Assembly (NCBI GenBank): GCA_030527885.1
Contig: JAUMZY010000010.1
Location: 1 to 59,403, forward strand
Direction: 5' to 3'
Length of the DNA: 59,403 bases
Source: Corynebacterium sp.
Lineage (GTDB): Bacteria > Actinomycetota > Actinomycetes > Mycobacteriales > Mycobacteriaceae
The position numbers were made by a program, and so were the translations under genes. Shown here piece by piece: positions 1 through 59,403 of the stretch (position 1 is its first letter; each line of letters starts with the position of its first letter). Under the pieces are notes generated by a model that saw only the letters and a program-made list of their open reading frames with translations, made no database searches and was not told the DNA's origin.

Positions 1-352
1 TGTGTGAGCGTGTGGGAGAGTAAGACACCGCCAACCAAAAACTTCATAAAATTGGTATGAGAGTGGGGTATAAGGATTGCCTGAAGGTGATGCCTTGTAC
101 CCGACTCTCTTTCGCATGCGCCCATGACCTAATAAAAAATGGGAGTTTATTAGGGAAAAATAAAGGTTGCGAACAACCAAGATTGATCAACCTGAAAACT
201 ATTTTGCTTAAATCTTGGTTTATTTTCAGTATGGATTAGAATTAACTTAAGTTTAGGCGTGTTGTCTTAGTAAAAGGGTGTACTTTACGGGGGTATTTTG
301 GTCTTACTACTCGTTCAGACTCGGAAATCTTTGTAACGTTCTTGGTGTGGTC
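1..352. other. Intergenic stretch, no convincing gene
   Basis: No open frame here has convincing codon use or a ribosome site. A 60-codon frame starting at 57 is rich in Cys and Lys and overlaps an inverted repeat, so I do not call it. The stretch is clearly more AT-rich than the genes to its right. It probably holds the 3' end of an upstream transcript and the promoter of the secreted peptide gene at 403. Confidence 0.6.
175..220. terminator. Inverted repeat, possible terminator
   Basis: AACCAAGATT at 175-184 pairs perfectly with AATCTTGGTT at 211-220 across a 26-nt loop. A T-rich stretch (tattttc) follows on the plus strand. It could end a transcript entering from the left. The long loop and low GC make this uncertain. 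Confidence 0.35.
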
Positions 353-368
353 ATTGACCTCGGTCAAT
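353..368. promoter_or_regulatory. Palindrome upstream of the secreted peptide gene
   Basis: ATTGACC-TC-GGTCAAT is a perfect 7-2-7 palindrome lying about 35 bp before the start at 403. Its left arm contains a TTGACC element that could be a -35 box, and TATAAG follows further down at about 384. The arrangement looks like an operator placed on a promoter. No known corynebacterial regulator site is recognised. Confidence 0.35.
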
Positions 369-402
369 ACTTTGTCATTCGTTATAAGAAAGAGGTCTTC
401 TC

Positions 403-642
403 ATGAAGATTACCCGTTCTCTCGTCGCTGGTGGTACCGCACTTGCTGTTGCCTTCGCAGTTGCACCTGCCGTTGCACCCGTTGCTTCTGCACAGAGCAG
501 CCTAGGCGCTGGCATTGTTAGCCTCGCTATGCAATTGGCTGGCCTGGCCATCTTCGTGGCCTTCTGGGGCACCGTGTACAACTTCCTGGTGAACCACGGC
601 ACCGTTCCAGGCCGGATCATCCCAGGTCTGCCAGTTTTCTAA
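403..642 (+). CDS. Small secreted peptide, unknown function
   Basis: This 79-residue product has a clear Sec signal peptide: Lys/Arg at positions 3 and 5, a long Ala/Val-rich core, and a probable cleavage after the Ala-Ser-Ala near residue 30. The mature part is about 49 residues. It contains one hydrophobic, possibly amphipathic helix (about 35-60) and a short Gly/Pro-ending tail. The ribosome site AGAAAGAGG supports the ATG at 403. A palindrome lies just upstream and a strong terminator just downstream, so it is a single-gene unit. The size recalls corynebacterial envelope peptides such as the small porins, but those lack signal peptides and I see no sequence match. Function unknown. Confidence 0.8.
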   Translation: MKITRSLVAGGTALAVAFAVAPAVAPVASAQSSLGAGIVSLAMQLAGLAIFVAFWGTVYNFLVNHGTVPGRIIPGLPVF

Positions 643-657
643 AAGAATAGGCGCAAG

Positions 658-719
658 AAAAAAGCTTTCAGCTTCATGAGGATTCCAGTTGGGGGAGCCT
701 CATGACTGAAAGCTTTTTT
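658..719. terminator. Strong bidirectional terminator
   Basis: AAAAAGCTTTCAG on the left pairs with CTGAAAGCTTTTT on the right, and a second inner stem (TCATGAGG/CCTCATGA) is separated by a 2-nt bulge. Poly-A and poly-T flanks make it work on both strands. It separates the secreted peptide gene (plus) from the end of the helicase cluster (minus). Confidence 0.85.
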
Positions 720-754
720 ACTATATCCGGCGGGCACGCTCCTACGCGCTACTC

Positions 755-1393
755 CTATAACTCAAGCAGGTTGTACGGCGTGGATAGAACGTCGTCAAGC
801 TTGCCAACATTATTGCGCAGTAAATCCCACGAATTTTGCGGAATGGCCTGCTGCGCTGCATTAATAACAGTGGGATCTGTGGTGCCCCAAGCGATCGGCA
901 TGGGCGAAATTTCCCCCCAGCGATCTTGCGTGCGTACGCTGCGCCGCCCGGTTACCGCCACGCTGGGTACCTTTTCGCCTTTGTGGCGTGCGTGTCCTTC
1001 GATTCGGGTGACCGTGCGGGCAGCCAAACCCCACTTGGGGGTGTCATTCGGGTCGCTGTTGATGTTGACGAGTGCTAGAAGCACCATGTCTCGACTGTTG
1101 AGCTTGGCTATGATGGCCGGGCACAATTCGTATCGTGCATACAGGGATGCTGCGTCACCAACTTGCCGGGGGATGACTACGATTAATCCCAGGCTGACCA
1201 GGGCCATGATGCCAAAAGTGCTCAGCACGATGATGCCCATTGCGCCGCCAAGATAAGTCTTTAATAAGAATCCAATCCCCAGCAAAATCACAGCAAATAG
1301 CAAAGCTGATATTTGTAGGCGTTTGGTGTCTTTGAGCAATTCGTTATTTTGCTTGGCGTGCTCATTATCAACCTCAAATGGGAAAATGTTCAT
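755..1393 (-). CDS. Membrane protein, DUF3239-like
   Basis: The product has 212 residues. Two adjacent hydrophobic segments lie at roughly residues 30-48 and 53-75, followed by a soluble C-terminal domain of about 135 residues. The frame is open further upstream, but that extension lies entirely inside the helicase gene. The ATG at 1393 sits 1 bp after the helicase stop, so translational coupling is likely. The N-terminal region is charged (Glu/Lys-rich) and probably cytoplasmic. The assignment to the corynebacterial DUF3239 family is from memory of the overall shape and is tentative. It is the last gene of a three-gene minus-strand cluster with two helicase-type proteins. Confidence 0.75.
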   Translation of the reverse strand: MNIFPFEVDNEHAKQNNELLKDTKRLQISALLFAVILLGIGFLLKTYLGGAMGIIVLSTFGIMALVSLGLIVVIPRQVGDAASLYARYELCPAIIAKLNSRDMVLLALVNINSDPNDTPKWGLAARTVTRIEGHARHKGEKVPSVAVTGRRSVRTQDRWGEISPMPIAWGTTDPTVINAAQQAIPQNSWDLLRNNVGKLDDVLSTPYNLLEL

Positions 1394-1394
1394 C

Positions 1395-3044
1395 CTAAAT
1401 CTTTCCAGTACGTAGATCGTCAGCATCAATGATGCGGTAAGCATAGCCCTGTTCTGTGAGGAATCGCTGCCGGTGCACCGCATAATCTGCATCAATCGTG
1501 TCACGGCTGACGATGGTATAAAAATGCACCTCTGTGCCATCCGATTTTGGCCGCAGGAGTCGACCCAACCGCTGGGCTTCTTCCTGCCGGGATCCGAACG
1601 TGCCGGACACCTGAATCGCTACCGCTGCTTCAGGCAAATCAATTGAGAAATTCGCTACCTTGCTCACCACCAGCGTGGGGATTTCGCCATCCCGGAATTG
1701 CTGGAATAGCTTTTCCCGCTTCTTGTTTGTGGTTTTGCCGTGGATCACCGGCACCCCTAGTTCTGCCGCAATGTCATCCAGCTGATCCACATAGGCCCCG
1801 ATGATCAACGTGGGTTGCCCCGCATGCTGCGCCAGGATTTCTTTAATGGTCCGCAGTTTCGTGTGTGCACATGCCGCCAGCCGGTAGCGGTCGGAAATTT
1901 CGGCGGTGGCGTAGACCATGCGTTCGGATTCGGTCAGGGTGGTGCGTACTTCAATGCATTCTGCGGTGGCGATAAATCCCTGGGCTTCTAGGTCTTTCCA
2001 GGGGGCGTCGTAACGCTTGGGCCCAATGAGGGAAAACACGTCACCTTCGCGGCCATCCTCGCGCACCAGGGTAGCGGTTAAGCCCAGCCGCCGCCGTGAT
2101 TGTAAATCGCTGGTCATGCGAAACACGGGTGCCGGCAATAAATGCACCTCGTCGTAGATGATGAGGCCCCAGTCGCGGGAATCGAACAACTCTAACGCCC
2201 GGTATTCGCCTTTGGTTTTGCGGGTGATCACTTGGTATGTGGCGATGGTGACGGGGCGGATTTCTTTCTTCTCGCCGGAGTATTCCCCAATTTCTTCTTC
2301 CGTCAGGCTGGTGCGACGTAATAGCTCCCGCCGCCATTGCCGGCCGGCCACGGTGTTGGTGACCAGGATCAACGTTGTGGCCTGTGCCTTCGCCATGGCG
2401 GCCGCCCCCACCATGGTTTTGCCCGCCCCGCAAGGCAGCACCACCACACCGGAGCCACCTTCCCAGAAGGAGTCTGCCGCCATTTCCTGGTAGTCACGCA
2501 GCTGCCAGGTTTCTTGTGCCGTGGAGAGGCTGATGGGGTGTGCTTCGCCGTCGACGTAGCCAGCTAGGTCTTCTGCCGGCCAGCCGACCTTGAGGAGCTC
2601 TTGCTTAAGGCGACCACGCTCTGAGGGGTGAACAGTAATGGTTTCGCTATCAATGGCGGCCCCGAGCATGGGTTTGATTTTCTTGTGCCGGGAGATTTCC
2701 GCAATGATGGCGGGTTCTTTGGATTCTAGAATGAGCCCGTGCGCCGGATGCTTGTGAAGTCGAACGCGGCCGTAGCGGGACATGGTTTCAGCGACGTCAA
2801 TCAAGAGCGCTTGGGGGACCGGGAACCTAGAGTACCGTTCCAGCACGTCCACGATTTGTTCAGCGTCGTGGCCGGCGGCGCGGGCATTCCAAAGGGCTAG
2901 CGGCGTGATGCGGTAGGTGTGCACATGCTCGGGGGCGCGCTCTAGCTCCGCGAAGGGGGTTAACGCAGCGCGGGCTACGGTGGCATCGGGGTGATTGATT
3001 TCTAACAGTACGGTTTTGTCGGATTGGACGATGAGGGGCCCCAC
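1395..3044 (-). CDS. XPB/Ssl2-type DNA repair helicase
   Basis: This 549-residue superfamily 2 helicase shows Walker A PCGAGKT, a DEVH Walker B, the TAT motif, and QRLGRLLRPK as motif VI. The Arg-Glu-Asp in LVREDGRE is the RED motif typical of XPB proteins. The family (ERCC3, Rv0861c in M. tuberculosis) are 3'-5' ATP-dependent DNA helicases thought to act in repair or transcription-linked opening. The start is GTG at 3044 with AGGAG 7 nt ahead. It lies 18 bp after the 754-residue partner gene, the same pairing as Rv0862c-Rv0861c. Confidence 0.93.
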   Translation of the reverse strand: MGPLIVQSDKTVLLEINHPDATVARAALTPFAELERAPEHVHTYRITPLALWNARAAGHDAEQIVDVLERYSRFPVPQALLIDVAETMSRYGRVRLHKHPAHGLILESKEPAIIAEISRHKKIKPMLGAAIDSETITVHPSERGRLKQELLKVGWPAEDLAGYVDGEAHPISLSTAQETWQLRDYQEMAADSFWEGGSGVVVLPCGAGKTMVGAAAMAKAQATTLILVTNTVAGRQWRRELLRRTSLTEEEIGEYSGEKKEIRPVTIATYQVITRKTKGEYRALELFDSRDWGLIIYDEVHLLPAPVFRMTSDLQSRRRLGLTATLVREDGREGDVFSLIGPKRYDAPWKDLEAQGFIATAECIEVRTTLTESERMVYATAEISDRYRLAACAHTKLRTIKEILAQHAGQPTLIIGAYVDQLDDIAAELGVPVIHGKTTNKKREKLFQQFRDGEIPTLVVSKVANFSIDLPEAAVAIQVSGTFGSRQEEAQRLGRLLRPKSDGTEVHFYTIVSRDTIDADYAVHRQRFLTEQGYAYRIIDADDLRTGKI

Positions 3045-3062
3045 GGTGCGTCTCCTATTGGT

Positions 3063-5327
3063 TTAATCGTTGGTTATTGCGTGAATGCGATGTAACGGTA
3101 TTCGGATTAACGTACCAGTTTTTTCGTCAATGGTGGATACCATGTTGCTTTCGAGTGAGATGGGCGTAAGCACTCGCAATAGTAATTCATTATGTGAGTC
3201 AACGTATTTTATGGTGAGGGGATGGTTTTCCCGAATGGCCGCCCGAATGAGGGCTGGAAAGGTGCTGCTTTTCGACGTGCTATCGCTGGCGTTGGCGGTG
3301 GGTTCGGTGTGCAGGGCCGCGAGGACGGCACTGATGTGTTCTGGGGTTAGGTCAGTTGGTGGAGTGGGCGTGTTGAGGCGTTCTTCGTATGGTTGGTCAG
3401 GTTTGCGACCTATGCGTGCGGGTTGAGGGCGAATGTCGATGCTGGTGCCGTCGATGTCTTCGGCGATGGCATGGAATCCATATTCTTTGATGAGCTCTAG
3501 GATTTGGCGCAGCGGCGTGGGGGAGATCGCCACCGTTGGAGCGATGAGGTGAAGGCCAGTTTTCTGCGCGATGGGAGAGCGGCTTAGCTGGAGCATGAGC
3601 GCCTCATCGTCGCAACGAAGATAGCTTTGGGCGGCGCCACTGCGCAGCTGGCCGTGGTTCCTGGCGATGTCCTGGATGATGAATTCTACGGTTTGGGGGA
3701 GGTCGCCCTGGAGATGGTTGGTGAAGAAGGCAGTGATGTCTTGGGCACTGCGGCCGGCATCAAAAGCACGACGAATGCTGGCTTCACTGATGCGGTAGGT
3801 GCTGGCCAGGCCAGGGGATTCCACATCTGCCAGCAGCGTTAGATCTTGTTGTATTTCGTACTCCAGGGGGCCAGGGGCTAGGAGGGTCATGTCGCCCTGC
3901 GGAATGAGGTAGGAGATGGGGGCCGGGGTGAGTGGTTGAGTAATCTGCGCGAGGGCGGAGAAAGTTTCGCCGGATGTGAGCGCCTGGAGCAGGGTGGTGG
4001 GGATGAATTGTTCCGGGGCATCAGTTGCGGTGACGAGCAGGCCCAGCCAGTGGGCTTCGGTAATGATTTCGGTGATGGTGGTAGGGGCGATCCGGTGGGC
4101 GATGAGGGGCTGGTGGTAGCCGAGAATCGCGCGGATATTGGTGATGGTGGCGGCACCAGTGAAATAGTCAAGCAGGGTGGAGCGTAGTTGCAGGAGCTCG
4201 GTGCTGATGCTGTCTGGGGATAAAGCTTTGGTGGGTTTCTCTACTTTCCACGGCATGAGAGTGCCGTTGTCCCACCAGCCTTGTACCAGGATGGCCCATT
4301 GTTGGTGAAGTGGCCGGTTGAGGAATTCATCAACGTCATGGGTGGGGGCGAGGATGAGCTCGCCCTGGGTGGTGTCGCGGTCCCAGCGTGTTTCCGTGGC
4401 GACGAGTTCTGTGCCGCGGGCTACGTTGATGGTGCGCAGTGCGTCTTTTTCGCTGAGGTCGAGGGTTTTACTGAGTTTTCGGAGGGCGCGGACTCCGATG
4501 GTGCCATCGGATAATAACTCCAGGGGTGCATCGCCCAGGTGTTCGAGGAGAGTGCGCACGTGCCGCACTACTTCCAGAGCTGTGGCGGTGCTGTGATTAT
4601 CCGCTGCTTGCTGTTGCTTTGGGGTGATGGGGGTTGGTTGCGGGAGTGTGAGCGGTATGAGAGGTGGCTCTTGCCCAGTGAGGGCCCATTTAAGGCGGTC
4701 CGGAAGCTTTACAGTGGTATTGGTGACGCGGTGGAGCAGGCCTTGCGCGATGAGAGTGGGGATTGGTTTGGTTGGGTCGGCATCAGGATCTGCGTCCTTG
4801 GTGGTTCCGATGGGGCCTGACTGGGCGAGAGTATCAAGGATGCGGCGTTGTACGGGGTTGAGGGTTCGCAGGGCGTGGTGAAATTCGTCGTATGTGAGGC
4901 CAGCTTCCGGAAGCGCGGTGATGTTTTTGACGTATTCAAAGAGGTGAGGAGTGAGCTGGAAGCGTTGGGGTGTGCCGTAGGCGAAGGCATAATCGAAGAG
5001 CGTGCGGATTGCTGCCAGGGTGTCTTTTTCCGACAGAAATTCGGCTGCATCTTTGATGATTGTGGGGGTGTCCACAGGTTTGATGTCACCCCCATGACGG
5101 GTGGCCAGGTGCACGACGGCGATGGCTGGTGCGGGTAGGTGAATGGCAGCCCGCAGGATGGAGCCGGGGAGTTCTAAACGTGCAGCTAGAGCAGCAAAAC
5201 CTGGAGGTAAGGGTTTGGTGCTGTCGGGCCGGTTGGTGATGATGGTTGTGAGTTGTGCATCGTCACGGGTGGCTAGCCAATGGCTGAAAGTGGGAAATTC
5301 TGCGGGGGCTTGTGCGGTTTTTGCCAT
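3063..5327 (-). CDS. Helicase-associated protein (Rv0862c-like)
   Basis: The product is 754 residues long, almost the length of the mycobacterial Rv0862c protein that also sits directly upstream of an XPB helicase. It is Thr/Ala/Leu-rich and appears to be built of winged-helix-like repeats with a C-terminal helicase-associated domain. No Walker motifs are visible. The conserved pairing suggests that it loads or regulates the helicase. ATG at 5327 starts the cluster, 64 bp from a divergent small gene, so the promoters overlap. Confidence 0.85.
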   Translation of the reverse strand: MAKTAQAPAEFPTFSHWLATRDDAQLTTIITNRPDSTKPLPPGFAALAARLELPGSILRAAIHLPAPAIAVVHLATRHGGDIKPVDTPTIIKDAAEFLSEKDTLAAIRTLFDYAFAYGTPQRFQLTPHLFEYVKNITALPEAGLTYDEFHHALRTLNPVQRRILDTLAQSGPIGTTKDADPDADPTKPIPTLIAQGLLHRVTNTTVKLPDRLKWALTGQEPPLIPLTLPQPTPITPKQQQAADNHSTATALEVVRHVRTLLEHLGDAPLELLSDGTIGVRALRKLSKTLDLSEKDALRTINVARGTELVATETRWDRDTTQGELILAPTHDVDEFLNRPLHQQWAILVQGWWDNGTLMPWKVEKPTKALSPDSISTELLQLRSTLLDYFTGAATITNIRAILGYHQPLIAHRIAPTTITEIITEAHWLGLLVTATDAPEQFIPTTLLQALTSGETFSALAQITQPLTPAPISYLIPQGDMTLLAPGPLEYEIQQDLTLLADVESPGLASTYRISEASIRRAFDAGRSAQDITAFFTNHLQGDLPQTVEFIIQDIARNHGQLRSGAAQSYLRCDDEALMLQLSRSPIAQKTGLHLIAPTVAISPTPLRQILELIKEYGFHAIAEDIDGTSIDIRPQPARIGRKPDQPYEERLNTPTPPTDLTPEHISAVLAALHTEPTANASDSTSKSSTFPALIRAAIRENHPLTIKYVDSHNELLLRVLTPISLESNMVSTIDEKTGTLIRIPLHRIHAITND

Positions 5328-5391
5328 AACGGTTATTCATTGTACCCACTGCGTATATGACTTTAGGCTTGAGGTTTGGAACAATAGAGGC

Positions 5392-5580
5392 ATGGCAAAC
5401 ATCGAGAAGAACGGTTATGTTGATCCAGGCTGGCCCAAGCACGTCCCTGGTGGCGGCCATTATGTTACAGAAATAATTGCGAAATTCGCGGGTGCTAACA
5501 GCCCGTACGGTGATGTAGAATTCCCCGTCCCAGCTGATGAGCTGGGTTATGTGCATCCGTATACCCGGACCAATAAATAA
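5392..5580 (+). CDS. Conserved small soluble protein
   Basis: A 62-residue protein rich in Gly, Pro and aromatic residues, with a Trp-Pro-Lys-His and several Tyr-Val/His pairs. It has no membrane segment or signal peptide. The frame is open upstream to 5143, but that part overlaps the start of the divergent helicase-associated gene, so ATG 5392 is chosen. GAGG lies very close (1 nt), which may mean a leaderless or near-leaderless mRNA. A small gene divergent from the XPB pair is also seen in mycobacteria, but its function is unknown. Confidence 0.75.
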   Translation: MANIEKNGYVDPGWPKHVPGGGHYVTEIIAKFAGANSPYGDVEFPVPADELGYVHPYTRTNK

Positions 5581-5641
5581 CTGTATACAGCACAAAACCG
5601 GCGCGATGCTTGCTTATCGACGCCGACCTTTGTCACGTTTG

Positions 5642-5806
5642 CTAGTCAGTTGAACGGCCGGAAATGATGTAGGCTGAGCATGCCGCCACCAGCGAGAAGA
5701 ACGTGACTGTCATGATTCCGCTGGTGGACTCCAGACCATCAAAAACCAGGCCGGTTATGCAGAATACAACCATGAAAACCAATAAAGCTTTAAAATAGGG
5801 GCTCAT
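5642..5806 (-). CDS. 54-residue two-helix membrane protein
   Basis: Reading the minus strand from ATG at 5806 gives a 54-residue protein ending in TAG at 5642-5644. It has two clean hydrophobic segments (about residues 5-22 and 32-50) joined by a short acidic loop. Codon use is like that of its neighbours. The upstream AGAAAG element is a weak ribosome site. The two helices and uninterrupted coding character argue for a real gene. It lies between the conserved small gene and the DUF4253 array. I do not recognise the family. Confidence 0.6.
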   Translation of the reverse strand: MSPYFKALLVFMVVFCITGLVFDGLESTSGIMTVTFFSLVAACSAYIISGRSTD

Positions 5807-5904
5807 GTCGGCTACTTTCTGTGGTCAACAGGAATGGTGTTGTTTTGTCGATTCTTCCCTATTTTCTTGACGTTTGCAATGGGGCAGATGGGTGCGTCGA
5901 AAAG

Positions 5905-6720
5905 CTAATCCCACCAGAAAAGCCACATCTTGTTTTGTAATGTGTTGCCGTATTCGGGAAAAGTCTCACTGGACTGGTCAATATTGTCGGGGCAGAAAAT
6001 GTAGTGCTCCAAGGTGAGATTAATGAGCTGATTGTCAGTGAGGGGGCGGAACTCCCACGGCCAGAGCAACACTTGGTCGGAATCCAACCGGATGAGAATT
6101 GCCCCAAATCGTTCCTCCCAGCTGCGCAACACGGTCGAAATGGTGGCGCCAGTGTAGCCGAAATTAATGGCACCCATCCAACCTACCGCAGCAGGCGCAT
6201 CGGCAGGCCGTGTCGTGGGGACGATGAGCAAACTACCTTTGAAATTGCCGTCATCATCGACCATATCAAGCACTTCACTGTTGAAGCTGTTTGCCGTGAG
6301 CGCATTGAAGGTGTGGAAGTCGGCGAAGCTTTCCAACCGTTCATCTGTGAGCTCGGGGAACGTGGGGTTATTCCAGCCCTGTTCAATGATGTTTTCAAAC
6401 CAGGGGAGGGTGTTGTAGGCATAAAACCTGCTGGCGGTGCCGATGTCTTGCACGCAGGGCGCATCCAATTCCCGATCGAAGCCTTTGCTGTAGAGTGGCC
6501 AGAATCCCAATTCGGGGAATGTGGCGAGCAGATGCCCCCACAGTTCAGTGAGCTTCGGTTGGTTGTGTAACTGCACCCCCACTTCTTGGGGCTCATCGGT
6601 GAAAGTTGTGAGCACCTCATACTTGTAGCCCCAGTCGGTGAGTAGCTGCTTGAGCTCATCCAAGCTGTGGGGATTAGGGCAGTAGGGTTTGATTTGCTTA
6701 GGCCATGGTTGGAAATCCAT
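5905..6720 (-). CDS. DUF4253 protein, paralogue 1
   Basis: A 271-residue protein without signal peptide or membrane segment. The C-terminal half carries the features I associate with DUF4253: a RPADAPAAVGW block, the core RSWEERFGA, and EHYIFCPDNIDQ, ending in LFWWD. The N-terminus (PWPKQIKPYCPNP) is nearly identical to that of paralogue 2, at DNA level over about 60 bp, so the duplication is recent. It is last in a four-gene tandem array, 18 bp after its neighbour. No strong ribosome site is present. The stop codon overlaps a copy of the CGTCGAAAAGC motif. Molecular function is unknown for the family. Confidence 0.85.
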   Translation of the reverse strand: MDFQPWPKQIKPYCPNPHSLDELKQLLTDWGYKYEVLTTFTDEPQEVGVQLHNQPKLTELWGHLLATFPELGFWPLYSKGFDRELDAPCVQDIGTASRFYAYNTLPWFENIIEQGWNNPTFPELTDERLESFADFHTFNALTANSFNSEVLDMVDDDGNFKGSLLIVPTTRPADAPAAVGWMGAINFGYTGATISTVLRSWEERFGAILIRLDSDQVLLWPWEFRPLTDNQLINLTLEHYIFCPDNIDQSSETFPEYGNTLQNKMWLFWWD

Positions 6721-6738
6721 GCTTATTAATACTAGTGA

Positions 6739-7437
6739 TTAGTCCCACCAGAAGTGCCAGACTTTATCGGTTGCTATGGCGTCACGGTATTCATCGAAAT
6801 CGTAACTTGATTGGTCGATGTTGTCGGGGCAGAAGTGATAGTGATCCCAGGCCAGGGCGGTGAGTTCTTTTTTGGTCAGCGGCCGGAAATCTCGTACCAT
6901 GAGTTTGATGGTGCCGTGCTCTAGGTGAAAAATGATTGCTCCGAATCGGGCTTCCCAAGAGCGCAGTACGCTGGAAATATAGCTGCCATAGCAATCATAG
7001 TTGGCGGCATCCCAGCCAATAGCGGCTGGAATGTCGGCGGGATGTTTGACTGGAGTGATCAATAGGTAGTTATCTGCAGGTACTTTGATCACCTTAGTAT
7101 CAAAACTATTTGCGGTTAATGCGCTGTTAGTGATGGATGGTTGCTCAACCTCATCAAGACATGGGTTATACAAATTGAGATAACCCTCAGTGGTAACTGG
7201 CCAGAATCCTAATTCGGGGAATGTTGCAATCAGATGCCCTCGCAGCTTTGTTAGTTCTGGTCGTGGTGGTAATCTCAGTGCAACTTCTTCGTAAACATCA
7301 TCTTTTTCACGGCATGCCTTAACCATTTCATATTCATAGCCCCAGTCGGTGAGCATTTCCTTGAGCTCATCCAGGGTGTGGGGGTTGGGGCAGTACGGTT
7401 TGATTTGCTTAGGCCATGGTTGGAAATCCATGTTCAT
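6739..7437 (-). CDS. DUF4253 protein, paralogue 2
   Basis: A 232-residue member of the array, shorter than its sisters because the middle region (about residues 100-120) is reduced. It keeps the PADIPAAIGW block, RSWEARFGA, the DHYHFCPDNIDQ motif and the FWWD end. The start at 7437 overlaps the stop of paralogue 3 by 4 nt (ATGA); a second in-frame ATG two codons on matches the start of paralogue 1 better. Overlap and spacing indicate translation as one operon. No function can be assigned. Confidence 0.85.
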   Translation of the reverse strand: MNMDFQPWPKQIKPYCPNPHTLDELKEMLTDWGYEYEMVKACREKDDVYEEVALRLPPRPELTKLRGHLIATFPELGFWPVTTEGYLNLYNPCLDEVEQPSITNSALTANSFDTKVIKVPADNYLLITPVKHPADIPAAIGWDAANYDCYGSYISSVLRSWEARFGAIIFHLEHGTIKLMVRDFRPLTKKELTALAWDHYHFCPDNIDQSSYDFDEYRDAIATDKVWHFWWD

Positions 7438-8225
7438 CCATCATAGACAGATTTATCCCAGTAGAAAGCCCATTCTCTTTGTTCCAGCAGGTGGCTGTAT
7501 TGCAGGAACGTGCGGCCGCAGCGATAAAAATTATTTGGGCAGAACCTGTAATGCTCCAAGGTGAGTTGGAGGCGCTGTTTCTCGGTTAACGTGCCACAAT
7601 CCCCAAGTTGCAGTGTCATTGCATCCCATTCGAGATGTGTCAGTACCGTCCCGAATCGGTCTTCCCAGCTCCGCAACATAGTGGATGCTTCGGCACCGCT
7701 GCAACCTGTGCCATGCCAACCCACTACAGCAGGGATGTCTGCCGGCCGATGTACCGGCACGATCAGTAGCCCTTCTTCGAAGAAACCCTCGTCGGCGGGT
7801 ACCTCAACCTGGCAACCATGGATGTTCGGTGCGTGGTAGGAATGGAAATCCACACATTCATCCCAGTAGGGAAACATCTCTGGGGTGAAAAAGTTCTGGT
7901 CATCCCAATAGTTTTCGATGTTATCAGCCACCGTAGTCAGGGTGTTTTGGGTAAAGAAATCGGCAGCGTCACCAACACTGCCAATCGTGGGTTCGGCAAA
8001 GTCCCAATAAAACATCGTGTGGTAGAGGGGCCAGAACCCCAACTTGGGAAATTCGGTAAGCAAATGCTTCCATAATGTGGTGACATTGTGCTGGTAGGCC
8101 ACATCCACCGCTCCGCTTGTGACGCTTTCATACGTGTAGCCCCACTGTGTGAGCAATCGGGTGAGTTCGCCTACATCACCAGGGTTGGGGCAGTGGGGAG
8201 TAGTTAATCCCACCAGAAATACCAT
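7434..8225 (-). CDS. DUF4253 protein, paralogue 3, altered N-terminus
   Basis: About 263 residues, with RPADIPAVVGW, RSWEDRFGT and EHYRFCPNN motifs and a slightly extended end after FYWD. It lacks the usual start of the family (PWPxxIxP). Its first codons are the last codons of paralogue 4 read in another frame: the bases coding WYFWWD-stop give Met-Val-Phe-Leu-Val-Gly here. The likely start is ATG 8225; ATG 8243 is also possible. This looks like the product of a deletion that fused the intergenic region and first codons into the previous gene. Confidence 0.8.
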   Translation of the reverse strand: MVFLVGLTTPHCPNPGDVGELTRLLTQWGYTYESVTSGAVDVAYQHNVTTLWKHLLTEFPKLGFWPLYHTMFYWDFAEPTIGSVGDAADFFTQNTLTTVADNIENYWDDQNFFTPEMFPYWDECVDFHSYHAPNIHGCQVEVPADEGFFEEGLLIVPVHRPADIPAVVGWHGTGCSGAEASTMLRSWEDRFGTVLTHLEWDAMTLQLGDCGTLTEKQRLQLTLEHYRFCPNNFYRCGRTFLQYSHLLEQREWAFYWDKSVYDG

Positions 8226-9115
8226 TCGTTTTGGTTGAGGCACTCATCGTTGGTATAGAGCAAGAAATCATCAAGGCCATCAATGGTGTCGCGGCAGAAG
8301 AAGTAATGTTCCAGGGCGAGCAAGTTGCGTTGTTGGTTTGTCAGCTGCAGGGTTGGTACCGCTAAGGTCATAATTTGGTTCTCTAACTGGATGAGTACCG
8401 CCCCAAACCGGTCTTCCCAACTGCGTAGCACTGATGAGAGGTGGAAACCGGCGAAGTCGTAGTTGCAGGCGCCTAACCAGCCTACGGCGGCGGGCACATC
8501 GGTGGGGCGGTTTACTGGGGTGATGAGCAGCGCTACGGGGTCGTCGAGACCAAGGGAGGCGGGTATCGGGTCTAAGTTAGGTTCAGGGATTTCCAGGTAA
8601 TCAGTGGTGCGGTGCTTTTCGGTGAGGGAAGCAAAAAAGGCGGCTTTGAGTTCATCACTGTTGTCGGGGAAGTTGCGGCCAGACCAGAATTGTTCTTCCT
8701 CCCAATCCGCGTCGCTGAGTTGTTCTGGGTCGATGCCTTTGGGGCGCTCAAAAAAATCTGCACCAGCATGGGAATAGAAAGGGTGCAGATCGGTGAAGAT
8801 GAGGTCGGTGCTGGGTTCTACCAGGTCGCCTGTGACCCACGGGTAGTAGCCTTGGTTGTGGGTTTGTTGGTGGGTGAGTACTGGCCAGAATCCGCGGGTG
8901 GGGAATTCGTCGACAAGCTGGGCGTATACGGCACGCAGGTCGGGTTTGTGCGGTAGGTGGGCGAGTACTGCTACTGCGGTGGGGTTGGGGGCGTCGTGCG
9001 TGACGACGAGTTCGTGCGGGATGCCCAAACTTTGCAGGAGGGCGGTGAGTTCAGTTATTGGTTGGGGCGTGGGGCAGTGGGGGATGATTCTTCTGGGCCA
9101 CGGTTCGGGGAACAT
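8204..9115 (-). CDS. DUF4253 protein, paralogue 4
   Basis: First and longest gene of the array, about 303 residues, with an extra acidic, aromatic middle segment (about 100-165). It has PTDVPAAVGW, RSWEDRFGA, EHYFFCRDTIDG and the FWWD end. The frame opens 14 codons earlier at 9157, but that start would lie inside the rpf1 terminator, and the family N-terminus aligns with ATG 9115, so 9115 is chosen. It has no clear ribosome site. Its transcript may begin immediately after, or read through, the rpf1 terminator. Confidence 0.85.
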   Translation of the reverse strand: MFPEPWPRRIIPHCPTPQPITELTALLQSLGIPHELVVTHDAPNPTAVAVLAHLPHKPDLRAVYAQLVDEFPTRGFWPVLTHQQTHNQGYYPWVTGDLVEPSTDLIFTDLHPFYSHAGADFFERPKGIDPEQLSDADWEEEQFWSGRNFPDNSDELKAAFFASLTEKHRTTDYLEIPEPNLDPIPASLGLDDPVALLITPVNRPTDVPAAVGWLGACNYDFAGFHLSSVLRSWEDRFGAVLIQLENQIMTLAVPTLQLTNQQRNLLALEHYFFCRDTIDGLDDFLLYTNDECLNQNEWYFWWD

Positions 9116-9140
9116 AGTGGTTAAGTTTAGTCGTGGAAAA

Positions 9141-9178
9141 GCAAAAATCTCCACCAAAAATTTTGGTGGAGATTTGCG
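9141..9178 (-). terminator. rpf1 terminator
   Basis: On the minus strand GCAAATCTCCACC pairs with GGTGGAGATTTTTGC around a short A/T loop, giving a stem followed by a T run. It lies 14 bp after the rpf1 stop and 25 bp before the first DUF4253 gene. Confidence 0.8.
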
Positions 9179-9192
9179 TTAAAAGTAGGAAT

Positions 9193-10030
<838 letters not shown>

Positions 10031-10143
10031 AATCTAACACTAACGATTTATAACGTTTTTGTCACATTTTTGGCCAAGCGGTGACTGAAAAGTGGTCCTG
10101 ATCGGAATAAAACTAACAGTTCAGGGCGAAAATACTCAAGAAA

Positions 10144-10159
10144 TGTGAGCTATCTAACA
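10144..10159. promoter_or_regulatory. Possible GlxR (CRP-like) site
   Basis: TGTGAGCTATCTAACA matches the corynebacterial GlxR consensus TGTGA-N6-TCACA with one mismatch. It lies between the divergent rpf1 and cspB genes. rpf genes are known GlxR targets in C. glutamicum, so the location is sensible, but one degenerate site is weak evidence. Confidence 0.35.
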
Positions 10160-10295
10160 CCCAATTTTTCTGTTGTTATTTTTCCGTTATCTACACTCTA
10201 ACGCCGTCGTGCCGTAATTCGCTAGAATTGATTCTTCCGTCACGTGTTAGATTAAACACTTTTTGGGAGAATACTTATTAGGAAACCATAGGCAG

Positions 10296-10323
10296 TTGAC
10301 TATGCCCCTGTTGCCGTTAAGAT
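10296..10323 (+). promoter_or_regulatory. Predicted cspB promoter
   Basis: TTGACT at 10296-10301 and TAAGAT at 10318-10323 are separated by 16 nt, a good SigA-type promoter. Transcription would start near 10331, giving a short leader of about 45 nt before the AGGAAGGG ribosome site of cspB. Confidence 0.6.
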
Positions 10324-10376
10324 GACTGCTATTAGCAGTAATACGAAAAAATGAGGATTGGTAGGAAGGGTTTATT

Positions 10377-10769
10377 ATGCCTATTGGTAAAGTTAAATGG
10401 TATGATCCGGAGCGCGGTTTCGGTTTTATCTCCAATCCCGGCGATGAAGACTGCTTCGTTAGCAAATCAGTACTGCCCGACGGCGTCACCGAACTCCACC
10501 GCGGACAGCGCGTCGACTTCGATTTCGCCTCCGGCACCAAAGGCCCCCAAGCATTACGCATCAAGCTTGTCGACGAACCCCGCGCCCGCACCCGACGCAT
10601 CGAACATAAATACACTCCCGAGGAACTCGGCTCCCTCATCGCCGACATGGTGACCACCCTAGAAGAACGAGTACAACCCCCACTCACCGCCGGCCGGTAC
10701 CCCGACCGCAAAGAAGGCAAAAAGATCGCCGAAGCCCTACGCATCATCGCCCGCGAACTAGACGCCTAA
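10377..10769 (+). CDS. cspB: Cold-shock domain protein CspB
   Basis: A 130-residue protein with an N-terminal cold-shock domain of about 65 residues. The RNA-binding motif 1 is GFGFI, while motif 2 is changed to DCFVSKS in place of the usual DIFVH. A helical C-terminal extension of about 60 residues follows, as in actinobacterial CspB. Proteins of this type bind single-stranded nucleic acid and act as RNA chaperones. ATG 10377 has a strong AGGAAGGG site. A convergent terminator follows. The altered motif 2 may weaken RNA binding. Confidence 0.9.
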   Translation: MPIGKVKWYDPERGFGFISNPGDEDCFVSKSVLPDGVTELHRGQRVDFDFASGTKGPQALRIKLVDEPRARTRRIEHKYTPEELGSLIADMVTTLEERVQPPLTAGRYPDRKEGKKIAEALRIIARELDA

Positions 10770-10786
10770 CACCTAACACAACCCCC

Positions 10787-10819
10787 AACCACCACACCTG
10801 CCCCAGCAGGTTGGTGGTT
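10787..10819. terminator. Convergent terminator of cspB and the DUF2771 gene
   Basis: AACCACCA and CCTG pair with CAGG and TGGTGGTT around a short C-rich loop. The plus-strand copy runs into a T-rich stretch (tatttctttt). The minus-strand gene ends inside the right arm, so the hairpin probably serves both transcripts. Confidence 0.75.
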
Positions 10820-11348
10820 ATTTCTTTTCCGGAATCCCAATCGACCACGTCGCAGTCTGTGGCGTCTGCTCCCCATTCGCATCATGCCCCACCATGACCG
10901 ACTTAATCTCTATCACAACCAACCGCGGCCGCGCGCCCGAAGCATCCCCCACCGGATCCACCGTCACCGGCACCTCAGACGTGTCCTTCTCATAAGCCCC
11001 ATGCAACGACTCATCATTAGCCGCCGGATTGTCATAAATCGTCAATTGCGTCCAATCATGGTCATACACCGACCGCGGCACCTTAATCGTAATCCGACCA
11101 TCATCCGGCACATCTAGCATCGTCACTTGGTTTTCCGTACACCCACTACCAATCTCACAAATGCTATAAGGCAGAATCTCTTGCTCCTGACCATTAGCAG
11201 TGACAGTAATAGCCACATCCTTCGGGTCGGGGCCGGGGCGATTATTCCACCAATTTTGAAACACCACTGACACAATCACCACCACAACAACCGCAACCAC
11301 TAACGCCACGATTTGCTGTATATTCTTCCGGCGCGTCCTTCGACTCAT
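10818..11348 (-). CDS. DUF2771-type membrane-anchored protein
   Basis: 176 residues. A basic N-terminus (five Arg/Lys in the first eight positions) precedes one Val-rich membrane anchor at about 13-32. A Pro/Asn-rich linker and an extracellular beta-rich domain follow, with two Cys (about 63 and 69) that could form a disulfide. Size and layout fit the DUF2771 family of corynebacteria and mycobacteria, whose role is unknown. AGGA lies about 10 nt before the ATG. It follows the glutamine cyclotransferase gene by 11 bp and is probably co-transcribed. Confidence 0.75.
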   Translation of the reverse strand: MSRRTRRKNIQQIVALVVAVVVVVIVSVVFQNWWNNRPGPDPKDVAITVTANGQEQEILPYSICEIGSGCTENQVTMLDVPDDGRITIKVPRSVYDHDWTQLTIYDNPAANDESLHGAYEKDTSEVPVTVDPVGDASGARPRLVVIEIKSVMVGHDANGEQTPQTATWSIGIPEKK

Positions 11349-11359
11349 GGGTGTTTATC

Positions 11360-12196
11360 CTAGTCTGCTTTGTTCTTAAACCGCACTTCATACAAATCCG
11401 GCCACCGCTTACCCGTTATATAAAACCGATCAGTCCCCGGAATATGCGCAATACCATTGAGCACATTATTAGAATCTGGCGCCGCATTATTCGGCACAGT
11501 CGACGCATCAATAATCCCCGTCACCTGCCCCGAATCCACATCAATCCGATAAATATCCGTACTCAAAAACACATTCGAATACACCAAGCGGCGGCCATCC
11601 GCCCCAGGCACACACTCCAACTCATTAAGCTCCGCCGCCGGTTCACCCGACAACGTCACCCGCACCCGCGACCGCTCCGCAAACGTATCCGGATCCACCA
11701 ACCGCAACTCATTCGTACCATCCGACATCACCACCACATCATCAAACGAACACAGCCCCCACCCCTCACCGCTATACCGGGCAGACCCAATCTCCGCCAA
11801 CGTCACAGCATCCCGCTTATAAGCCACCCCAGCCTGCCACGTTAACTCCCACACCACATCACCAACCCGAGTCACACCCTCCCCAAAATGCGACGCATCA
11901 ATATCATGCGAATCAGACTGCTCATTATTCACCGTCGTGTGATAAATCCGGCTCTTCCCCTTCCAGCCCGTACTCACCAACAACTTATCCCCATCAACCT
12001 CCAACCCCTGGGTAAACGACGTCGCATCAAACGGATGCCGCTGCACAATCTCCACCCTCAACCGCTCCACAGCCTGCGGCAACGGACTCGGAACCACCGG
12101 CGCCGGAGCAGAAGAACTCCCACAACCCCCAACCAACGAAGACAACGACGCCACAACAACCAGCGGAACCACAATAGCCAACTTCATAAAAACCAT
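11360..12196 (-). CDS. Glutamine cyclotransferase lipoprotein
   Basis: A 278-residue protein with a lipoprotein signal (Leu-Val-Gly-Gly-Cys, about residues 21-25). A beta-propeller domain follows with family motifs HPFDATSFTQGLEV, ELTW and NVLNGIAHIPGTDRFYITGK. Family members form N-terminal pyroglutamate from glutamine on peptides and proteins. It should sit on the outer face of the membrane. AGGG lies 4 nt before ATG 12196; an internal ATG at 12187 would also give a proper signal. It is first of two genes with the DUF2771 protein. Confidence 0.9.
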   Translation of the reverse strand: MVFMKLAIVVPLVVVASLSSLVGGCGSSSAPAPVVPSPLPQAVERLRVEIVQRHPFDATSFTQGLEVDGDKLLVSTGWKGKSRIYHTTVNNEQSDSHDIDASHFGEGVTRVGDVVWELTWQAGVAYKRDAVTLAEIGSARYSGEGWGLCSFDDVVVMSDGTNELRLVDPDTFAERSRVRVTLSGEPAAELNELECVPGADGRRLVYSNVFLSTDIYRIDVDSGQVTGIIDASTVPNNAAPDSNNVLNGIAHIPGTDRFYITGKRWPDLYEVRFKNKAD

Positions 12197-12263
12197 AGTG
12201 CCCTAAAACTTCAGCGGGGACTAATACTCAACCGTGTGCAAACCGAAACCAACATACGAAATA

Positions 12264-12985
12264 ATGGACACCGTGCCACACGACGATGAAAGAAGAACAG
12301 TCCACCCCAAGAAACCGCACAAACTACTGCTCAGCAACCTAGCAGTCAATATTGCTCGTGCCGCCACCTAGGCGCAACCGACGTCGCCAACAACGCCGTC
12401 ATCCACCAATTCGTCGCCCACGTCCCCGGCTACACCGGCTGGGAATGGAACGTAGTCCTAGCCTGCGCCGCCAGCTCCCGCTGGATCACCGTCTCCGAAC
12501 TCGTACTCCTCCCTGGCCGCGCAGCTCTCCAAGCACCCGAATGGGTTCCCTACCAAAACCGCATCCAACCCGGCGACCTCGGCCCCGGCGACCACATGCC
12601 CACCCCCATCAACGACACCCGACTCACCACCACCAAAGAAAACGCCGCAGCCATCAACCTACCGCTACCCACGACGTCGAAAAGCAACCGCATGCTCTCC
12701 ACCGACGGCCTCAACCAAGCCCTACACCGCTGGCAAACCGGCGAATACGGACCCCAATCACCCCACGCCCGACAATCCAAACTCAAATGCGCCAGCTGCG
12801 CCTTCTACCTACCGCTACCAGCTGCCGGCGTCGGCGTGTGCGCCAACGAATACTCCGCCGACGGCTCCGTCGTCGCTACCAAATACGGCTGCGGCGCCCA
12901 CTCCCAAACCCCACAACCACAACCCAAAGGCAAACCCACCCGCAAACCCTTCTACGACGACAAACCCATACCCGTCGACATCTAA
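12264..12985 (+). pseudogene. DUF3027 protein gene with a frame disruption
   Basis: From ATG 12264 the frame codes the expected N-terminus (LLLSNLAVNIARAA) but ends at TAG 12369-12371. The remainder is intact in another frame from about 12362, with no start codon: HLGATDVANN, HVPGYTGWEWN, GDLGPGDHM, and the end VCANEYSADGSVVATKYGCG with Cys residues typical of DUF3027. Restoring one base near 12355-12365 (for example CC to CCC) rejoins the two parts. Family proteins usually have about ten more residues at this junction, so a small deletion may also be present. It is either a real inactivation or a sequence error. A copy of CGTCGAAAAGC lies at 12675. Confidence 0.75.
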
Positions 12986-13141
12986 CCCCACATGTTGACT
13001 ACATCACTTTAACTGCAAAAAAGTTTGTTCCTTACACAGGTTAAGTGCCATTCTATTAAGTGGAAGTTTTGCTACTTGTTGCTGAGCTGGGGCCAATACC
13101 ACCCCAACCAGTAACAAAACCACAGAAACCCAGGAGCAGAC

Positions 13142-14602
13142 ATGGCAAAAACCACCGCGGCCGATACACCAAGTGCTATCGACCGCTATTTTGAGATCTC
13201 ACAACGCGGCTCCACCGTCGCCACCGAGATCCGCGCCGGCGTAGTGACATTCTTCGCAATGGCCTACATCATCATCCTCAACCCCCTCATCGTCGGCACC
13301 GGCGCAGACATTAACGGCAAAGTACTCGGCGTCCCCCAAGTAGCAGCCGCCACCGCCCTCGCGGCCGGCATCATGACCATCATCTTCGGCCTCACCGCCA
13401 GATACCCCTTCGGCATCGCCACCGGCCTCGGCATCAACACCCTCGTAGCCGTCACCCTCGTCGCCACCGAAGGCCTCACCTGGCAAGAAGCCATGGGCCT
13501 AGTCGTCCTCGACGGCCTCATCATCGTGGCACTAGCCCTCTCCGGGTTCCGCATGGCCGTCTTCAACGCCATCCCCCAAGAAATCAAAGCCGCAATGGGC
13601 GTCGGCATCGGCATGTTCATCGCCATGATCGGCCTCGTCGACGCCGGCTTTGTCCGCCGCATCCCCGACGCCGCCAACACAACCGTACCCGTCGGCCTCG
13701 GCACCGGCGGCTCCATCTCATCCTGGCCCACCTTCGTCTTCGTCATCGGCCTCATCATCTGCGGCGTCATGGTGGCGCGCCGGGTGCGCGGCGGTCTCTT
13801 CATCGGCATCGTGCTGACTACCATCATCGCCATGATCGTGGAGACTATCACCCATGCTGGGCCGTCCGTTGTGGATGGAAAACCTGTTCCCACCGGTTGG
13901 AACCTTGCGGTACCCACCCTGCCTGACAGCATCGGCGGGCTGCCAGATTTATCCATTGTGGGTGGCATTTCCCTCTTCGGTGCATTCAGCCGCATCGGGG
14001 TGCTGGCTGCCGTGCTGGTGTTGTTCACCCTGGTTCTCGCAAACTTTTTCGATGCCATGGGTACCATGACAGCCCTAGGCAAACAGGCTGGCTTGGCCGA
14101 CAAAAACGGCAACCTACCAAACCTGAAAACCGCCCTGGTGGTGGAAGGCGCCGGCGCCATCGTTGGCGGTGCGGCGAGTGCTTCGTCGAACACCGTGTAT
14201 GTGGATTCCGCCGCCGGCATTGCGGATGGCGCCCGCACAGGACTGGCCAACGTGGTCACCGGTTTGCTGTTCCTGCTGGCCATGTTCCTCACCCCGCTGT
14301 ACTCAATCGTGCCGATCGAAGCTGCTTCACCGGTGTTGGTTGTGGTGGGGGCGCTCATGATGGGGCAAATTCGGGAAATTGATTTCACACAGTTCCACAT
14401 CGCCCTGCCCGCATTCCTGACCATCGTGATCATGCCGTTCACCTACTCTATCGCCAACGGCATTGGCGTGGGCTTCATTGCCTACGTGGTGATCAACATT
14501 GCCGTGGGCAAGATCAAAGACATTCACTGGATCATGTGGCTGTTGTCCGCATTGTTCCTGGTGTATTTCGCCGCTGATCCGATTTTGAAAGCGGTGGGGT
14601 GA
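13142..14602 (+). CDS. NCS2 family purine permease (AzgA/PbuG type)
   Basis: A 486-residue polytopic membrane protein with about 12-13 hydrophobic segments. The start ISQRGSTVATEIRAGVVTFF and the internal NFFDAMGTMTALGKQAGL are typical of AzgA-type guanine/hypoxanthine:proton symporters. A further segment, SASSNTVYVDSAAG, fits the same family. It would take up purine bases. The ATG at 13142 follows an AGGAGC site. It has its own upstream region of about 155 bp after the disrupted DUF3027 gene. The substrate cannot be fixed from sequence. Confidence 0.9.
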   Translation: MAKTTAADTPSAIDRYFEISQRGSTVATEIRAGVVTFFAMAYIIILNPLIVGTGADINGKVLGVPQVAAATALAAGIMTIIFGLTARYPFGIATGLGINTLVAVTLVATEGLTWQEAMGLVVLDGLIIVALALSGFRMAVFNAIPQEIKAAMGVGIGMFIAMIGLVDAGFVRRIPDAANTTVPVGLGTGGSISSWPTFVFVIGLIICGVMVARRVRGGLFIGIVLTTIIAMIVETITHAGPSVVDGKPVPTGWNLAVPTLPDSIGGLPDLSIVGGISLFGAFSRIGVLAAVLVLFTLVLANFFDAMGTMTALGKQAGLADKNGNLPNLKTALVVEGAGAIVGGAASASSNTVYVDSAAGIADGARTGLANVVTGLLFLLAMFLTPLYSIVPIEAASPVLVVVGALMMGQIREIDFTQFHIALPAFLTIVIMPFTYSIANGIGVGFIAYVVINIAVGKIKDIHWIMWLLSALFLVYFAADPILKAVG

Positions 14603-14701
14603 TGACTTCAAGCGGAGCTGATTTTGCTTTCAGCGGAGCTGATTACTTCAAGCGTGAGCTGACTTTTCAAGCGTAAGTTGATGACTTCAAGCGTAAGCTG
14701 A
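14603..14701. repeat. Five imperfect 20-bp tandem repeats
   Basis: Five units built on acttcaagcg(g/t)(a/g)agctga start near 14605, 14626, 14645, 14664 and 14684, at a period of about 20 bp. They fill the gap between the permease stop and the methyltransferase gene. A copy of GCTTTTCGACG follows immediately at 14703. The units are too divergent for a CRISPR, and there are no spacers. Confidence 0.8.
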
Positions 14702-14788
14702 CGCTTTTCGACGCTCCCACGTGCGTTGCGGGGAAGTGCTGTGCTGCAACTTCAACGTTGTGGCACACATCGCCTACCCTTAAACACC

Positions 14789-15646
14789 ATGGACATCACC
14801 CACATTTCCGACCCCACTGACCCACGGCTGGCGGATTTCCGCGACCTGAAACACTCCGATAACCGCCCCGATTTGCCCGGTGGCAAAGGCCTGGTTATCG
14901 CCGAAGGCCCCTTGGTTGTGGAACGCCTATTGCGGTCCCGCTATCCCGTGCGCACGTTGGTGGGGTTTCCTGCCAAGTTGGAGAAATTTCTAGCGCAGCC
15001 ACACGTGCAGGATCTTGTGGCGGATGTGGCAGTGTACTCCCTCGACCGAGCCACGTTAGCGGATGTTGCAGGCTACGACATGCATCGGGGATTGTTGGCG
15101 GCAGCTGACCGAATTCCACCAGACAACATCAGTGATGTGATCGCCAACGCCACCACCGTGGTGGTGTTAGAAGGCGTGGGGGACCATGAGAATATAGGTT
15201 CGATATTCCGTAATGCTGCCGGCTTGGGGATTGATGCGATTCTCTTCGGCAATGGGTGCGCGGATCCCCTCTACCGTCGATCAGTTCGAGTCTCAATGGG
15301 GCATGTACTTCATATGCCCAGCGCCTATTTTGAGGGGAAATACACCAACTGGCAATATGGCCTAGAGCAGCTCAAAGACGCTGGCTTTCACGTGGTATCA
15401 CTCACCCCCAATGAACAAGCAGTACCATTAACGCAGGCGCTTTACGACGCCACAGGTTCCCCGTACCCCAAAGTTGCGTTATTGGTTGGGGCCGAAGGCC
15501 CAGGGTTAACTGAACACGCCATGCGTCAAACAGATATTCGAGCCAGAATTCCCATGGCGGCCGGTACGGATTCCCTCAACGTGGCCACCGCTACCGCCAT
15601 TGCGCTGTACGAACGGCAGCGGGGCATTGCTGCATTGAATGCTTAA
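14789..15646 (+). CDS. SpoU/TrmH-family RNA 2'-O-methyltransferase
   Basis: A 285-residue protein with the three SPOUT motifs: motif 1 in ENIGSIFRNAAGLG, motif 2 in LLVGAEGPGLT, motif 3 in DSLNVATATAIALYE. The N-terminal part (about 1-110) resembles the substrate-binding domain of TrmH-like enzymes. These trefoil-knot enzymes methylate ribose 2'-OH in rRNA or tRNA using S-adenosylmethionine. The frame extends 21 codons upstream to 14726, but the conserved region begins at ATG 14789. The target base is unknown. Confidence 0.88.
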   Translation: MDITHISDPTDPRLADFRDLKHSDNRPDLPGGKGLVIAEGPLVVERLLRSRYPVRTLVGFPAKLEKFLAQPHVQDLVADVAVYSLDRATLADVAGYDMHRGLLAAADRIPPDNISDVIANATTVVVLEGVGDHENIGSIFRNAAGLGIDAILFGNGCADPLYRRSVRVSMGHVLHMPSAYFEGKYTNWQYGLEQLKDAGFHVVSLTPNEQAVPLTQALYDATGSPYPKVALLVGAEGPGLTEHAMRQTDIRARIPMAAGTDSLNVATATAIALYERQRGIAALNA

Positions 15647-15683
15647 CGCCCTGGCGCGCTGATTCTTGGGGTATTTCCTTCGG

Positions 15684-17468
15684 TTATTTCTTCGTGCGGC
15701 TGCGCCGCCCGAATCCCCGACGTTTTTTCTTGGGGGCTTCTGTTGGTTCGGCTGGTTCTTTTGATTCTTTAGGGGCGGGTGCTTCCGTAGGTGTTTTAAC
15801 TGGTGCTTTTGGCGCTGTTTCCGCTGCTGGTTTGGTTGGGGTTTCGGGAGCTTTGGGGCTTGTTACGGTGCGCGTTGTAGTGTCGGCTGGGAAGGCCTTG
15901 GTTTCCGGGGGTTGGGATTTCTCCTGTGATTGTTTTGGTTGTTGTGTTTGGGGTTGTGGGGTTGGTTGCTGTGCGGCAGGTTTTTGTGTGGTGCCAGTGG
16001 ATTGGGGTGTGACGTCAGAGGCTGCGAAGCTGGCGGTTTCTGGGGTGGTTTGTTTAGGTGCTGGTTTGGCTGCTGGTTTAGCTGCCTGAGCTTTGGTTTT
16101 CTTGGCTTGTTTTTCCTGCTCTTTAGCCTTTTTTGCTCCGGCTTTTACGGCGGTGGAATCAATTACTTTGGTGTCAGTGGATTCTTTGGCAGGGGTGGTG
16201 ACTGCTTCTACTCCAATGGCATCGGCTGTGGTGATGGCCTCCATGCTGACGGTTTCTGGCGTGGGGGTGTCAGAGGGTTTGGGAGTTTTAGGTGTTTCTG
16301 AGGCTCCAGATTCTTCTGGAATGCCAGATGCTTCTGAAGATTTAGAAGCTGGGGCTTTTTTCTTTTTGGCAGGGGCGGTTTCTGTTGGTTTTGCTGCCTT
16401 GGGTGTAGTGGCCTCGGGTTTTGCGGCAGCTTTGGTGTCTTTGGTTTTGGTGGTGTTAGCGGTCTTGGCGGTTTTTTCCGTCGCAGATGCTTCTGTTACA
16501 GACGCTTCCGTTGTGGCATCTGCTGGTTCGGTGGTTTTCTCGTTAGCTTTGTCGGCTTTGTTGTCGGCGGGCTTGATGGGTGCGGGGCGATCTGTGTGCC
16601 GCAGTCGTTCTTTGAAATCGCCCCCGAATCTTGCCAGGCGTTCCCGGAATCGTGAGGCAAGGCTCTTGGTTTTCGTCACCGATTTCTTTGTTAACGCAAC
16701 TGCTTCTTCGGCGTATTTGGAGCTGCCGTCGACATCGTCGAATTCGTCTATACGTTCGTAGTCATCGAATTCACTACGGGTGGCTCCTAGGCTTAGTTTT
16801 GCAGAGGATCGTTCCGCTAAGGTGCCCACGTCGACAGGCTGCCGGTAGGTGATTTTCGGCTCGGGGCGGCCGTCGATAGCATACGCAACTATATTAATAT
16901 CGGGGCAGGTAGCCATATCAAAACCCAGCCACGAGCGTTGTGCATGCAGCGCCAAATCAATGGGGCTGAACGGCAACGCTATTCCGGAGGTTTCCGTAGC
17001 GTGGTAGCCAGCCCAGTAGGAACTTTCGAACGTTTCCACTAAACCTAGGTCTTCGTACACTTTTTCGTCTACGGCGGAGAAAGCGCGTTTGAGATTACCG
17101 TTGGACCAGTGGGCGAATGCGCCGTAACTTGTGCCGGTGTTGGTGGCGCACACGTACACGTCGGTGGCGGGGATGACGGTGCGTAGTGCTGGGTCAATGC
17201 TGGAGATCGTGGTGATGTCGTCCACGACTGTTTGGATGATGGATAGGCCGGGGAAGCCGGCGATATAGAATTCGGAGCGGGAGGGTTGGGCGGAGCGGTT
17301 GAGTGCGAACTGCCCGATGGGGGTGATGGGCCACCTAGGGTTGAGTTGGGACAGTAGCTTGCGGCCAAACCCCCGATCGGCGCGCGGCATGGTGGCTATA
17401 ACTTTTTCGGGTTGGGTGGCGGTAACGAACCACAGGGTGACTACCGTCTCATGGGATGAGGAATCCAA
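15684..17468 (-). CDS. DUF6928-type protein with long low-complexity tail
   Basis: 594 residues. Residues 1-210 form a folded domain recalling DUF6928, with Gly-Phe-Pro-Gly, FAHWSNGNLKRAFS, YWAGYH and LPFSPIDLALHA segments. From about residue 280 to the end the protein is a charged Lys/Ala/Pro/Thr/Glu tail that closes with a basic cluster (KKKRRGFGRRSRTKK). That end could bind nucleic acid, phospholipid or polyphosphate. The start is a TTG at 17468 with AAAGGA 8 nt ahead. It follows sepH on the same strand by 144 bp. Function unknown. Confidence 0.8.
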   Translation of the reverse strand: MDSSSHETVVTLWFVTATQPEKVIATMPRADRGFGRKLLSQLNPRWPITPIGQFALNRSAQPSRSEFYIAGFPGLSIIQTVVDDITTISSIDPALRTVIPATDVYVCATNTGTSYGAFAHWSNGNLKRAFSAVDEKVYEDLGLVETFESSYWAGYHATETSGIALPFSPIDLALHAQRSWLGFDMATCPDINIVAYAIDGRPEPKITYRQPVDVGTLAERSSAKLSLGATRSEFDDYERIDEFDDVDGSSKYAEEAVALTKKSVTKTKSLASRFRERLARFGGDFKERLRHTDRPAPIKPADNKADKANEKTTEPADATTEASVTEASATEKTAKTANTTKTKDTKAAAKPEATTPKAAKPTETAPAKKKKAPASKSSEASGIPEESGASETPKTPKPSDTPTPETVSMEAITTADAIGVEAVTTPAKESTDTKVIDSTAVKAGAKKAKEQEKQAKKTKAQAAKPAAKPAPKQTTPETASFAASDVTPQSTGTTQKPAAQQPTPQPQTQQPKQSQEKSQPPETKAFPADTTTRTVTSPKAPETPTKPAAETAPKAPVKTPTEAPAPKESKEPAEPTEAPKKKRRGFGRRSRTKK

Positions 17469-17612
17469 TGCAACTATCCTTTAAACTTCTACACAGACAG
17501 TAGCCAATAGTAACTGTACTGCGAATTTGTATAAAATCTGGTGGGTATTGCTGTGGTTATTGACCTTAGTAAAAACAAAAAGAGAAGGTAACTCCCGGCG
17601 CCGAAAAATGTT

Positions 17613-18737
17613 TTATTTCCGGGGGCGTTTTGTATTACTTCGTACACCTAATAATACATCTTCCCAGTGGGGTGTTACTGCTTTGCGACGCCGCCGTGAC
17701 TGGGGTGCTGGTAGTGGGTTATCTATGGCTTTACCAGTGGTTTCTTCGGCTTGGGGGGTGGTGGTGTCGGTGGGGGTTTGTTGGTGTTCGGGGGTTACCA
17801 TGTCATCGGTGACGACTGGGATGGGTGAGGTGATGGCAGAGAGGTTGCGTACTGGTTGGACGAAGTTGGGGTCAATGAGTTCGGCGGCTAGGCCGTTGCG
17901 TGCGACTGCGGTGGCACTGGAGGTGCCTTGTCGGTGGTAGGACCATTCGGCTACGTTTTCAGCGATGTCGGTGGTCCAGGTGACGGTTACTACCCATTGG
18001 CCAGTGGGGTCGCGGTAGGTGTCCCAGGTGGAATTGGCGAGGTCGAGGCCGCGGGCGGTGAAGACGGTGGCGAGTATTTCCCATAGTGTGAGTTTGGCGG
18101 GGCCGTCGTCGCGTACGGGGTGGGCGCGTTTTGCCATTTCTGCTTTTTGGGAGCGTTCTAGGAGTACGGGGTGTGCGTAGCTTTCGATGCGGGATTCGGG
18201 TACGTCGTTGTCGGCGGCGATTTCTGCTGTGCTGGCGCCGCCCCGGATTCGTTCTTGGATTTCCCGTGGCGTCATTTTTAGGGGTGCGGAGAGGCGGGGG
18301 TCGACGTCGCGTAGGTTGCTGCGGGGGAGTTCTACTGGTTGGGGGGTGTGGTTGATGCTGGCGGAATATGCTGCGGTGATGGGGGTGCTGGTGGCAAGCT
18401 GCGGGGTGTCGGTGGTGCCTGAGTCTGTTGACGTGGTGGTGGCCTCGTCGTCGGCTGGGGTGTCGGCGTTGGTGTCGTCGGCATCGTCGTTATCGTCAGC
18501 GGAGGCGGCGAGGTGTAGGGGTGCCAGGTAGCTTACTGATGAGCTGGTTTTTGGTTCATCGGTGGTGTCGTCGGCCGTGGTGTCGGTGGTGTCGGTTTGT
18601 CGCTCAGCGAGTTGGTCGCCCACGAGGGCGGTGCGGAGGTCATCGGTGACGACTAGGAAGAACTGCTCGTCGTCCTCGGTGCGCAGCACCAGTGAATCCC
18701 TAGTGGACTCGGCGGAGACCAAGAAGAGTTCCTTCAT
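17613..18737 (-). CDS. sepH: Septation protein SepH
   Basis: 374 residues. The N-terminal DUF3071 region (about 1-40, then 135-270) contains LRDVDPRLSAPLKMTPREIQ and a helix-turn-helix segment (STAEIAADNDVPESRIE). It also carries WEILATVFTARGLD, characteristic of SepH. In Streptomyces and mycobacteria SepH binds FtsZ and stimulates its assembly at division sites. An acidic Asp/Thr-rich insert at about 45-130 is species-specific. The C-terminus is a basic tail (SRRRRKAVTPHW), as expected for the FtsZ-contacting end. AAGGAG precedes the ATG. Confidence 0.9.
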   Translation of the reverse strand: MKELFLVSAESTRDSLVLRTEDDEQFFLVVTDDLRTALVGDQLAERQTDTTDTTADDTTDEPKTSSSVSYLAPLHLAASADDNDDADDTNADTPADDEATTTSTDSGTTDTPQLATSTPITAAYSASINHTPQPVELPRSNLRDVDPRLSAPLKMTPREIQERIRGGASTAEIAADNDVPESRIESYAHPVLLERSQKAEMAKRAHPVRDDGPAKLTLWEILATVFTARGLDLANSTWDTYRDPTGQWVVTVTWTTDIAENVAEWSYHRQGTSSATAVARNGLAAELIDPNFVQPVRNLSAITSPIPVVTDDMVTPEHQQTPTDTTTPQAEETTGKAIDNPLPAPQSRRRRKAVTPHWEDVLLGVRSNTKRPRK

Positions 18738-18890
18738 GTGTACACCAGCTCCTTAACAAATGGGGGTATGTCCGCAGTGACTATTTACCTACCATAACGC
18801 ACAAACGCACACATGCTTGGTTGAAAAACCCCATGAGTGCGTTTAAATGTAAAAACCTATTGCTAAGATGCTAATTTCAGGTGAAACTTC

Positions 18891-20761
<1,871 letters not shown>

Positions 20762-22054
20762 GTGGCTACCAATAACAAGAAGGCTGTACTCAATTACCCT
20801 GGCGGCGAATTCGAGATGGACATCATCGAATCCACCGAGGGCTACAACGGCGTGGCGCTGGGAAACATGTTGGCACAAACCAACCTGGTCACATTCGACC
20901 CTGGTTATGTCTCCACTGGTTCCACCGAGTCAAAAATCACCTACATTGATGGTGACAACGGCATTCTGCGTCACCGCGGCTACGACATCGCCGACCTGGC
21001 ACAACACGCAACCTTCAACGAAGTGTGTTACCTCCTCATCAAAGGCAAACTCCCCAACCAGCAAGAGCTGGAACAATTCAATACCGAAATTCGGCACCAC
21101 ACCCTCCTGGACGAAGACTTTAAAGCACAGTTCAAAATCTTCCCCCGCAATGCTCACCCCATGTCAGTTCTGGCATCTTCGGTGAACATTCTCTCCACCT
21201 ACTACCAGGACCAACTCGACCCCCTCGACGAGGACCAACTCGACAAAGCAACCGTACGATTGCTTGCCAAGGTGCCGATGCTCGCGGCTTACGCCTACCG
21301 CGCATCCAAGGGTGCTCCGTACATGTACCCGGACAATGCCCTCAACGCCCGCGAAAACTTCCTGCGCATGATGTTCGGCTACCCAACCGAACCGTACCAA
21401 GTGGACAAAGTGGTATCCAAGGCCCTCGATAAGCTGCTCATCCTGCACGCCGACCACGAACAAAACTGCTCCACCTCCACGGTGCGCATGATCGGTTCCG
21501 CCCAAGCCAACATGTTCGTTGCCGTCGCCGGCGGCATCAACGCCCTCTCCGGCCCCCTCCACGGTGGCGCCAACCAGGCCGTTTTGGAAATGCTGGAAGA
21601 AATTCAGAAGAACGGCGGTGACGCCACCGACTTCATGAACCGCGTCAAGAACAAGGAAAAAGGCGTACGCCTCATGGGCTTCGGTCACCGCGTGTACAAG
21701 AACTACGACCCACGCGCCGCCATCGTCAAAGACACCGCCCACGAAATCCTCGACCACATCGGCGGCGACCACCTGCTGGACCTGGCCATGAAGCTTGAAG
21801 AAATCGCCCTCAACGACGATTACTTCATCTCCCGCAAGCTCTACCCCAACGTAGACTTCTACACCGGTCTCATCTACCGGGCCATGGGGTTCCCCACCGA
21901 TTTCTTCACCGTACTCTTCGCCATCGGCCGACTCCCCGGCTGGATCGCCCAATACCGCGAGCAACTGGCAACCACCACCAAGATCAACCGGCCCCGCCAG
22001 ATCTACACCGGTGAAACCCACCGCTCCGTCATCCCACGTTCCGAACGGGACTAA
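20762..22054 (+). CDS. gltA: Citrate synthase
   Basis: 430 residues, type II citrate synthase. Catalytic residues are visible: His in GPLHGGANQAVL, His in GFGHRVYKNYDPRA, and Asp in FPTDFFTVLFAIGR. It condenses oxaloacetate and acetyl-CoA at the entry of the TCA cycle. The start is GTG 20762 behind a strong AGGAAAGGG site. A terminator-like hairpin follows at 22126. In C. glutamicum the gene is controlled by RamA/RamB and GlxR; the 734-bp upstream region leaves room for such sites, but I could not pick out a perfect one. Confidence 0.97.
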   Translation: MATNNKKAVLNYPGGEFEMDIIESTEGYNGVALGNMLAQTNLVTFDPGYVSTGSTESKITYIDGDNGILRHRGYDIADLAQHATFNEVCYLLIKGKLPNQQELEQFNTEIRHHTLLDEDFKAQFKIFPRNAHPMSVLASSVNILSTYYQDQLDPLDEDQLDKATVRLLAKVPMLAAYAYRASKGAPYMYPDNALNARENFLRMMFGYPTEPYQVDKVVSKALDKLLILHADHEQNCSTSTVRMIGSAQANMFVAVAGGINALSGPLHGGANQAVLEMLEEIQKNGGDATDFMNRVKNKEKGVRLMGFGHRVYKNYDPRAAIVKDTAHEILDHIGGDHLLDLAMKLEEIALNDDYFISRKLYPNVDFYTGLIYRAMGFPTDFFTVLFAIGRLPGWIAQYREQLATTTKINRPRQIYTGETHRSVIPRSERD

Positions 22055-22125
22055 ACCCTACCGACCAATAACCAGAATGAGTGCAGGATTTACACGAACA
22101 TGGTAGGTATGAGCTGCACAATAAA

Positions 22126-22180
22126 GCCGGTTACGGTATGACCCACTACAATAGTGAGGGAGTTCCGTAACCGGCTCTTT
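22126..22180 (+). terminator. gltA terminator hairpin
   Basis: GCCGGTTACGG at 22126-22136 pairs perfectly with CCGTAACCGGC at 22165-22175 over a 28-nt loop, followed by TCTTTCT. It lies 72 bp past the gltA stop and 51 bp before fkpA. Confidence 0.65.
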
Positions 22181-22230
22181 CTATCGGTTATACCAACCAA
22201 TCATTAATCCAATAAGGAGTTTGACCCCTC

Positions 22231-22590
22231 ATGGAGAAGCCAGTAATTGAACTGCCAACCGGCCCCAAACCGGAAGATGTCGTCATCACTGACATCAACA
22301 TTGGCGATGGCGAAGAAGCTCAATCCAACGGCATGGTTAAAGTTCACTACGTTGGTGTCGATTTCGATTCCGGACAGGAGTTCGACTCTTCCTGGGACCG
22401 CGGTGAACCCATCGAATTCCCCCTCTCCAACCTCATCGCAGGCTGGCAAGAAGGAATCGTCGGCATGAAAGTTGGCGGCCGCCGCCAACTCGTCATCCCC
22501 CCAGAAGCAGCCTACGGCCCCGTAGGCGGCGGACACCCCCTATCAGGACGCACCCTCGTTTTCGTCATTGACCTCTTGGGTGTCAGCTAA
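22231..22590 (+). CDS. fkpA: FKBP-type peptidyl-prolyl isomerase
   Basis: A 119-residue single FKBP domain without signal peptide. It contains VHYVGVDFDSGQEFDSSWDRG, IAGWQEGIVGMKVGGRR and IPPEAAYG, including the active-site aromatic residues. It speeds proline cis-trans isomerisation in the cytoplasm. AAGGAG lies 11 nt before the ATG. Location directly after gltA is conserved in C. glutamicum. Despite the symbol it is not the periplasmic enterobacterial FkpA. Confidence 0.92.
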   Translation: MEKPVIELPTGPKPEDVVITDINIGDGEEAQSNGMVKVHYVGVDFDSGQEFDSSWDRGEPIEFPLSNLIAGWQEGIVGMKVGGRRQLVIPPEAAYGPVGGGHPLSGRTLVFVIDLLGVS

Positions 22591-22602
22591 AACCCACTCA
22601 CA

Positions 22603-22635
22603 ATCCCCACGCCCACCGGCCGTGGGGATTTTTTG
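22603..22635. terminator. Convergent terminator of fkpA and accDA
   Basis: ATCCCCACG pairs with CGTGGGGAT around a 9-nt loop, followed by TTTTTT on the plus strand. It lies 12 bp past the fkpA stop and between two convergent genes. Confidence 0.9.
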
Positions 22636-22664
22636 CTGCCCACCCACGCCAAAACCCAAAATAC

Positions 22665-24167
22665 CTACCCCAACACATCAGCCAACCGCTCATAATGCCG
22701 AAACCGCTGCTCTCGGCCCAACCGCTGCGGCGCATTCTCCAACTCCCACAACGAATAGCCAATATGTTCGATCACTCGGGAAATGAACGCCACCGGCTCC
22801 ACGTCCGCACTCGGTAACTCCGGAATAACCTCATCAATAATCCCCGTCGCCAACAACGCCGCCGCCGATACCCCCTGCGCTTCCATCATTTCTGGCGCAT
22901 GAGTAGTGTCCCGATAAATAATCGCCGACGCCCCCTCCGGCGGTAACGGCGACAACCACCCACACGCAGCCGCCAACACCTTATCCGCCGGCAACATCGC
23001 CAACGCACCACCACCGCAACCCTGACCCAAAATCACCGACACCGTGGGAACATCAACGTCGACAAGCTCACCCAACGTACGCGCAATCGACCGCGCCAAC
23101 CCCTGCTCCTCCGCAGCCGCCGACAACTCCGCCCCAGGCGTATCAATGATCGACACCAACGGAATCTGCAACGAATGCGCCAACGCAATGCCGCGCCGGG
23201 CAAACCGCAATGCCGCCGGCCCCAATTCAGTACTAGCGTGCGGCGGCTGATGCCGGCGATCCTGTCCAATGATGACAACCGGCTGGTCCGCAATCCGCGC
23301 CAACACCACCTTGATGGCGGGGGAGGTGTGGCCATCATCAGTACCGGACAATTCGATCACATTATCGGACCCCAAAGCGGCCAAAAACTCCCGCAGACCA
23401 GGGCGATCAGCCCGGCGTGTCGCCAGAATACTATCCCAAGCATGCTGCTTGGGGGTCTGCTCAACCGGGGAGAGCGGGGGCTTGCTGGTGGCAGAAGGAG
23501 TTAACAATACGTTGGTGATTTTTCGTACAGCCATTCGTAATTGCCGAGGTGAAATGACGCCATCTATGACGCCTTGGTGCGCGAGATGCTCACCGCGTTG
23601 GACACCCTCGGGAATGGTCGTGCCGGTGGTGAGCTCCACAACGCGGGGGCCGAGGAAGCCCAGGAGCGCGTTGGGCTCGGCAAACGTGAGGTGCCCGGCG
23701 GAACCCCAGGAGGCGAAGACGCCACCAGTAGTGGGATTGCGCAGGTAGACGAGGAAGGGGAGGTGAGCATCTTTGTGCCGGTAGACGGCAGTGGTGATGG
23801 ACACCATGAGGGCGAAAGCGGGGGTGCCTTCCTGCATGCGGGTGCCGCCGGAGGCTGGGGAGATGAGGAGGGGGAGTTTTTCGGCAGTCGCACGGTGAAT
23901 AGCATCAATGATGCGGCGAGCGGTGGCGGCACCAATGGAACCCCCGAGGAAGCGAAATTCGCTCAGAACGAAGGCGACGCGGGTGCCAAAAACCTGCCCC
24001 TCACCAGTGACAACCGCCTCATCAACGCCGGATTTTTCGCGGGCGCGGTGGAGGGCTTGCTGGTATTCGGTGCTGATGTTGGTGTAGTGGGGTGGGGCGC
24101 CCCAGGAGCGGAAGGTGTCGGGGTCGAGGATTTCGGTGATGAGTTGGTGGGCGGAGATGTGAGTCAT
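22665..24167 (-). CDS. accDA: Acyl-CoA carboxylase carboxyltransferase, fused beta-alpha
   Basis: 500 residues carrying both halves of acetyl-CoA carboxylase carboxyltransferase. The beta-like half (about 30-240) has SPASGGTRMQEG and GGVFASWGSAGH; the alpha-like half (about 250-480) has DTPGAELSAAAEEQG and GQGCGGGALAM. The zinc-ribbon Cys4 motif of AccD is absent. The gene corresponds to C. glutamicum accDA next to fkpA, an accessory carboxylase gene whose substrate is not certain. It is monocistronic and ends at the shared terminator. Confidence 0.9.
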   Translation of the reverse strand: MTHISAHQLITEILDPDTFRSWGAPPHYTNISTEYQQALHRAREKSGVDEAVVTGEGQVFGTRVAFVLSEFRFLGGSIGAATARRIIDAIHRATAEKLPLLISPASGGTRMQEGTPAFALMVSITTAVYRHKDAHLPFLVYLRNPTTGGVFASWGSAGHLTFAEPNALLGFLGPRVVELTTGTTIPEGVQRGEHLAHQGVIDGVISPRQLRMAVRKITNVLLTPSATSKPPLSPVEQTPKQHAWDSILATRRADRPGLREFLAALGSDNVIELSGTDDGHTSPAIKVVLARIADQPVVIIGQDRRHQPPHASTELGPAALRFARRGIALAHSLQIPLVSIIDTPGAELSAAAEEQGLARSIARTLGELVDVDVPTVSVILGQGCGGGALAMLPADKVLAAACGWLSPLPPEGASAIIYRDTTHAPEMMEAQGVSAAALLATGIIDEVIPELPSADVEPVAFISRVIEHIGYSLWELENAPQRLGREQRFRHYERLADVLG

Positions 24168-24258
24168 GGTCTAAACCCTAATTGTGGCACCACCCCTGTT
24201 GGGATTTTTTGGAAGCAATTGCCCACTTTTAGTCACAAAAAGGGGTAAAAAGAAGGGT

Positions 24259-25131
24259 ATGTCTGAAAAGTATGTTCCTTCTTTTGTCCTTAATGATGGC
24301 ACCGAGATGCCGGCTATTGGTTTTGGTACGTGGAAGCTGCGGGGTGATGATGCATTAGCTGCCGTCCGCAGTGCTATTGATAATGGCTATCGGCATATTG
24401 ATACCGCGGCGATTTACCAGAATGAAGTAGAGGTGGGCAAAGCCATCAAGGATGCCATCACGGCCGGTGACGTGAGCCGGGAGGACCTGTTTATCACCTC
24501 GAAGGTCTGGAATGACCAGCAGGCGAACCATCAGGTGCAAGAGGCTTTCCAGGCTTCGCTGCGGAATCTGGGCCTGGATTACCTGGATTGCTTTATGATT
24601 CATTGGCCATGGCCCCAGGCGGGGCGGTATGTGGAACGGTTCGCCGCGCTGAGCACCCTGCAGGGGTTAGGGGTTTTGCAGTCAGTGGCGGTGGCCAACT
24701 TTAACGGGGCACAGTTGCAGGAATTGCGGGACAAAACGGATATTGTGCCGGCGATTAACCAGGTGGAGCTGCACCCAGGGTTTTCGCAACCGGAATTGCG
24801 GGCAGTGCACGCGGAATTAGGGGTGCTGACTGAGGCCTGGTCGCCGCTGGCACAGGGCGACGTGGGCAAATCAGAAGTGCTCATTGGTATCGCTGATAAG
24901 TATGGGGTGACGCCGGCGCAGGTGGCGTTGCGGTGGATTTACCAACTGGGGGCTTCATCCGTGCCGAAGTCGGGGACGCCGACGCGGCAGGTGGAGAATA
25001 TTTTGATCTTCGATTTTGAACTGTCCGAAGCAGAGATGACACAGATTACCGCGTTGGATGATGCGCCGGGTGGCGGCCGGTTGTATGCGGATCCGGATAC
25101 GTTCCCGGGCGAGTTGACGGACCAGAAGTAA
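24259..25131 (+). CDS. Aldo/keto reductase
   Basis: 290 residues, an AKR5-like enzyme of the 2,5-diketogluconate reductase group. The catalytic tetrad Asp48, Tyr53, Lys82 and His115 is complete (HIDTAAIYQNE, ITSKVW, HWPWP). The NADPH-binding end has VPKSGTPTRQVEN. It reduces aldehydes or ketones with NADPH; the substrate is unknown. The motif usually reading GVSNF is changed to AVANF. ATG 24259 is preceded by AGAAGGG; an upstream in-frame start at 24184 lacks a site. Divergent from accDA. Confidence 0.9.
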   Translation: MSEKYVPSFVLNDGTEMPAIGFGTWKLRGDDALAAVRSAIDNGYRHIDTAAIYQNEVEVGKAIKDAITAGDVSREDLFITSKVWNDQQANHQVQEAFQASLRNLGLDYLDCFMIHWPWPQAGRYVERFAALSTLQGLGVLQSVAVANFNGAQLQELRDKTDIVPAINQVELHPGFSQPELRAVHAELGVLTEAWSPLAQGDVGKSEVLIGIADKYGVTPAQVALRWIYQLGASSVPKSGTPTRQVENILIFDFELSEAEMTQITALDDAPGGGRLYADPDTFPGELTDQK

Positions 25132-25145
25132 CATAATTTTTCTTG

Positions 25146-25176
25146 CCTCACCAGCGTGATTACTGGTGGGGTTTTG
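25146..25176 (+). terminator. Terminator after the aldo/keto reductase
   Basis: CCTCACCAG at 25146-25154 pairs with CTGGTGGGG at 25163-25171 and is followed by TTTTG. It lies 15 bp past the stop codon. Confidence 0.85.
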
Positions 25177-25195
25177 TTAGGGATAAGGGGTTATC

Positions 25196-25960
25196 ATGAC
25201 TGCTCTTGCGGCACCGGTGGTGTGCGAACTTCACGATGGGGTGAAGGTGATTAGGTTGAATCGGCCGGCGAAGCGGAATGCGTTGACGGCGGATATGTGC
25301 CGGATGATTGCGAGTGAGTTGCCGGCGGCTGATGCGGCTCCGTCTGCGGTGCGGGCGGTGTTGCTCGCTGGGCAGGGGCCGGCATTTTGCGCGGGCGCGG
25401 ATTTGGGTTCCGGTGCGGAATCGGGGGTGTATGGTTCGGAGTTTCATACGGCGTTGTTTGGGTTGCTTCAGGCGATTGTGGCTACGCCGGTGCCGGTGAT
25501 TGCGGATATTCAGGGGCCGGCGGTGGGGGCGGGGACGCAGGTGGCGTTGGCGTGTGATGTGCGGTTGGCGGGGCCGAAGGCGTGGTTTGGGGTGCCGGCG
25601 GCCGCGCTGGGGTTTGCGTTGGATGGGTGGACGATTCAGCGGGCACAGAGTTTGTTGGGTGGGGCAGTGGCGCGGAATATGTTGCTGTCTAATCAGCGGG
25701 TGTCCGTGGAGCAGGCGAGTGCGGTGGGGTTCGTGATTCCGCAGTTGCCCGGGGAGGCGCTGGGGTTTGCGCAGGAGGTGGCTGGGTTGGCGCCGTTGGC
25801 GATGCAACAGCTGAAGGTGGCGTTGAATGAGCACGATTCTAGTTATCAGCTGGGGGCGCGGGCGCAGGAGCTTTTCGACGTGTGCTGGTCCAGTGCGGAT
25901 GCGCAGGAGGCGCGGCAGGCGCGCGTCGAAAAGCGAGCACCAGTCTTTCATGGCCGATGA
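25196..25960 (+). CDS. Enoyl-CoA hydratase/isomerase family protein
   Basis: 254 residues, crotonase fold. The LNRPAKRNALT start, GPAFCAGADLG oxyanion-hole segment and PVIADIQGPAVGAG are present. At the position of the usual catalytic Glu of hydratases (near the AxxFG segment after residue 120) the sequence is WFGVPAAALGFALDGW, as in non-canonical EchA6-like proteins, so classical hydratase activity is doubtful. AAGGGG precedes the ATG. Base composition is high in G on the plus strand. Two copies of the GCTTTTCGACG motif lie inverted in its last 100 bp (25870 and 25924). Confidence 0.88.
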   Translation: MTALAAPVVCELHDGVKVIRLNRPAKRNALTADMCRMIASELPAADAAPSAVRAVLLAGQGPAFCAGADLGSGAESGVYGSEFHTALFGLLQAIVATPVPVIADIQGPAVGAGTQVALACDVRLAGPKAWFGVPAAALGFALDGWTIQRAQSLLGGAVARNMLLSNQRVSVEQASAVGFVIPQLPGEALGFAQEVAGLAPLAMQQLKVALNEHDSSYQLGARAQELFDVCWSSADAQEARQARVEKRAPVFHGR

Positions 25961-25994
25961 TCGGACTTTATGGGCTTAGCGATATTGGTTTTAG

Positions 25995-26064
25995 TGGGGT
26001 GCGGGGGTGAAAACTAAATTCTTAATATGCCTGCTCATGCTAAAGTCTGGGGGTGATTTGGGGG
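25995..26064. promoter_or_regulatory. Tandem G-tract sites, possible RamA binding
   Basis: Four G tracts, TGGGGT (25995), CGGGGGT (26002), TGGGGGT (26048) and TGGGGGA (26059), precede the DUF485-mctC operon. The last two are spaced 11 bp, one helical turn. The corynebacterial acetate regulator RamA binds TG4-6 or the reverse, and mctC is a RamA target in C. glutamicum. The match is by pattern only. Confidence 0.45.
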
Positions 26065-26240
26065 AAATTCTAAAAGCGTTTTCTGCTTTTTAGGCGAAAG
26101 AGGTGTGAGTCGGGTAACTTAAAACTAGTGACTTGTATTACGTAATCATAATCACAATTTTTTAGGTGAGATTATCCCGTCACGAAAATCATTAAAACCC
26201 CAGTCTTTCGGCAACCGGAGATCAGAAAGCGAGAATCTTC

Positions 26241-26579
26241 ATGAGTGTTACCGACACAAGCCAACGGCGACAGCCTAGTCCACAAGAATTCAGGGACATG
26301 CAGCAAAGCCCGCAATTTGCGAAGCTGCGCAAAACGTATCGTAGTTTTACGTTCCCCATGTCCATTGCCTTCTTCGTTTGGTACATCATCTACGTCTTAA
26401 CTGCGGTGTACGCACCGGCTTTCATGGCGCAACCAGTCATTGGTTCGCTCAATGTTGGCGTAATGTTCGGCCTGGCACAGTTTGTCACAACATTCCTCAT
26501 TACCTGGATTTATATTCGTTACGCCAACCGTAATATCGAGCCCCAAGCGGCAGCGATTCGCAAAGAGATGGAAGGGTAA
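26241..26579 (+). CDS. DUF485 membrane protein
   Basis: 112 residues with two membrane segments (about 38-58 and 72-92) and the family motif YRSFTFPMSIAFFVWY. DUF485 proteins are encoded directly before acetate/monocarboxylate symporters across bacteria and probably help their assembly or function. It ends 12 bp before mctC, so the two form an operon, as cg0952-cg0953 in C. glutamicum. Confidence 0.92.
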   Translation: MSVTDTSQRRQPSPQEFRDMQQSPQFAKLRKTYRSFTFPMSIAFFVWYIIYVLTAVYAPAFMAQPVIGSLNVGVMFGLAQFVTTFLITWIYIRYANRNIEPQAAAIRKEMEG

Positions 26580-26591
26580 CAGGTAACAACA

Positions 26592-28238
26592 ATGACTGTC
26601 ACGACTCTCGCACAAAGCACCACAGAGAGCAACCCAATTCTCAACATTGCGGTCTTCCTCGCCTTCATTATTTTCACCATGACTGTGGTGATGCGGGCCG
26701 GCAAAACCACCAACAAAGCCACCGACTTCTACACCGGTGGTGGCTCGTTCTCTGGCCGCCAAAATGGCCTCGCCATTTCCGGTGACTACCTTTCCGCCGC
26801 CTCCTTCCTGGGAATCGTGGGCGCTATCGCCCTCAACGGCTACGATGGCTTCCTCTATTCCGTGGGTTTCTTCGTGGCCTGGCTGGTGGCACTGCTGCTT
26901 GTTGCTGAACCGCTGCGTAACGTCGGCCGGTTCACCATGGCTGACGTGTTGTCTTTCCGGTTGCGGCAAAAGCCCGTCCGTGTGGCTGCCGCCTTCGGCA
27001 CCCTCTTCGTGTCCCTTTTTTACCTCATTGCACAGATGGCTGGAGCCGGGTCCCTCGTGTCCGTGCTACTTGACTTGCATGACTCTACACAACAAGCCAT
27101 CGTCGTAGCCGTGGTGGGCGTCATCATGATCCTCTACGTGCTGCTCGGAGGCATGAAGGGCACCACCTACGTGCAAATGATCAAAGCCGTGCTGCTCGTC
27201 GGTGGTGTGACACTCATGACTATCTGGGTCTTCATCAAGATCAAGGGCGGCATGACCACTCTGTTTGATGGTGCTGTCGACACCCACAGCCTCTCCCAGT
27301 ACGCTGCGAAACACGGCTACGATCCAAGCAAGATCCTGGAACCAGGCTTGAAATACGGCAAGAGCGCACTCACCCGCCTGGACTTCGTCTCCCTGGGTAT
27401 CTCCTTGGTGTTGGGTACCGCTGGTTTGCCGCACGTGCTCATGCGCTTTTACACTGTGCCTACCGCAACCGAAGCCCGCAAGTCCGTGACCTGGGCTATC
27501 GTCCTTATCGGCGCCTTCTACCTCATGACCCTGGTGCTGGGCTACGGTGCTGCGGCCCTGGTCGGTCCGGACGCCATCAACGCAGCACCTGGTAAAGCCA
27601 ATGCCGCCGCACCACTGCTGGCTTTGCAACTAGGTGGACCTATTCTGATGGCCGCCATCTCCGCAGTTGCTTTCGCCACAGTGCTCGCTGTGGTGGCGGG
27701 CCTTGCCATCACCGCTGCCGCCTCCGTTGCACACGACATCTATAACGCAGTGCTCCGCGACGGCAAAGCCACCCCGGAAGAACAAGTGCGTGTGTCCCGC
27801 ACTACCGTGGTGGTCATCGGTATTATCGCCATCATCCTGGGCATTGTGGCCATGGGACAGAACGTGGCCTTCCTGGTGTCGCTGGCCTTCACCATCGCCG
27901 CCTCCGCGAACCTACCAACTATCCTGTTGTCCCTCTACTGGAAGCGTTTCAATACCACCGGTGCTGTGGTCTCCATGTACACCGGCCTGGTATCAGCCCT
28001 CGTGCTGATCATCTTCTCTCCAGCAGTCTCTGGATCGGCCAGCTCCATGCTGGGCGAGGGCATCAATTTCGCACTGTTCCCACTATCAAGCCCCGGCATC
28101 GTCTCTATCCCCCTTGCTTTCCTCGCAGGTTACCTAGGTACCATTTTCGGTAAGCCTGATAACTTCGATGACCTGCAAGCAGAGATGGAAGTCCGATCCC
28201 TGACCGGCGTGGGTGTGGAAGCAGCCGTCGACCACTAA
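26592..28238 (+). CDS. mctC: Monocarboxylate/sodium-solute symporter MctC
   Basis: 548 residues, SSS family, with 13 or so membrane segments. The conserved start KTTNKATDFYTGGGSFSGRQ and GISLVLGTAGLPHVLMRFYT are typical of ActP/MctC. In C. glutamicum MctC takes up pyruvate, acetate and propionate. It is the second gene of the DUF485 operon and is followed by a hairpin terminator at 28339. Confidence 0.93.
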   Translation: MTVTTLAQSTTESNPILNIAVFLAFIIFTMTVVMRAGKTTNKATDFYTGGGSFSGRQNGLAISGDYLSAASFLGIVGAIALNGYDGFLYSVGFFVAWLVALLLVAEPLRNVGRFTMADVLSFRLRQKPVRVAAAFGTLFVSLFYLIAQMAGAGSLVSVLLDLHDSTQQAIVVAVVGVIMILYVLLGGMKGTTYVQMIKAVLLVGGVTLMTIWVFIKIKGGMTTLFDGAVDTHSLSQYAAKHGYDPSKILEPGLKYGKSALTRLDFVSLGISLVLGTAGLPHVLMRFYTVPTATEARKSVTWAIVLIGAFYLMTLVLGYGAAALVGPDAINAAPGKANAAAPLLALQLGGPILMAAISAVAFATVLAVVAGLAITAAASVAHDIYNAVLRDGKATPEEQVRVSRTTVVVIGIIAIILGIVAMGQNVAFLVSLAFTIAASANLPTILLSLYWKRFNTTGAVVSMYTGLVSALVLIIFSPAVSGSASSMLGEGINFALFPLSSPGIVSIPLAFLAGYLGTIFGKPDNFDDLQAEMEVRSLTGVGVEAAVDH

Positions 28239-28338
28239 CCTGGAACGTCGACAAGCAAAAAGCGACAATAACGGCTAAGCCCACACCACCCACTTTAAGT
28301 GCACTAAATCTGCTAAATATCTAGTGAGCTGGGGTAAC

Positions 28339-28370
28339 AAAAATGCGTACTTTTGTAGTGCGCATTTTTT
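28339..28370 (+). terminator. mctC terminator
   Basis: AAAATGCG and TAC pair with GTA and CGCATTTT with a 3-nt bulge, followed by further T residues. It lies 100 bp past mctC and 27 bp before the next gene. Confidence 0.75.
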
Positions 28371-28396
28371 GTGCGTTCAGCGCTAGGATTTAGCGC

Positions 28397-29377
28397 ATGT
28401 CCATTACTGCACCACACGGTAGATTTGCAGGTTCTCCGCCACGCGCCACGCGCCGGAACCTCACCATAACCAGCATGATGGTATGCAGTGCCCTACTGCT
28501 CACCGGCTGCGGTAAACCCATCGCCGAAGACATCGTGAACGTGGTGGTCAAATCCCCCGACGACCCCACCCCCATGGTGTCCACCAAAGGCTTCAACTAC
28601 ACCAAGAAAAAGAAAAAAACCTACGACCGAACCCCCTACCAATACACCTACGTCAACCTCCGCGACGGCAAACACGTAGGCTCACCCAACGAACGCGACT
28701 CCCGGCGCGGCCTGAGCCTCATCAAGCTCTACATCGGACACTACGCCTTCCTCAAAGGTGGCGAAAAAGAACGCGAACAGGCTCGCCGCATGCTCATCAA
28801 CGACGACAACGCCATCGCCGACGAACTCTACTCCACCTACCCCAGCTCCATCTCCTGGGTAGCCAAGGAATACCACCTAGATTCCACCATGCCCGATGCC
28901 TACTGGGGTTACTCGCTCACCTGTTCCTACGACGTTGCATACTTCCTGGCGCAACTGCTCAACAACGAACCTGATGCCACCATTCTGCATATCATGCAGG
29001 AACAACAAACCACCCTGCTCGCACACACCGAACAAAATTTCGGAACCGGCGTCCTCCCTGGCGTCCAGGGCAGCAGACTAACCCACAACGACGACAACAA
29101 CGAATTTCTCTCGGCCAGTTTTGGCCCAGACTTCGTTGCCGTTGGCGCCATCAATAACAATAAAGAAACCCTCACCAAGATGATGAAATATCAGGTTCTT
29201 GGTGAGGGGACTCCGATTCCCAAACCTACGGCCACAACAACCACGACGGTGCCAACCACAACGACGTCAACCAAACCAACCCGGACAACCACATCCAAGC
29301 CGAAGGCCACAACGACGACCGCGACAGCGACAACGACGACGAAAGCCGCAGAATCAACAACTAACTGGAGGCCTTAG
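28397..29377 (+). CDS. Lipoprotein with beta-lactamase-like fold
   Basis: 326 residues. A lipobox (Leu-Leu-Leu-Thr-Gly-Cys38) follows an unusually long N-terminus with twin Arg residues. The folded part has SLIK at 107-110, in the position of the catalytic SxxK motif of serine beta-lactamases and penicillin-binding proteins. It also has INDDN at 134-138, in the place of SDN. I infer a beta-lactamase/PBP-like domain, possibly acting on cell wall, but the third motif (KTG) is not evident, so it may be catalytically dead. A Thr/Lys-rich low-complexity tail covers the last 50 residues. An 11-bp hairpin lies in the coding region at 29169-29207. The 3' end overlaps the convergent DUF1906 gene by 17 bp. 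Confidence 0.72.
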   Translation: MSITAPHGRFAGSPPRATRRNLTITSMMVCSALLLTGCGKPIAEDIVNVVVKSPDDPTPMVSTKGFNYTKKKKKTYDRTPYQYTYVNLRDGKHVGSPNERDSRRGLSLIKLYIGHYAFLKGGEKEREQARRMLINDDNAIADELYSTYPSSISWVAKEYHLDSTMPDAYWGYSLTCSYDVAYFLAQLLNNEPDATILHIMQEQQTTLLAHTEQNFGTGVLPGVQGSRLTHNDDNNEFLSASFGPDFVAVGAINNNKETLTKMMKYQVLGEGTPIPKPTATTTTTVPTTTTSTKPTRTTTSKPKATTTTATATTTTKAAESTTNWRP

Positions 29378-30341
29378 CGATGCGTAGCGCCGCTTCCAGC
29401 TCCTCCGTGGAAGGCAACGGCAGCTGCTTCATGCCTGGCAGCTGGCCATAAATACCATTGAGCACTGTGCCCAGCTGGTTAATGGTCTTGGCGTCCAGAT
29501 TCTTCACATTCAACAATTTCGGATCAATGACCGACTGATTTTGCGCCCCGGAAACCGGCAACTTGCTGCCACCATTAGTGGCAGCTTGGACGGTGGTCGC
29601 TGGTGCCGCCTGGCCCGGGGTCCACTGACCCCAATCCTCCGTGTACACATCGTTGACATCAACCTCAATGCCATCAATGTTCTCGGTATTGCCAGCCTCT
29701 TGGTGCAAATTCACCCGCGGGTGAACCTGCCCGTTGGAGCCCCAGTCGTGCTGCCAGAAGTACGAACCCAAACCATCCTGAATCGCCCAATCAATGGTGC
29801 CATAATTGGCATAAATGCCCATGGTATAGCCCTGGCTCTTCAGAATTTCATCAAACGCCTTCAGGTACGGGCGAATCTGATTGTCGTACTGCTCCCGTGA
29901 CGGATTGTCGTCAATGGCAACATAGATCGGACGCCCCTTCGGGCCTCCCGCTGCCGTGTGCAACTGAATGGCCTGCGGCGCATGCACAGCAGCACCCGCG
30001 GCCCCTTCCTTCCAGTCTGCAGTGTCTTCCTTACCGAACTGATACACAGAAGCAACCTTCAAACCATTAGCGGCCTGATCTTTGGTTTCTTCCACGGTCA
30101 CCGGCTTGCCGAGCATCCATTCCGCGCCGGGGCGGCGTTGGGATACGTAGCGGACGCTGCCGATGTGGCCGGCTTCTTTGATGGCGGCGCCGTCGGGGAC
30201 GCCGGCGGCGTAGTCGATGACAGTTCCGAGGGCCGGCCCGAGTGCGAAGGCTTGTGGGGCTGTGATCCCGGCGGTTGCCAAGGCGAGGCTACTCACGACA
30301 GTAATGGCAGCTGTTTTGAGGCGACGCGAAAAGATGGACAT
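29361..30341 (-). CDS. Secreted DUF1906 glycoside hydrolase-like protein
   Basis: 326 residues, exported. The N-terminus MSIFSRRLKT has a twin-arginine (Tat-type) signal, with probable cleavage near residue 33. The DUF1906 domain, a TIM-barrel related to glycoside hydrolase family 25 and to Rv2525c, covers about 35-245, with IYVAIDDNP and GIYANYGTIDW. The Rv2525c protein is a Tat substrate linked to wall function in mycobacteria. A helical C-terminal extension of about 70 residues follows a Gln/Ala-rich linker. Its upstream region contains an inverted pair of the 11-mer motif. Confidence 0.88.
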   Translation of the reverse strand: MSIFSRRLKTAAITVVSSLALATAGITAPQAFALGPALGTVIDYAAGVPDGAAIKEAGHIGSVRYVSQRRPGAEWMLGKPVTVEETKDQAANGLKVASVYQFGKEDTADWKEGAAGAAVHAPQAIQLHTAAGGPKGRPIYVAIDDNPSREQYDNQIRPYLKAFDEILKSQGYTMGIYANYGTIDWAIQDGLGSYFWQHDWGSNGQVHPRVNLHQEAGNTENIDGIEVDVNDVYTEDWGQWTPGQAAPATTVQAATNGGSKLPVSGAQNQSVIDPKLLNVKNLDAKTINQLGTVLNGIYGQLPGMKQLPLPSTEELEAALRIAKASS

Positions 30342-30360
30342 AAAACTCCCTACTCGTGGT

Positions 30361-30397
30361 GCTTTTCGACGAGGTGGTGTTGGGATCGTCGAAAAGC
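30361..30397. repeat. Inverted pair of the 11-mer motif
   Basis: GCTTTTCGACG at 30361-30371 and CGTCGAAAAGC at 30387-30397 form a perfect 11-bp inverted repeat with a 15-nt loop. It lies between the antiporter stop and the DUF1906 start. It could fold into a hairpin, but no T run follows on either strand. Confidence 0.85.
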
Positions 30398-30483
30398 TTA
30401 CAAAGCTATTAAATCTTCACTTATGTAACACTAGTCAATAATAATAACACTAGCCCCAATAGTTTTGGAAGCCCCACTGGTCG

Positions 30484-31731
30484 TCAAGATAAATCCAGCG
30501 GCTCAATCGGCCTGATCACATGAGCCAAAAACGGAAACAGCAAAACCGTTGCAGAACCTGCCGCTACCAGCAACGATGCATTCTCCTCAGTGAGTAATTG
30601 AGATTCCACTGCGACTTCCGTCACCGCCACAATAATTGGTAGCGCTGTTGCTGCATATAAACTCAGTTGCACCTTCTCCCGCATATTCGTCAGCTTCGAA
30701 CCCGTGGTGAAAAACACTTCCCGAAGCAGAACCGGCAGCCCGCGACTCACATAAATCAACACCACCAACAGGCACAACAACCACGGCCGATTCGCCACCG
30801 CCTGCGGATCAATCGTCATGCCGGAACACACGAAAAACACCGGAATGAGCAGGGAATACCCCACAATATCCAGGCGCTGTTCCATCGCCTGACTGAACTT
30901 CTCTGGCACTAATCTGCGCAAAATAAACCCAGCGGCAAACGCCCCCAACACCACATCCAATTCAAAAACCGCCGCCACCGCCATCAGCACCCCCAGCATC
31001 CACAACACCAATCGCAAAATTGTTTGATCGGTTGCGCCGGCATTCAACACCATCGCCCGTTGCGTCCACGGCAATAAAACCTGCACCGTCCGGGGAATCA
31101 CCGCCACCACAATGGCGATCACGAAAAACGCCGCTAGCACCGCGGCCGTCACCCACGTGCTTCTGGCCGACAGCAGCAACGCCATCGCCAGAATGGGAAA
31201 AATTTCCCCCATCGCCCCATGCACCAACAACGATTGCCCCACCGGCTTATGCAGGGTTTGCTGCTGCCGCATGATTGGCATCAACGTGCCCACCGCAGTC
31301 GACGTCACCGCGATGGCCAGCACCACAGCCGTCGATGTATTCTGCGGCTTGAGCAGCACAATCGCCCCGATGAAACTCAAAATCATGCACACGAACCAGG
31401 TGCTAGCCGCACTACGGCCCTCTCTACCACGCACCATGGCCGGATCAATCTCATAACCAGCCAGTAGAAACAGCATGCCTAACCCCAATTGCCGCAGCAA
31501 CCCCACGCCACCCTCCGTGGATGCCAACCCCAACCAGTGTGGGCCAATCACAATGCCAAACCCAATGAGCAACACCACAGCTGGAATTCGCTTCCCTGTC
31601 ACCCAGGAAATCAACGGCGCTATGACCGCGGCCGCCATGATCCAAGCGAAAGACACCAACGGATCGGCTTCAATACTGTCTGCAGCCAGGACAATCTGCG
31701 AATGAGGAACAACCATAGGGGATATAACCAT
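30484..31731 (-). CDS. CPA2-type cation/proton antiporter
   Basis: 415 residues with about 12 membrane segments and no soluble regulatory domain. The pattern AVVLLIGFGIVIGPHWLGL, LGMLFLLAGYEIDP and FELDVVLGAFAAGFILRR is that of the monovalent cation:proton antiporter-2 family (KefB/NapA-like). It probably exchanges Na+ or K+ for protons. A start at 31716 (second Met) is also possible. It follows the exported 177-residue protein by 37 bp on the same strand. Confidence 0.88.
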   Translation of the reverse strand: MVISPMVVPHSQIVLAADSIEADPLVSFAWIMAAAVIAPLISWVTGKRIPAVVLLIGFGIVIGPHWLGLASTEGGVGLLRQLGLGMLFLLAGYEIDPAMVRGREGRSAASTWFVCMILSFIGAIVLLKPQNTSTAVVLAIAVTSTAVGTLMPIMRQQQTLHKPVGQSLLVHGAMGEIFPILAMALLLSARSTWVTAAVLAAFFVIAIVVAVIPRTVQVLLPWTQRAMVLNAGATDQTILRLVLWMLGVLMAVAAVFELDVVLGAFAAGFILRRLVPEKFSQAMEQRLDIVGYSLLIPVFFVCSGMTIDPQAVANRPWLLCLLVVLIYVSRGLPVLLREVFFTTGSKLTNMREKVQLSLYAATALPIIVAVTEVAVESQLLTEENASLLVAAGSATVLLFPFLAHVIRPIEPLDLS

Positions 31732-31768
31732 GGTGCTAGTTTAAAGGCAACGCATTGCGGCTTAACCC

Positions 31769-32302
31769 CTATTCAATAGGCGCAGTGGGCTCGGATATAG
31801 CCGGCATTTCCTTGTGCTCTGGGGCCACCCACCCATCAGATTGCGGCTCAACAGCGGATTCCGGCTCAGCGGGAGTATCAATATTGATCTGTGGTATTAG
31901 GTGCAGATCATTTTTATTAGAGGTCGTGGGAGTATCAACGCAATGCTCCGTGTACAGTAGTGTGCCATCACACATCAATGTTGCCCCTGGCCCTAAATCG
32001 TGCAAACATTCGCAGATGGGCAACCCCGCTTGGGAGGCGGTGGCATTCACAATGTTTTGTGTATTGGGATCATCGTAGGAAATGGCGGCCAGCGAACCAT
32101 CTGCCAAAGGTGTGACTACACGGTTGGTGGTGTCTGGGGCAGTGGAACCAGAACCCTGGGATGATGCTAGAGCTGCTATGGATATATCGGATATATCTGG
32201 CTCCGCTGTTTGCATGCTATACGTCAGCCAGGCGAGACAGGGGAGCACAACAATTGCGGCAACACTAGCGGCAACTGTCAGTGTGAAACGTGGAAGTGGC
32301 AC
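31769..32302 (-). CDS. Exported or anchored protein, unknown
   Basis: 177 residues. One hydrophobic segment at about 8-30 could be a signal anchor or a cleaved signal. The rest is polar with a Cys-rich centre (ICEC, LMCDG, EHC; four Cys between about 95 and 122) that could make disulfides outside the cell, then an acidic Pro/Glu tail. The GTG start at 32302 has a strong AAAGGAG site. It may be co-transcribed with the antiporter. No family is recognised. Confidence 0.7.
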   Translation of the reverse strand: MPLPRFTLTVAASVAAIVVLPCLAWLTYSMQTAEPDISDISIAALASSQGSGSTAPDTTNRVVTPLADGSLAAISYDDPNTQNIVNATASQAGLPICECLHDLGPGATLMCDGTLLYTEHCVDTPTTSNKNDLHLIPQINIDTPAEPESAVEPQSDGWVAPEHKEMPAISEPTAPIE

Positions 32303-32529
32303 GTTGCGGCTCCTTTTCCAACAGTAGGCATGGGAACTAAGCCTGGGTCAGTAAAAGTAACTTGCTATTAAAACACGTTGGTTTCCACCGTACGCCAAAA
32401 CTCTGAATCTTGAGTTTAGACCTTTTTGGCTAAAAGTTGCCCCTCGACTCGAACCAAAAAAATAATATAAATCTCCATCACGGTAGCATTATTATCTAAA
32501 ATTTATTTTAAATTCGATAATATTTGGTA

Positions 32530-32640
32530 GTGTTTGAATTATTTCCTGCTGTTATACGTGAATTGGTGGGCGGGGAGGTTGACAACTCGCCTGAAGCTAA
32601 GTTTTTTGAGAAAAATATCGGGGTTATTTTCTTGTTTTAA
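32530..32640 (+). CDS. Possible 36-codon gene or fragment
   Basis: From GTG 32530 (or TTG 32524) to TAA 32638-32640. The product contains FELFPAVIRELVGGEVDNS, which looks like real protein. It lies in the AT-rich island, has no clear ribosome site, and ends abruptly in hydrophobic residues. It could be a remnant of a transferred gene. Confidence 0.25.
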   Translation: MFELFPAVIRELVGGEVDNSPEAKFFEKNIGVIFLF

Positions 32641-32733
32641 ATTAATCTAAATCTTTGGTTTTGCCGTGTGTTGCGTACATAAAACACCGAATTTTATAAC
32701 CACAGAAACAACACCAAGTAACAATAAAAACAC

Positions 32734-32769
32734 CAAAACCCCCGCACCACCGGTGAAGCCCAGTGCGGG
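32734..32769 (-). terminator. Terminator of the Gln/Pro-rich membrane protein gene
   Basis: CCCGCAC at 32741-32747 pairs with GTGCGGG at 32763-32769. On the minus strand the stem is followed by GGGTTTTGGTG and TTTTT a little later. It is about 155 bp past the stop of the gene ending at 32926. Confidence 0.6.
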
Positions 32770-32925
32770 AGCGGTTGATCCTATAAAGGTTGCTTATTGA
32801 TGTCAGTGTATCTCTGCCTGATGCCAGATACTGAAATATCGGCAAGCCTTAGCTGGCTGATTGATTGTTCACTGGTTGGCCCAGCTAAGCTGACTGACCC
32901 AATAGCCCAGCCCAATTAACTCAGC

Positions 32926-33912
32926 TTAGTTGTCATTACCGTCCAACCTCGGCAGCTGTTGCAACGATGGCAATGATGGTAACGATGGAATATCGCCCTG
33001 ATCGGGGAGAATATTAAGCAACTCACTTGGGTTCGTCAGATTAATACTCGGTGGTGTTTGTGGAGTATTCGTTGGAACCACCAAACTGGGTGCAGTATCA
33101 GGGGTCTGCTCTGGCATGATTGGTTGCTCTGGTAGCTGCGGGGTTTCTACCGGGGTTTGTGGTGCCTGTTCCTGCTGTATTGGTGCCGGTATCGTAGAAC
33201 TTTGGGTCTTTGTGCTGGAAGTTGATTGAATTTTATACTGCACCGGAATCAGGATGATCCCCACGATGCCTAAGCCCACCAAAGCGGGAACCGCTATCTT
33301 CCAATTACGTCGTCCTGGCTTGGACGTGAGGTACCAAATACCTCCACCCATGATGGCCAAACCAATAAGAATGTAACCGAAAAGGATGCCATCCATAAAC
33401 CCAACAACAATCTCGATCAGGCCAATGAGAATGAGCACCGCCGCCAAAATTTTCGGCCACAGTGGTGGTCGCTCTTCTTCTTCTGGATAGTCAGAGTAGT
33501 AGCCACCCTGATCGCCCATCATGGGTTGCTGTTGGTGCCCGGGCTGCGGTGCATATTGTTGCTGTGGGGTGTACTGCTGTTGAGGCTCATACTGCTGCTG
33601 CGATGCCTGATATTCCGTCGGGGACACTGCATCCATGACTTGGGTTTCATTATCTGATGGAGGCTGTTGCTGTGGGTGCAGGGGCTGCGGTGCTTGTTGG
33701 GGCTGTTGTCGGCGAGGCCTCTTGCGCGGTGGATCTGGTTGAGGTACAGGGCTGAGAATCTGCGTGTCATCGTCAGCTGGTTGTTGCCAACCACTATTGC
33801 CGCCACCATTGGTTGGGGTTGAGCCGAAGATCTGGGTTGCGTTGGGATCGAACTCGGTTGTCTCTGGGGGTTTTGAAGAATTGCGGCGTGAGTTAGGGTC
33901 AAAATTGGTCAT
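32926..33912 (-). CDS. Membrane protein with disordered Gln/Pro N-terminus
   Basis: 328 residues. The N-terminal 150 residues are disordered, rich in Gln, Pro and Asn, and carry three acidic Thr-Gln-hydrophobic sites at Thr26, Thr50 and Thr90 (NATQIF, DDTQIL, NETQVM). Three membrane segments follow at about 153-172, 175-195 and 206-224. The extracellular Pro/Gln/Ser tail of about 100 residues is also of low complexity. AAAGGATGAG precedes the ATG. The repeated Thr sites recall substrates of actinobacterial Ser/Thr kinases read by FHA domains; this is inference. Family unknown. Confidence 0.8.
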   Translation of the reverse strand: MTNFDPNSRRNSSKPPETTEFDPNATQIFGSTPTNGGGNSGWQQPADDDTQILSPVPQPDPPRKRPRRQQPQQAPQPLHPQQQPPSDNETQVMDAVSPTEYQASQQQYEPQQQYTPQQQYAPQPGHQQQPMMGDQGGYYSDYPEEEERPPLWPKILAAVLILIGLIEIVVGFMDGILFGYILIGLAIMGGGIWYLTSKPGRRNWKIAVPALVGLGIVGIILIPVQYKIQSTSSTKTQSSTIPAPIQQEQAPQTPVETPQLPEQPIMPEQTPDTAPSLVVPTNTPQTPPSINLTNPSELLNILPDQGDIPSLPSLPSLQQLPRLDGNDN

Positions 33913-34104
33913 AATATCTCATCCTTTGCGAGCAAGAAGCTGGCAGCTCAACAAGTAAAAAGCTCGTATTGGATTGCTGCGAGTGGAAAGAATATAATCC
34001 TCTATCCTAAAACCCAGCGCGGAAACTTGGTAATTTCTCAGATTGCGCGGGGGCGGCTGAATGGGGGCAGGGGCAGGGCAAAACCAGAACCCCGCCCTAA
34101 TATA

Positions 34105-34137
34105 CAAAAACCAGCCTATCATGCACGACAGGCTGGA
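34105..34137 (-). terminator. Terminator after the 92-residue protein gene
   Basis: CCAGCCT at 34111-34117 pairs with AGGCTGG at 34130-34136. On the minus strand TTTTTG follows the stem. It is 24 bp past the stop of the gene at 34161. Confidence 0.85.
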
Positions 34138-34160
34138 AAATGTGTAGAGTGGGGGTAGTT

Positions 34161-34439
34161 TTACTCCTCTTCCTCATCATCAAGCCCAATGCGATCAGCG
34201 GGGGTGAGATGACCAGAGAACTCCGCAAAGTTACGGGCAATACTGCGCTTTAAGAAGGCATCGCAGGCTTCACTCAACCGCTTTGCGTCATAAACATTGA
34301 GCTCCAAGGCCTGGGTTGAAGATGTGTCATCCTCGTTAATGATCTCAATGCTGAGATACTCAAAACCAACCTCTTCAATGATTTTGGCAATGACTTTACG
34401 TTGTTTAACATCGGTGAAAGTGGGCTTTAATTCGGACAT
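34161..34439 (-). CDS. Conserved small acidic protein
   Basis: 92 residues, starting MSELKPTFTD and ending in an acidic tail (GLDDEEEE). It has a mixed alpha/beta character with no membrane segment. An in-frame start 21 codons upstream would add an unlikely hydrophobic piece, so ATG 34439 is preferred. It stands alone with its own terminator. I do not recognise the function. Confidence 0.75.
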   Translation of the reverse strand: MSELKPTFTDVKQRKVIAKIIEEVGFEYLSIEIINEDDTSSTQALELNVYDAKRLSEACDAFLKRSIARNFAEFSGHLTPADRIGLDDEEEE

Positions 34440-34725
34440 GATTACCCCTACATAGGCGGACTGAAGAACTACCCAAAACTTTAACCAAAATAAAGTAGTC
34501 ACTTGATGCTCTTGCCCCGATTAACCCGAATCGGGGGTAATAAGTGGTAGTGGTTCCGAAGTTTCTTGTACGTCAGGTATGGCGTGCAGATTGCCGCTAC
34601 TTCCCCCGATTCGAAGCAGCACTTACATTATTCGTTCGTGTGTTCCCGCAAAGATTCAGATTGTGTTAATTTGTTCTATGCCAATTCTCCGGTACGCTGA
34701 CGTTCGCAAGCGTATTAGTTTGCTT

Positions 34726-34798
34726 GCCCTAGTAGCTCAGTGGATAGAGCACGGCTCTCCTAAAGCCGGTGTCGGAGGTTCGATTCCTCTCTGGGGCA
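34726..34798 (+). tRNA. tRNA-Arg (CCT)
   Basis: A 73-nt cloverleaf. The acceptor stem GCCCTAG/CTGGGGC has one G-U pair; the D arm begins TAGCTCAGTGG. The anticodon stem is CGGCT/AGCCG with loop CTCCTAA, giving anticodon CCT, which reads AGG. The T arm is GGAGGTTCGATTCCTCT. CCA is not encoded. No intron. Confidence 0.97.
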
Positions 34799-34859
34799 CT
34801 AAAAAAATTTCATGGTTTAGACTGGTAAACGGCACTATCTAAAACATGGAAGAGGCATC

Positions 34860-35594
34860 ATGCGGCGCATAATGGTCATTGGCATTGGGGCTGGTAGTCC
34901 AGACCATCTCACCCTTGGGGCAATCAAAGCCCTCCAACAGGCCGATGTGGTGATTGCCATTGATAAAGGCGAGGAAAAGCACGACCTGTTGGGGCTGCGT
35001 AAAGAAATCCTCGCCGCGCATAATTCCACCGTGCCGCTGCGCACTGTCCTGGATCCGCCCCGCAACCGCAAGCCCGACGACTATTACGCTGAAGTGCAAC
35101 GCTGGCATCAAGCTCGCGCTGAAGCCGTAGAACAAGCCATCGTTGATGCCACGGATGCAGACGGTACCGCAGCTATTTTAGTGTGGGGCGATCCCGCCCT
35201 GTACGACTCCACATTGCGCATTTTAGAACGCTTTTCGACGCCTATAGCCATCACCGTTATCCCCGGCATCACCGCCATTCAAGCTCTGACTGCAGCACAC
35301 CATATTGTTCTGAACCGGATCGGGGAAGAAATCGTCATCACCACCGGTCGCAAACTCATGGATGGGGCGCGACACCGAAACTGCATCGTGATGCTTGATG
35401 GTGGCACCGCCTGGCTCACTGCCTCCACTCCTCACACATACATGTGGTGGGGCGCCTACTTGGGAACAGATAAAGAAATAATCCGCAGCGGCCCCGCCCA
35501 AGAAATCGGATCCGAAGTGGCCAAATTAAAAACCCACCTGCGTCAACAACACGGGTGGATCATGGACATTTACATGCTGCGGGAATTAGATTAA
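34860..35594 (+). CDS. cobF: Precorrin-6A synthase (deacetylating), CobF
   Basis: 244 residues of the tetrapyrrole methylase fold. The start VIGIGAGSPDHLTLGAI is the glycine-rich S-adenosylmethionine motif, and LVWGDPALYDSTLRI and VIPGITAIQALTAAH are typical of CobF. In the aerobic B12 pathway CobF methylates C-1 of precorrin-5 and releases acetate. No other cobalamin gene is in the window, so it is an orphan here. GAAGAGG precedes the ATG. The end overlaps the convergent mycoredoxin gene by 4 bp. Confidence 0.9.
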   Translation: MRRIMVIGIGAGSPDHLTLGAIKALQQADVVIAIDKGEEKHDLLGLRKEILAAHNSTVPLRTVLDPPRNRKPDDYYAEVQRWHQARAEAVEQAIVDATDADGTAAILVWGDPALYDSTLRILERFSTPIAITVIPGITAIQALTAAHHIVLNRIGEEIVITTGRKLMDGARHRNCIVMLDGGTAWLTASTPHTYMWWGAYLGTDKEIIRSGPAQEIGSEVAKLKTHLRQQHGWIMDIYMLRELD

Positions 35595-35851
35595 CCAGCG
35601 GCCAGCAGTCTGTTATACGTACTCAAAACACTTTTTGCTGGGGGATTCGTGGCGTACGTGCCATCGGAATACAACACGGTGGGAACCACCCGATTGCCAT
35701 CATTGACCGATTCCACCCAAGCGGCGGCCTCTGCATCATGATCTACATCAATATTGGTGTACGGCATGTTGGCCTTGTTCAAAGCCTTGGTAAGCCGCTG
35801 ACAAAACGGACACCACAACGTTGTATATAACGTGACAAAATTATCGCTCAT
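35591..35851 (-). CDS. mrx1: Mycoredoxin
   Basis: An 86-residue glutaredoxin-fold protein. The active site is CPFC (Cys14, Cys17), and VVPTVLYSDG with the following NPP matches mycoredoxin 1. Mycoredoxins reduce mycothiol mixed disulfides in actinobacteria. The middle residue Phe in place of Tyr (CPYC) is a small departure from C. glutamicum. It is the last minus-strand gene before cobF, 36 bp after folA, and probably belongs to the same transcript. Confidence 0.93.
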   Translation of the reverse strand: MSDNFVTLYTTLWCPFCQRLTKALNKANMPYTNIDVDHDAEAAAWVESVNDGNRVVPTVLYSDGTYATNPPAKSVLSTYNRLLAAG

Positions 35852-35887
35852 GCTAGCTTCAACAAAAACCTAACGGAAAGATTCCCA

Positions 35888-36367
<480 letters not shown>

Positions 36368-37186
36368 CTACACCGCAACCCGCGCTGCAATAGCCGGATG
36401 CGGATCATAACCAACAATCACCACATCGGAAAAATCATAACTAAATAAATCCGCCGCCTGCTTCAACTCTAACTGCGGATACGGGCGTGGTGCCCGCGCC
36501 AACTGCACATCCACCTGCTCCCGATGATTGTCATAAATATGGCAATCACCCCCCACCCAAATGAACTCGCCCACCTCTAGGCCCGCTTGCTGCGCCAACA
36601 TATGAGTAAGCAGCGAATAAGAAGCAATATTGAATGGGACGCCCAAAAACATATCCGCACTACGCTGATACAACTGGCACGACAACCTACCATTCGCCAC
36701 ATACAACTGAAACAACAAGTGACACGGCGGCAACGCCATCTGCGACAACTCACCCACATTCCACGCCGACACTATGTTACGGCGGGAATCCGGATCACTC
36801 TTCAACGCAGCTAACGCCCCGGCAAGCTGGTCAATATGCTGCCCATCCGGAGTGGGCCAACTACGCCACTGCACCCCATAAACCGGGCCCAATTCCCCCT
36901 GCTCATCCGCCCACTCATTCCAAATCCGAATGCCATTATCCTGCAACCACTGCACATTCGAAGAACCAGACAAAAACCACAATAATTCACCCACAACAGA
37001 ATGAACATGCACTTTTTTCGTCGTAATCAGCGGAAAAAACTCCGACAGATCAAAACGCAACTGTTGGGCAAACAAGCTGGTAGTTCCGGTACCCGTGCGA
37101 TCATTTTTATGAATACCGTCAGCTAAAATCTTCCGTAATAAATCTTCATACGGTGTAGGAATCGTTATGGTACTGCTATCAGGCAT
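36368..37186 (-). CDS. thyA: Thymidylate synthase
   Basis: 272 residues. The catalytic Cys is in [12 protein letters not shown], folate and dUMP residues are in [16 protein letters not shown] and [15 protein letters not shown]. It methylates dUMP with methylene-tetrahydrofolate. ATG 37186 fits the C. glutamicum protein end; an in-frame start at 37216 is possible. It is encoded between cysQ and folA. Confidence 0.97.
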
Positions 37187-37229
37187 GGTAATCAGTGTAT
37201 CGCTTCCATGCCCCAATAGGCATTAACGA

Positions 37230-37988
37230 CTAGTACGAGCTGTGTTCCTCCCGGAACGCCGCCGCCATCGCCAAAATATCCTCCGCCAACTCCGGCCGAC
37301 AAATCAAAATATCCGGCATATAAGTGTCCTTATTGTTATAGGTCAACTCACTGCCATCCAACCGGGAACAATGCAACCCCGCAGCCTTACACACACCCAC
37401 CGGCGCCGCCGAATCCCACTCATACTGACCACCAGCATGAATATAGGCATCATAATCACCAATGAGCACATGCATCGCCTTCGCCCCCGCCGAACCCAAC
37501 GGATCCGCCCGGAACCCCAACTTCTCTGCCACATGGTGCGCAACCGCCGGCGCCCGGTTATGCGACACCGCTATGCGCTTGGCATACGGGCCAGAAACCG
37601 CCCGGGCATCAGAGGACAAAAACACCACCCCCAAATCCGGCAACCCCACGGCCGCATGCGTGGGTACCCCATGCTCCACCAGCGCAATATGAATCGCCCA
37701 GTCCTGCCGGCCGGTCGCATACTCTCTGGTTCCATCAAGTGGATCAATAATCCACACTCGGTCTTTACCCAACCGCTCTGGATTATCCGCAGCCTCCTCC
37801 GACAGGAAACCATCATCCGGCCGGTGCTGTTCCAACACCCGCGCAATCCAGTTCTGGGCTAAATCATCACCAGCATCCCCCAATGCCCGATCCCGCAGCG
37901 CCCCCACGTTGCGTATTCCCTTTAACAGATCGGCAGTGCTTCGAGCGAGGTGGTGGGTTAAAGTGGCATCATCTACGTGAGCAGTCAT
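37230..37988 (-). CDS. cysQ: 3'(2'),5'-bisphosphate nucleotidase CysQ
   Basis: 252 residues of the inositol monophosphatase superfamily. The metal-binding motif DPLDGTREYA and the second signature EWDSAAPVGVCKAAG are intact. Such enzymes hydrolyse the PAP formed during sulfate assimilation, and mycobacterial CysQ also shows inositol phosphatase activity. It is divergent from lhr with only 35 bp between the starts, so the promoters must overlap or transcripts be leaderless. It leads a cysQ-thyA-folA-mrx1 cluster. Confidence 0.92.
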   Translation of the reverse strand: MTAHVDDATLTHHLARSTADLLKGIRNVGALRDRALGDAGDDLAQNWIARVLEQHRPDDGFLSEEAADNPERLGKDRVWIIDPLDGTREYATGRQDWAIHIALVEHGVPTHAAVGLPDLGVVFLSSDARAVSGPYAKRIAVSHNRAPAVAHHVAEKLGFRADPLGSAGAKAMHVLIGDYDAYIHAGGQYEWDSAAPVGVCKAAGLHCSRLDGSELTYNNKDTYMPDILICRPELAEDILAMAAAFREEHSSY

Positions 37989-38023
37989 ACTAACAAAGTT
38001 TAGTTGTTTGATTGAATGGAAGC

Positions 38024-41000
38024 ATGCCCCCTAACCCCACACCCGATGCCGACGCCACCATTCTGGACAAATTTTCCCCCCAAGTAGCAACCTGGTTCCG
38101 GGACGTTTTCGCCACCCCCACCTTGGTGCAATCCGCCGCATGGTCCGCCATATCCGCAGGTGAAAACGCATTAGTGGTGGCGCCAACCGGATCCGGCAAA
38201 ACCCTGGCGGCATTCCTGTGGGCACTCAACACCTTCGTTAATTCCCCTGGCCAAACCAGCTTGCCTGTGGTCAATCCCACTGCCAAAAATTCAGTGGACA
38301 AAACCGCAACCGGGCAGGAACAACCAACCAACCGGAACAATACCCAAAAACCAAGGACCAAAGCTGGCGCTAAGGTTGGCATGAAAGCCGGCGCTAAAGC
38401 AGGGGTGAAAGTCCTCTACATCTCCCCACTCAAAGCACTCGGGGTGGACGTGGAACTCAACCTCCGGGCACCCCTGTTGGGCATCAACCGCACCGCCCAA
38501 CGCCTAGGGCTCTCCGAAACTGACATCTCCGTCGGCGTCCGCAGCGGTGACACCCCCGCCGCAGAACGCACCGCCCTCACCCGCCAACCACCAGACATCC
38601 TCATCACCACCCCAGAATCCGCCTACCTCATGCTCACCTCCAAGGCATCCGAGATTCTAAAAGATGTGGATACCGTCATCATCGACGAAATCCACGCCAT
38701 CGCCGGCACCAAACGCGGCGTACACCTAGCTCTCACCCTGGAACGCCTCGAACACCTGGTCGGACACCCAGTGCAACGCATCGGCCTATCCGCCACCGTC
38801 CGCCCCCTGAAAACCGTCGCCCAATTCCTCGGCGGCAGCCACCCCGTCACCATTGTAAACCCCGCCGCCGCCAAAAACTGGGACCTCAACGTCATCGTGC
38901 CCGTCCCAGACATGAGCGACCTCCCGGCGCCAGAACTTGGCTCCACCATCGGCGAAATCACCATTGATGACCCACTCGGCTTGAGCTCGCCGCTTATCGA
39001 CGAAGCGGGGTTAGACGAACCTGGGTTTAATGGGTCTGGGGGTGCGGGGGCCGGGGGTGCCGCCAATAACTCCATCTGGCCCCACATCGAACAACACCTT
39101 TACAACGTCATCATGGACCACCAATCCACACTGGTGTTCGTCAACTCCCGCCGTACTGCGGAGAAGCTCACGGCCAAACTGAATGAGCTTCACGCCCTGC
39201 GCCACGCCCCGGAGAGCGTCGGCAAGCGGGGGCCACGCCCACCCGCGGACGTCATGAAACCCGTTGATGAGATCGCCACTGCGCCCCATCTCATAGCGCG
39301 CGCTCACCACGGTTCGGTGTCCAAGGAGGAACGCACCCAAACCGAAACCATGCTGAAAGAAGGCGCTCTGAAAGCCGTCGTGGCCACCAGCTCGCTCGAA
39401 CTGGGAATCGACATGGGCGCGGTGGATCTTGTTGTGCAGGTGGAGTCACCGCCCTCGGTGGCCAGTGGTCTGCAGCGGGTTGGCCGCGCCGGGCACGTTG
39501 TTGGTGCCACTTCGAAAGGTTTATTCTACCCCAAACACCGCGCTGAACTGCTGCAAACCGCTGTCACTGTGGACCGGATGCGGCGCGGCATGATTGAGGA
39601 AATCCACGTTCCCAGCAATGCCCTGGATGTGCTGCTGCAACACACCATCGCCGCTGTTGCTGTCACCGATTGGGATATCGAACACTGGTTCGCAACGGTC
39701 ACTCGCGCTTACCCCTACAAAAACCTTGACCGAACCGTCTTTGATGCCGTCATTGACCTCGCTTCCGGCATCTATCCCTCCACCGATTTCGCGGAACTCC
39801 GCCCCCGCATCACCTACGATCGCATCACCGGCACCCTGTCGGCCCGCCCTGGTGCGCAGCGCATTGCTGTGACCAGTGGTGGCACGATCGCCGACCGGGG
39901 CATGTTCGGGGTGTTCCTGCTTGGTGGGGAGCAGGGGGCGCGCCGGGTGGGGGAGTTGGATGAGGAGATGGTGTATGAATCTCGGGTGGGGGATGTGTTT
40001 ACGCTGGGGGCGTCGAGTTGGCGGATTGAGGAGATCACGCGGGATCAGGTATTGGTGTCGCCGGCACCGGGGTTGACGGGCCGGTTACCGTTTTGGTTGG
40101 GGGACCAAGTGGGGCGGCCGGCGGAGCTAGGTAAAGCGTTGGGGGCGTTTCGGCGGGCGGTGGCTGCTGATCCCGCTATCGCACAGCAGATCGACCGCCT
40201 GGATGAGTATGCTTGCGATAATTTGGTGCGCTTTGTTAGGGATCAGCAGGATGTGACGGGGATTGTTCCGGATGAAAAAACTCTACTTGTAGAGCGGTTT
40301 CGGGATGAAGTGGGGGATTGGCGTGTTGTGCTGCATAGCCCCTATGGGTGGGGTGTGAATGCGGCATGGGCGTTGGCTGTTGGTGCGAAAATCAGTGCGG
40401 AAACAGGGATTGATGCGCAGCCGGTGAGCAATGATGATGGCATTGTGTTGCGGTTGCCGGAGTCGGATGTGGTGCCGGGGGCGGGGCTGTTCCAGCTGGA
40501 TCCGGATGACGTGATGGATGTGGTCGCGGAGCAGGTGGGGAATTCAGCGTTGTTTGCAGCGCGGTTTCGGGAGTGCGCGGCGCGGGGGTTGTTGTTGCCG
40601 CGGAAGAATCCGGGGAAGCGGGCACCATTGTGGCAGCAGCGGCAGCGGGCAGCTCAGTTGTTGGATGTGGCGCGCAAGTACCCAAGTTTTCCGATCATTT
40701 TGGAGACCGTGCGGGAGTGTTTGCAGGATGTGTACGATTTGCCGTCGCTGGTGCAGTTGTGCAAGGACATTAAGGAAACGCGCGTTCGAATAGCTGAGGT
40801 GGAGACAACGCAGCCCTCACCGTTTGCCTCGTCAATTTTGTTCACGTACACCGGGGCGTTTGTGTACGAGGGGGATTCGCCGTTGGCGGAAAAGCGGGCT
40901 GCCGCGTTGGCGCTGGATCCGCAATTATTGGCGAAACTGCTGGGGTCGGTGGAGCTGCGGGACTTGTTGGATCCCGACATCATCGCTGAGGTGGATGCAA

Positions 41001-42865
41001 ACGTGCGGCGGGTGTCTGAAAGCCGGCGGGCGCGCACCGTGGAAGAACTGGTGGATGCGCTGCGGATCCTGGGGCCCATCCCGGTCGCTGCCCTACCAGA
41101 GCACACGCTTTTCGACGCCACAGGCGTCAGCCTCCCGGGCCGCATCATGCGAGTGCGGATCGCCGGAGTAGAGCACCTGGCGCAGGTACCAGATGCACCA
41201 TTGCTGCGGGATGGCCTGGGCATTCCCGTGCCGCCAGGAGTATCCGCACCCGTGGCGGTGGTGCCGGACGCATTGGAACAGCTGCTGAGCCGGTGGGTGC
41301 GCACCCATGGGCCATTCGTGTTGGATGATGTGACCGCAGCCTTTGGCCTGGCAGCAGGCGTGGCGCACACGGTGCTGTCGGTATTGCAGGACGCCGGCCT
41401 GGTGGTTGTAGGCCACTACCGGAAGGGCATTGATGAGGTGGAATACATTTCCGTCGAAGTGCTGCGGTTGATGCGCTCCCGGTCATTGGCGGCGGCGCGG
41501 GCGCAAACCCGCCCAGTGAGCCACAGCGCTTACGCCCGGTTCCTGCTGGACTGGCACCAGATCGCGCCGGTGGGGGAGAAGCCCCAGCTGCGAGGCGAAG
41601 ACGGCGTGTTTGCAGTGTGCGAGCAGCTCGCGGGTGTGCGGTTGCCGGCCAGCGCGTGGGAAAGCGTGATTCTGCCCAGCCGGGTGCGTGATTACAATCC
41701 CGTGGATCTGCAAACACTCTGCCACAACGGGGAAATTCACATCGTGGGGGCCGGCCTGGCTGGGAGCAGCGACCCATGGGTGATGTTGCTGCCGCGCGAT
41801 TATGCTGCTGATCTAATGCCGCAGCCGGTGGCGGAACCAACGTTAAGCCTGGTGGCCAGTGAGATTCTGGCGGAACTAGGGGACGGTGGCTTCTTCTTCG
41901 ACCAAGTGCGCGCCGGGCGGGATTTCGAAACGACGCGGGCTGCCCTGTGGGAACTATTTGAGGTGGGGCTGGTCAGCCCCGATAGTTTCGCCCCGCTGGC
42001 GGCCCGGCTGACTCGGGGAAACACTGCGCACCGGTCGAAGCGGACACCAACCAGATCTCGGTTGCGCATGGGGCGCACAGTGGTGAACCGCATTCCACCG
42101 GATATGGTGGGACGATGGTCGCGCACAGTAGCCGCGACGGTGGATCCCACGCCCCGATCCGTGGCGCACGGGGAAGCCTGGTTGGACCGGTACGGGGTGG
42201 TCACTCGTGGCGCAGTGCAATCAGAAAACGTCCTGGGCGGGTTCGCCTTGGCGTACAAAGTGCTGAGCGGGTTTGAGGAATCCGGAAAGGCATTGCGCGG
42301 GCATTTCATCACAGATTTGGGGGCGGCACAGTTCTCCACCTCTGCGGTGATTGATCGGCTGCGTAGCTTCGCGGATTCAGAGGATGTTGCGGGGTGGCCC
42401 TCCGGCACCACTGATCCGAACGTGTGTGTGCTTGCGGCGTGTGACCCGGCCAATCCCTACGGGGCGAGTTTGCCGTGGCCCGGCCGGTCGGTTAGCCGTT
42501 CCGCCGGGGCACTCGTTGTGCTTATCGATGGCCTACCGATGGCGCACCTGAGCCGGGGCGGGAAGAACCTCACGCTGTTTGACCCACCGGCGGACGTGCC
42601 GCAGGACACCGTGATTGGCCTGGTGGTGCAGGCATTGATGAGTGCTGTGGAGCAGAATGTTATGACCCGGGTGAGCGTCGAAAAGCTCAATGGCGAACCC
42701 GTGCTGACCAGCGAGTATCGGGAACAATTTCGGGCAGCGGGGGCGAGCATGACGCCGAGCGGGCTGCGAATTGCCGCGCCGAGTGGGGCGACGCCGCCGG
42801 CGGGTGGGCGGACGTTGAGCGAGGCTGTGGCGCAGTTGGGGAGGCAACGTCGTGCCCGAAGGTGA
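38024..42865 (+). CDS. lhr: Lhr-type ATP-dependent DNA helicase
   Basis: About 1613 residues. Walker A APTGSGKT is at 53-60, DEIH near 221, and IGLSATVRP follows. ATSSLELGIDMG and QRVGRAGH lie in the second RecA domain. The Lhr-specific winged-helix domains and the long C-terminal domain make up residues from about 850 on. Lhr is a 3'-5' translocase acting in DNA repair. A low-complexity Lys/Ala/Gly insert (about 75-128, with KAGAKVGMKAGAKAGVK) lies between motifs I and Ia, and a Gly-rich loop follows near 345. ATG 38024 is chosen over TTG 38012. The end overlaps nei by 14 bp. Confidence 0.94.
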   Translation: MPPNPTPDADATILDKFSPQVATWFRDVFATPTLVQSAAWSAISAGENALVVAPTGSGKTLAAFLWALNTFVNSPGQTSLPVVNPTAKNSVDKTATGQEQPTNRNNTQKPRTKAGAKVGMKAGAKAGVKVLYISPLKALGVDVELNLRAPLLGINRTAQRLGLSETDISVGVRSGDTPAAERTALTRQPPDILITTPESAYLMLTSKASEILKDVDTVIIDEIHAIAGTKRGVHLALTLERLEHLVGHPVQRIGLSATVRPLKTVAQFLGGSHPVTIVNPAAAKNWDLNVIVPVPDMSDLPAPELGSTIGEITIDDPLGLSSPLIDEAGLDEPGFNGSGGAGAGGAANNSIWPHIEQHLYNVIMDHQSTLVFVNSRRTAEKLTAKLNELHALRHAPESVGKRGPRPPADVMKPVDEIATAPHLIARAHHGSVSKEERTQTETMLKEGALKAVVATSSLELGIDMGAVDLVVQVESPPSVASGLQRVGRAGHVVGATSKGLFYPKHRAELLQTAVTVDRMRRGMIEEIHVPSNALDVLLQHTIAAVAVTDWDIEHWFATVTRAYPYKNLDRTVFDAVIDLASGIYPSTDFAELRPRITYDRITGTLSARPGAQRIAVTSGGTIADRGMFGVFLLGGEQGARRVGELDEEMVYESRVGDVFTLGASSWRIEEITRDQVLVSPAPGLTGRLPFWLGDQVGRPAELGKALGAFRRAVAADPAIAQQIDRLDEYACDNLVRFVRDQQDVTGIVPDEKTLLVERFRDEVGDWRVVLHSPYGWGVNAAWALAVGAKISAETGIDAQPVSNDDGIVLRLPESDVVPGAGLFQLDPDDVMDVVAEQVGNSALFAARFRECAARGLLLPRKNPGKRAPLWQQRQRAAQLLDVARKYPSFPIILETVRECLQDVYDLPSLVQLCKDIKETRVRIAEVETTQPSPFASSILFTYTGAFVYEGDSPLAEKRAAALALDPQLLAKLLGSVELRDLLDPDIIAEVDANVRRVSESRRARTVEELVDALRILGPIPVAALPEHTLFDATGVSLPGRIMRVRIAGVEHLAQVPDAPLLRDGLGIPVPPGVSAPVAVVPDALEQLLSRWVRTHGPFVLDDVTAAFGLAAGVAHTVLSVLQDAGLVVVGHYRKGIDEVEYISVEVLRLMRSRSLAAARAQTRPVSHSAYARFLLDWHQIAPVGEKPQLRGEDGVFAVCEQLAGVRLPASAWESVILPSRVRDYNPVDLQTLCHNGEIHIVGAGLAGSSDPWVMLLPRDYAADLMPQPVAEPTLSLVASEILAELGDGGFFFDQVRAGRDFETTRAALWELFEVGLVSPDSFAPLAARLTRGNTAHRSKRTPTRSRLRMGRTVVNRIPPDMVGRWSRTVAATVDPTPRSVAHGEAWLDRYGVVTRGAVQSENVLGGFALAYKVLSGFEESGKALRGHFITDLGAAQFSTSAVIDRLRSFADSEDVAGWPSGTTDPNVCVLAACDPANPYGASLPWPGRSVSRSAGALVVLIDGLPMAHLSRGGKNLTLFDPPADVPQDTVIGLVVQALMSAVEQNVMTRVSVEKLNGEPVLTSEYREQFRAAGASMTPSGLRIAAPSGATPPAGGRTLSEAVAQLGRQRRARR

Positions 42866-43646
42866 TTCCATTTATCAACTGGCGCGCCGCATGCAGTTCA
42901 TGGTGGGGCGGGAAATCTTACGAACGGATATTCGAGTGCCGCAGCATTCGCTGGCCACTTTTACCGGCAGCACCGTTGACCGCGTGTGGCCCTATGGCAA
43001 ACACCTGTTCATGCAGATCGGCCCGCAGATTTTGCACGCGCATTTAAAAATGGAAGGCACCTGGGCGGTACACCGCGTGGGCGACCGGTGGAAAAAACCT
43101 GGTCACACCGCCCGTATCGTTCTGCAACTAACGGATGACATTGAGGTGGTGGGGCATTCCCTAGGGTTCGTGCGGGTATTCCCCACGGCGGATTATCTCG
43201 AACATATTAGCCATCTGGGGCCCGACGTTTTGGGGGACGACTGGGAAACAACCGGCGAAGCAGAAGCTATACGACGCATCATGCTGCGCCCCGACCGGCC
43301 CATCGGCACCGCCCTGCTGGATCAGAAAAACCTCGCCGGCGTGGGCAACGAATACCGGGCGGAAATCTGCTTCATCGCCGGAGTGCACCCGGCCACGCCC
43401 GTGCAGGAATGCGACGTGCCACGAATCGTTGCACTGGCGCGCAAACTCATGTGGCTGAACCGGCTATCACCCCTACGGGTCACCACCGGAGTACGGCGGA
43501 TCGGCGAATCCACCTATGTGTTCGGGCGGAACCACCAACGATGTCGACGATGCGGCACGCTGATCGTCACAGGAACGCTGGGGGACCCCACGGCGGGTGA
43601 ACTGGAACGAATTATCTGGTGGTGCCCCCGTTGCCAACCCCAGTGA
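42852..43646 (+). CDS. nei: Fpg/Nei family DNA glycosylase
   Basis: 264 residues. The catalytic N-terminus is Pro2-Glu3 (MPEGD) once the initiator Met is removed; Lys50 is in PYGKHLF. The H2TH region has LAGVGNEYRAE, and a C-terminal zinc finger has CRRC and CPRC. It removes oxidised pyrimidines or purines and cuts the abasic site. The GTG start at 42852 overlaps the end of lhr, so the two are translationally coupled, a pairing also found in mycobacteria. Confidence 0.94.
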   Translation: MPEGDSIYQLARRMQFMVGREILRTDIRVPQHSLATFTGSTVDRVWPYGKHLFMQIGPQILHAHLKMEGTWAVHRVGDRWKKPGHTARIVLQLTDDIEVVGHSLGFVRVFPTADYLEHISHLGPDVLGDDWETTGEAEAIRRIMLRPDRPIGTALLDQKNLAGVGNEYRAEICFIAGVHPATPVQECDVPRIVALARKLMWLNRLSPLRVTTGVRRIGESTYVFGRNHQRCRRCGTLIVTGTLGDPTAGELERIIWWCPRCQPQ

Positions 43647-43667
43647 CGCCCCCGCTATCCTGGAAAT

Positions 43668-44081
43668 ATGAAAACTTTATTGAACATCATCTGGTTCATC
43701 TTTTCCGGTTTCTGGCTCTTCATCGGCTACGGGCTGGCGGGCCTTCTTGCCTGCATCACCATCATCGGAATCCCCGTGGGGGTGGCCAGCTTCCGCATCG
43801 CAGCTTATGTTGTGTGGCCATTCGGGCGCGCAATCATTACTAAACCCGGTGGCGACAGCGCCGGCATACTCATCGCCAATATCATATGGATTGTTTTGTT
43901 CGGATGGGGCATTGCGCTGGGGCACCTGATTAGTGCCGCGACACTGGCCATCACAATCATCGGGATCCCCCTGGCGCTGGGTAACCTCAAGATGATTCCC
44001 GTCGCCTTCGTCCCCTTCGGAAAAGCCATTGTGCCAAGCAACGCCATTCCTGTTGGTTATAACGCGGTGGTGCAACTATAG
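43668..44081 (+). CDS. YccF family membrane protein
   Basis: 137 residues made of two similar halves, each with a hydrophobic stretch ending in ITIIGIP and then a Pro-Phe-Gly (WPFGR in the first, VPFGK in the second). This is the YccF domain. About four membrane segments are expected. Function unknown. GGAAAT precedes the ATG. It follows nei by 21 bp and may be part of the same transcript. Confidence 0.9.
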   Translation: MKTLLNIIWFIFSGFWLFIGYGLAGLLACITIIGIPVGVASFRIAAYVVWPFGRAIITKPGGDSAGILIANIIWIVLFGWGIALGHLISAATLAITIIGIPLALGNLKMIPVAFVPFGKAIVPSNAIPVGYNAVVQL

Positions 44082-44096
44082 AAATAGGAGGTATGC

Positions 44097-44252
44097 ATGG
44101 ACGACGGACCAAACATGGCCGTGATAATCGGCACCATCATCCTAGTGATGGTGGTGCTGTGCGTGGTCATCTCTAAAACATCAACTGGCGGCCGGCCAAT
44201 GGCTCTGAACAGCCCAAACGATGGCGCCTACTTCATGCTGCCGAACCTATAA
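44097..44252 (+). CDS. 51-residue membrane protein
   Basis: From ATG 44097, behind a perfect AGGAGG site 5 nt ahead, to TAA 44250-44252. The product starts MDDGPNMAV, has one strongly hydrophobic helix at about 8-24 (Ile/Val/Met-rich), and ends in a polar Gly/Pro/Asn tail. It lies 15 bp after the YccF gene, so an operon is likely. Its last 25 bp overlap the convergent reductase gene. It is not recognised as a family member. Confidence 0.7.
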   Translation: MDDGPNMAVIIGTIILVMVVLCVVISKTSTGGRPMALNSPNDGAYFMLPNL

Positions 44253-45067
44253 AGATCATCCACCACCCGGTGCGGCTCCCGATCCAGCGGCAACGTGGTG
44301 GTGTCCTTGATGCCATCCAACGCCCCCGCGGCATCCGGAGTGGCCTTGTCGAAAGCCTCCTCCCAATTCTCCAGCGGATCACCCGGCACGGAGAAAAGCT
44401 CCACGGTGCGGTACAACGCCTCGGAAAGAAAAGTTGCCTGCACCAACGCCTCGGCAACATCAACCCGACGCACAGAACCATATTCCGTGCCATCCCCCTG
44501 GCGCAGCTCCGCGCGCTGCTCATCCTCAGAGCCCGCATCAAACCAACCAGGGCGAATGATGGTGTACGGCAAGCCACTGCTGCGCAGCAGCCGCTCGCCT
44601 CGGCGCTTCCATATTAATAACTCCACGGCATCATTATTGGTAACCCCAATGGAGCTCATGAGCACCACCGGAATGGTCTTTTTACCCAGCGCCTCAAGCA
44701 GGGCAGGGATTGCCCCGTAATCGACGCTTTCATACTCGCCGGAATCATGGGGTGCACCGTGGGTCAGAATGACGGCATTGACGTGGTCGAGGGCATCCGC
44801 AATAGTCGCTGGATTCATAAGGTCGCCGCCGAAAATCTCAATGGTGTTTCCGGGAGCTTTGGTGGCTTCGTTGGCCTCGTTGGCGGCTTTGTTGGTTGCC
44901 GCATTGGTGGCTTCAAGTTCGGCGAACATTCTCTTGGCTTTGCGGGGATCCCTGCTCAATAATCGTGCAGAAATATTATGGTGAAGCAGAGCTTCCACCA
45001 CGAGGCGACCAACAGAACCTGTTCCTCCTAGAACAAGAACCCGGTCAGGTTTCATCATAAATGACAC
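44228..45067 (-). CDS. NAD(P)-binding atypical SDR/NmrA-like protein
   Basis: 279 residues with a Rossmann start VLVLGGTGSVGRLVVEALL and the YTIIRPGWFD segment of atypical short-chain reductases. The usual catalytic YxxxK is absent; WKRRGERLLR stands in its place, which suggests a binding or regulatory role. A low-complexity insert of Ala/Asn/Thr/Glu (about 53-72) interrupts the second beta unit. The start is GTG 45067 with GAGAGA ahead; internal ATGs at 45058 and 45055 are alternatives. Confidence 0.82.
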   Translation of the reverse strand: MSFMMKPDRVLVLGGTGSVGRLVVEALLHHNISARLLSRDPRKAKRMFAELEATNAATNKAANEANEATKAPGNTIEIFGGDLMNPATIADALDHVNAVILTHGAPHDSGEYESVDYGAIPALLEALGKKTIPVVLMSSIGVTNNDAVELLIWKRRGERLLRSSGLPYTIIRPGWFDAGSEDEQRAELRQGDGTEYGSVRRVDVAEALVQATFLSEALYRTVELFSVPGDPLENWEEAFDKATPDAAGALDGIKDTTTLPLDREPHRVVDDLYRFGSMK

Positions 45068-45291
45068 GACAAATTTCTCTCTCTATTGCTATGTGCATCG
45101 AAGGATGTCACGCACGCATGATCGAATGTTCCGTAAACCGAAGTAACGTGCTATGAGCTTTGGTTTTTAATTCTAGCGTGACTTCAGATAGGAATGAAAA
45201 GCTCGAAAAATGCAGCACTATGTGACCCTTTTGTAAACCCTGACCGATATTATCAATCCAAAGAAAAGGGGTAAAAAACGGGGGAGCCCAT

Positions 45292-45328
45292 ACGGGAAAG
45301 CGAAACCTGCTTAAGGTTGCTTTCCCGT
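45292..45328 (-). terminator. pgi terminator
   Basis: ACGGGAAAGC at 45292-45301 pairs with GCTTTCCCGT at 45319-45328, and an inner stem AACCT/AGGTT forms as well. On the minus strand a TTTTTT run follows about 14 nt later. It lies 50 bp past the pgi stop. Confidence 0.75.
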
Positions 45329-45378
45329 CATGATGTGGGGTAGCCCGTGGTAGAGTGTGGCAGCTAGCCTAACGGCAA

Positions 45379-47019
45379 TTAGCCCCGATGTGCCCGATAC
45401 CAAGAAATAAGCGTATCAGTAGAGCTGTCGCCGGAATTGACGGTAACTTCCCCCGATACGGCCGGCGCCAAATCATTAGCCTGCTGCTTACCTAACTCCA
45501 CCCCCCATTGGTCAAATGAATTAATCCCCCAAATTACACCTTGCACAAACGTAATATGCTCATACAACGCGATTAACGCACCCAAAACTGCCGGCGTCAG
45601 CTCCTCCGCCAAAATCGTGGTCGACGGCCGATTACCCGGCATCACCTTATGCGGCACCAACTCCGGTGCCACGCCCTCGGCGGCAATCTCCTCGGCGGTC
45701 TTGCCGAACGCCAACACCTTGGTCTGCGCGAAGAAGTTACTCATGAGCAGGTCATGCATGCTGCCGGTGCCATCCGCAGTGGGTAAATCCTGCTTCGGCC
45801 GAATAAACCCAATGAAGTCCGCCGGAATGACCTTCGTCCCCTGGTGCATCAACTGGAAAAACGCATGCTGACCATTGGTGCCTGGTTCACCCCAGTAAAT
45901 CTCCCCGGTGTTCAACGTCACGGCGGTGCCATCCCGGCGCACAGACTTACCATTGGACTCCATGGTCAACTGCTGCAGGTAGGCCGGGAAGCGGCCCAGA
46001 TCCTCCGAGTAGGGCAGCACCGCATGGGTTTGGGCACCAAAGAAATCATTGTACAGCACACCCAACAGACCCATGTTCACCGGCACATTCTGCTCCAGCG
46101 GGGTGCTGCGGAAATGCTCATCCATGGCGTGGAAGCCAGCGAGGAAATTCATGAAGTCCTGCGGGCCAATCACCGCCATGAGCGACAGGCCGATGGCGGA
46201 ATCCACCGAATAGCGGCCCCCGACCCAATCCCAGAACCCAAACATGTTATTGGTATCAATACCAAATTCGGAGACCTTTTCCGCATTGGTGGACACCGCC
46301 ACGAAATGCTTGGCCACGGCATCTTCAGAACCCAGCTTCTCCACGAGCCACCGCTTGGCTGCATGCGCATTGGCCAAGGTCTCCTGGGTGGTAAACGTCT
46401 TTGACGCCACCACAAACAACGTGGATTCGGGGTCGCACTCATCCAGAACTGAAATGATATCCGCCGGATCCACATTGGATACGAACTTTGCTTTGATGCC
46501 GGCGGTGGCATAAGCCCGCAGCGCCCGTACCGCCATGGCTGGCCCCAAGTCGGAACCACCAATGCCAATGTTCACCACGGTTTTAATGGTGTGATTGGTG
46601 TATCCCAACCACGTTCCCGACCGCAATGCCGTGGCGAAATCCCGCATGCGGCTCAACACCTCATGTACGTCAGCTGCCACATCCTGGCCATCAACAACCA
46701 AATCATTATCAACCGGCAGGCGCAGGGCGGTGTGCAGCACAGAGCGGTTCTCCGTGTTGTTGATCTTGTCGCCCCGGAACATGGCTTCGATATGGTCCTC
46801 CAGCTTTGCGGCCCGAGCCAGGTTGAACAGAGCTTTGCGGGTGGTGCAATCCATATAATTCTTCGACAAGTCAACATACAGGCCGGCTGCGCTGAAGTTG
46901 AGCTTCTTGCCCCGCTCCGGGTTGGCGTCGAAAAGCTGGCGTAATGTTTTCTGCGCCAAGCCTTTCTGGGCTGCTGCTACTTCCGCCCAGGCTTCGGTGG
47001 TGGTGATGTCATCAGTCAT
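45379..47019 (-). CDS. pgi: Glucose-6-phosphate isomerase
   Basis: 546 residues. The two family signatures are present, [17 protein letters not shown] and [14 protein letters not shown]. It interconverts glucose-6-phosphate and fructose-6-phosphate. The frame is open to 47094, but GGAG 9 nt before ATG 47019 and family length support the shorter form. It is followed by its own terminator. The 11-mer CGTCGAAAAGC lies in its 5' region, coding Leu-Phe-Asp-Ala. Confidence 0.97.
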
Positions 47020-47124
47020 AGTGACGTGCTCCATTTCATGCTGAGATAAGATCAGTGTCGCACGCTGGCAAAACCTGAGCGCACATACACCCACAACCGT
47101 AGTCGCATACCAACCGATTTGCCG

Positions 47125-47946
47125 TCAACCTTGGTAAAAATCATAAAGTTTGTGCGACCCAACCGATTCCCCCACGGAATCATGCATCATGTTCCACGCC
47201 GCAAACCCCAGCGTCGACCAGCGTGCCTGCGCCAGCAACATTCCAACCACCCGCGGCAGCACCGTAATTTTCGCCGGCTTATGCACCGCCCGGAATGCGC
47301 ATTCTGCCAGCTCCCACCACGTAAAAACATCCGGGCCGCCCACATCCCACTCCCCAGCAGTCTGCTTTTCGACGCACACCCGAGCCAAATCCGCCCCATG
47401 AATCGGATGAACCCGCTTATGCGGGTCCAACAGAAACACTCGACCCCGCCGCGCCATGGCGAGAATCTGCATCATGTCTGAAAAATACCCAGACGGATTA
47501 ATCACCTGACTAACCACATCTGCAGCCTGCAACTCCCGCACAAAAGCAGCTTTAGCCTGCGTCAACCGTGCCGGGCACTCCGCCCCACCCAAAACATTCA
47601 CATAACAAAACGAGGTGACCTGATGGTGCAGCGCCGACTGCAACAGTGCGAGGTTTGCCCGGTAATCAACATCCCACGGATTCGCCTTCTGTCGCGTCAC
47701 CCCCAACGCCGAAATCACCCGGCTTGCCCCTTCAACAACATCCGCTGCAAAAACCGGATCTGTTACATTGCCCACTGCCCATTCATTAACCATCCCAACT
47801 AATGCTGGAGAACCCCACGGACCAGGCAATTCCGCACGTTCCTGATCGCGAACAATCGCTCGCACTTCGTGCCCCTGACGATGTAACTCCGCAACAATGA
47901 ACCGGCCGAGATACCCCGTTGCGCCCGCCACCACAACCGTGCTCAT
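47125..47946 (-). CDS. NAD(P)H-binding reductase-like protein
   Basis: 273 residues, atypical SDR/NmrA type, with VVVAGATGYLGRFIVAEL at the N-terminus and a VNVLGGAE segment. The active-site Tyr/Lys pair of classical SDRs is not obvious. Its ATG overlaps the stop of the upstream TetR gene (ATGA), so both are one operon and this protein is probably the regulated function. The substrate is unknown. Confidence 0.85.
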   Translation of the reverse strand: MSTVVVAGATGYLGRFIVAELHRQGHEVRAIVRDQERAELPGPWGSPALVGMVNEWAVGNVTDPVFAADVVEGASRVISALGVTRQKANPWDVDYRANLALLQSALHHQVTSFCYVNVLGGAECPARLTQAKAAFVRELQAADVVSQVINPSGYFSDMMQILAMARRGRVFLLDPHKRVHPIHGADLARVCVEKQTAGEWDVGGPDVFTWWELAECAFRAVHKPAKITVLPRVVGMLLAQARWSTLGFAAWNMMHDSVGESVGSHKLYDFYQG

Positions 47947-48572
47947 GATTGTGCCTGCTTCCCTGATCGCTGTTGCTGCCCCAACATGCGCGGCACAATT
48001 GCCGCCACCAACGCCGGAACCTCATTCACATGGCTTGCGTTTGCGTCACGCACTGCCCACCGATCCAGGCAACTCACCACTTCATACGCAAGCTCAACAT
48101 GCAACTCTGCTGGAATCTCAGGGTCAAGCACCCCCAGTGCTAACCCTTGGTCCACAATCTTGCTAGTCCACTCGGTTACCGCCTCTGTGAAAGCAACAAC
48201 GCTAGAGCAATTAGGTCGGTCTGCCATGTGAAACATCGTCCCAACAGCCGTGAGATCTGCCCGCTTCGCTGCTGCTGACATGCCCGCCATGAACTGCGTG
48301 AGCGCCGGCCAGAAGGTTTCCTGCGTCAAGGCGGCAATGTCTGGAAGGTGCACATGAGTGCTGAGCTCACGTAACCCATCGGCAAAAGCGGCATCAAAAA
48401 GCCGTTCTTTGGTGTCGAAGAAGTAATAGAACGAACTGCGCTGAAACTCCGCTTGCTGCAAGATTGCAGTGATGCGGGTTGCCTGAAATCCATTGGTTGC
48501 AAAAGCTATGCGGGCGGTCTGGAATAAGTGCGCTTGCCGCGCCGGGTCAAGCGGTTGCGCTGGGCGAGCCAT
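47943..48572 (-). CDS. TetR family regulator
   Basis: 209 residues. The helix-turn-helix is at about 15-62, with ARIAFATNGFQATRITAI and SSFYYFFDTKERLFDAAF. GAAAGG 9 nt before ATG 48572 defines the start; the frame continues upstream to 48677, but only across the operator. A 16-bp palindrome 45 bp upstream is a likely self-binding site. It should repress itself and the downstream reductase gene. The ligand is unknown. Confidence 0.88.
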   Translation of the reverse strand: MARPAQPLDPARQAHLFQTARIAFATNGFQATRITAILQQAEFQRSSFYYFFDTKERLFDAAFADGLRELSTHVHLPDIAALTQETFWPALTQFMAGMSAAAKRADLTAVGTMFHMADRPNCSSVVAFTEAVTEWTSKIVDQGLALGVLDPEIPAELHVELAYEVVSCLDRWAVRDANASHVNEVPALVAAIVPRMLGQQQRSGKQAQS

Positions 48573-48616
48573 GCTGATGCCTTTCGGTTGGTGATGCTTC
48601 CCAGGATACAAATTTT

Positions 48617-48632
48617 TGGACAGTATTGTCCA
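48617..48632. promoter_or_regulatory. Palindromic operator before the TetR gene
   Basis: TGGACA-GTAT-TGTCCA is a perfect 6-4-6 palindrome. On the minus strand its first half (TGGACA) can be read as a -35 box with TATCCT 18 nt later, so binding would block transcription of the tetR-reductase pair. Confidence 0.6.
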
Positions 48633-48649
48633 GGAATTATGGCAGCGGA

Positions 48650-48858
48650 TTTGCTGAGCTGGGGTTCCGCCTGGCAAACCGCGAAACCATGCCCCCAGAT
48701 CTAGAAACCCAGCTAATCAAACCTGCTGAATCATTTATGGCATGCTTGCTAGCTTTTCGACGCCCCAGGTTTGCGGTTATCAGAAGTGCTGAGCTGGGTT
48801 TCTGGATTGTGGAGTGCTGTAGCTGGGGCATGGAGGGTAGAAACCTAGCTTAGGAAAA
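48650..48858. repeat. Cluster of degenerate intergenic repeats
   Basis: Five related copies of GAAACCCAGCTCAGCAAA lie in 210 bp: reversed at 48650-48668, forward at 48704-48721, reversed at 48786-48802, a short reversed one at 48819-48829, and forward at 48840-48858. A copy of GCTTTTCGACG sits among them at 48752. The 418-bp stretch from 48573 to 48990 holds no gene that I can support. Confidence 0.65.
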
Positions 48859-48990
48859 GTGCTGCACTGAGGGGGTGGGGGAGTGGGGGCATCGAAAAGC
48901 AAAAGGAAAAACCTAAAATAACTACCCTCAGTGATAAAAAATGCTAAAAATGCTAGTACAACCCCTAAAAACTTTCGAGAGGAATTCTCC

Positions 48991-50460
48991 ATGGATGTAG
49001 TGGAATTACTAGCTAAAACTCCCACGGGTTTATTCATCAGCGGTGAATTCGTGCCGGGCGAAGGCGGCGAAACCCTAACCGTGACCAACCCATCCGACGG
49101 TACAGTGCTCGCCGAAGTCGCCTCAGCCAGCGCAGACGATGTACAACGAGCCCTTGATGCCGCTGAACGCGCTGGGAAATCCTGGGCAGCCACCCCAGCC
49201 CGGGAACGCGCCGAAATCCTTCGCCGAGCCTTCGAACTCATCATCGAACATGGCGAAGAATTAGCCTGGCTGCAATCCCTCGAACTTGGCCGCGCACTTC
49301 CCGACAGCCGTGGTGAAGTCGCCTATGGGGCAGAATTTTTCCGGTGGTTCGCGGAAGAAGCCGTGCGTATCCGGGGCGACTACCGACACAGCCCAGCTGG
49401 TAACGCCCGCATCGTGGTTACGCACCAGCCGGTAGGCCCCTGCCTGGCCATCACCCCATGGAATTTCCCGCTGGCAATGGGCACCCGGAAGCTGGGTCCG
49501 GCCCTGGCGGCGGGGTGCACGATGATCGTGAAGCCGGCATCCAAGACGCCGCTCACCATGTTGTATCTGGCTAAACTCCTGAAGGAAGCCGGCGTGCCCG
49601 ACGGAGTGGTAGCGGTTCTGCCTTCGAAAAAGGCTTCGAACATTTCCGCGCTGCTGGATGACCCCCGACTGCAAAAACTCACCTTCACTGGTTCCACTGA
49701 AGTAGGGCAGAAGCTTGCAGCCCAGGCGGCCCAGCGATCTCTGCGGGTCAGCCTGGAACTGGGTGGAAACGCCCCGTACATCGTGCTGAAAGACGCCGAC
49801 CTGGAACAGGCCGCCCAGGCTGTGGCGGTGGCCAAGATGCGGGGTGCCGGGCAGGTGTGCATCGCGGCAAACCGGTTCCTGGTGCATGCCGATGTGGCAG
49901 AAGAATTTATCGAAAAGGTGTCCGAAGTGATGGCTAGTTTCCATCTGGGGCAGGCCACTGCGGAGGGCGTGACCTTTGGGGCGCTTTCTGGCGATGATCA
50001 GGTGGATACAGTGCGATCTTTGGTGGATGATGCTGTTGCGGCGGGGGCGACTGTGGCGCTGGGTGGGGACGTCGATAAGCTGCCTGCTGATTTGCCGCAG
50101 GGCGGGAGCTACTATCCTGCTACCGTGCTGGGGAATGTGCCGGCCAGCGCCGCCATTGCTAATTCCGAAATCTTCGGGCCGGTGGTCGCCGTGCAAACCT
50201 TCCGGGAGGAAGCCGAAGCCATCGCCATTGCCAACAACACCCCATTTGGCCTTGCAGCATACGTTTTTGCTGGCGATACTGGGCGGGCGCTGGCCGTTGC
50301 TGAACAGATTGAGGCCGGCATGGTTGCAGTCAACAAAGGCGCACTGTCCGACCCCGCCGCGCCCTTCGGTGGTGTGAAAGAATCCGGATTGGGGCGTGAG
50401 GGAGGATTCGAAGGTATTTATGAATACCTAGAACCGAAATTCATCTCCCTGCCACTCTAA
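48991..50460 (+). CDS. gabD: NAD(P)-dependent succinate-semialdehyde dehydrogenase-like
   Basis: 489 residues, aldehyde dehydrogenase superfamily. The general-base Glu is in LELGGNAPY and the catalytic Cys in GAGQVCIAANRF. ITPWNFPLAMGTRKLGPALA and the end APFGGVKESGLGREGG are typical of GabD. It oxidises succinate semialdehyde to succinate, though other aldehydes cannot be excluded. GAGAGGA precedes ATG 48991; an in-frame ATG at 48931 has no site. It ends 3 bp before a convergent gene. Confidence 0.88.
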   Translation: MDVVELLAKTPTGLFISGEFVPGEGGETLTVTNPSDGTVLAEVASASADDVQRALDAAERAGKSWAATPARERAEILRRAFELIIEHGEELAWLQSLELGRALPDSRGEVAYGAEFFRWFAEEAVRIRGDYRHSPAGNARIVVTHQPVGPCLAITPWNFPLAMGTRKLGPALAAGCTMIVKPASKTPLTMLYLAKLLKEAGVPDGVVAVLPSKKASNISALLDDPRLQKLTFTGSTEVGQKLAAQAAQRSLRVSLELGGNAPYIVLKDADLEQAAQAVAVAKMRGAGQVCIAANRFLVHADVAEEFIEKVSEVMASFHLGQATAEGVTFGALSGDDQVDTVRSLVDDAVAAGATVALGGDVDKLPADLPQGGSYYPATVLGNVPASAAIANSEIFGPVVAVQTFREEAEAIAIANNTPFGLAAYVFAGDTGRALAVAEQIEAGMVAVNKGALSDPAAPFGGVKESGLGREGGFEGIYEYLEPKFISLPL

Positions 50461-50462
50461 AT

Positions 50463-51071
50463 TTACGTCCCAGGAACTTCCGTGATCCGGCGCAGATCAA
50501 AATAAAGAACAGAGGAATAAAACCCAGCTCCAAGCTCCCGCAAGGACTCCCAAGCCATTGCAGGATCCTGGAATTTTCCCGCTTGGAGCTGGGCCTCTAA
50601 ATCTGATAACCGATTCTGAGTGTCGGTGGTTATATCAAAATTCTGCATGTCGTACAGAAGTTCATCTCCGAGGGCATCGAATTCATCATCTCCATCGACA
50701 CCCAGTGCGAAAACCTCTGCCGGTTCCATGAGCACATGCGTGTAGCCCTCTGCACTGATCTTCTCCAGCCGGTCCAAGGCTTGGGTCCACATCTTATTCA
50801 TTTCAGCCACAATATCAGGCGCAATATTTGTCTTGTACTTGTGGAAAAGCTCCTGAATATGGTGGATAAAAGTTGTTACGTTCTCCGGTACCAATCTGCC
50901 ATAAAAACCCGAGAACCTATCATTGAAAATCAATGATGGAATTCGTTGCACGTCCACAAAAGTGAACAAATGAGCGATAAATGGGATTGTGTAATTGAAC
51001 TCCCCGATCCCGGTGTACTGCCCTTCATCCTCAACAATTTTTGCTGCATATAAATAAGTGCGATTAGCCAT
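50463..51071 (-). CDS. Conserved hypothetical protein (MANR-YLY start)
   Basis: 202 residues, soluble, acidic in the C-terminal half. The N-terminus MANRTYLYAAK recalls a family of uncharacterised proteins that begin MANRSYLY (DUF7822, from memory, uncertain). Several helices with heptad-like Leu/Ile spacing lie between about 70 and 170. It has no signal or membrane segment. Single gene, convergent with gabD. Function unknown. Confidence 0.65.
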   Translation of the reverse strand: MANRTYLYAAKIVEDEGQYTGIGEFNYTIPFIAHLFTFVDVQRIPSLIFNDRFSGFYGRLVPENVTTFIHHIQELFHKYKTNIAPDIVAEMNKMWTQALDRLEKISAEGYTHVLMEPAEVFALGVDGDDEFDALGDELLYDMQNFDITTDTQNRLSDLEAQLQAGKFQDPAMAWESLRELGAGFYSSVLYFDLRRITEVPGT

Positions 51072-51226
51072 GCCTACCCATCATAGTCATAGGCAGCGTG
51101 TGCTCGCTGGTGGTGAGATATTTTGAGGTAAGGCATTTGGGTCCTGTGTGGCAGAAACCTAGTTCAGCAAAAATGAAGCTAGCCGGGGTTGGGGTGAGTC
51201 GTTAAGGGATGGTTCAGGGGAAAGAT

Positions 51227-51529
51227 TTAACCCAGACGACCGCGGCCCATGCGCAACAGGATTTGCGCCAACGCTGGCCCCTCCGGACCGAGTTCTTCCC
51301 GAAATTGGTTAATAATCGCTACCTCACGGGTGTGCACCAATTTGGTGCCGCCCGAGGACATGCGGGTTTTACCTATGGCTTGGGAAATTTCAGTGCGGCG
51401 TTTCACTGCATCAAGAATGACCTGGTCTAGGCGGTTGATTTCCTCGCGGTATTTCTGAATTTCAGCGTCGGAAAGTGGATCGTCAGTGCCGGAGGGGAAC
51501 CGAATTTCGAAGTTAATGTCATCAGCCAT
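51227..51529 (-). CDS. csm: Chorismate mutase
   Basis: 100 residues, AroQ type. INRLDQVILDAVKRRTEIS, KTRMSSGGTKLVHTRE and the end LLRMGRGRLG match the C. glutamicum enzyme closely, including the active-site Arg/Lys/Glu residues. It converts chorismate to prephenate and in this group works in complex with DAHP synthase. ATG 51529 fits the family; upstream in-frame starts at 51538 and 51562 are less likely. No strong ribosome site is present. Confidence 0.95.
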   Translation of the reverse strand: MADDINFEIRFPSGTDDPLSDAEIQKYREEINRLDQVILDAVKRRTEISQAIGKTRMSSGGTKLVHTREVAIINQFREELGPEGPALAQILLRMGRGRLG

Positions 51530-51634
51530 GAATAACATTGTGCCAGATGCTTTAATAACCACATAAGTCTTTTTACCTGGGATTTTGTGTTGTTGGGATT
51601 ATGCGTCCGGATGACGTTGTAAGTTGGAAGGACG

Positions 51635-54196
51635 ATGAATGCTGCGAATAACTCTCCCTTCCACCGAAACCAAACTGACCAACCCGATCTTTTTGCTGGT
51701 GTGACCGGGTTTGAGTCCTATTCTGCAACCCCACCGGATGAGCCTTTGCCACCACCACCGGAGGAACCACTCGCAGAGGACATGGTCCCGCCAGAGGAAG
51801 AATTCTATGTTCCGGTGTCCCCTGCGTCGGCGGCAGGAATCCTACAAACATCACCATTTCATGCGCAGAACATGGAAACATCAACAAGCGACCTGCTTGA
51901 GCGGCTTAACCCGCAACAACGGGAAGCAGTGGAACACATCGGGTCACCACTACTCATTGTTGCAGGCGCCGGGTCCGGGAAAACTGCGGTGCTGACACGT
52001 CGCATTGCGTACCTCATGCAGGCGCGAGGCGTATCACCTGGGCAAATTCTGGCGATCACATTCACCAATAAAGCCGCCGTCGAAATGCGCGAACGTGTGA
52101 TTAACCTGGTGGGGCCGGTGGCTAGTCGCATGTGGGTGTCCACTTTTCACTCCACCTGCGTGCGTCTCCTGCGAGAACAAGCAAATCTCATACCTGGGTT
52201 GAATACGAATTTCACCATCTACGATTCTGATGATTCCAAGCGGTTACTCACCATGATCGCCAAGGACTTAGAGGTTAATCTACAGAAATTCCCAGCTAGA
52301 CTTCTCGCCAGCGCCATTTCCGCACTAAAAAACGAACTCATTGATCCCGAGGCTGCGCTCGATGAAGCTGATGCCACCCGCAACCCATTCAACCGCACCA
52401 TTGCGCAGGTCTACATTGAATATCAGCGCCGCTTGCGGGAATCCAATGCTGTCGATTTTGATGATCTTATTGGCGAAACTGTCCGTATTTTCCGAACCCA
52501 CCCCGAAATCACTGCTTATTATCGCAAACGTTTTCGGCATGTGCTTATCGACGAATACCAGGACACCAACCACGCTCAATACGCCCTCATCTCCACCCTG
52601 GTTGGTGACCAGGACGACGCCAGCGAACTCTGCGTGGTTGGTGACTCCGACCAATCCATTTACGCCTTCCGGGGTGCCACCATCCGCAACATTGAGGAAT
52701 TCGAACGCGACTACCCCCAAGCCCGCACCATCCTCCTCGAACAGAACTACCGTTCGACTCAAACCATTCTTTCCGCAGCTAACGCCGTCATCTCCCACAA
52801 CGATAATCGGCGGGACAAGAAGCTCTGGACCGACCAAGGCGCCGGCAGCAAAATCATTGGCTACGTCGCCGATAATGAACACGACGAAGCCCGATTCGTC
52901 GCCAATGAAATTGATGACCTCACCGATCAGGGCCACAACTATGGCGACATCGCCATCATGTACCGCACCAACAATTCCTCCCGCGCCATCGAAGAAGTCT
53001 TCATTCGAACAGGCATTCCCTATAAGGTGGTGGGTGGCACCCGATTCTACGAACGCAAAGAAATCCGCGACATCCTCGCCTACCTGCGGGTTCTCAACAA
53101 CCCCAACGACGAAGTATCCCTCCGCCGCATCATCAACACGCCACGCCGGGGCATTGGCGAGCGCGCCGTAGCCAGCGTCAACCTCTACGCCGAAAACTTC
53201 GGCATCAGCTTCGCCGAAGCCCTCGATGATGCCGCCACTGGTAAAGTCACCGCCCTCGGCACCCGCGCACGCAAAGCCATCGCCGGCTTCACCGAACTCA
53301 TGGCCAACCTCCGAACCGAAGCCGCCGAAGCTATCAACGATATCACCGGCCTCCCCGACATCGGTGTGGTGGTCTCCCGCATCCTCGACGCCACTGGCTA
53401 CAAAGCCGAACTCGAAGCCAGCAACGACCCCCAAGATGGTGCCCGCCTCGACAACCTCAACGAACTTGTGTCCGTCGCCCGGGAATTCAGCTCCGAAGTG
53501 GCCAACCAACTCGCATATGAAGACCTGGAGGAGGTAGCAGAAGGCGAAGCCGCGCAGGGTTCCATCCAGGCCTTCCTGGAAAAAGTCTCCCTCGTAGCCG
53601 ACGCTGACCAACTGCCAGACACCGAAAACAGCGTGGTCACCCTTATGACCCTGCACACCGCGAAAGGCCTGGAATTCCCCGTGGTGTTCTTAATCGGCTG
53701 GGAAGACGGCCAATTCCCGCACCTGCGGGCACTCGGAAACCCCCAAGAACTCGCCGAAGAACGCCGGCTCGCCTACGTGGGCATCACCCGGGCCCGCCGG
53801 AATTTGTACCTTACTCGCGCCATGTTGCGCTCCTCCTGGGGGAGCGCCGTCACCAACCCGGCTTCCCGGTTCCTCGACGATATTCCCAGCGAACTTATGC
53901 AATGGCGGCGGGAAGAACCCGATTATTCCTCCAGCGGCTGGGGCAGCGATGATGCCTTTGTGGCCGGATACCCCAGCATGCCTAAGCGCCCCACGCGCAA
54001 ACCCACCCGGCCGTCAGTATCAGCGTCCAACCTGCATCTGGTGGTGGGGGACCGGGTTAATCACGAAAAATATGGGCTCGGCACGGTGCAAAACGTGGAT
54101 GGATCCGGGCCGCATGCCTCCGTGACCATTGACTTTGGTTCCGCAGGGACGGTGCGGCTCATGCTGATTGGTGGGGTGCCGATGGAGAAGCTTTAG
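51635..54196 (+). CDS. pcrA: UvrD/PcrA-type DNA helicase
   Basis: 853 residues, superfamily 1A. Walker A AGAGSGKT, DEYQDTNHAQ, VGDSDQSIYAFRGA, QNYRST, TLHTAKGLEFPVVF and RLAYVGITRAR are all in order. An acidic Pro/Glu-rich N-terminal extension of about 85 residues precedes the helicase core. The C-terminus holds the Tudor-like RNA-polymerase-binding fold (GDRVNHEKYGLGTV). It unwinds DNA in repair and replication restart. GGAAGGA precedes the ATG. The 3' end overlaps the convergent permease remnant by 38 bp. Confidence 0.96.
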   Translation: MNAANNSPFHRNQTDQPDLFAGVTGFESYSATPPDEPLPPPPEEPLAEDMVPPEEEFYVPVSPASAAGILQTSPFHAQNMETSTSDLLERLNPQQREAVEHIGSPLLIVAGAGSGKTAVLTRRIAYLMQARGVSPGQILAITFTNKAAVEMRERVINLVGPVASRMWVSTFHSTCVRLLREQANLIPGLNTNFTIYDSDDSKRLLTMIAKDLEVNLQKFPARLLASAISALKNELIDPEAALDEADATRNPFNRTIAQVYIEYQRRLRESNAVDFDDLIGETVRIFRTHPEITAYYRKRFRHVLIDEYQDTNHAQYALISTLVGDQDDASELCVVGDSDQSIYAFRGATIRNIEEFERDYPQARTILLEQNYRSTQTILSAANAVISHNDNRRDKKLWTDQGAGSKIIGYVADNEHDEARFVANEIDDLTDQGHNYGDIAIMYRTNNSSRAIEEVFIRTGIPYKVVGGTRFYERKEIRDILAYLRVLNNPNDEVSLRRIINTPRRGIGERAVASVNLYAENFGISFAEALDDAATGKVTALGTRARKAIAGFTELMANLRTEAAEAINDITGLPDIGVVVSRILDATGYKAELEASNDPQDGARLDNLNELVSVAREFSSEVANQLAYEDLEEVAEGEAAQGSIQAFLEKVSLVADADQLPDTENSVVTLMTLHTAKGLEFPVVFLIGWEDGQFPHLRALGNPQELAEERRLAYVGITRARRNLYLTRAMLRSSWGSAVTNPASRFLDDIPSELMQWRREEPDYSSSGWGSDDAFVAGYPSMPKRPTRKPTRPSVSASNLHLVVGDRVNHEKYGLGTVQNVDGSGPHASVTIDFGSAGTVRLMLIGGVPMEKL

Positions 54197-55094
54197 CGGT
54201 TACGGTTGGGGTTTTACAGGGTTTGATCATGAAACGCTCCATGGCTGCGGCAACCAGCGGCATCACAAGCAGCGGCACCACAATGCACAAGATCAGGATG
54301 AGCGGCCAGTTGATTTGGCCGGCGATGAAACCAAGCAGGTCATTGGTCTTTGGGCTGGCAGTGAAACTACGGCCTGCAAGTTTTCTATAAGCAGCAATGA
54401 TGGACACATAATGCCCGAACACCACCGCAGTGGTGGTGCTCAGAAACGTAATGATGCCGCCGTACCAAACATGGGCTCGTCGTATCACAACGCTGGGGAT
54501 TCCTTTTGCTGCTAATTGTTGGCTCCACGCTGCAAGCTTTGGAATTACCAACCAGAACGAAAAAGCCAGGACCACCAAGACTCCACCCGCTGCCACCTCG
54601 ACAAAGTCAGCGAGAACGCGGTCATATACGATGTCGTTCAGGAATGCATCACCGAAGAAGGCAAACAGGAAACTTTGGGCGTACAGCGTGGCGAAGATGA
54701 AAACGAGGGTTGCTAAAATGATCGACCCTGATATTGTCGCATGCTGGCGAATTAATTCACCCGCCAGTTTCGCCGATGGAGGCTGGGTGATTAGGCGGGT
54801 GCTGTGTATTAAGAAGGGAACGCTCAGGGATAAGCCGATTATTCCCACCAGCGTCACGCCAAGGCTAAGGAGAACCGTTAGGAAATGAGGATAAGTACTC
54901 ACCGGCAGTAGTGCGGGGCAGATCAGTAACAAGATTGGCCCCACCTACCACATTTTTTGCCCTGTAAGGGGGGTTTCATCTCCGTGGCGGGTAACAAAGA
55001 GGGGGCTGAAGATGGCCAGTAGTATGAACGTTGCCGCGATTATCAGGGATAACAATATAAGCATAAAGCCAATGATAGGCAGCAGGGTTGCCCA
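54159..55094 (-). pseudogene. Remnant of a second FtsX-like ABC permease
   Basis: The minus frame is open from just after a TAA at 55095-55097 and contains a membrane segment (IIGFMLILLSLIIAATFILL), then TAG at 54945-54947, and then about 260 residues with further membrane segments. The parts align with the C-terminal half of permease 1: KLAGELIRQHATISGSIILA against RLAGRLVRREALKSGAIIAA, and INWPLILILCIVVPLL against VNWPSVLYLCLLVPAV. The N-terminal FtsX domain and the large extracellular domain are missing. I read it as a truncated, inactivated paralogue. Confidence 0.75.
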
Positions 55095-55189
55095 TTACTG
55101 GTGTGGATAGCACCCAAAACGCCTTACCTTACGACCTTACGGGGGACCCGCACGGTAAGGCGTCGAAAAGCTAGCGAAAAGCTAGGGCG

Positions 55190-58123
55190 CTAATCTTGGC
55201 GGTATTCCAGCATCGTGTTGGAGCGCGTGGCGAAGTACCCCATCGCTGCGGACACTGCCGGGACCAGCAGACACAGGTACAACACTGAAGGCCAGTTGAC
55301 GCTGAAGAGCTCAAACGTGCCAGCGTGCAGCAGCTGACCATTAACATCATAGGTACTGGGATGGGTGAAAATCAGCGCGGCGAGATGCCCCATGATGACC
55401 GCCGGCCACGTGCCCAGAATGGCCGTGAGCCCACCGTAGTAGCCGCCAATCTGCCGCACTAGCGTCACCGGAGCACCAATCGCATAGAGCTGCTGGTTCT
55501 GGGCGCGCACCTGCGGGGCCGCTACCACCAGCACCAACCCGAGGACCAGCAGGATGCCTGCGCTCAGGATCCACATGCTGAGAGGATTGTGCGTCTCGAC
55601 GTCACCTCGGGATGACACATGGTAGTACTCATTGACTTTGTCGGCGTCTTCATTCAACGTGGCGACGTCGTTGACGGTGACTGGCCGTTCCGTGATCACA
55701 ATATAGCTATTGACTGCGGCGCTTAGGTCGAATTTTTCCGCAGCCTGGGGGCTGACAATCCACCGCCGTACAGTTCCGGCAGACTTGCGGCAAAGGGCAG
55801 CTCTTCGGTTTTGGTCATGGTGCGGATTTCTGGATCCGACGTATCACTCGTATAATTGTAATCCCGGAAATCCAGGGTGAGCTTTTCGCGGGAGCCGGTA
55901 TCAACGATTGACGATGACCCCACGATACCGCCTTCGTTCAATGCCCGTTCTGCCGCGGCTCGTTGCTCCGGTGACAGCTGGAACATCTGCAACAATTCCG
56001 GCCCACCAACCATGATTGGCTTCTCGGTACGCCCCTCTCCGCTATAGAAGGATCGCTGGAGCTGGAGGTGCCGGCAATGCCGAGCTGCTTCCGGGTCGGT
56101 TCCCCCATCTTTGCCCTGGTAGATGAGGCGGGGTCCGGTCTCGAATGACGGGTTAAACTGGTACCCGTTGGTGAGATACAGGTCGAAGCTATCGTACTTA
56201 TTGGAAATTAAGCTTGCGTACAGCAGTGGGAACGATGTGGTTTTACCTAGCTTGTTGGCCACAACATCGGTAAGTTCTTTCACCTGTGGGGTTTCCGCTT
56301 CGGCTACTTGCTGCTCGTAGGAGGTGGGCTCGGAGGTCGCATCGTCGGCTGAGCCTGTAGAACTGCAGAAAGACGTCGACCCAGATAATTCCACCATATT
56401 TGTATTATAAATGCTGGTGGTGTACTCATTTTTCCTTTTCATCAAGCATTGTGTCGGTGTCAATGGCTGTGGTCACGAATGCCGTGCCAATGATTGCGGC
56501 GATGATTGCTCCCGACTTTAATGCTTCTCGACGCACCAACCGGCCAGCCAGCCGCGCCGCCAGCGGCTTCTGAATCACTCCAGCGCTATACACCAAGATA
56601 ATGATGCTGCCGAAGATCCCTACTAGGCCTACTATTGAGAGGATTACCGTGCCGATAAGCGGGATGTTGTTGCCCCAAACGTTGGGGTTGTCAGGCGTCC
56701 CGGACAGGAAATCTAAGATGGACGTGACCTGCGTAATGAATAAGACAGCCACCACAAAGACCACGCAGGCGGGGCCAGTCCACATCCAGTTGCGCCATTT
56801 GAGAATCCGGTCTGGCTGGGCGTCTTCCACCCCGGAGATGATCGGCCCCATGGCGGTGATGACTGCCGGCACAAATGCCGAGACTGTGGCACCGACAACT
56901 GCTGCCGCAAACCCCTGCAGCAAAATCATTGGGTCTGTGGTGAATGGCCAACCAGGGTGGCTGACTTTCCAGTCAATGAAGCTGGCAGTGAGCCCCACGA
57001 CAATGCCGAGCACCGCGCCGATGACCCCTGAGATGGTGTCATACGTCATGACTGCCCACCGAATGTGCCGTCGGGTTGCGCCTTGGCTGCGCATCAGGGC
57101 ATATGTTTTGGTTTGTCGTGATGTGGCGATGGCGAAGATGGGGCTGATGGTTGCTAATGCCAGGCAGGCTGCGATCAGGTATACGATGTACGTGGACACG
57201 GTATCAAAAGCCATTTGGAACCAGTATCCTGCGTCTTCGGGGTCGTCCTGGAGGGCTGCTTTTTGATCTTTTTTCAGTGAGGCGCGGTATTCCGGGTACA
57301 TGTCATCCAGGGGGATGGCGTTGGGGTTACTCTGGAGTTTTTGCGCTTTGACCACGAGGCCCAATTGGTTGAGGGCTTTCACATCATCCCAGCTGATATC
57401 GTCTTTGCCGCCGAAAACCCATGTGGCGTTCGAAATGTTGGGAACGTTGGTGTCAGTGAACAGCGTTGGGGCTATGACGTAGTTCGCCCACGTTGGGATG
57501 ATTGCTTTAACCGTGAGGGTGAGGTCACCCAGGTTGGCAGTTGCTGGGTTAATGGTCTTGTAGCCGACGGAGCTGCTGTTGAAATCAGAGGCTGTGATGG
57601 TGTCGACCACCGCTACGTTGAGGCGTTGCGCTGATTGTTCTGACAGTAGGACATCATTTTGCTTCAGGTCTGGGTTGCCGGGCAGGACGAAGGAACCAGG
57701 GAGTTGTTTGAGCTCCGTATCGGTATTTCTATTACCAGCGCTGAGTTTGGTTGAGGCATCAACATACAGTTGGACCTGGAATTTGCCGTTGAGCGCTTGG
57801 GAGATTTGGTCCGCAGAGATGGTTTCTCGTGCTGGTTGTTCGTTCGTGTCGTACTCTTGGGAGATATCGTTATCGTAGCTGCTGCCATTGGTGCATGTGT
57901 AGTCTTGCCCGTCGAGGTCTTGTTTACACTGGCTGCCGTGGAACTCGGCAGAATTGATCTGCCGGTCGAGGTATTGAAATTGTTCTGCTGAGGCGTAAAA
58001 GCTCACCGTGAAGGTGATGACTGCCGCGGGAATAGCAATCAGGAGGACGGCTGCGAGGGAACGCAGGGAATAGCGTTTGATGTCTCAGATGGTGGGGCGG
58101 ATGGCTGCTTTGATGGAGCTCAT
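55190..58123 (-). pseudogene. FtsX/MacB-like ABC permease, inactivated
   Basis: ATG at 58123 overlaps the ATPase stop. Codon 13 is TGA (58085-58087) where an Arg is expected (PTI-stop-DIKRYSLRS). The frame then codes the first FtsX domain until TGA near 56426, where one extra A in an A5 run (about 56426-56430) shifts it. The extracellular part continues to about 55765, where one missing base shifts it back to the C-terminal membrane domain ending at 55190. Insertion and deletion cancel, so the total of 2934 bp is a multiple of three, as for an original protein of about 977 residues. Such permeases export lipids or antimicrobial peptides. Confidence 0.85.
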
Positions 58124-58808
58124 GAGTGTACCTCCCGGCTGGTGATGTGGCCGTCGCGAACGTGGATGGCTCGGTCTGCCCAGCCGGCAAACCGTGGTTC
58201 GTGGGTGACGAGGATGCCGGCGGCGCCTTGGTCGATGCGGTTGCGGAGGATGCGCATGACATCATCACCGGTGGCGGTGTCGAGGGCGCCGGTGGGTTCA
58301 TCGGCCAGTAGGAGGCGCCGGGGCCGATGAGGGCGCGGGCGATGGCGACGCGTTGGGCTTGGCCGCCGGAAATTTCCTCCGGGAATCGGTCGAACATGTC
58401 TTCCAATCCGACCTCAGCGAGGGCTGCTTCGATGTCACCTTTGAGCTTGGTGACGTTTGCCCCATCGAGTTCTAGGGGTAGGGCCACGTTTTCACCAATG
58501 GTGAGGGTGGAGATCAGGTTGAAGCGCTGGAAAACCACGCCGATGTGTTTGCGGCGTAGTTCGGCGGTTTTCTTGTCGTTCATGGTGGCGGTGTTGATGC
58601 CATCAATGAGGACAGTGCCTTGGTTGGGGCGTTGGAGGAGGCCTGCGACGTTGAGCAGGGTGGATTTACCAGAACCGGAGGGGCCCATGATGGCGAGGAG
58701 TTCACCTGGTTCCACGTGCATGCTGACGTGGTCTAACGCGGTGACTGTGTGGGGTTCCCGGCCGAAAATACAGGTAACGTCTTGGAGTTCAACGGGGTAG
58801 GTGGTCAT
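58120..58808 (-). pseudogene. ABC transporter ATPase with a one-base deletion
   Basis: From ATG 58808 the frame has Walker A GPSGSGKST, the Q-loop (VVFQRFN) and signature SGGQAQRVAIARALIGP. It then shifts at a GGCCCCGG run near 58320-58325. With one C restored, the sequence continues into the Walker B region with the expected Asp-Glu-Pro-Thr-Gly-Ala-Leu-Asp and ends with a TGA overlapping the permease start. The intact form would be 229 residues, LolD/MacB type. The permease is also broken, so loss of function is likely. Confidence 0.85.
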
Positions 58809-58809
58809 G

Positions 58810-59364
58810 TTAGGCTCCTTCGGTGTTTGTGGTGGTTGATGTGCTCGGAATGGCGGCGAGGGATTCCACGCGGTCGATCCAACGGGCCTCAGCCTCCAGG
58901 TCGTAGATGCGGCGCTCGATGATGAGGCGTTTGGCATTGCGGTCCTGGGGGAGTGAACGGCTTTGTTGGTTGAGGTCGCGCAGTTGGGACAGAATGGCGG
59001 CTCGTTGGGTGTCGAGAATGTCGAGTAGGTTGAGGTTGTCGTAGGTGGCGGCGATGGTTATTTTGGTAACCAGTTCATCCCGGTCGCTGATGGCGCTGGT
59101 GACGGGTTGCGCCCACCATTCTTCTAGCAGCTCTGTTCCTTCGGGGGTGAGTTGGTATTGTTCGACTTGGTGGCCCGAGGGGTTGCGGATGGTGCCGGCG
59201 GGGGCGATGTATTTGTTGCGTTCGAGTCGGCTGAGGGTTTGGGAGACCTGGCCTATGTTGAGTGTTTGGGTGCCGTCGGTGAGCGCAACGAAGCGTTGTT
59301 GCAGGGCACTAGCCGTTTGGGGGTTATCTACAAGCAATGCAAGTAGGGCATATTTGATTGCCAT
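58810..59364 (-). CDS. PadR family transcriptional regulator
   Basis: 184 residues. The N-terminal winged helix (about 1-90) has YALLALLVDNPQTASAL, NIGQVSQTLSRLERNKYI and YQLTPEGTELLEEW. A helical C-terminal domain (about 100-170) serves dimerisation. PadR proteins of this size commonly repress adjacent ABC exporter genes. AGGAG lies 8 nt before the ATG, and the stop is 1 bp from the ATPase start. The regulator is intact although its probable target operon is broken. Confidence 0.9.
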   Translation of the reverse strand: MAIKYALLALLVDNPQTASALQQRFVALTDGTQTLNIGQVSQTLSRLERNKYIAPAGTIRNPSGHQVEQYQLTPEGTELLEEWWAQPVTSAISDRDELVTKITIAATYDNLNLLDILDTQRAAILSQLRDLNQQSRSLPQDRNAKRLIIERRIYDLEAEARWIDRVESLAAIPSTSTTTNTEGA

Positions 59365-59403
59365 ATCTCACTCCTGGATTATTATTCATTTGCTTACTCG
59401 GTA

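Follow-up and report, generated by a model that had tools for sequence, protein, structure and literature searches.

Uptake words are known from two Gram-negative families, the Pasteurellaceae and the Neisseriaceae (PMC7811141). In the Pasteurellaceae they are reported to be biased to gene ends (PMC2346458), and DNA uptake by Haemophilus influenzae is reported not to depend on how the site is oriented (PMC1939737). The spaced motifs described in three Corynebacterium genomes are CRISPR repeats (PMC5217627). A search of the open-access literature by titles and the starts of abstracts turned up nothing on uptake words, either for Corynebacterium or for another Gram-positive genus, nor did it find natural transformation reported for Corynebacterium. 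The DNA analysed here (the window) is a 59,403-nucleotide stretch of a Corynebacterium genome (G000), represented by a 1.64-Mb assembly that is 53% complete, and it bears the word GCTTTTCGACG. Judged from genome comparison, GCTT[TAG]TCGACG appears, on balance, to be the local dialect of a DNA-uptake-sequence-like system of Corynebacterium.

Exact matches to GCTTTTCGACG occurred 15 times in the window, eight on the + strand and seven on the - strand, as counted in a first-pass annotation of this DNA; dinucleotide shuffles gave an expectation of 0.02 copies, with a maximum of 1 in 100 shuffles. That annotation had called the word genome-wide. The whole 1.64-Mb assembly contained 327 copies (167 +, 160 -), against 18 (12 +, 6 -) for a control word made by reading GCTTTTCGACG backwards, and the window is not the sole location. 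An order-4 Markov count, proposed at the same time as a check, gave 0.76 expected versus 86 observed copies in a 459-kb sample of G000 (the window plus 20 stretches), an excess of about 100-110-fold. The over-representation and chromosome-wide dispersal expected of DUS and USS were both found in the assembly, and word density in Corynebacterium is ~0.4 per kb. Base 5 alone was free in the G000 word, with 86 copies carrying T, 45 A and 42 G (0.4-0.8 expected under the order-4 model, 459 kb), and the remaining single-change forms were scarce in the same sample (0-6 copies versus 86); the word in full is GCTT[T/A/G]TCGACG. The ten near variants noted earlier in the window (A or G at base 5) were each recovered at their positions; coding, suggested to explain them in part, is not the main cause of counts this far above expectation. 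Sites in the window are as follows (coordinates, strand, word, context).

3267..3277, +, GCTTTTCGACG, within helicase-domain gene 3063-5327 (-)
5612..5622, +, GCTTATCGACG, intergenic
5895..5905, -, GCTTTTCGACG, at the edge of gene 5905-6720 (-)
8908..8918, -, GCTTGTCGACG, within gene 8204-9115 (-)
10565..10575, +, GCTTGTCGACG, within gene 10377-10769; same place retained in G026
12675..12685, -, GCTTTTCGACG, within DUF3027 gene 12596-12985 (+); G156 site 6 bp away
14703..14713, +, GCTTTTCGACG, intergenic
20096..20106, +, GCTTATCGACG, within gene 18891-20141 (-)
23057..23067, -, GCTTGTCGACG, within carboxyltransferase gene 22665-24167 (-); retained in G156 and G026
25870..25880, +, GCTTTTCGACG, within enoyl-CoA hydratase gene 25196-25960; retained in G156; inverted pair with 25924
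25924..25934, -, GCTTTTCGACG, other arm of the inverted pair with 25870
28246..28256, -, GCTTGTCGACG, intergenic
30361..30371, +, GCTTTTCGACG, intergenic; arm 1 of an inverted pair with a 12-bp stem
30387..30397, -, GCTTTTCGACG, arm 2 of the inverted pair with 30361
35230..35240, +, GCTTTTCGACG, within gene 34860-35594
36034..36044, -, GCTTATCGACG, within dihydrofolate reductase gene 35888-36364 (-); retained in G156, G026 and G226
38992..39002, +, GCTTATCGACG, within large ATP-dependent helicase gene 38024-42865
41107..41117, +, GCTTTTCGACG, within helicase gene 38024-42865; same place is GCTTGTCGACG in G156 and GCTTTTCGACG in G226
42676..42686, -, GCTTTTCGACG, within helicase gene 38024-42865
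46926..46936, -, GCTTTTCGACG, within gene 45379-47019 (-); retained in G156
47364..47374, +, GCTTTTCGACG, within NAD-binding gene 47125-47946 (-)
48752..48762, +, GCTTTTCGACG, intergenic
50070..50080, -, GCTTATCGACG, within aldehyde dehydrogenase gene 48991-50460 (+)
52543..52553, +, GCTTATCGACG, within pcrA gene
55161..55171, -, GCTTTTCGACG, intergenic; opposite-orientation site 15 bp away in G026 and G226

Genes were called with a home-made codon-usage caller, and the intergenic fractions that follow are approximate. In the 459-kb sample of G000, 29 of the 86 exact copies were intergenic versus 14.4% non-coding DNA; with repeat clusters masked, 43 of 160 three-variant sites were intergenic versus 13.2% of bases. 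Sites are nearly twofold enriched between genes, and intergenic enrichment was present in two species. Exact copies occupied all six coding frames in the sample, the preferred frames among coding sites being xxG CTT NTC GAC Gxx and the antisense equivalent, and the earlier claims of several codon frames and of over-representation between genes both held. Intervals between divergent genes of G000 were poor in sites (3 versus 11.5 expected). Within genes, a bias to gene ends was absent in G000 and G026 (Kolmogorov-Smirnov p 0.10-0.76); such a bias is not common to all uptake words. Contig C9 of G000 carries intergenic repeat clusters that hold 13 of 173 sites, which were left out of the masked gene-position analysis only; the window is free of repeats of this type.

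The inverted pair claimed at 30361/30397 was located as listed above, and such pairs fold as hairpins. Neighbours less than 120 bp apart faced opposite ways in 7 of 8 pairs in G000 and 9 of 10 in G026. It is very unlikely that terminators or dispersed repeats account for part of the copies: hairpin formation and the contig C9 clusters speak for this explanation, but the majority of sites lie inside genes (110 of 160 in G000, 111 of 145 in G026), close neighbour pairs are few and the window lacks the repeats. As a general explanation it is refuted, and single pairs may still be of this kind.

Among 242 genomes, GCTTTTCGACG-type (D1) copies ranged from 0 to 696, and 24 genomes from outside the genus Corynebacterium showed no enrichment of the word. 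Related species use other dialects: D2, GCTTGCCGATGCC, in one clade, and D3, CGACGCCACCAG, in two species. D2 reached 393 copies, with just 0-8 copies of D1 in the eight D2-richest genomes; D3 occurred in 111 and 123 copies in its two species, the next highest count among the 242 genomes being 13. In a PcrA tree of 50 species, which does not include the D3 species, all 14 D2-type species fell in one clade with 100/100 support, together with a single species in which all three words are scarce. One species, G083, was mixed (35 D1 and 92 D2 copies). By dialect counts and the PcrA tree, dialects thus follow the phylogeny of their species, a hallmark of DUS and USS. Some Corynebacterium species carry merely 0-10 copies, and searches of 100 kb of G030 and 60 kb each of G166, G074 and G133 found no other dialect in these motif-poor species; G183 gave a weak hint of D3, with eight copies of the D3 word genome-wide.

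Conservation at orthologous places, another check proposed in the first-pass annotation, was found for coding sites: 5 of 16 were retained in G156 (four unchanged, one altered just at base 5), 3 of 13 in G026 and 2 of 7 in G226, where random aligned coding 11-mers were identical at 4.8%, 2.1% and 2.8%, respectively. Intergenic sites were not retained: in G156, none of 8 had a counterpart within 300 bp. Sites turn over between species, yet in coding places they persist above chance. The two small replicons of G026, one like a conjugative plasmid and one phage-like, held no sites in 40 kb, versus an average of 7.1 sites per 20 kb in the G026 chromosome; on these two replicons of one species, the word showed the poverty in mobile DNA that is a hallmark of uptake words. 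Each of 23 chromosome stretches of G026 (20 kb) held 2-12 sites. Sites of the matS/parS type are confined to a chromosome domain, and no such confinement was seen here.

These data bear on two further explanations. As the source of the word, codon usage is extremely unlikely, and so is a mutational hot word, which the first-pass annotation had raised. Two frames are indeed preferred, but the excess is ~100-fold over the order-4 model, extends to all six frames and to intergenic DNA, and comes with scarce mismatch neighbours, none in the small replicons, conserved places and clade-wide replacement of dialects; the small replicons, the scarce mismatch variants and the orthologous conservation contradict the hot word. 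A binding site for a chromosome-organising or nucleoid protein, required at spaced intervals along the chromosome, is quite unlikely: it would account for chromosome-wide spread, for the lack of sites on both small replicons of the one species sampled and for partial conservation across speciation, but an architectural site does not need the one-orientation spacing rule described below, the word is nearly absent from some species, and no candidate binder is at hand.

Motif-rich genomes carry the word about equally on both strands (e.g., 341/335 and 256/227), as did 400 kb of contiguous sequence (62/57); one 80-kb block of G026, with 18 + and 7 - copies, was a local exception. In per-stretch counts, made with origin and terminus unmapped, no consistent strand bias ran along the chromosome: the balance is that of DUS, and a bias of the Chi or KOPS type was not seen. 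Strict alternation of orientation was rejected, exact-copy neighbours in G000 being opposite in 34 cases and the same in 32. With the three variants pooled and motif-free 7-mers as control, same-orientation sites repelled each other over ~2 kb and opposite sites did not; same-strand short-range repulsion, not alternation, is the real rule. An earlier 8-mer control was replaced because only 8 and 10 words qualified in G026 and G116, motif words included. Inward-facing +- pairs exceeded outward-facing -+ pairs (77 versus 40 under 1.2 kb), an excess that points to the 5' flank of the word as the side that would be served. Repulsion was not apparent in G006, a D2 species, with a looser word (19 versus 21.8 expected), and a stricter word gave 4 same-orientation pairs versus 6.4 expected, a count that speaks neither for nor against it. 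The rule is genomic evidence on the polarity of DNA entry or recombination, and we know of no earlier report of it.

The first-pass annotation had argued from the lack of strand bias against Chi and KOPS. The lack of a consistent bias was borne out; the argument as such holds only in part, as the orientation rule among neighbours also fits a direction-dependent recombination site. Chi sites have a direction-reading geometry from which the same spacing rule would result. A Chi-like site, read from one side by an end-resecting helicase-nuclease other than RecBCD, which then switches to recombination, is nevertheless unlikely. The enzyme could be AdnAB, the actinobacterial type. It would need just one site on each strand every few kb, giving within-strand repulsion, and inward-facing pairs would flank breaks favourably; the repulsion and the 77 versus 40 asymmetry suit such an enzyme no less than they suit directional uptake. 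Chi sites are read by RecBCD (RecC) or AddAB. RecC, the reader of Chi in E. coli, was found in 0 of 41 genus genomes, with a positive E. coli control, and no consistent strand bias runs along the chromosome, the one G026 block apart; a RecC-type Chi and replichore-oriented sites were therefore rejected. The 0-10 copies of some species, four of them with no other dialect in 60-100 kb, would be odd for a housekeeping recombination site, and the word exceeds known Chi sites in length and in the variability of its dialects.

A search for com genes, also suggested beforehand, found adjacent ComEC and ComEA-like genes in G000, ComEC in 41 of 41 genus genomes, DprA in 20 of 20 and a Tad ATPase above the cut-off in 232 of 242; none was above the cut-off in the 53% complete G000 assembly. 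The competence machinery expected alongside DUS is present, but equally so in motif-poor species, and the presence of competence and Tad genes fails as a predictor of the word. No receptor candidate was found, the Tad cluster being alike in six word-bearing species and four nearly without all three words.

The uptake-sequence reading would work as follows. At the cell surface a DNA receptor, which may belong to the Tad (type IVc) pilus or act at the ComEA step, would bind the word on free DNA; DNA of the cell's own kind would then enter via ComEC and recombine through DprA/RecA. Copies would accumulate by molecular drive, as incoming DNA carries them, and the dialect would track the receptor. 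To account for the orientation rule, the site would act directionally, determining for a tract of 1-2 kb the strand or flank that enters, so that a nearby site in the same orientation would be redundant and an opposite one would not. The rule was counted against the uptake reading: it is unexpected of a classical uptake sequence because uptake in H. influenzae is reported to be independent of site orientation. The likeness to Haemophilus and Neisseria proposed from the window extends to use of both strands, density, a tight word, intergenic excess, some inverted pairs, dialects and absence from two small replicons, and stops at the gene-end bias of the Pasteurellaceae. We tentatively propose that this may be the first uptake-sequence system to be found beyond the proteobacteria, one that would use a Tad-type pilus to work across an outer membrane of mycolic acids and that, unlike the known systems, would be directional, with same-orientation repulsion as its mark in the genome. 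If true, it would be a third independent case of uptake words with dialects, implying that self-DNA tagging evolves repeatedly, and would speak for natural transformation in Corynebacterium, whose members include harmless production strains and human commensals; the dialect switch would be a handle for finding the receptor.

Compared with Chi sites, the Corynebacterium word is found without RecC (0 of 41), shows no consistent strand bias, is long and has few copies in some species. Micrococcus luteus, with Flp/Tad-dependent competence, is likewise an actinobacterium that has comEA, comEC and Flp/Tad pili and lacks a comG cluster (PMC6370729); an uptake word goes unmentioned in the available part of that account. 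The USS of Pasteurellaceae are described as sharing the lack of chromosomal orientation bias, the even spacing and the opposite pairs at gene ends (PMC1939737, PMC7811141), but the word and the phylum differ, and the gene-end bias reported there (PMC2346458) is not seen in Corynebacterium. The DUS of Neisseriaceae, with receptor ComP, are described as likewise short, tight words in coding and intergenic DNA, with inverted pairs and dialects that track the species tree (PMC3630211). Corynebacterium differs from them in phylum, in its unrelated word and lower density, and in having Tad-type pilus genes; the orientation-specific repulsion, measured here in Corynebacterium, may be a further difference.

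The word GCTTTTCGACG occurred in 15 exact copies in the 59,403-base window (8 on the plus and 7 on the minus strand; 0.02 expected). In the assembly of the window's genome (G000; 25 contigs, 1.64 Mb, 53% complete) 167 plus and 160 minus copies were counted, against 12 and 6 of the word read backwards. In a 459-kb sample of G000 (the window and 20 stretches), an order-4 Markov model predicted 0.76 copies and 86 were found, bearing out the excess described in the first-pass annotation. Base 5 was T in these 86 copies, A in 45, G in 42 and C in 6, and every single change outside base 5 yielded 0–6 copies. The variants recorded earlier as near ones were present; since T, A and G are all allowed at base 5, they are full members by the single-mismatch spectrum, and the window holds 25 sites of this degenerate word (D1). 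A second Corynebacterium genome, G026, had a similar base 5 spectrum (T 84, A 24, G 37) and partly tolerated one extra change, A at base 6 (11 copies).

The best named relatives of the PcrA protein in the window were from Corynebacterium (C. hylobatis, 72%), and a transporter matched the MctC model, which is linked to that genus. Two further members of the genus group also had sequence in common with named Corynebacterium records: a G233 contig was identical to one of them, and G018 had 200 bp in common with C. hylobatis. Among 242 genomes of the genus group, G000 included, the exact D1 word ranged from 0 to 696 copies, with plus/minus counts of 360/336 in G226, 341/335 in G026 and 256/227 in G116. 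It was not enriched outside the genus (0–24 copies, 24 genomes of the same order): the highest genome had 24 copies versus 21 of a reversed control, and the next highest had 7 versus 1 and 6 versus 3. Some motif-poor species carried a different word in place of D1, discovered from k-mer counts in 60–100 kb per species. D2, GCTTGCCGATGCC, was present in 203 copies in G006, 393 in G146, up to 232 in others and none in G000; D3, CGACGCCACCAG, was present in 111 copies in G010 and 123 in G015, the third-ranked of the 242 genomes having 13. CGA[CT]GCC is common to all three words. K-mer counts of the stretches read from G030, G166, G074 and G133 gave no dialect word.

A maximum-likelihood PcrA tree was built from 50 species and a Rhodococcus; the species were a non-random set (the 30 closest to the window by PcrA and 20 chosen by motif counts) in which D3 species were absent. 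Species counted as D2-type if they had 18 or more D2 copies and these outnumbered D1; all 14 of them fell in a single clade (support 100/100) nested within a background of D1 species, together with G014 (2 D1 and 0 D2 copies). One genome of this clade, G083 (L253), carried both words (35 D1 and 92 D2), its exact place not being settled by the tree.

Placement was assessed with gene calls from a home-made gene caller. Intergenic enrichment was confirmed in the 459 kb of G000 (29 of 86 exact copies, versus 14.4% non-coding sequence), and the use of several codon frames was borne out, all six being used and two favoured. With repeat clusters on contig C9 masked, intergenic sites numbered 43 of 160 in G000 and 32 of 145 in G026 (13% expected). 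These clusters (C9, L139–L142) consist of an intergenic repeat that includes GGGAGCTTA, often in inverted pairs ~54 bp apart; 38 of its 39 matches in 459 kb were on C9, and some units include a D1 site. A clustered palindrome around ATGCACGTGCAT, spaced mostly at 123–147 bp, was seen in G257 (L216 18266–19041, L217 17521–17668). Divergent-gene intervals were poor in sites in G000 (3 versus 11.5 expected), with no clear depletion in G026 (7 versus 8.6). The inverted pair noticed earlier in the window, 30361/30387, forms a predicted 12-bp stem (−22 kcal/mol, z −3.0) with no obvious U run beside it.

Conservation at orthologous places was found in part. In a syntenic block of G156, 5 of 16 mappable coding sites were at the exact same place (4 identical, 1 different at base 5) and a sixth was offset by 6 bp; the counts were 3 of 13 in G026 and 2 of 7 in G226. 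Random aligned coding 11-mers were identical in 4.8% (G156), 2.1% (G026) and 2.8% (G226) of cases. At site 41107 G000 and G226 share T at base 5 where G156 has G, the remaining ten bases being unchanged. Few non-coding sites had a counterpart within 300 bp: 0 of 8 in G156, 1 of 10 in G026 and 1 of 4 in G226, both counterparts being opposite in orientation to the G000 site. Partial coding and poor non-coding conservation thus indicate that the sites are maintained yet open to replacement, which sets them apart from gene-specific regulatory sites. Sampling 20 kb from each of two small G026 replicons (40 kb in all) gave no sites; one of these replicons carries genes for a TrwC relaxase and coupling proteins, the other phage tape-measure and capsid genes. 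The chromosome had 2–12 sites per 20 kb (mean 7.1, 23 stretches). A protein of the phage-like replicon (L268 18992–19984) combines a VG15 phage domain with a CdiA C-terminal domain.

When all pairs were counted and pooled over five D1 species (G000, G026, G116, G156 and G226), same-orientation pairs were scarce at short distance and opposite pairs were not.

Observed/expected site pairs by distance (expected numbers from uniform placement).
Same orientation, bins ending 0.3, 0.6, 1.2, 1.8 kb: 0.15, 0.43, 0.33, 0.71
Same orientation, bins ending 2.4, 3, 4 kb: 0.77, 0.94, 1.00
Inward-facing (+-), bins to 0.3, 0.6, 1.2 kb: 1.68, 1.18, 1.41
Outward-facing (-+), bins to 0.3, 0.6, 1.2 kb: 0.73, 0.81, 0.71

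Under 1.2 kb, inward-facing pairs outnumbered outward-facing ones 77 to 40 (nominal p 0.0008), or 54 to 30 with pairs under 300 bp left out (p 0.012); beyond 1.2 kb both ratios scattered between 0.6 and 1.4. As controls, 500 7-mers of similar copy number were used per genome, motif words excluded. The same-orientation ratio of the motif was 0.19 in G000, 0.43 in G026 and 0.29 in G116, and in each none of the 500 controls was as low (control means >1). In the D2 species G146, 0 same-orientation pairs were found versus 5.6 expected (4 of 500 controls as low). The D2 species G006 showed no repulsion with a looser word (19 versus 21.8 expected); a stricter word gave 4 versus 6.4 under 1.2 kb, too few pairs to judge. 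G156, G226, G010 and G015 each had too few sites for a single-species reading.

It follows from this orientation rule that any reader of the word would act directionally, with a reach of 1–2 kb. Under uptake, each site would serve one strand or flank, and the order of pair abundance (same far below -+, -+ below +-) would fit a reach toward the 5' side of the word. The main rival is a Chi-like enzyme, possibly of AdnAB or AddAB type, reading the word directionally, because it would yield the same pair geometry; against it, some species have few copies of the word, RecC, the Chi reader of E. coli, was absent from all 41 genomes searched for it, and, as first reported, the strands were not consistently unequal (62/57 over a contiguous 400 kb of G116; 72/73 in 20 spaced stretches of G026, one 80-kb block being uneven at 18/7).

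The search for com genes proposed in the first-pass annotation found ComEC in 41 of 41 genomes and DprA in 20 of 20, and a SLBB-HhH ComEA-like gene adjoins ComEC in G000. A Tad ATPase scored above cut-off in 232 of 242 genomes, and the Tad gene cluster was conserved in all 10 loci read, the ATPase being identified by search and the other members being putative Tad genes. These genes do not distinguish motif-rich from motif-poor species and so give permission for, not proof of, uptake. The ComEC match of G001 (47 word copies) was split across two overlapping stretches (C4:524862–525658), and in G029 an additional DprA-like gene lay on C2 (43485–44057), apart from the main contig C1.

Judged from its sequence profile, the word is what uptake words look like: tight, strand-balanced, in roughly hundredfold excess, not tied to particular places, split into dialects and lacking in the resident mobile DNA sampled. 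Biased uptake would accumulate sites by molecular drive, with no function needed at each. The open-access literature searched gave no report of a comparable word in Corynebacterium or any other Gram-positive genus. Known uptake words are described, in the portion of the source consulted, as evenly spaced and without orientation bias (PMC1939737). Natural competence that involves comEA, comEC and Flp/Tad pili is described in Micrococcus luteus, also an actinobacterium (PMC6370729). The uptake words of Neisseriaceae are described as forming dialects, and, as far as the consulted part of that account goes, the D1/D2 split on the Corynebacterium tree follows the same pattern (PMC3630211).
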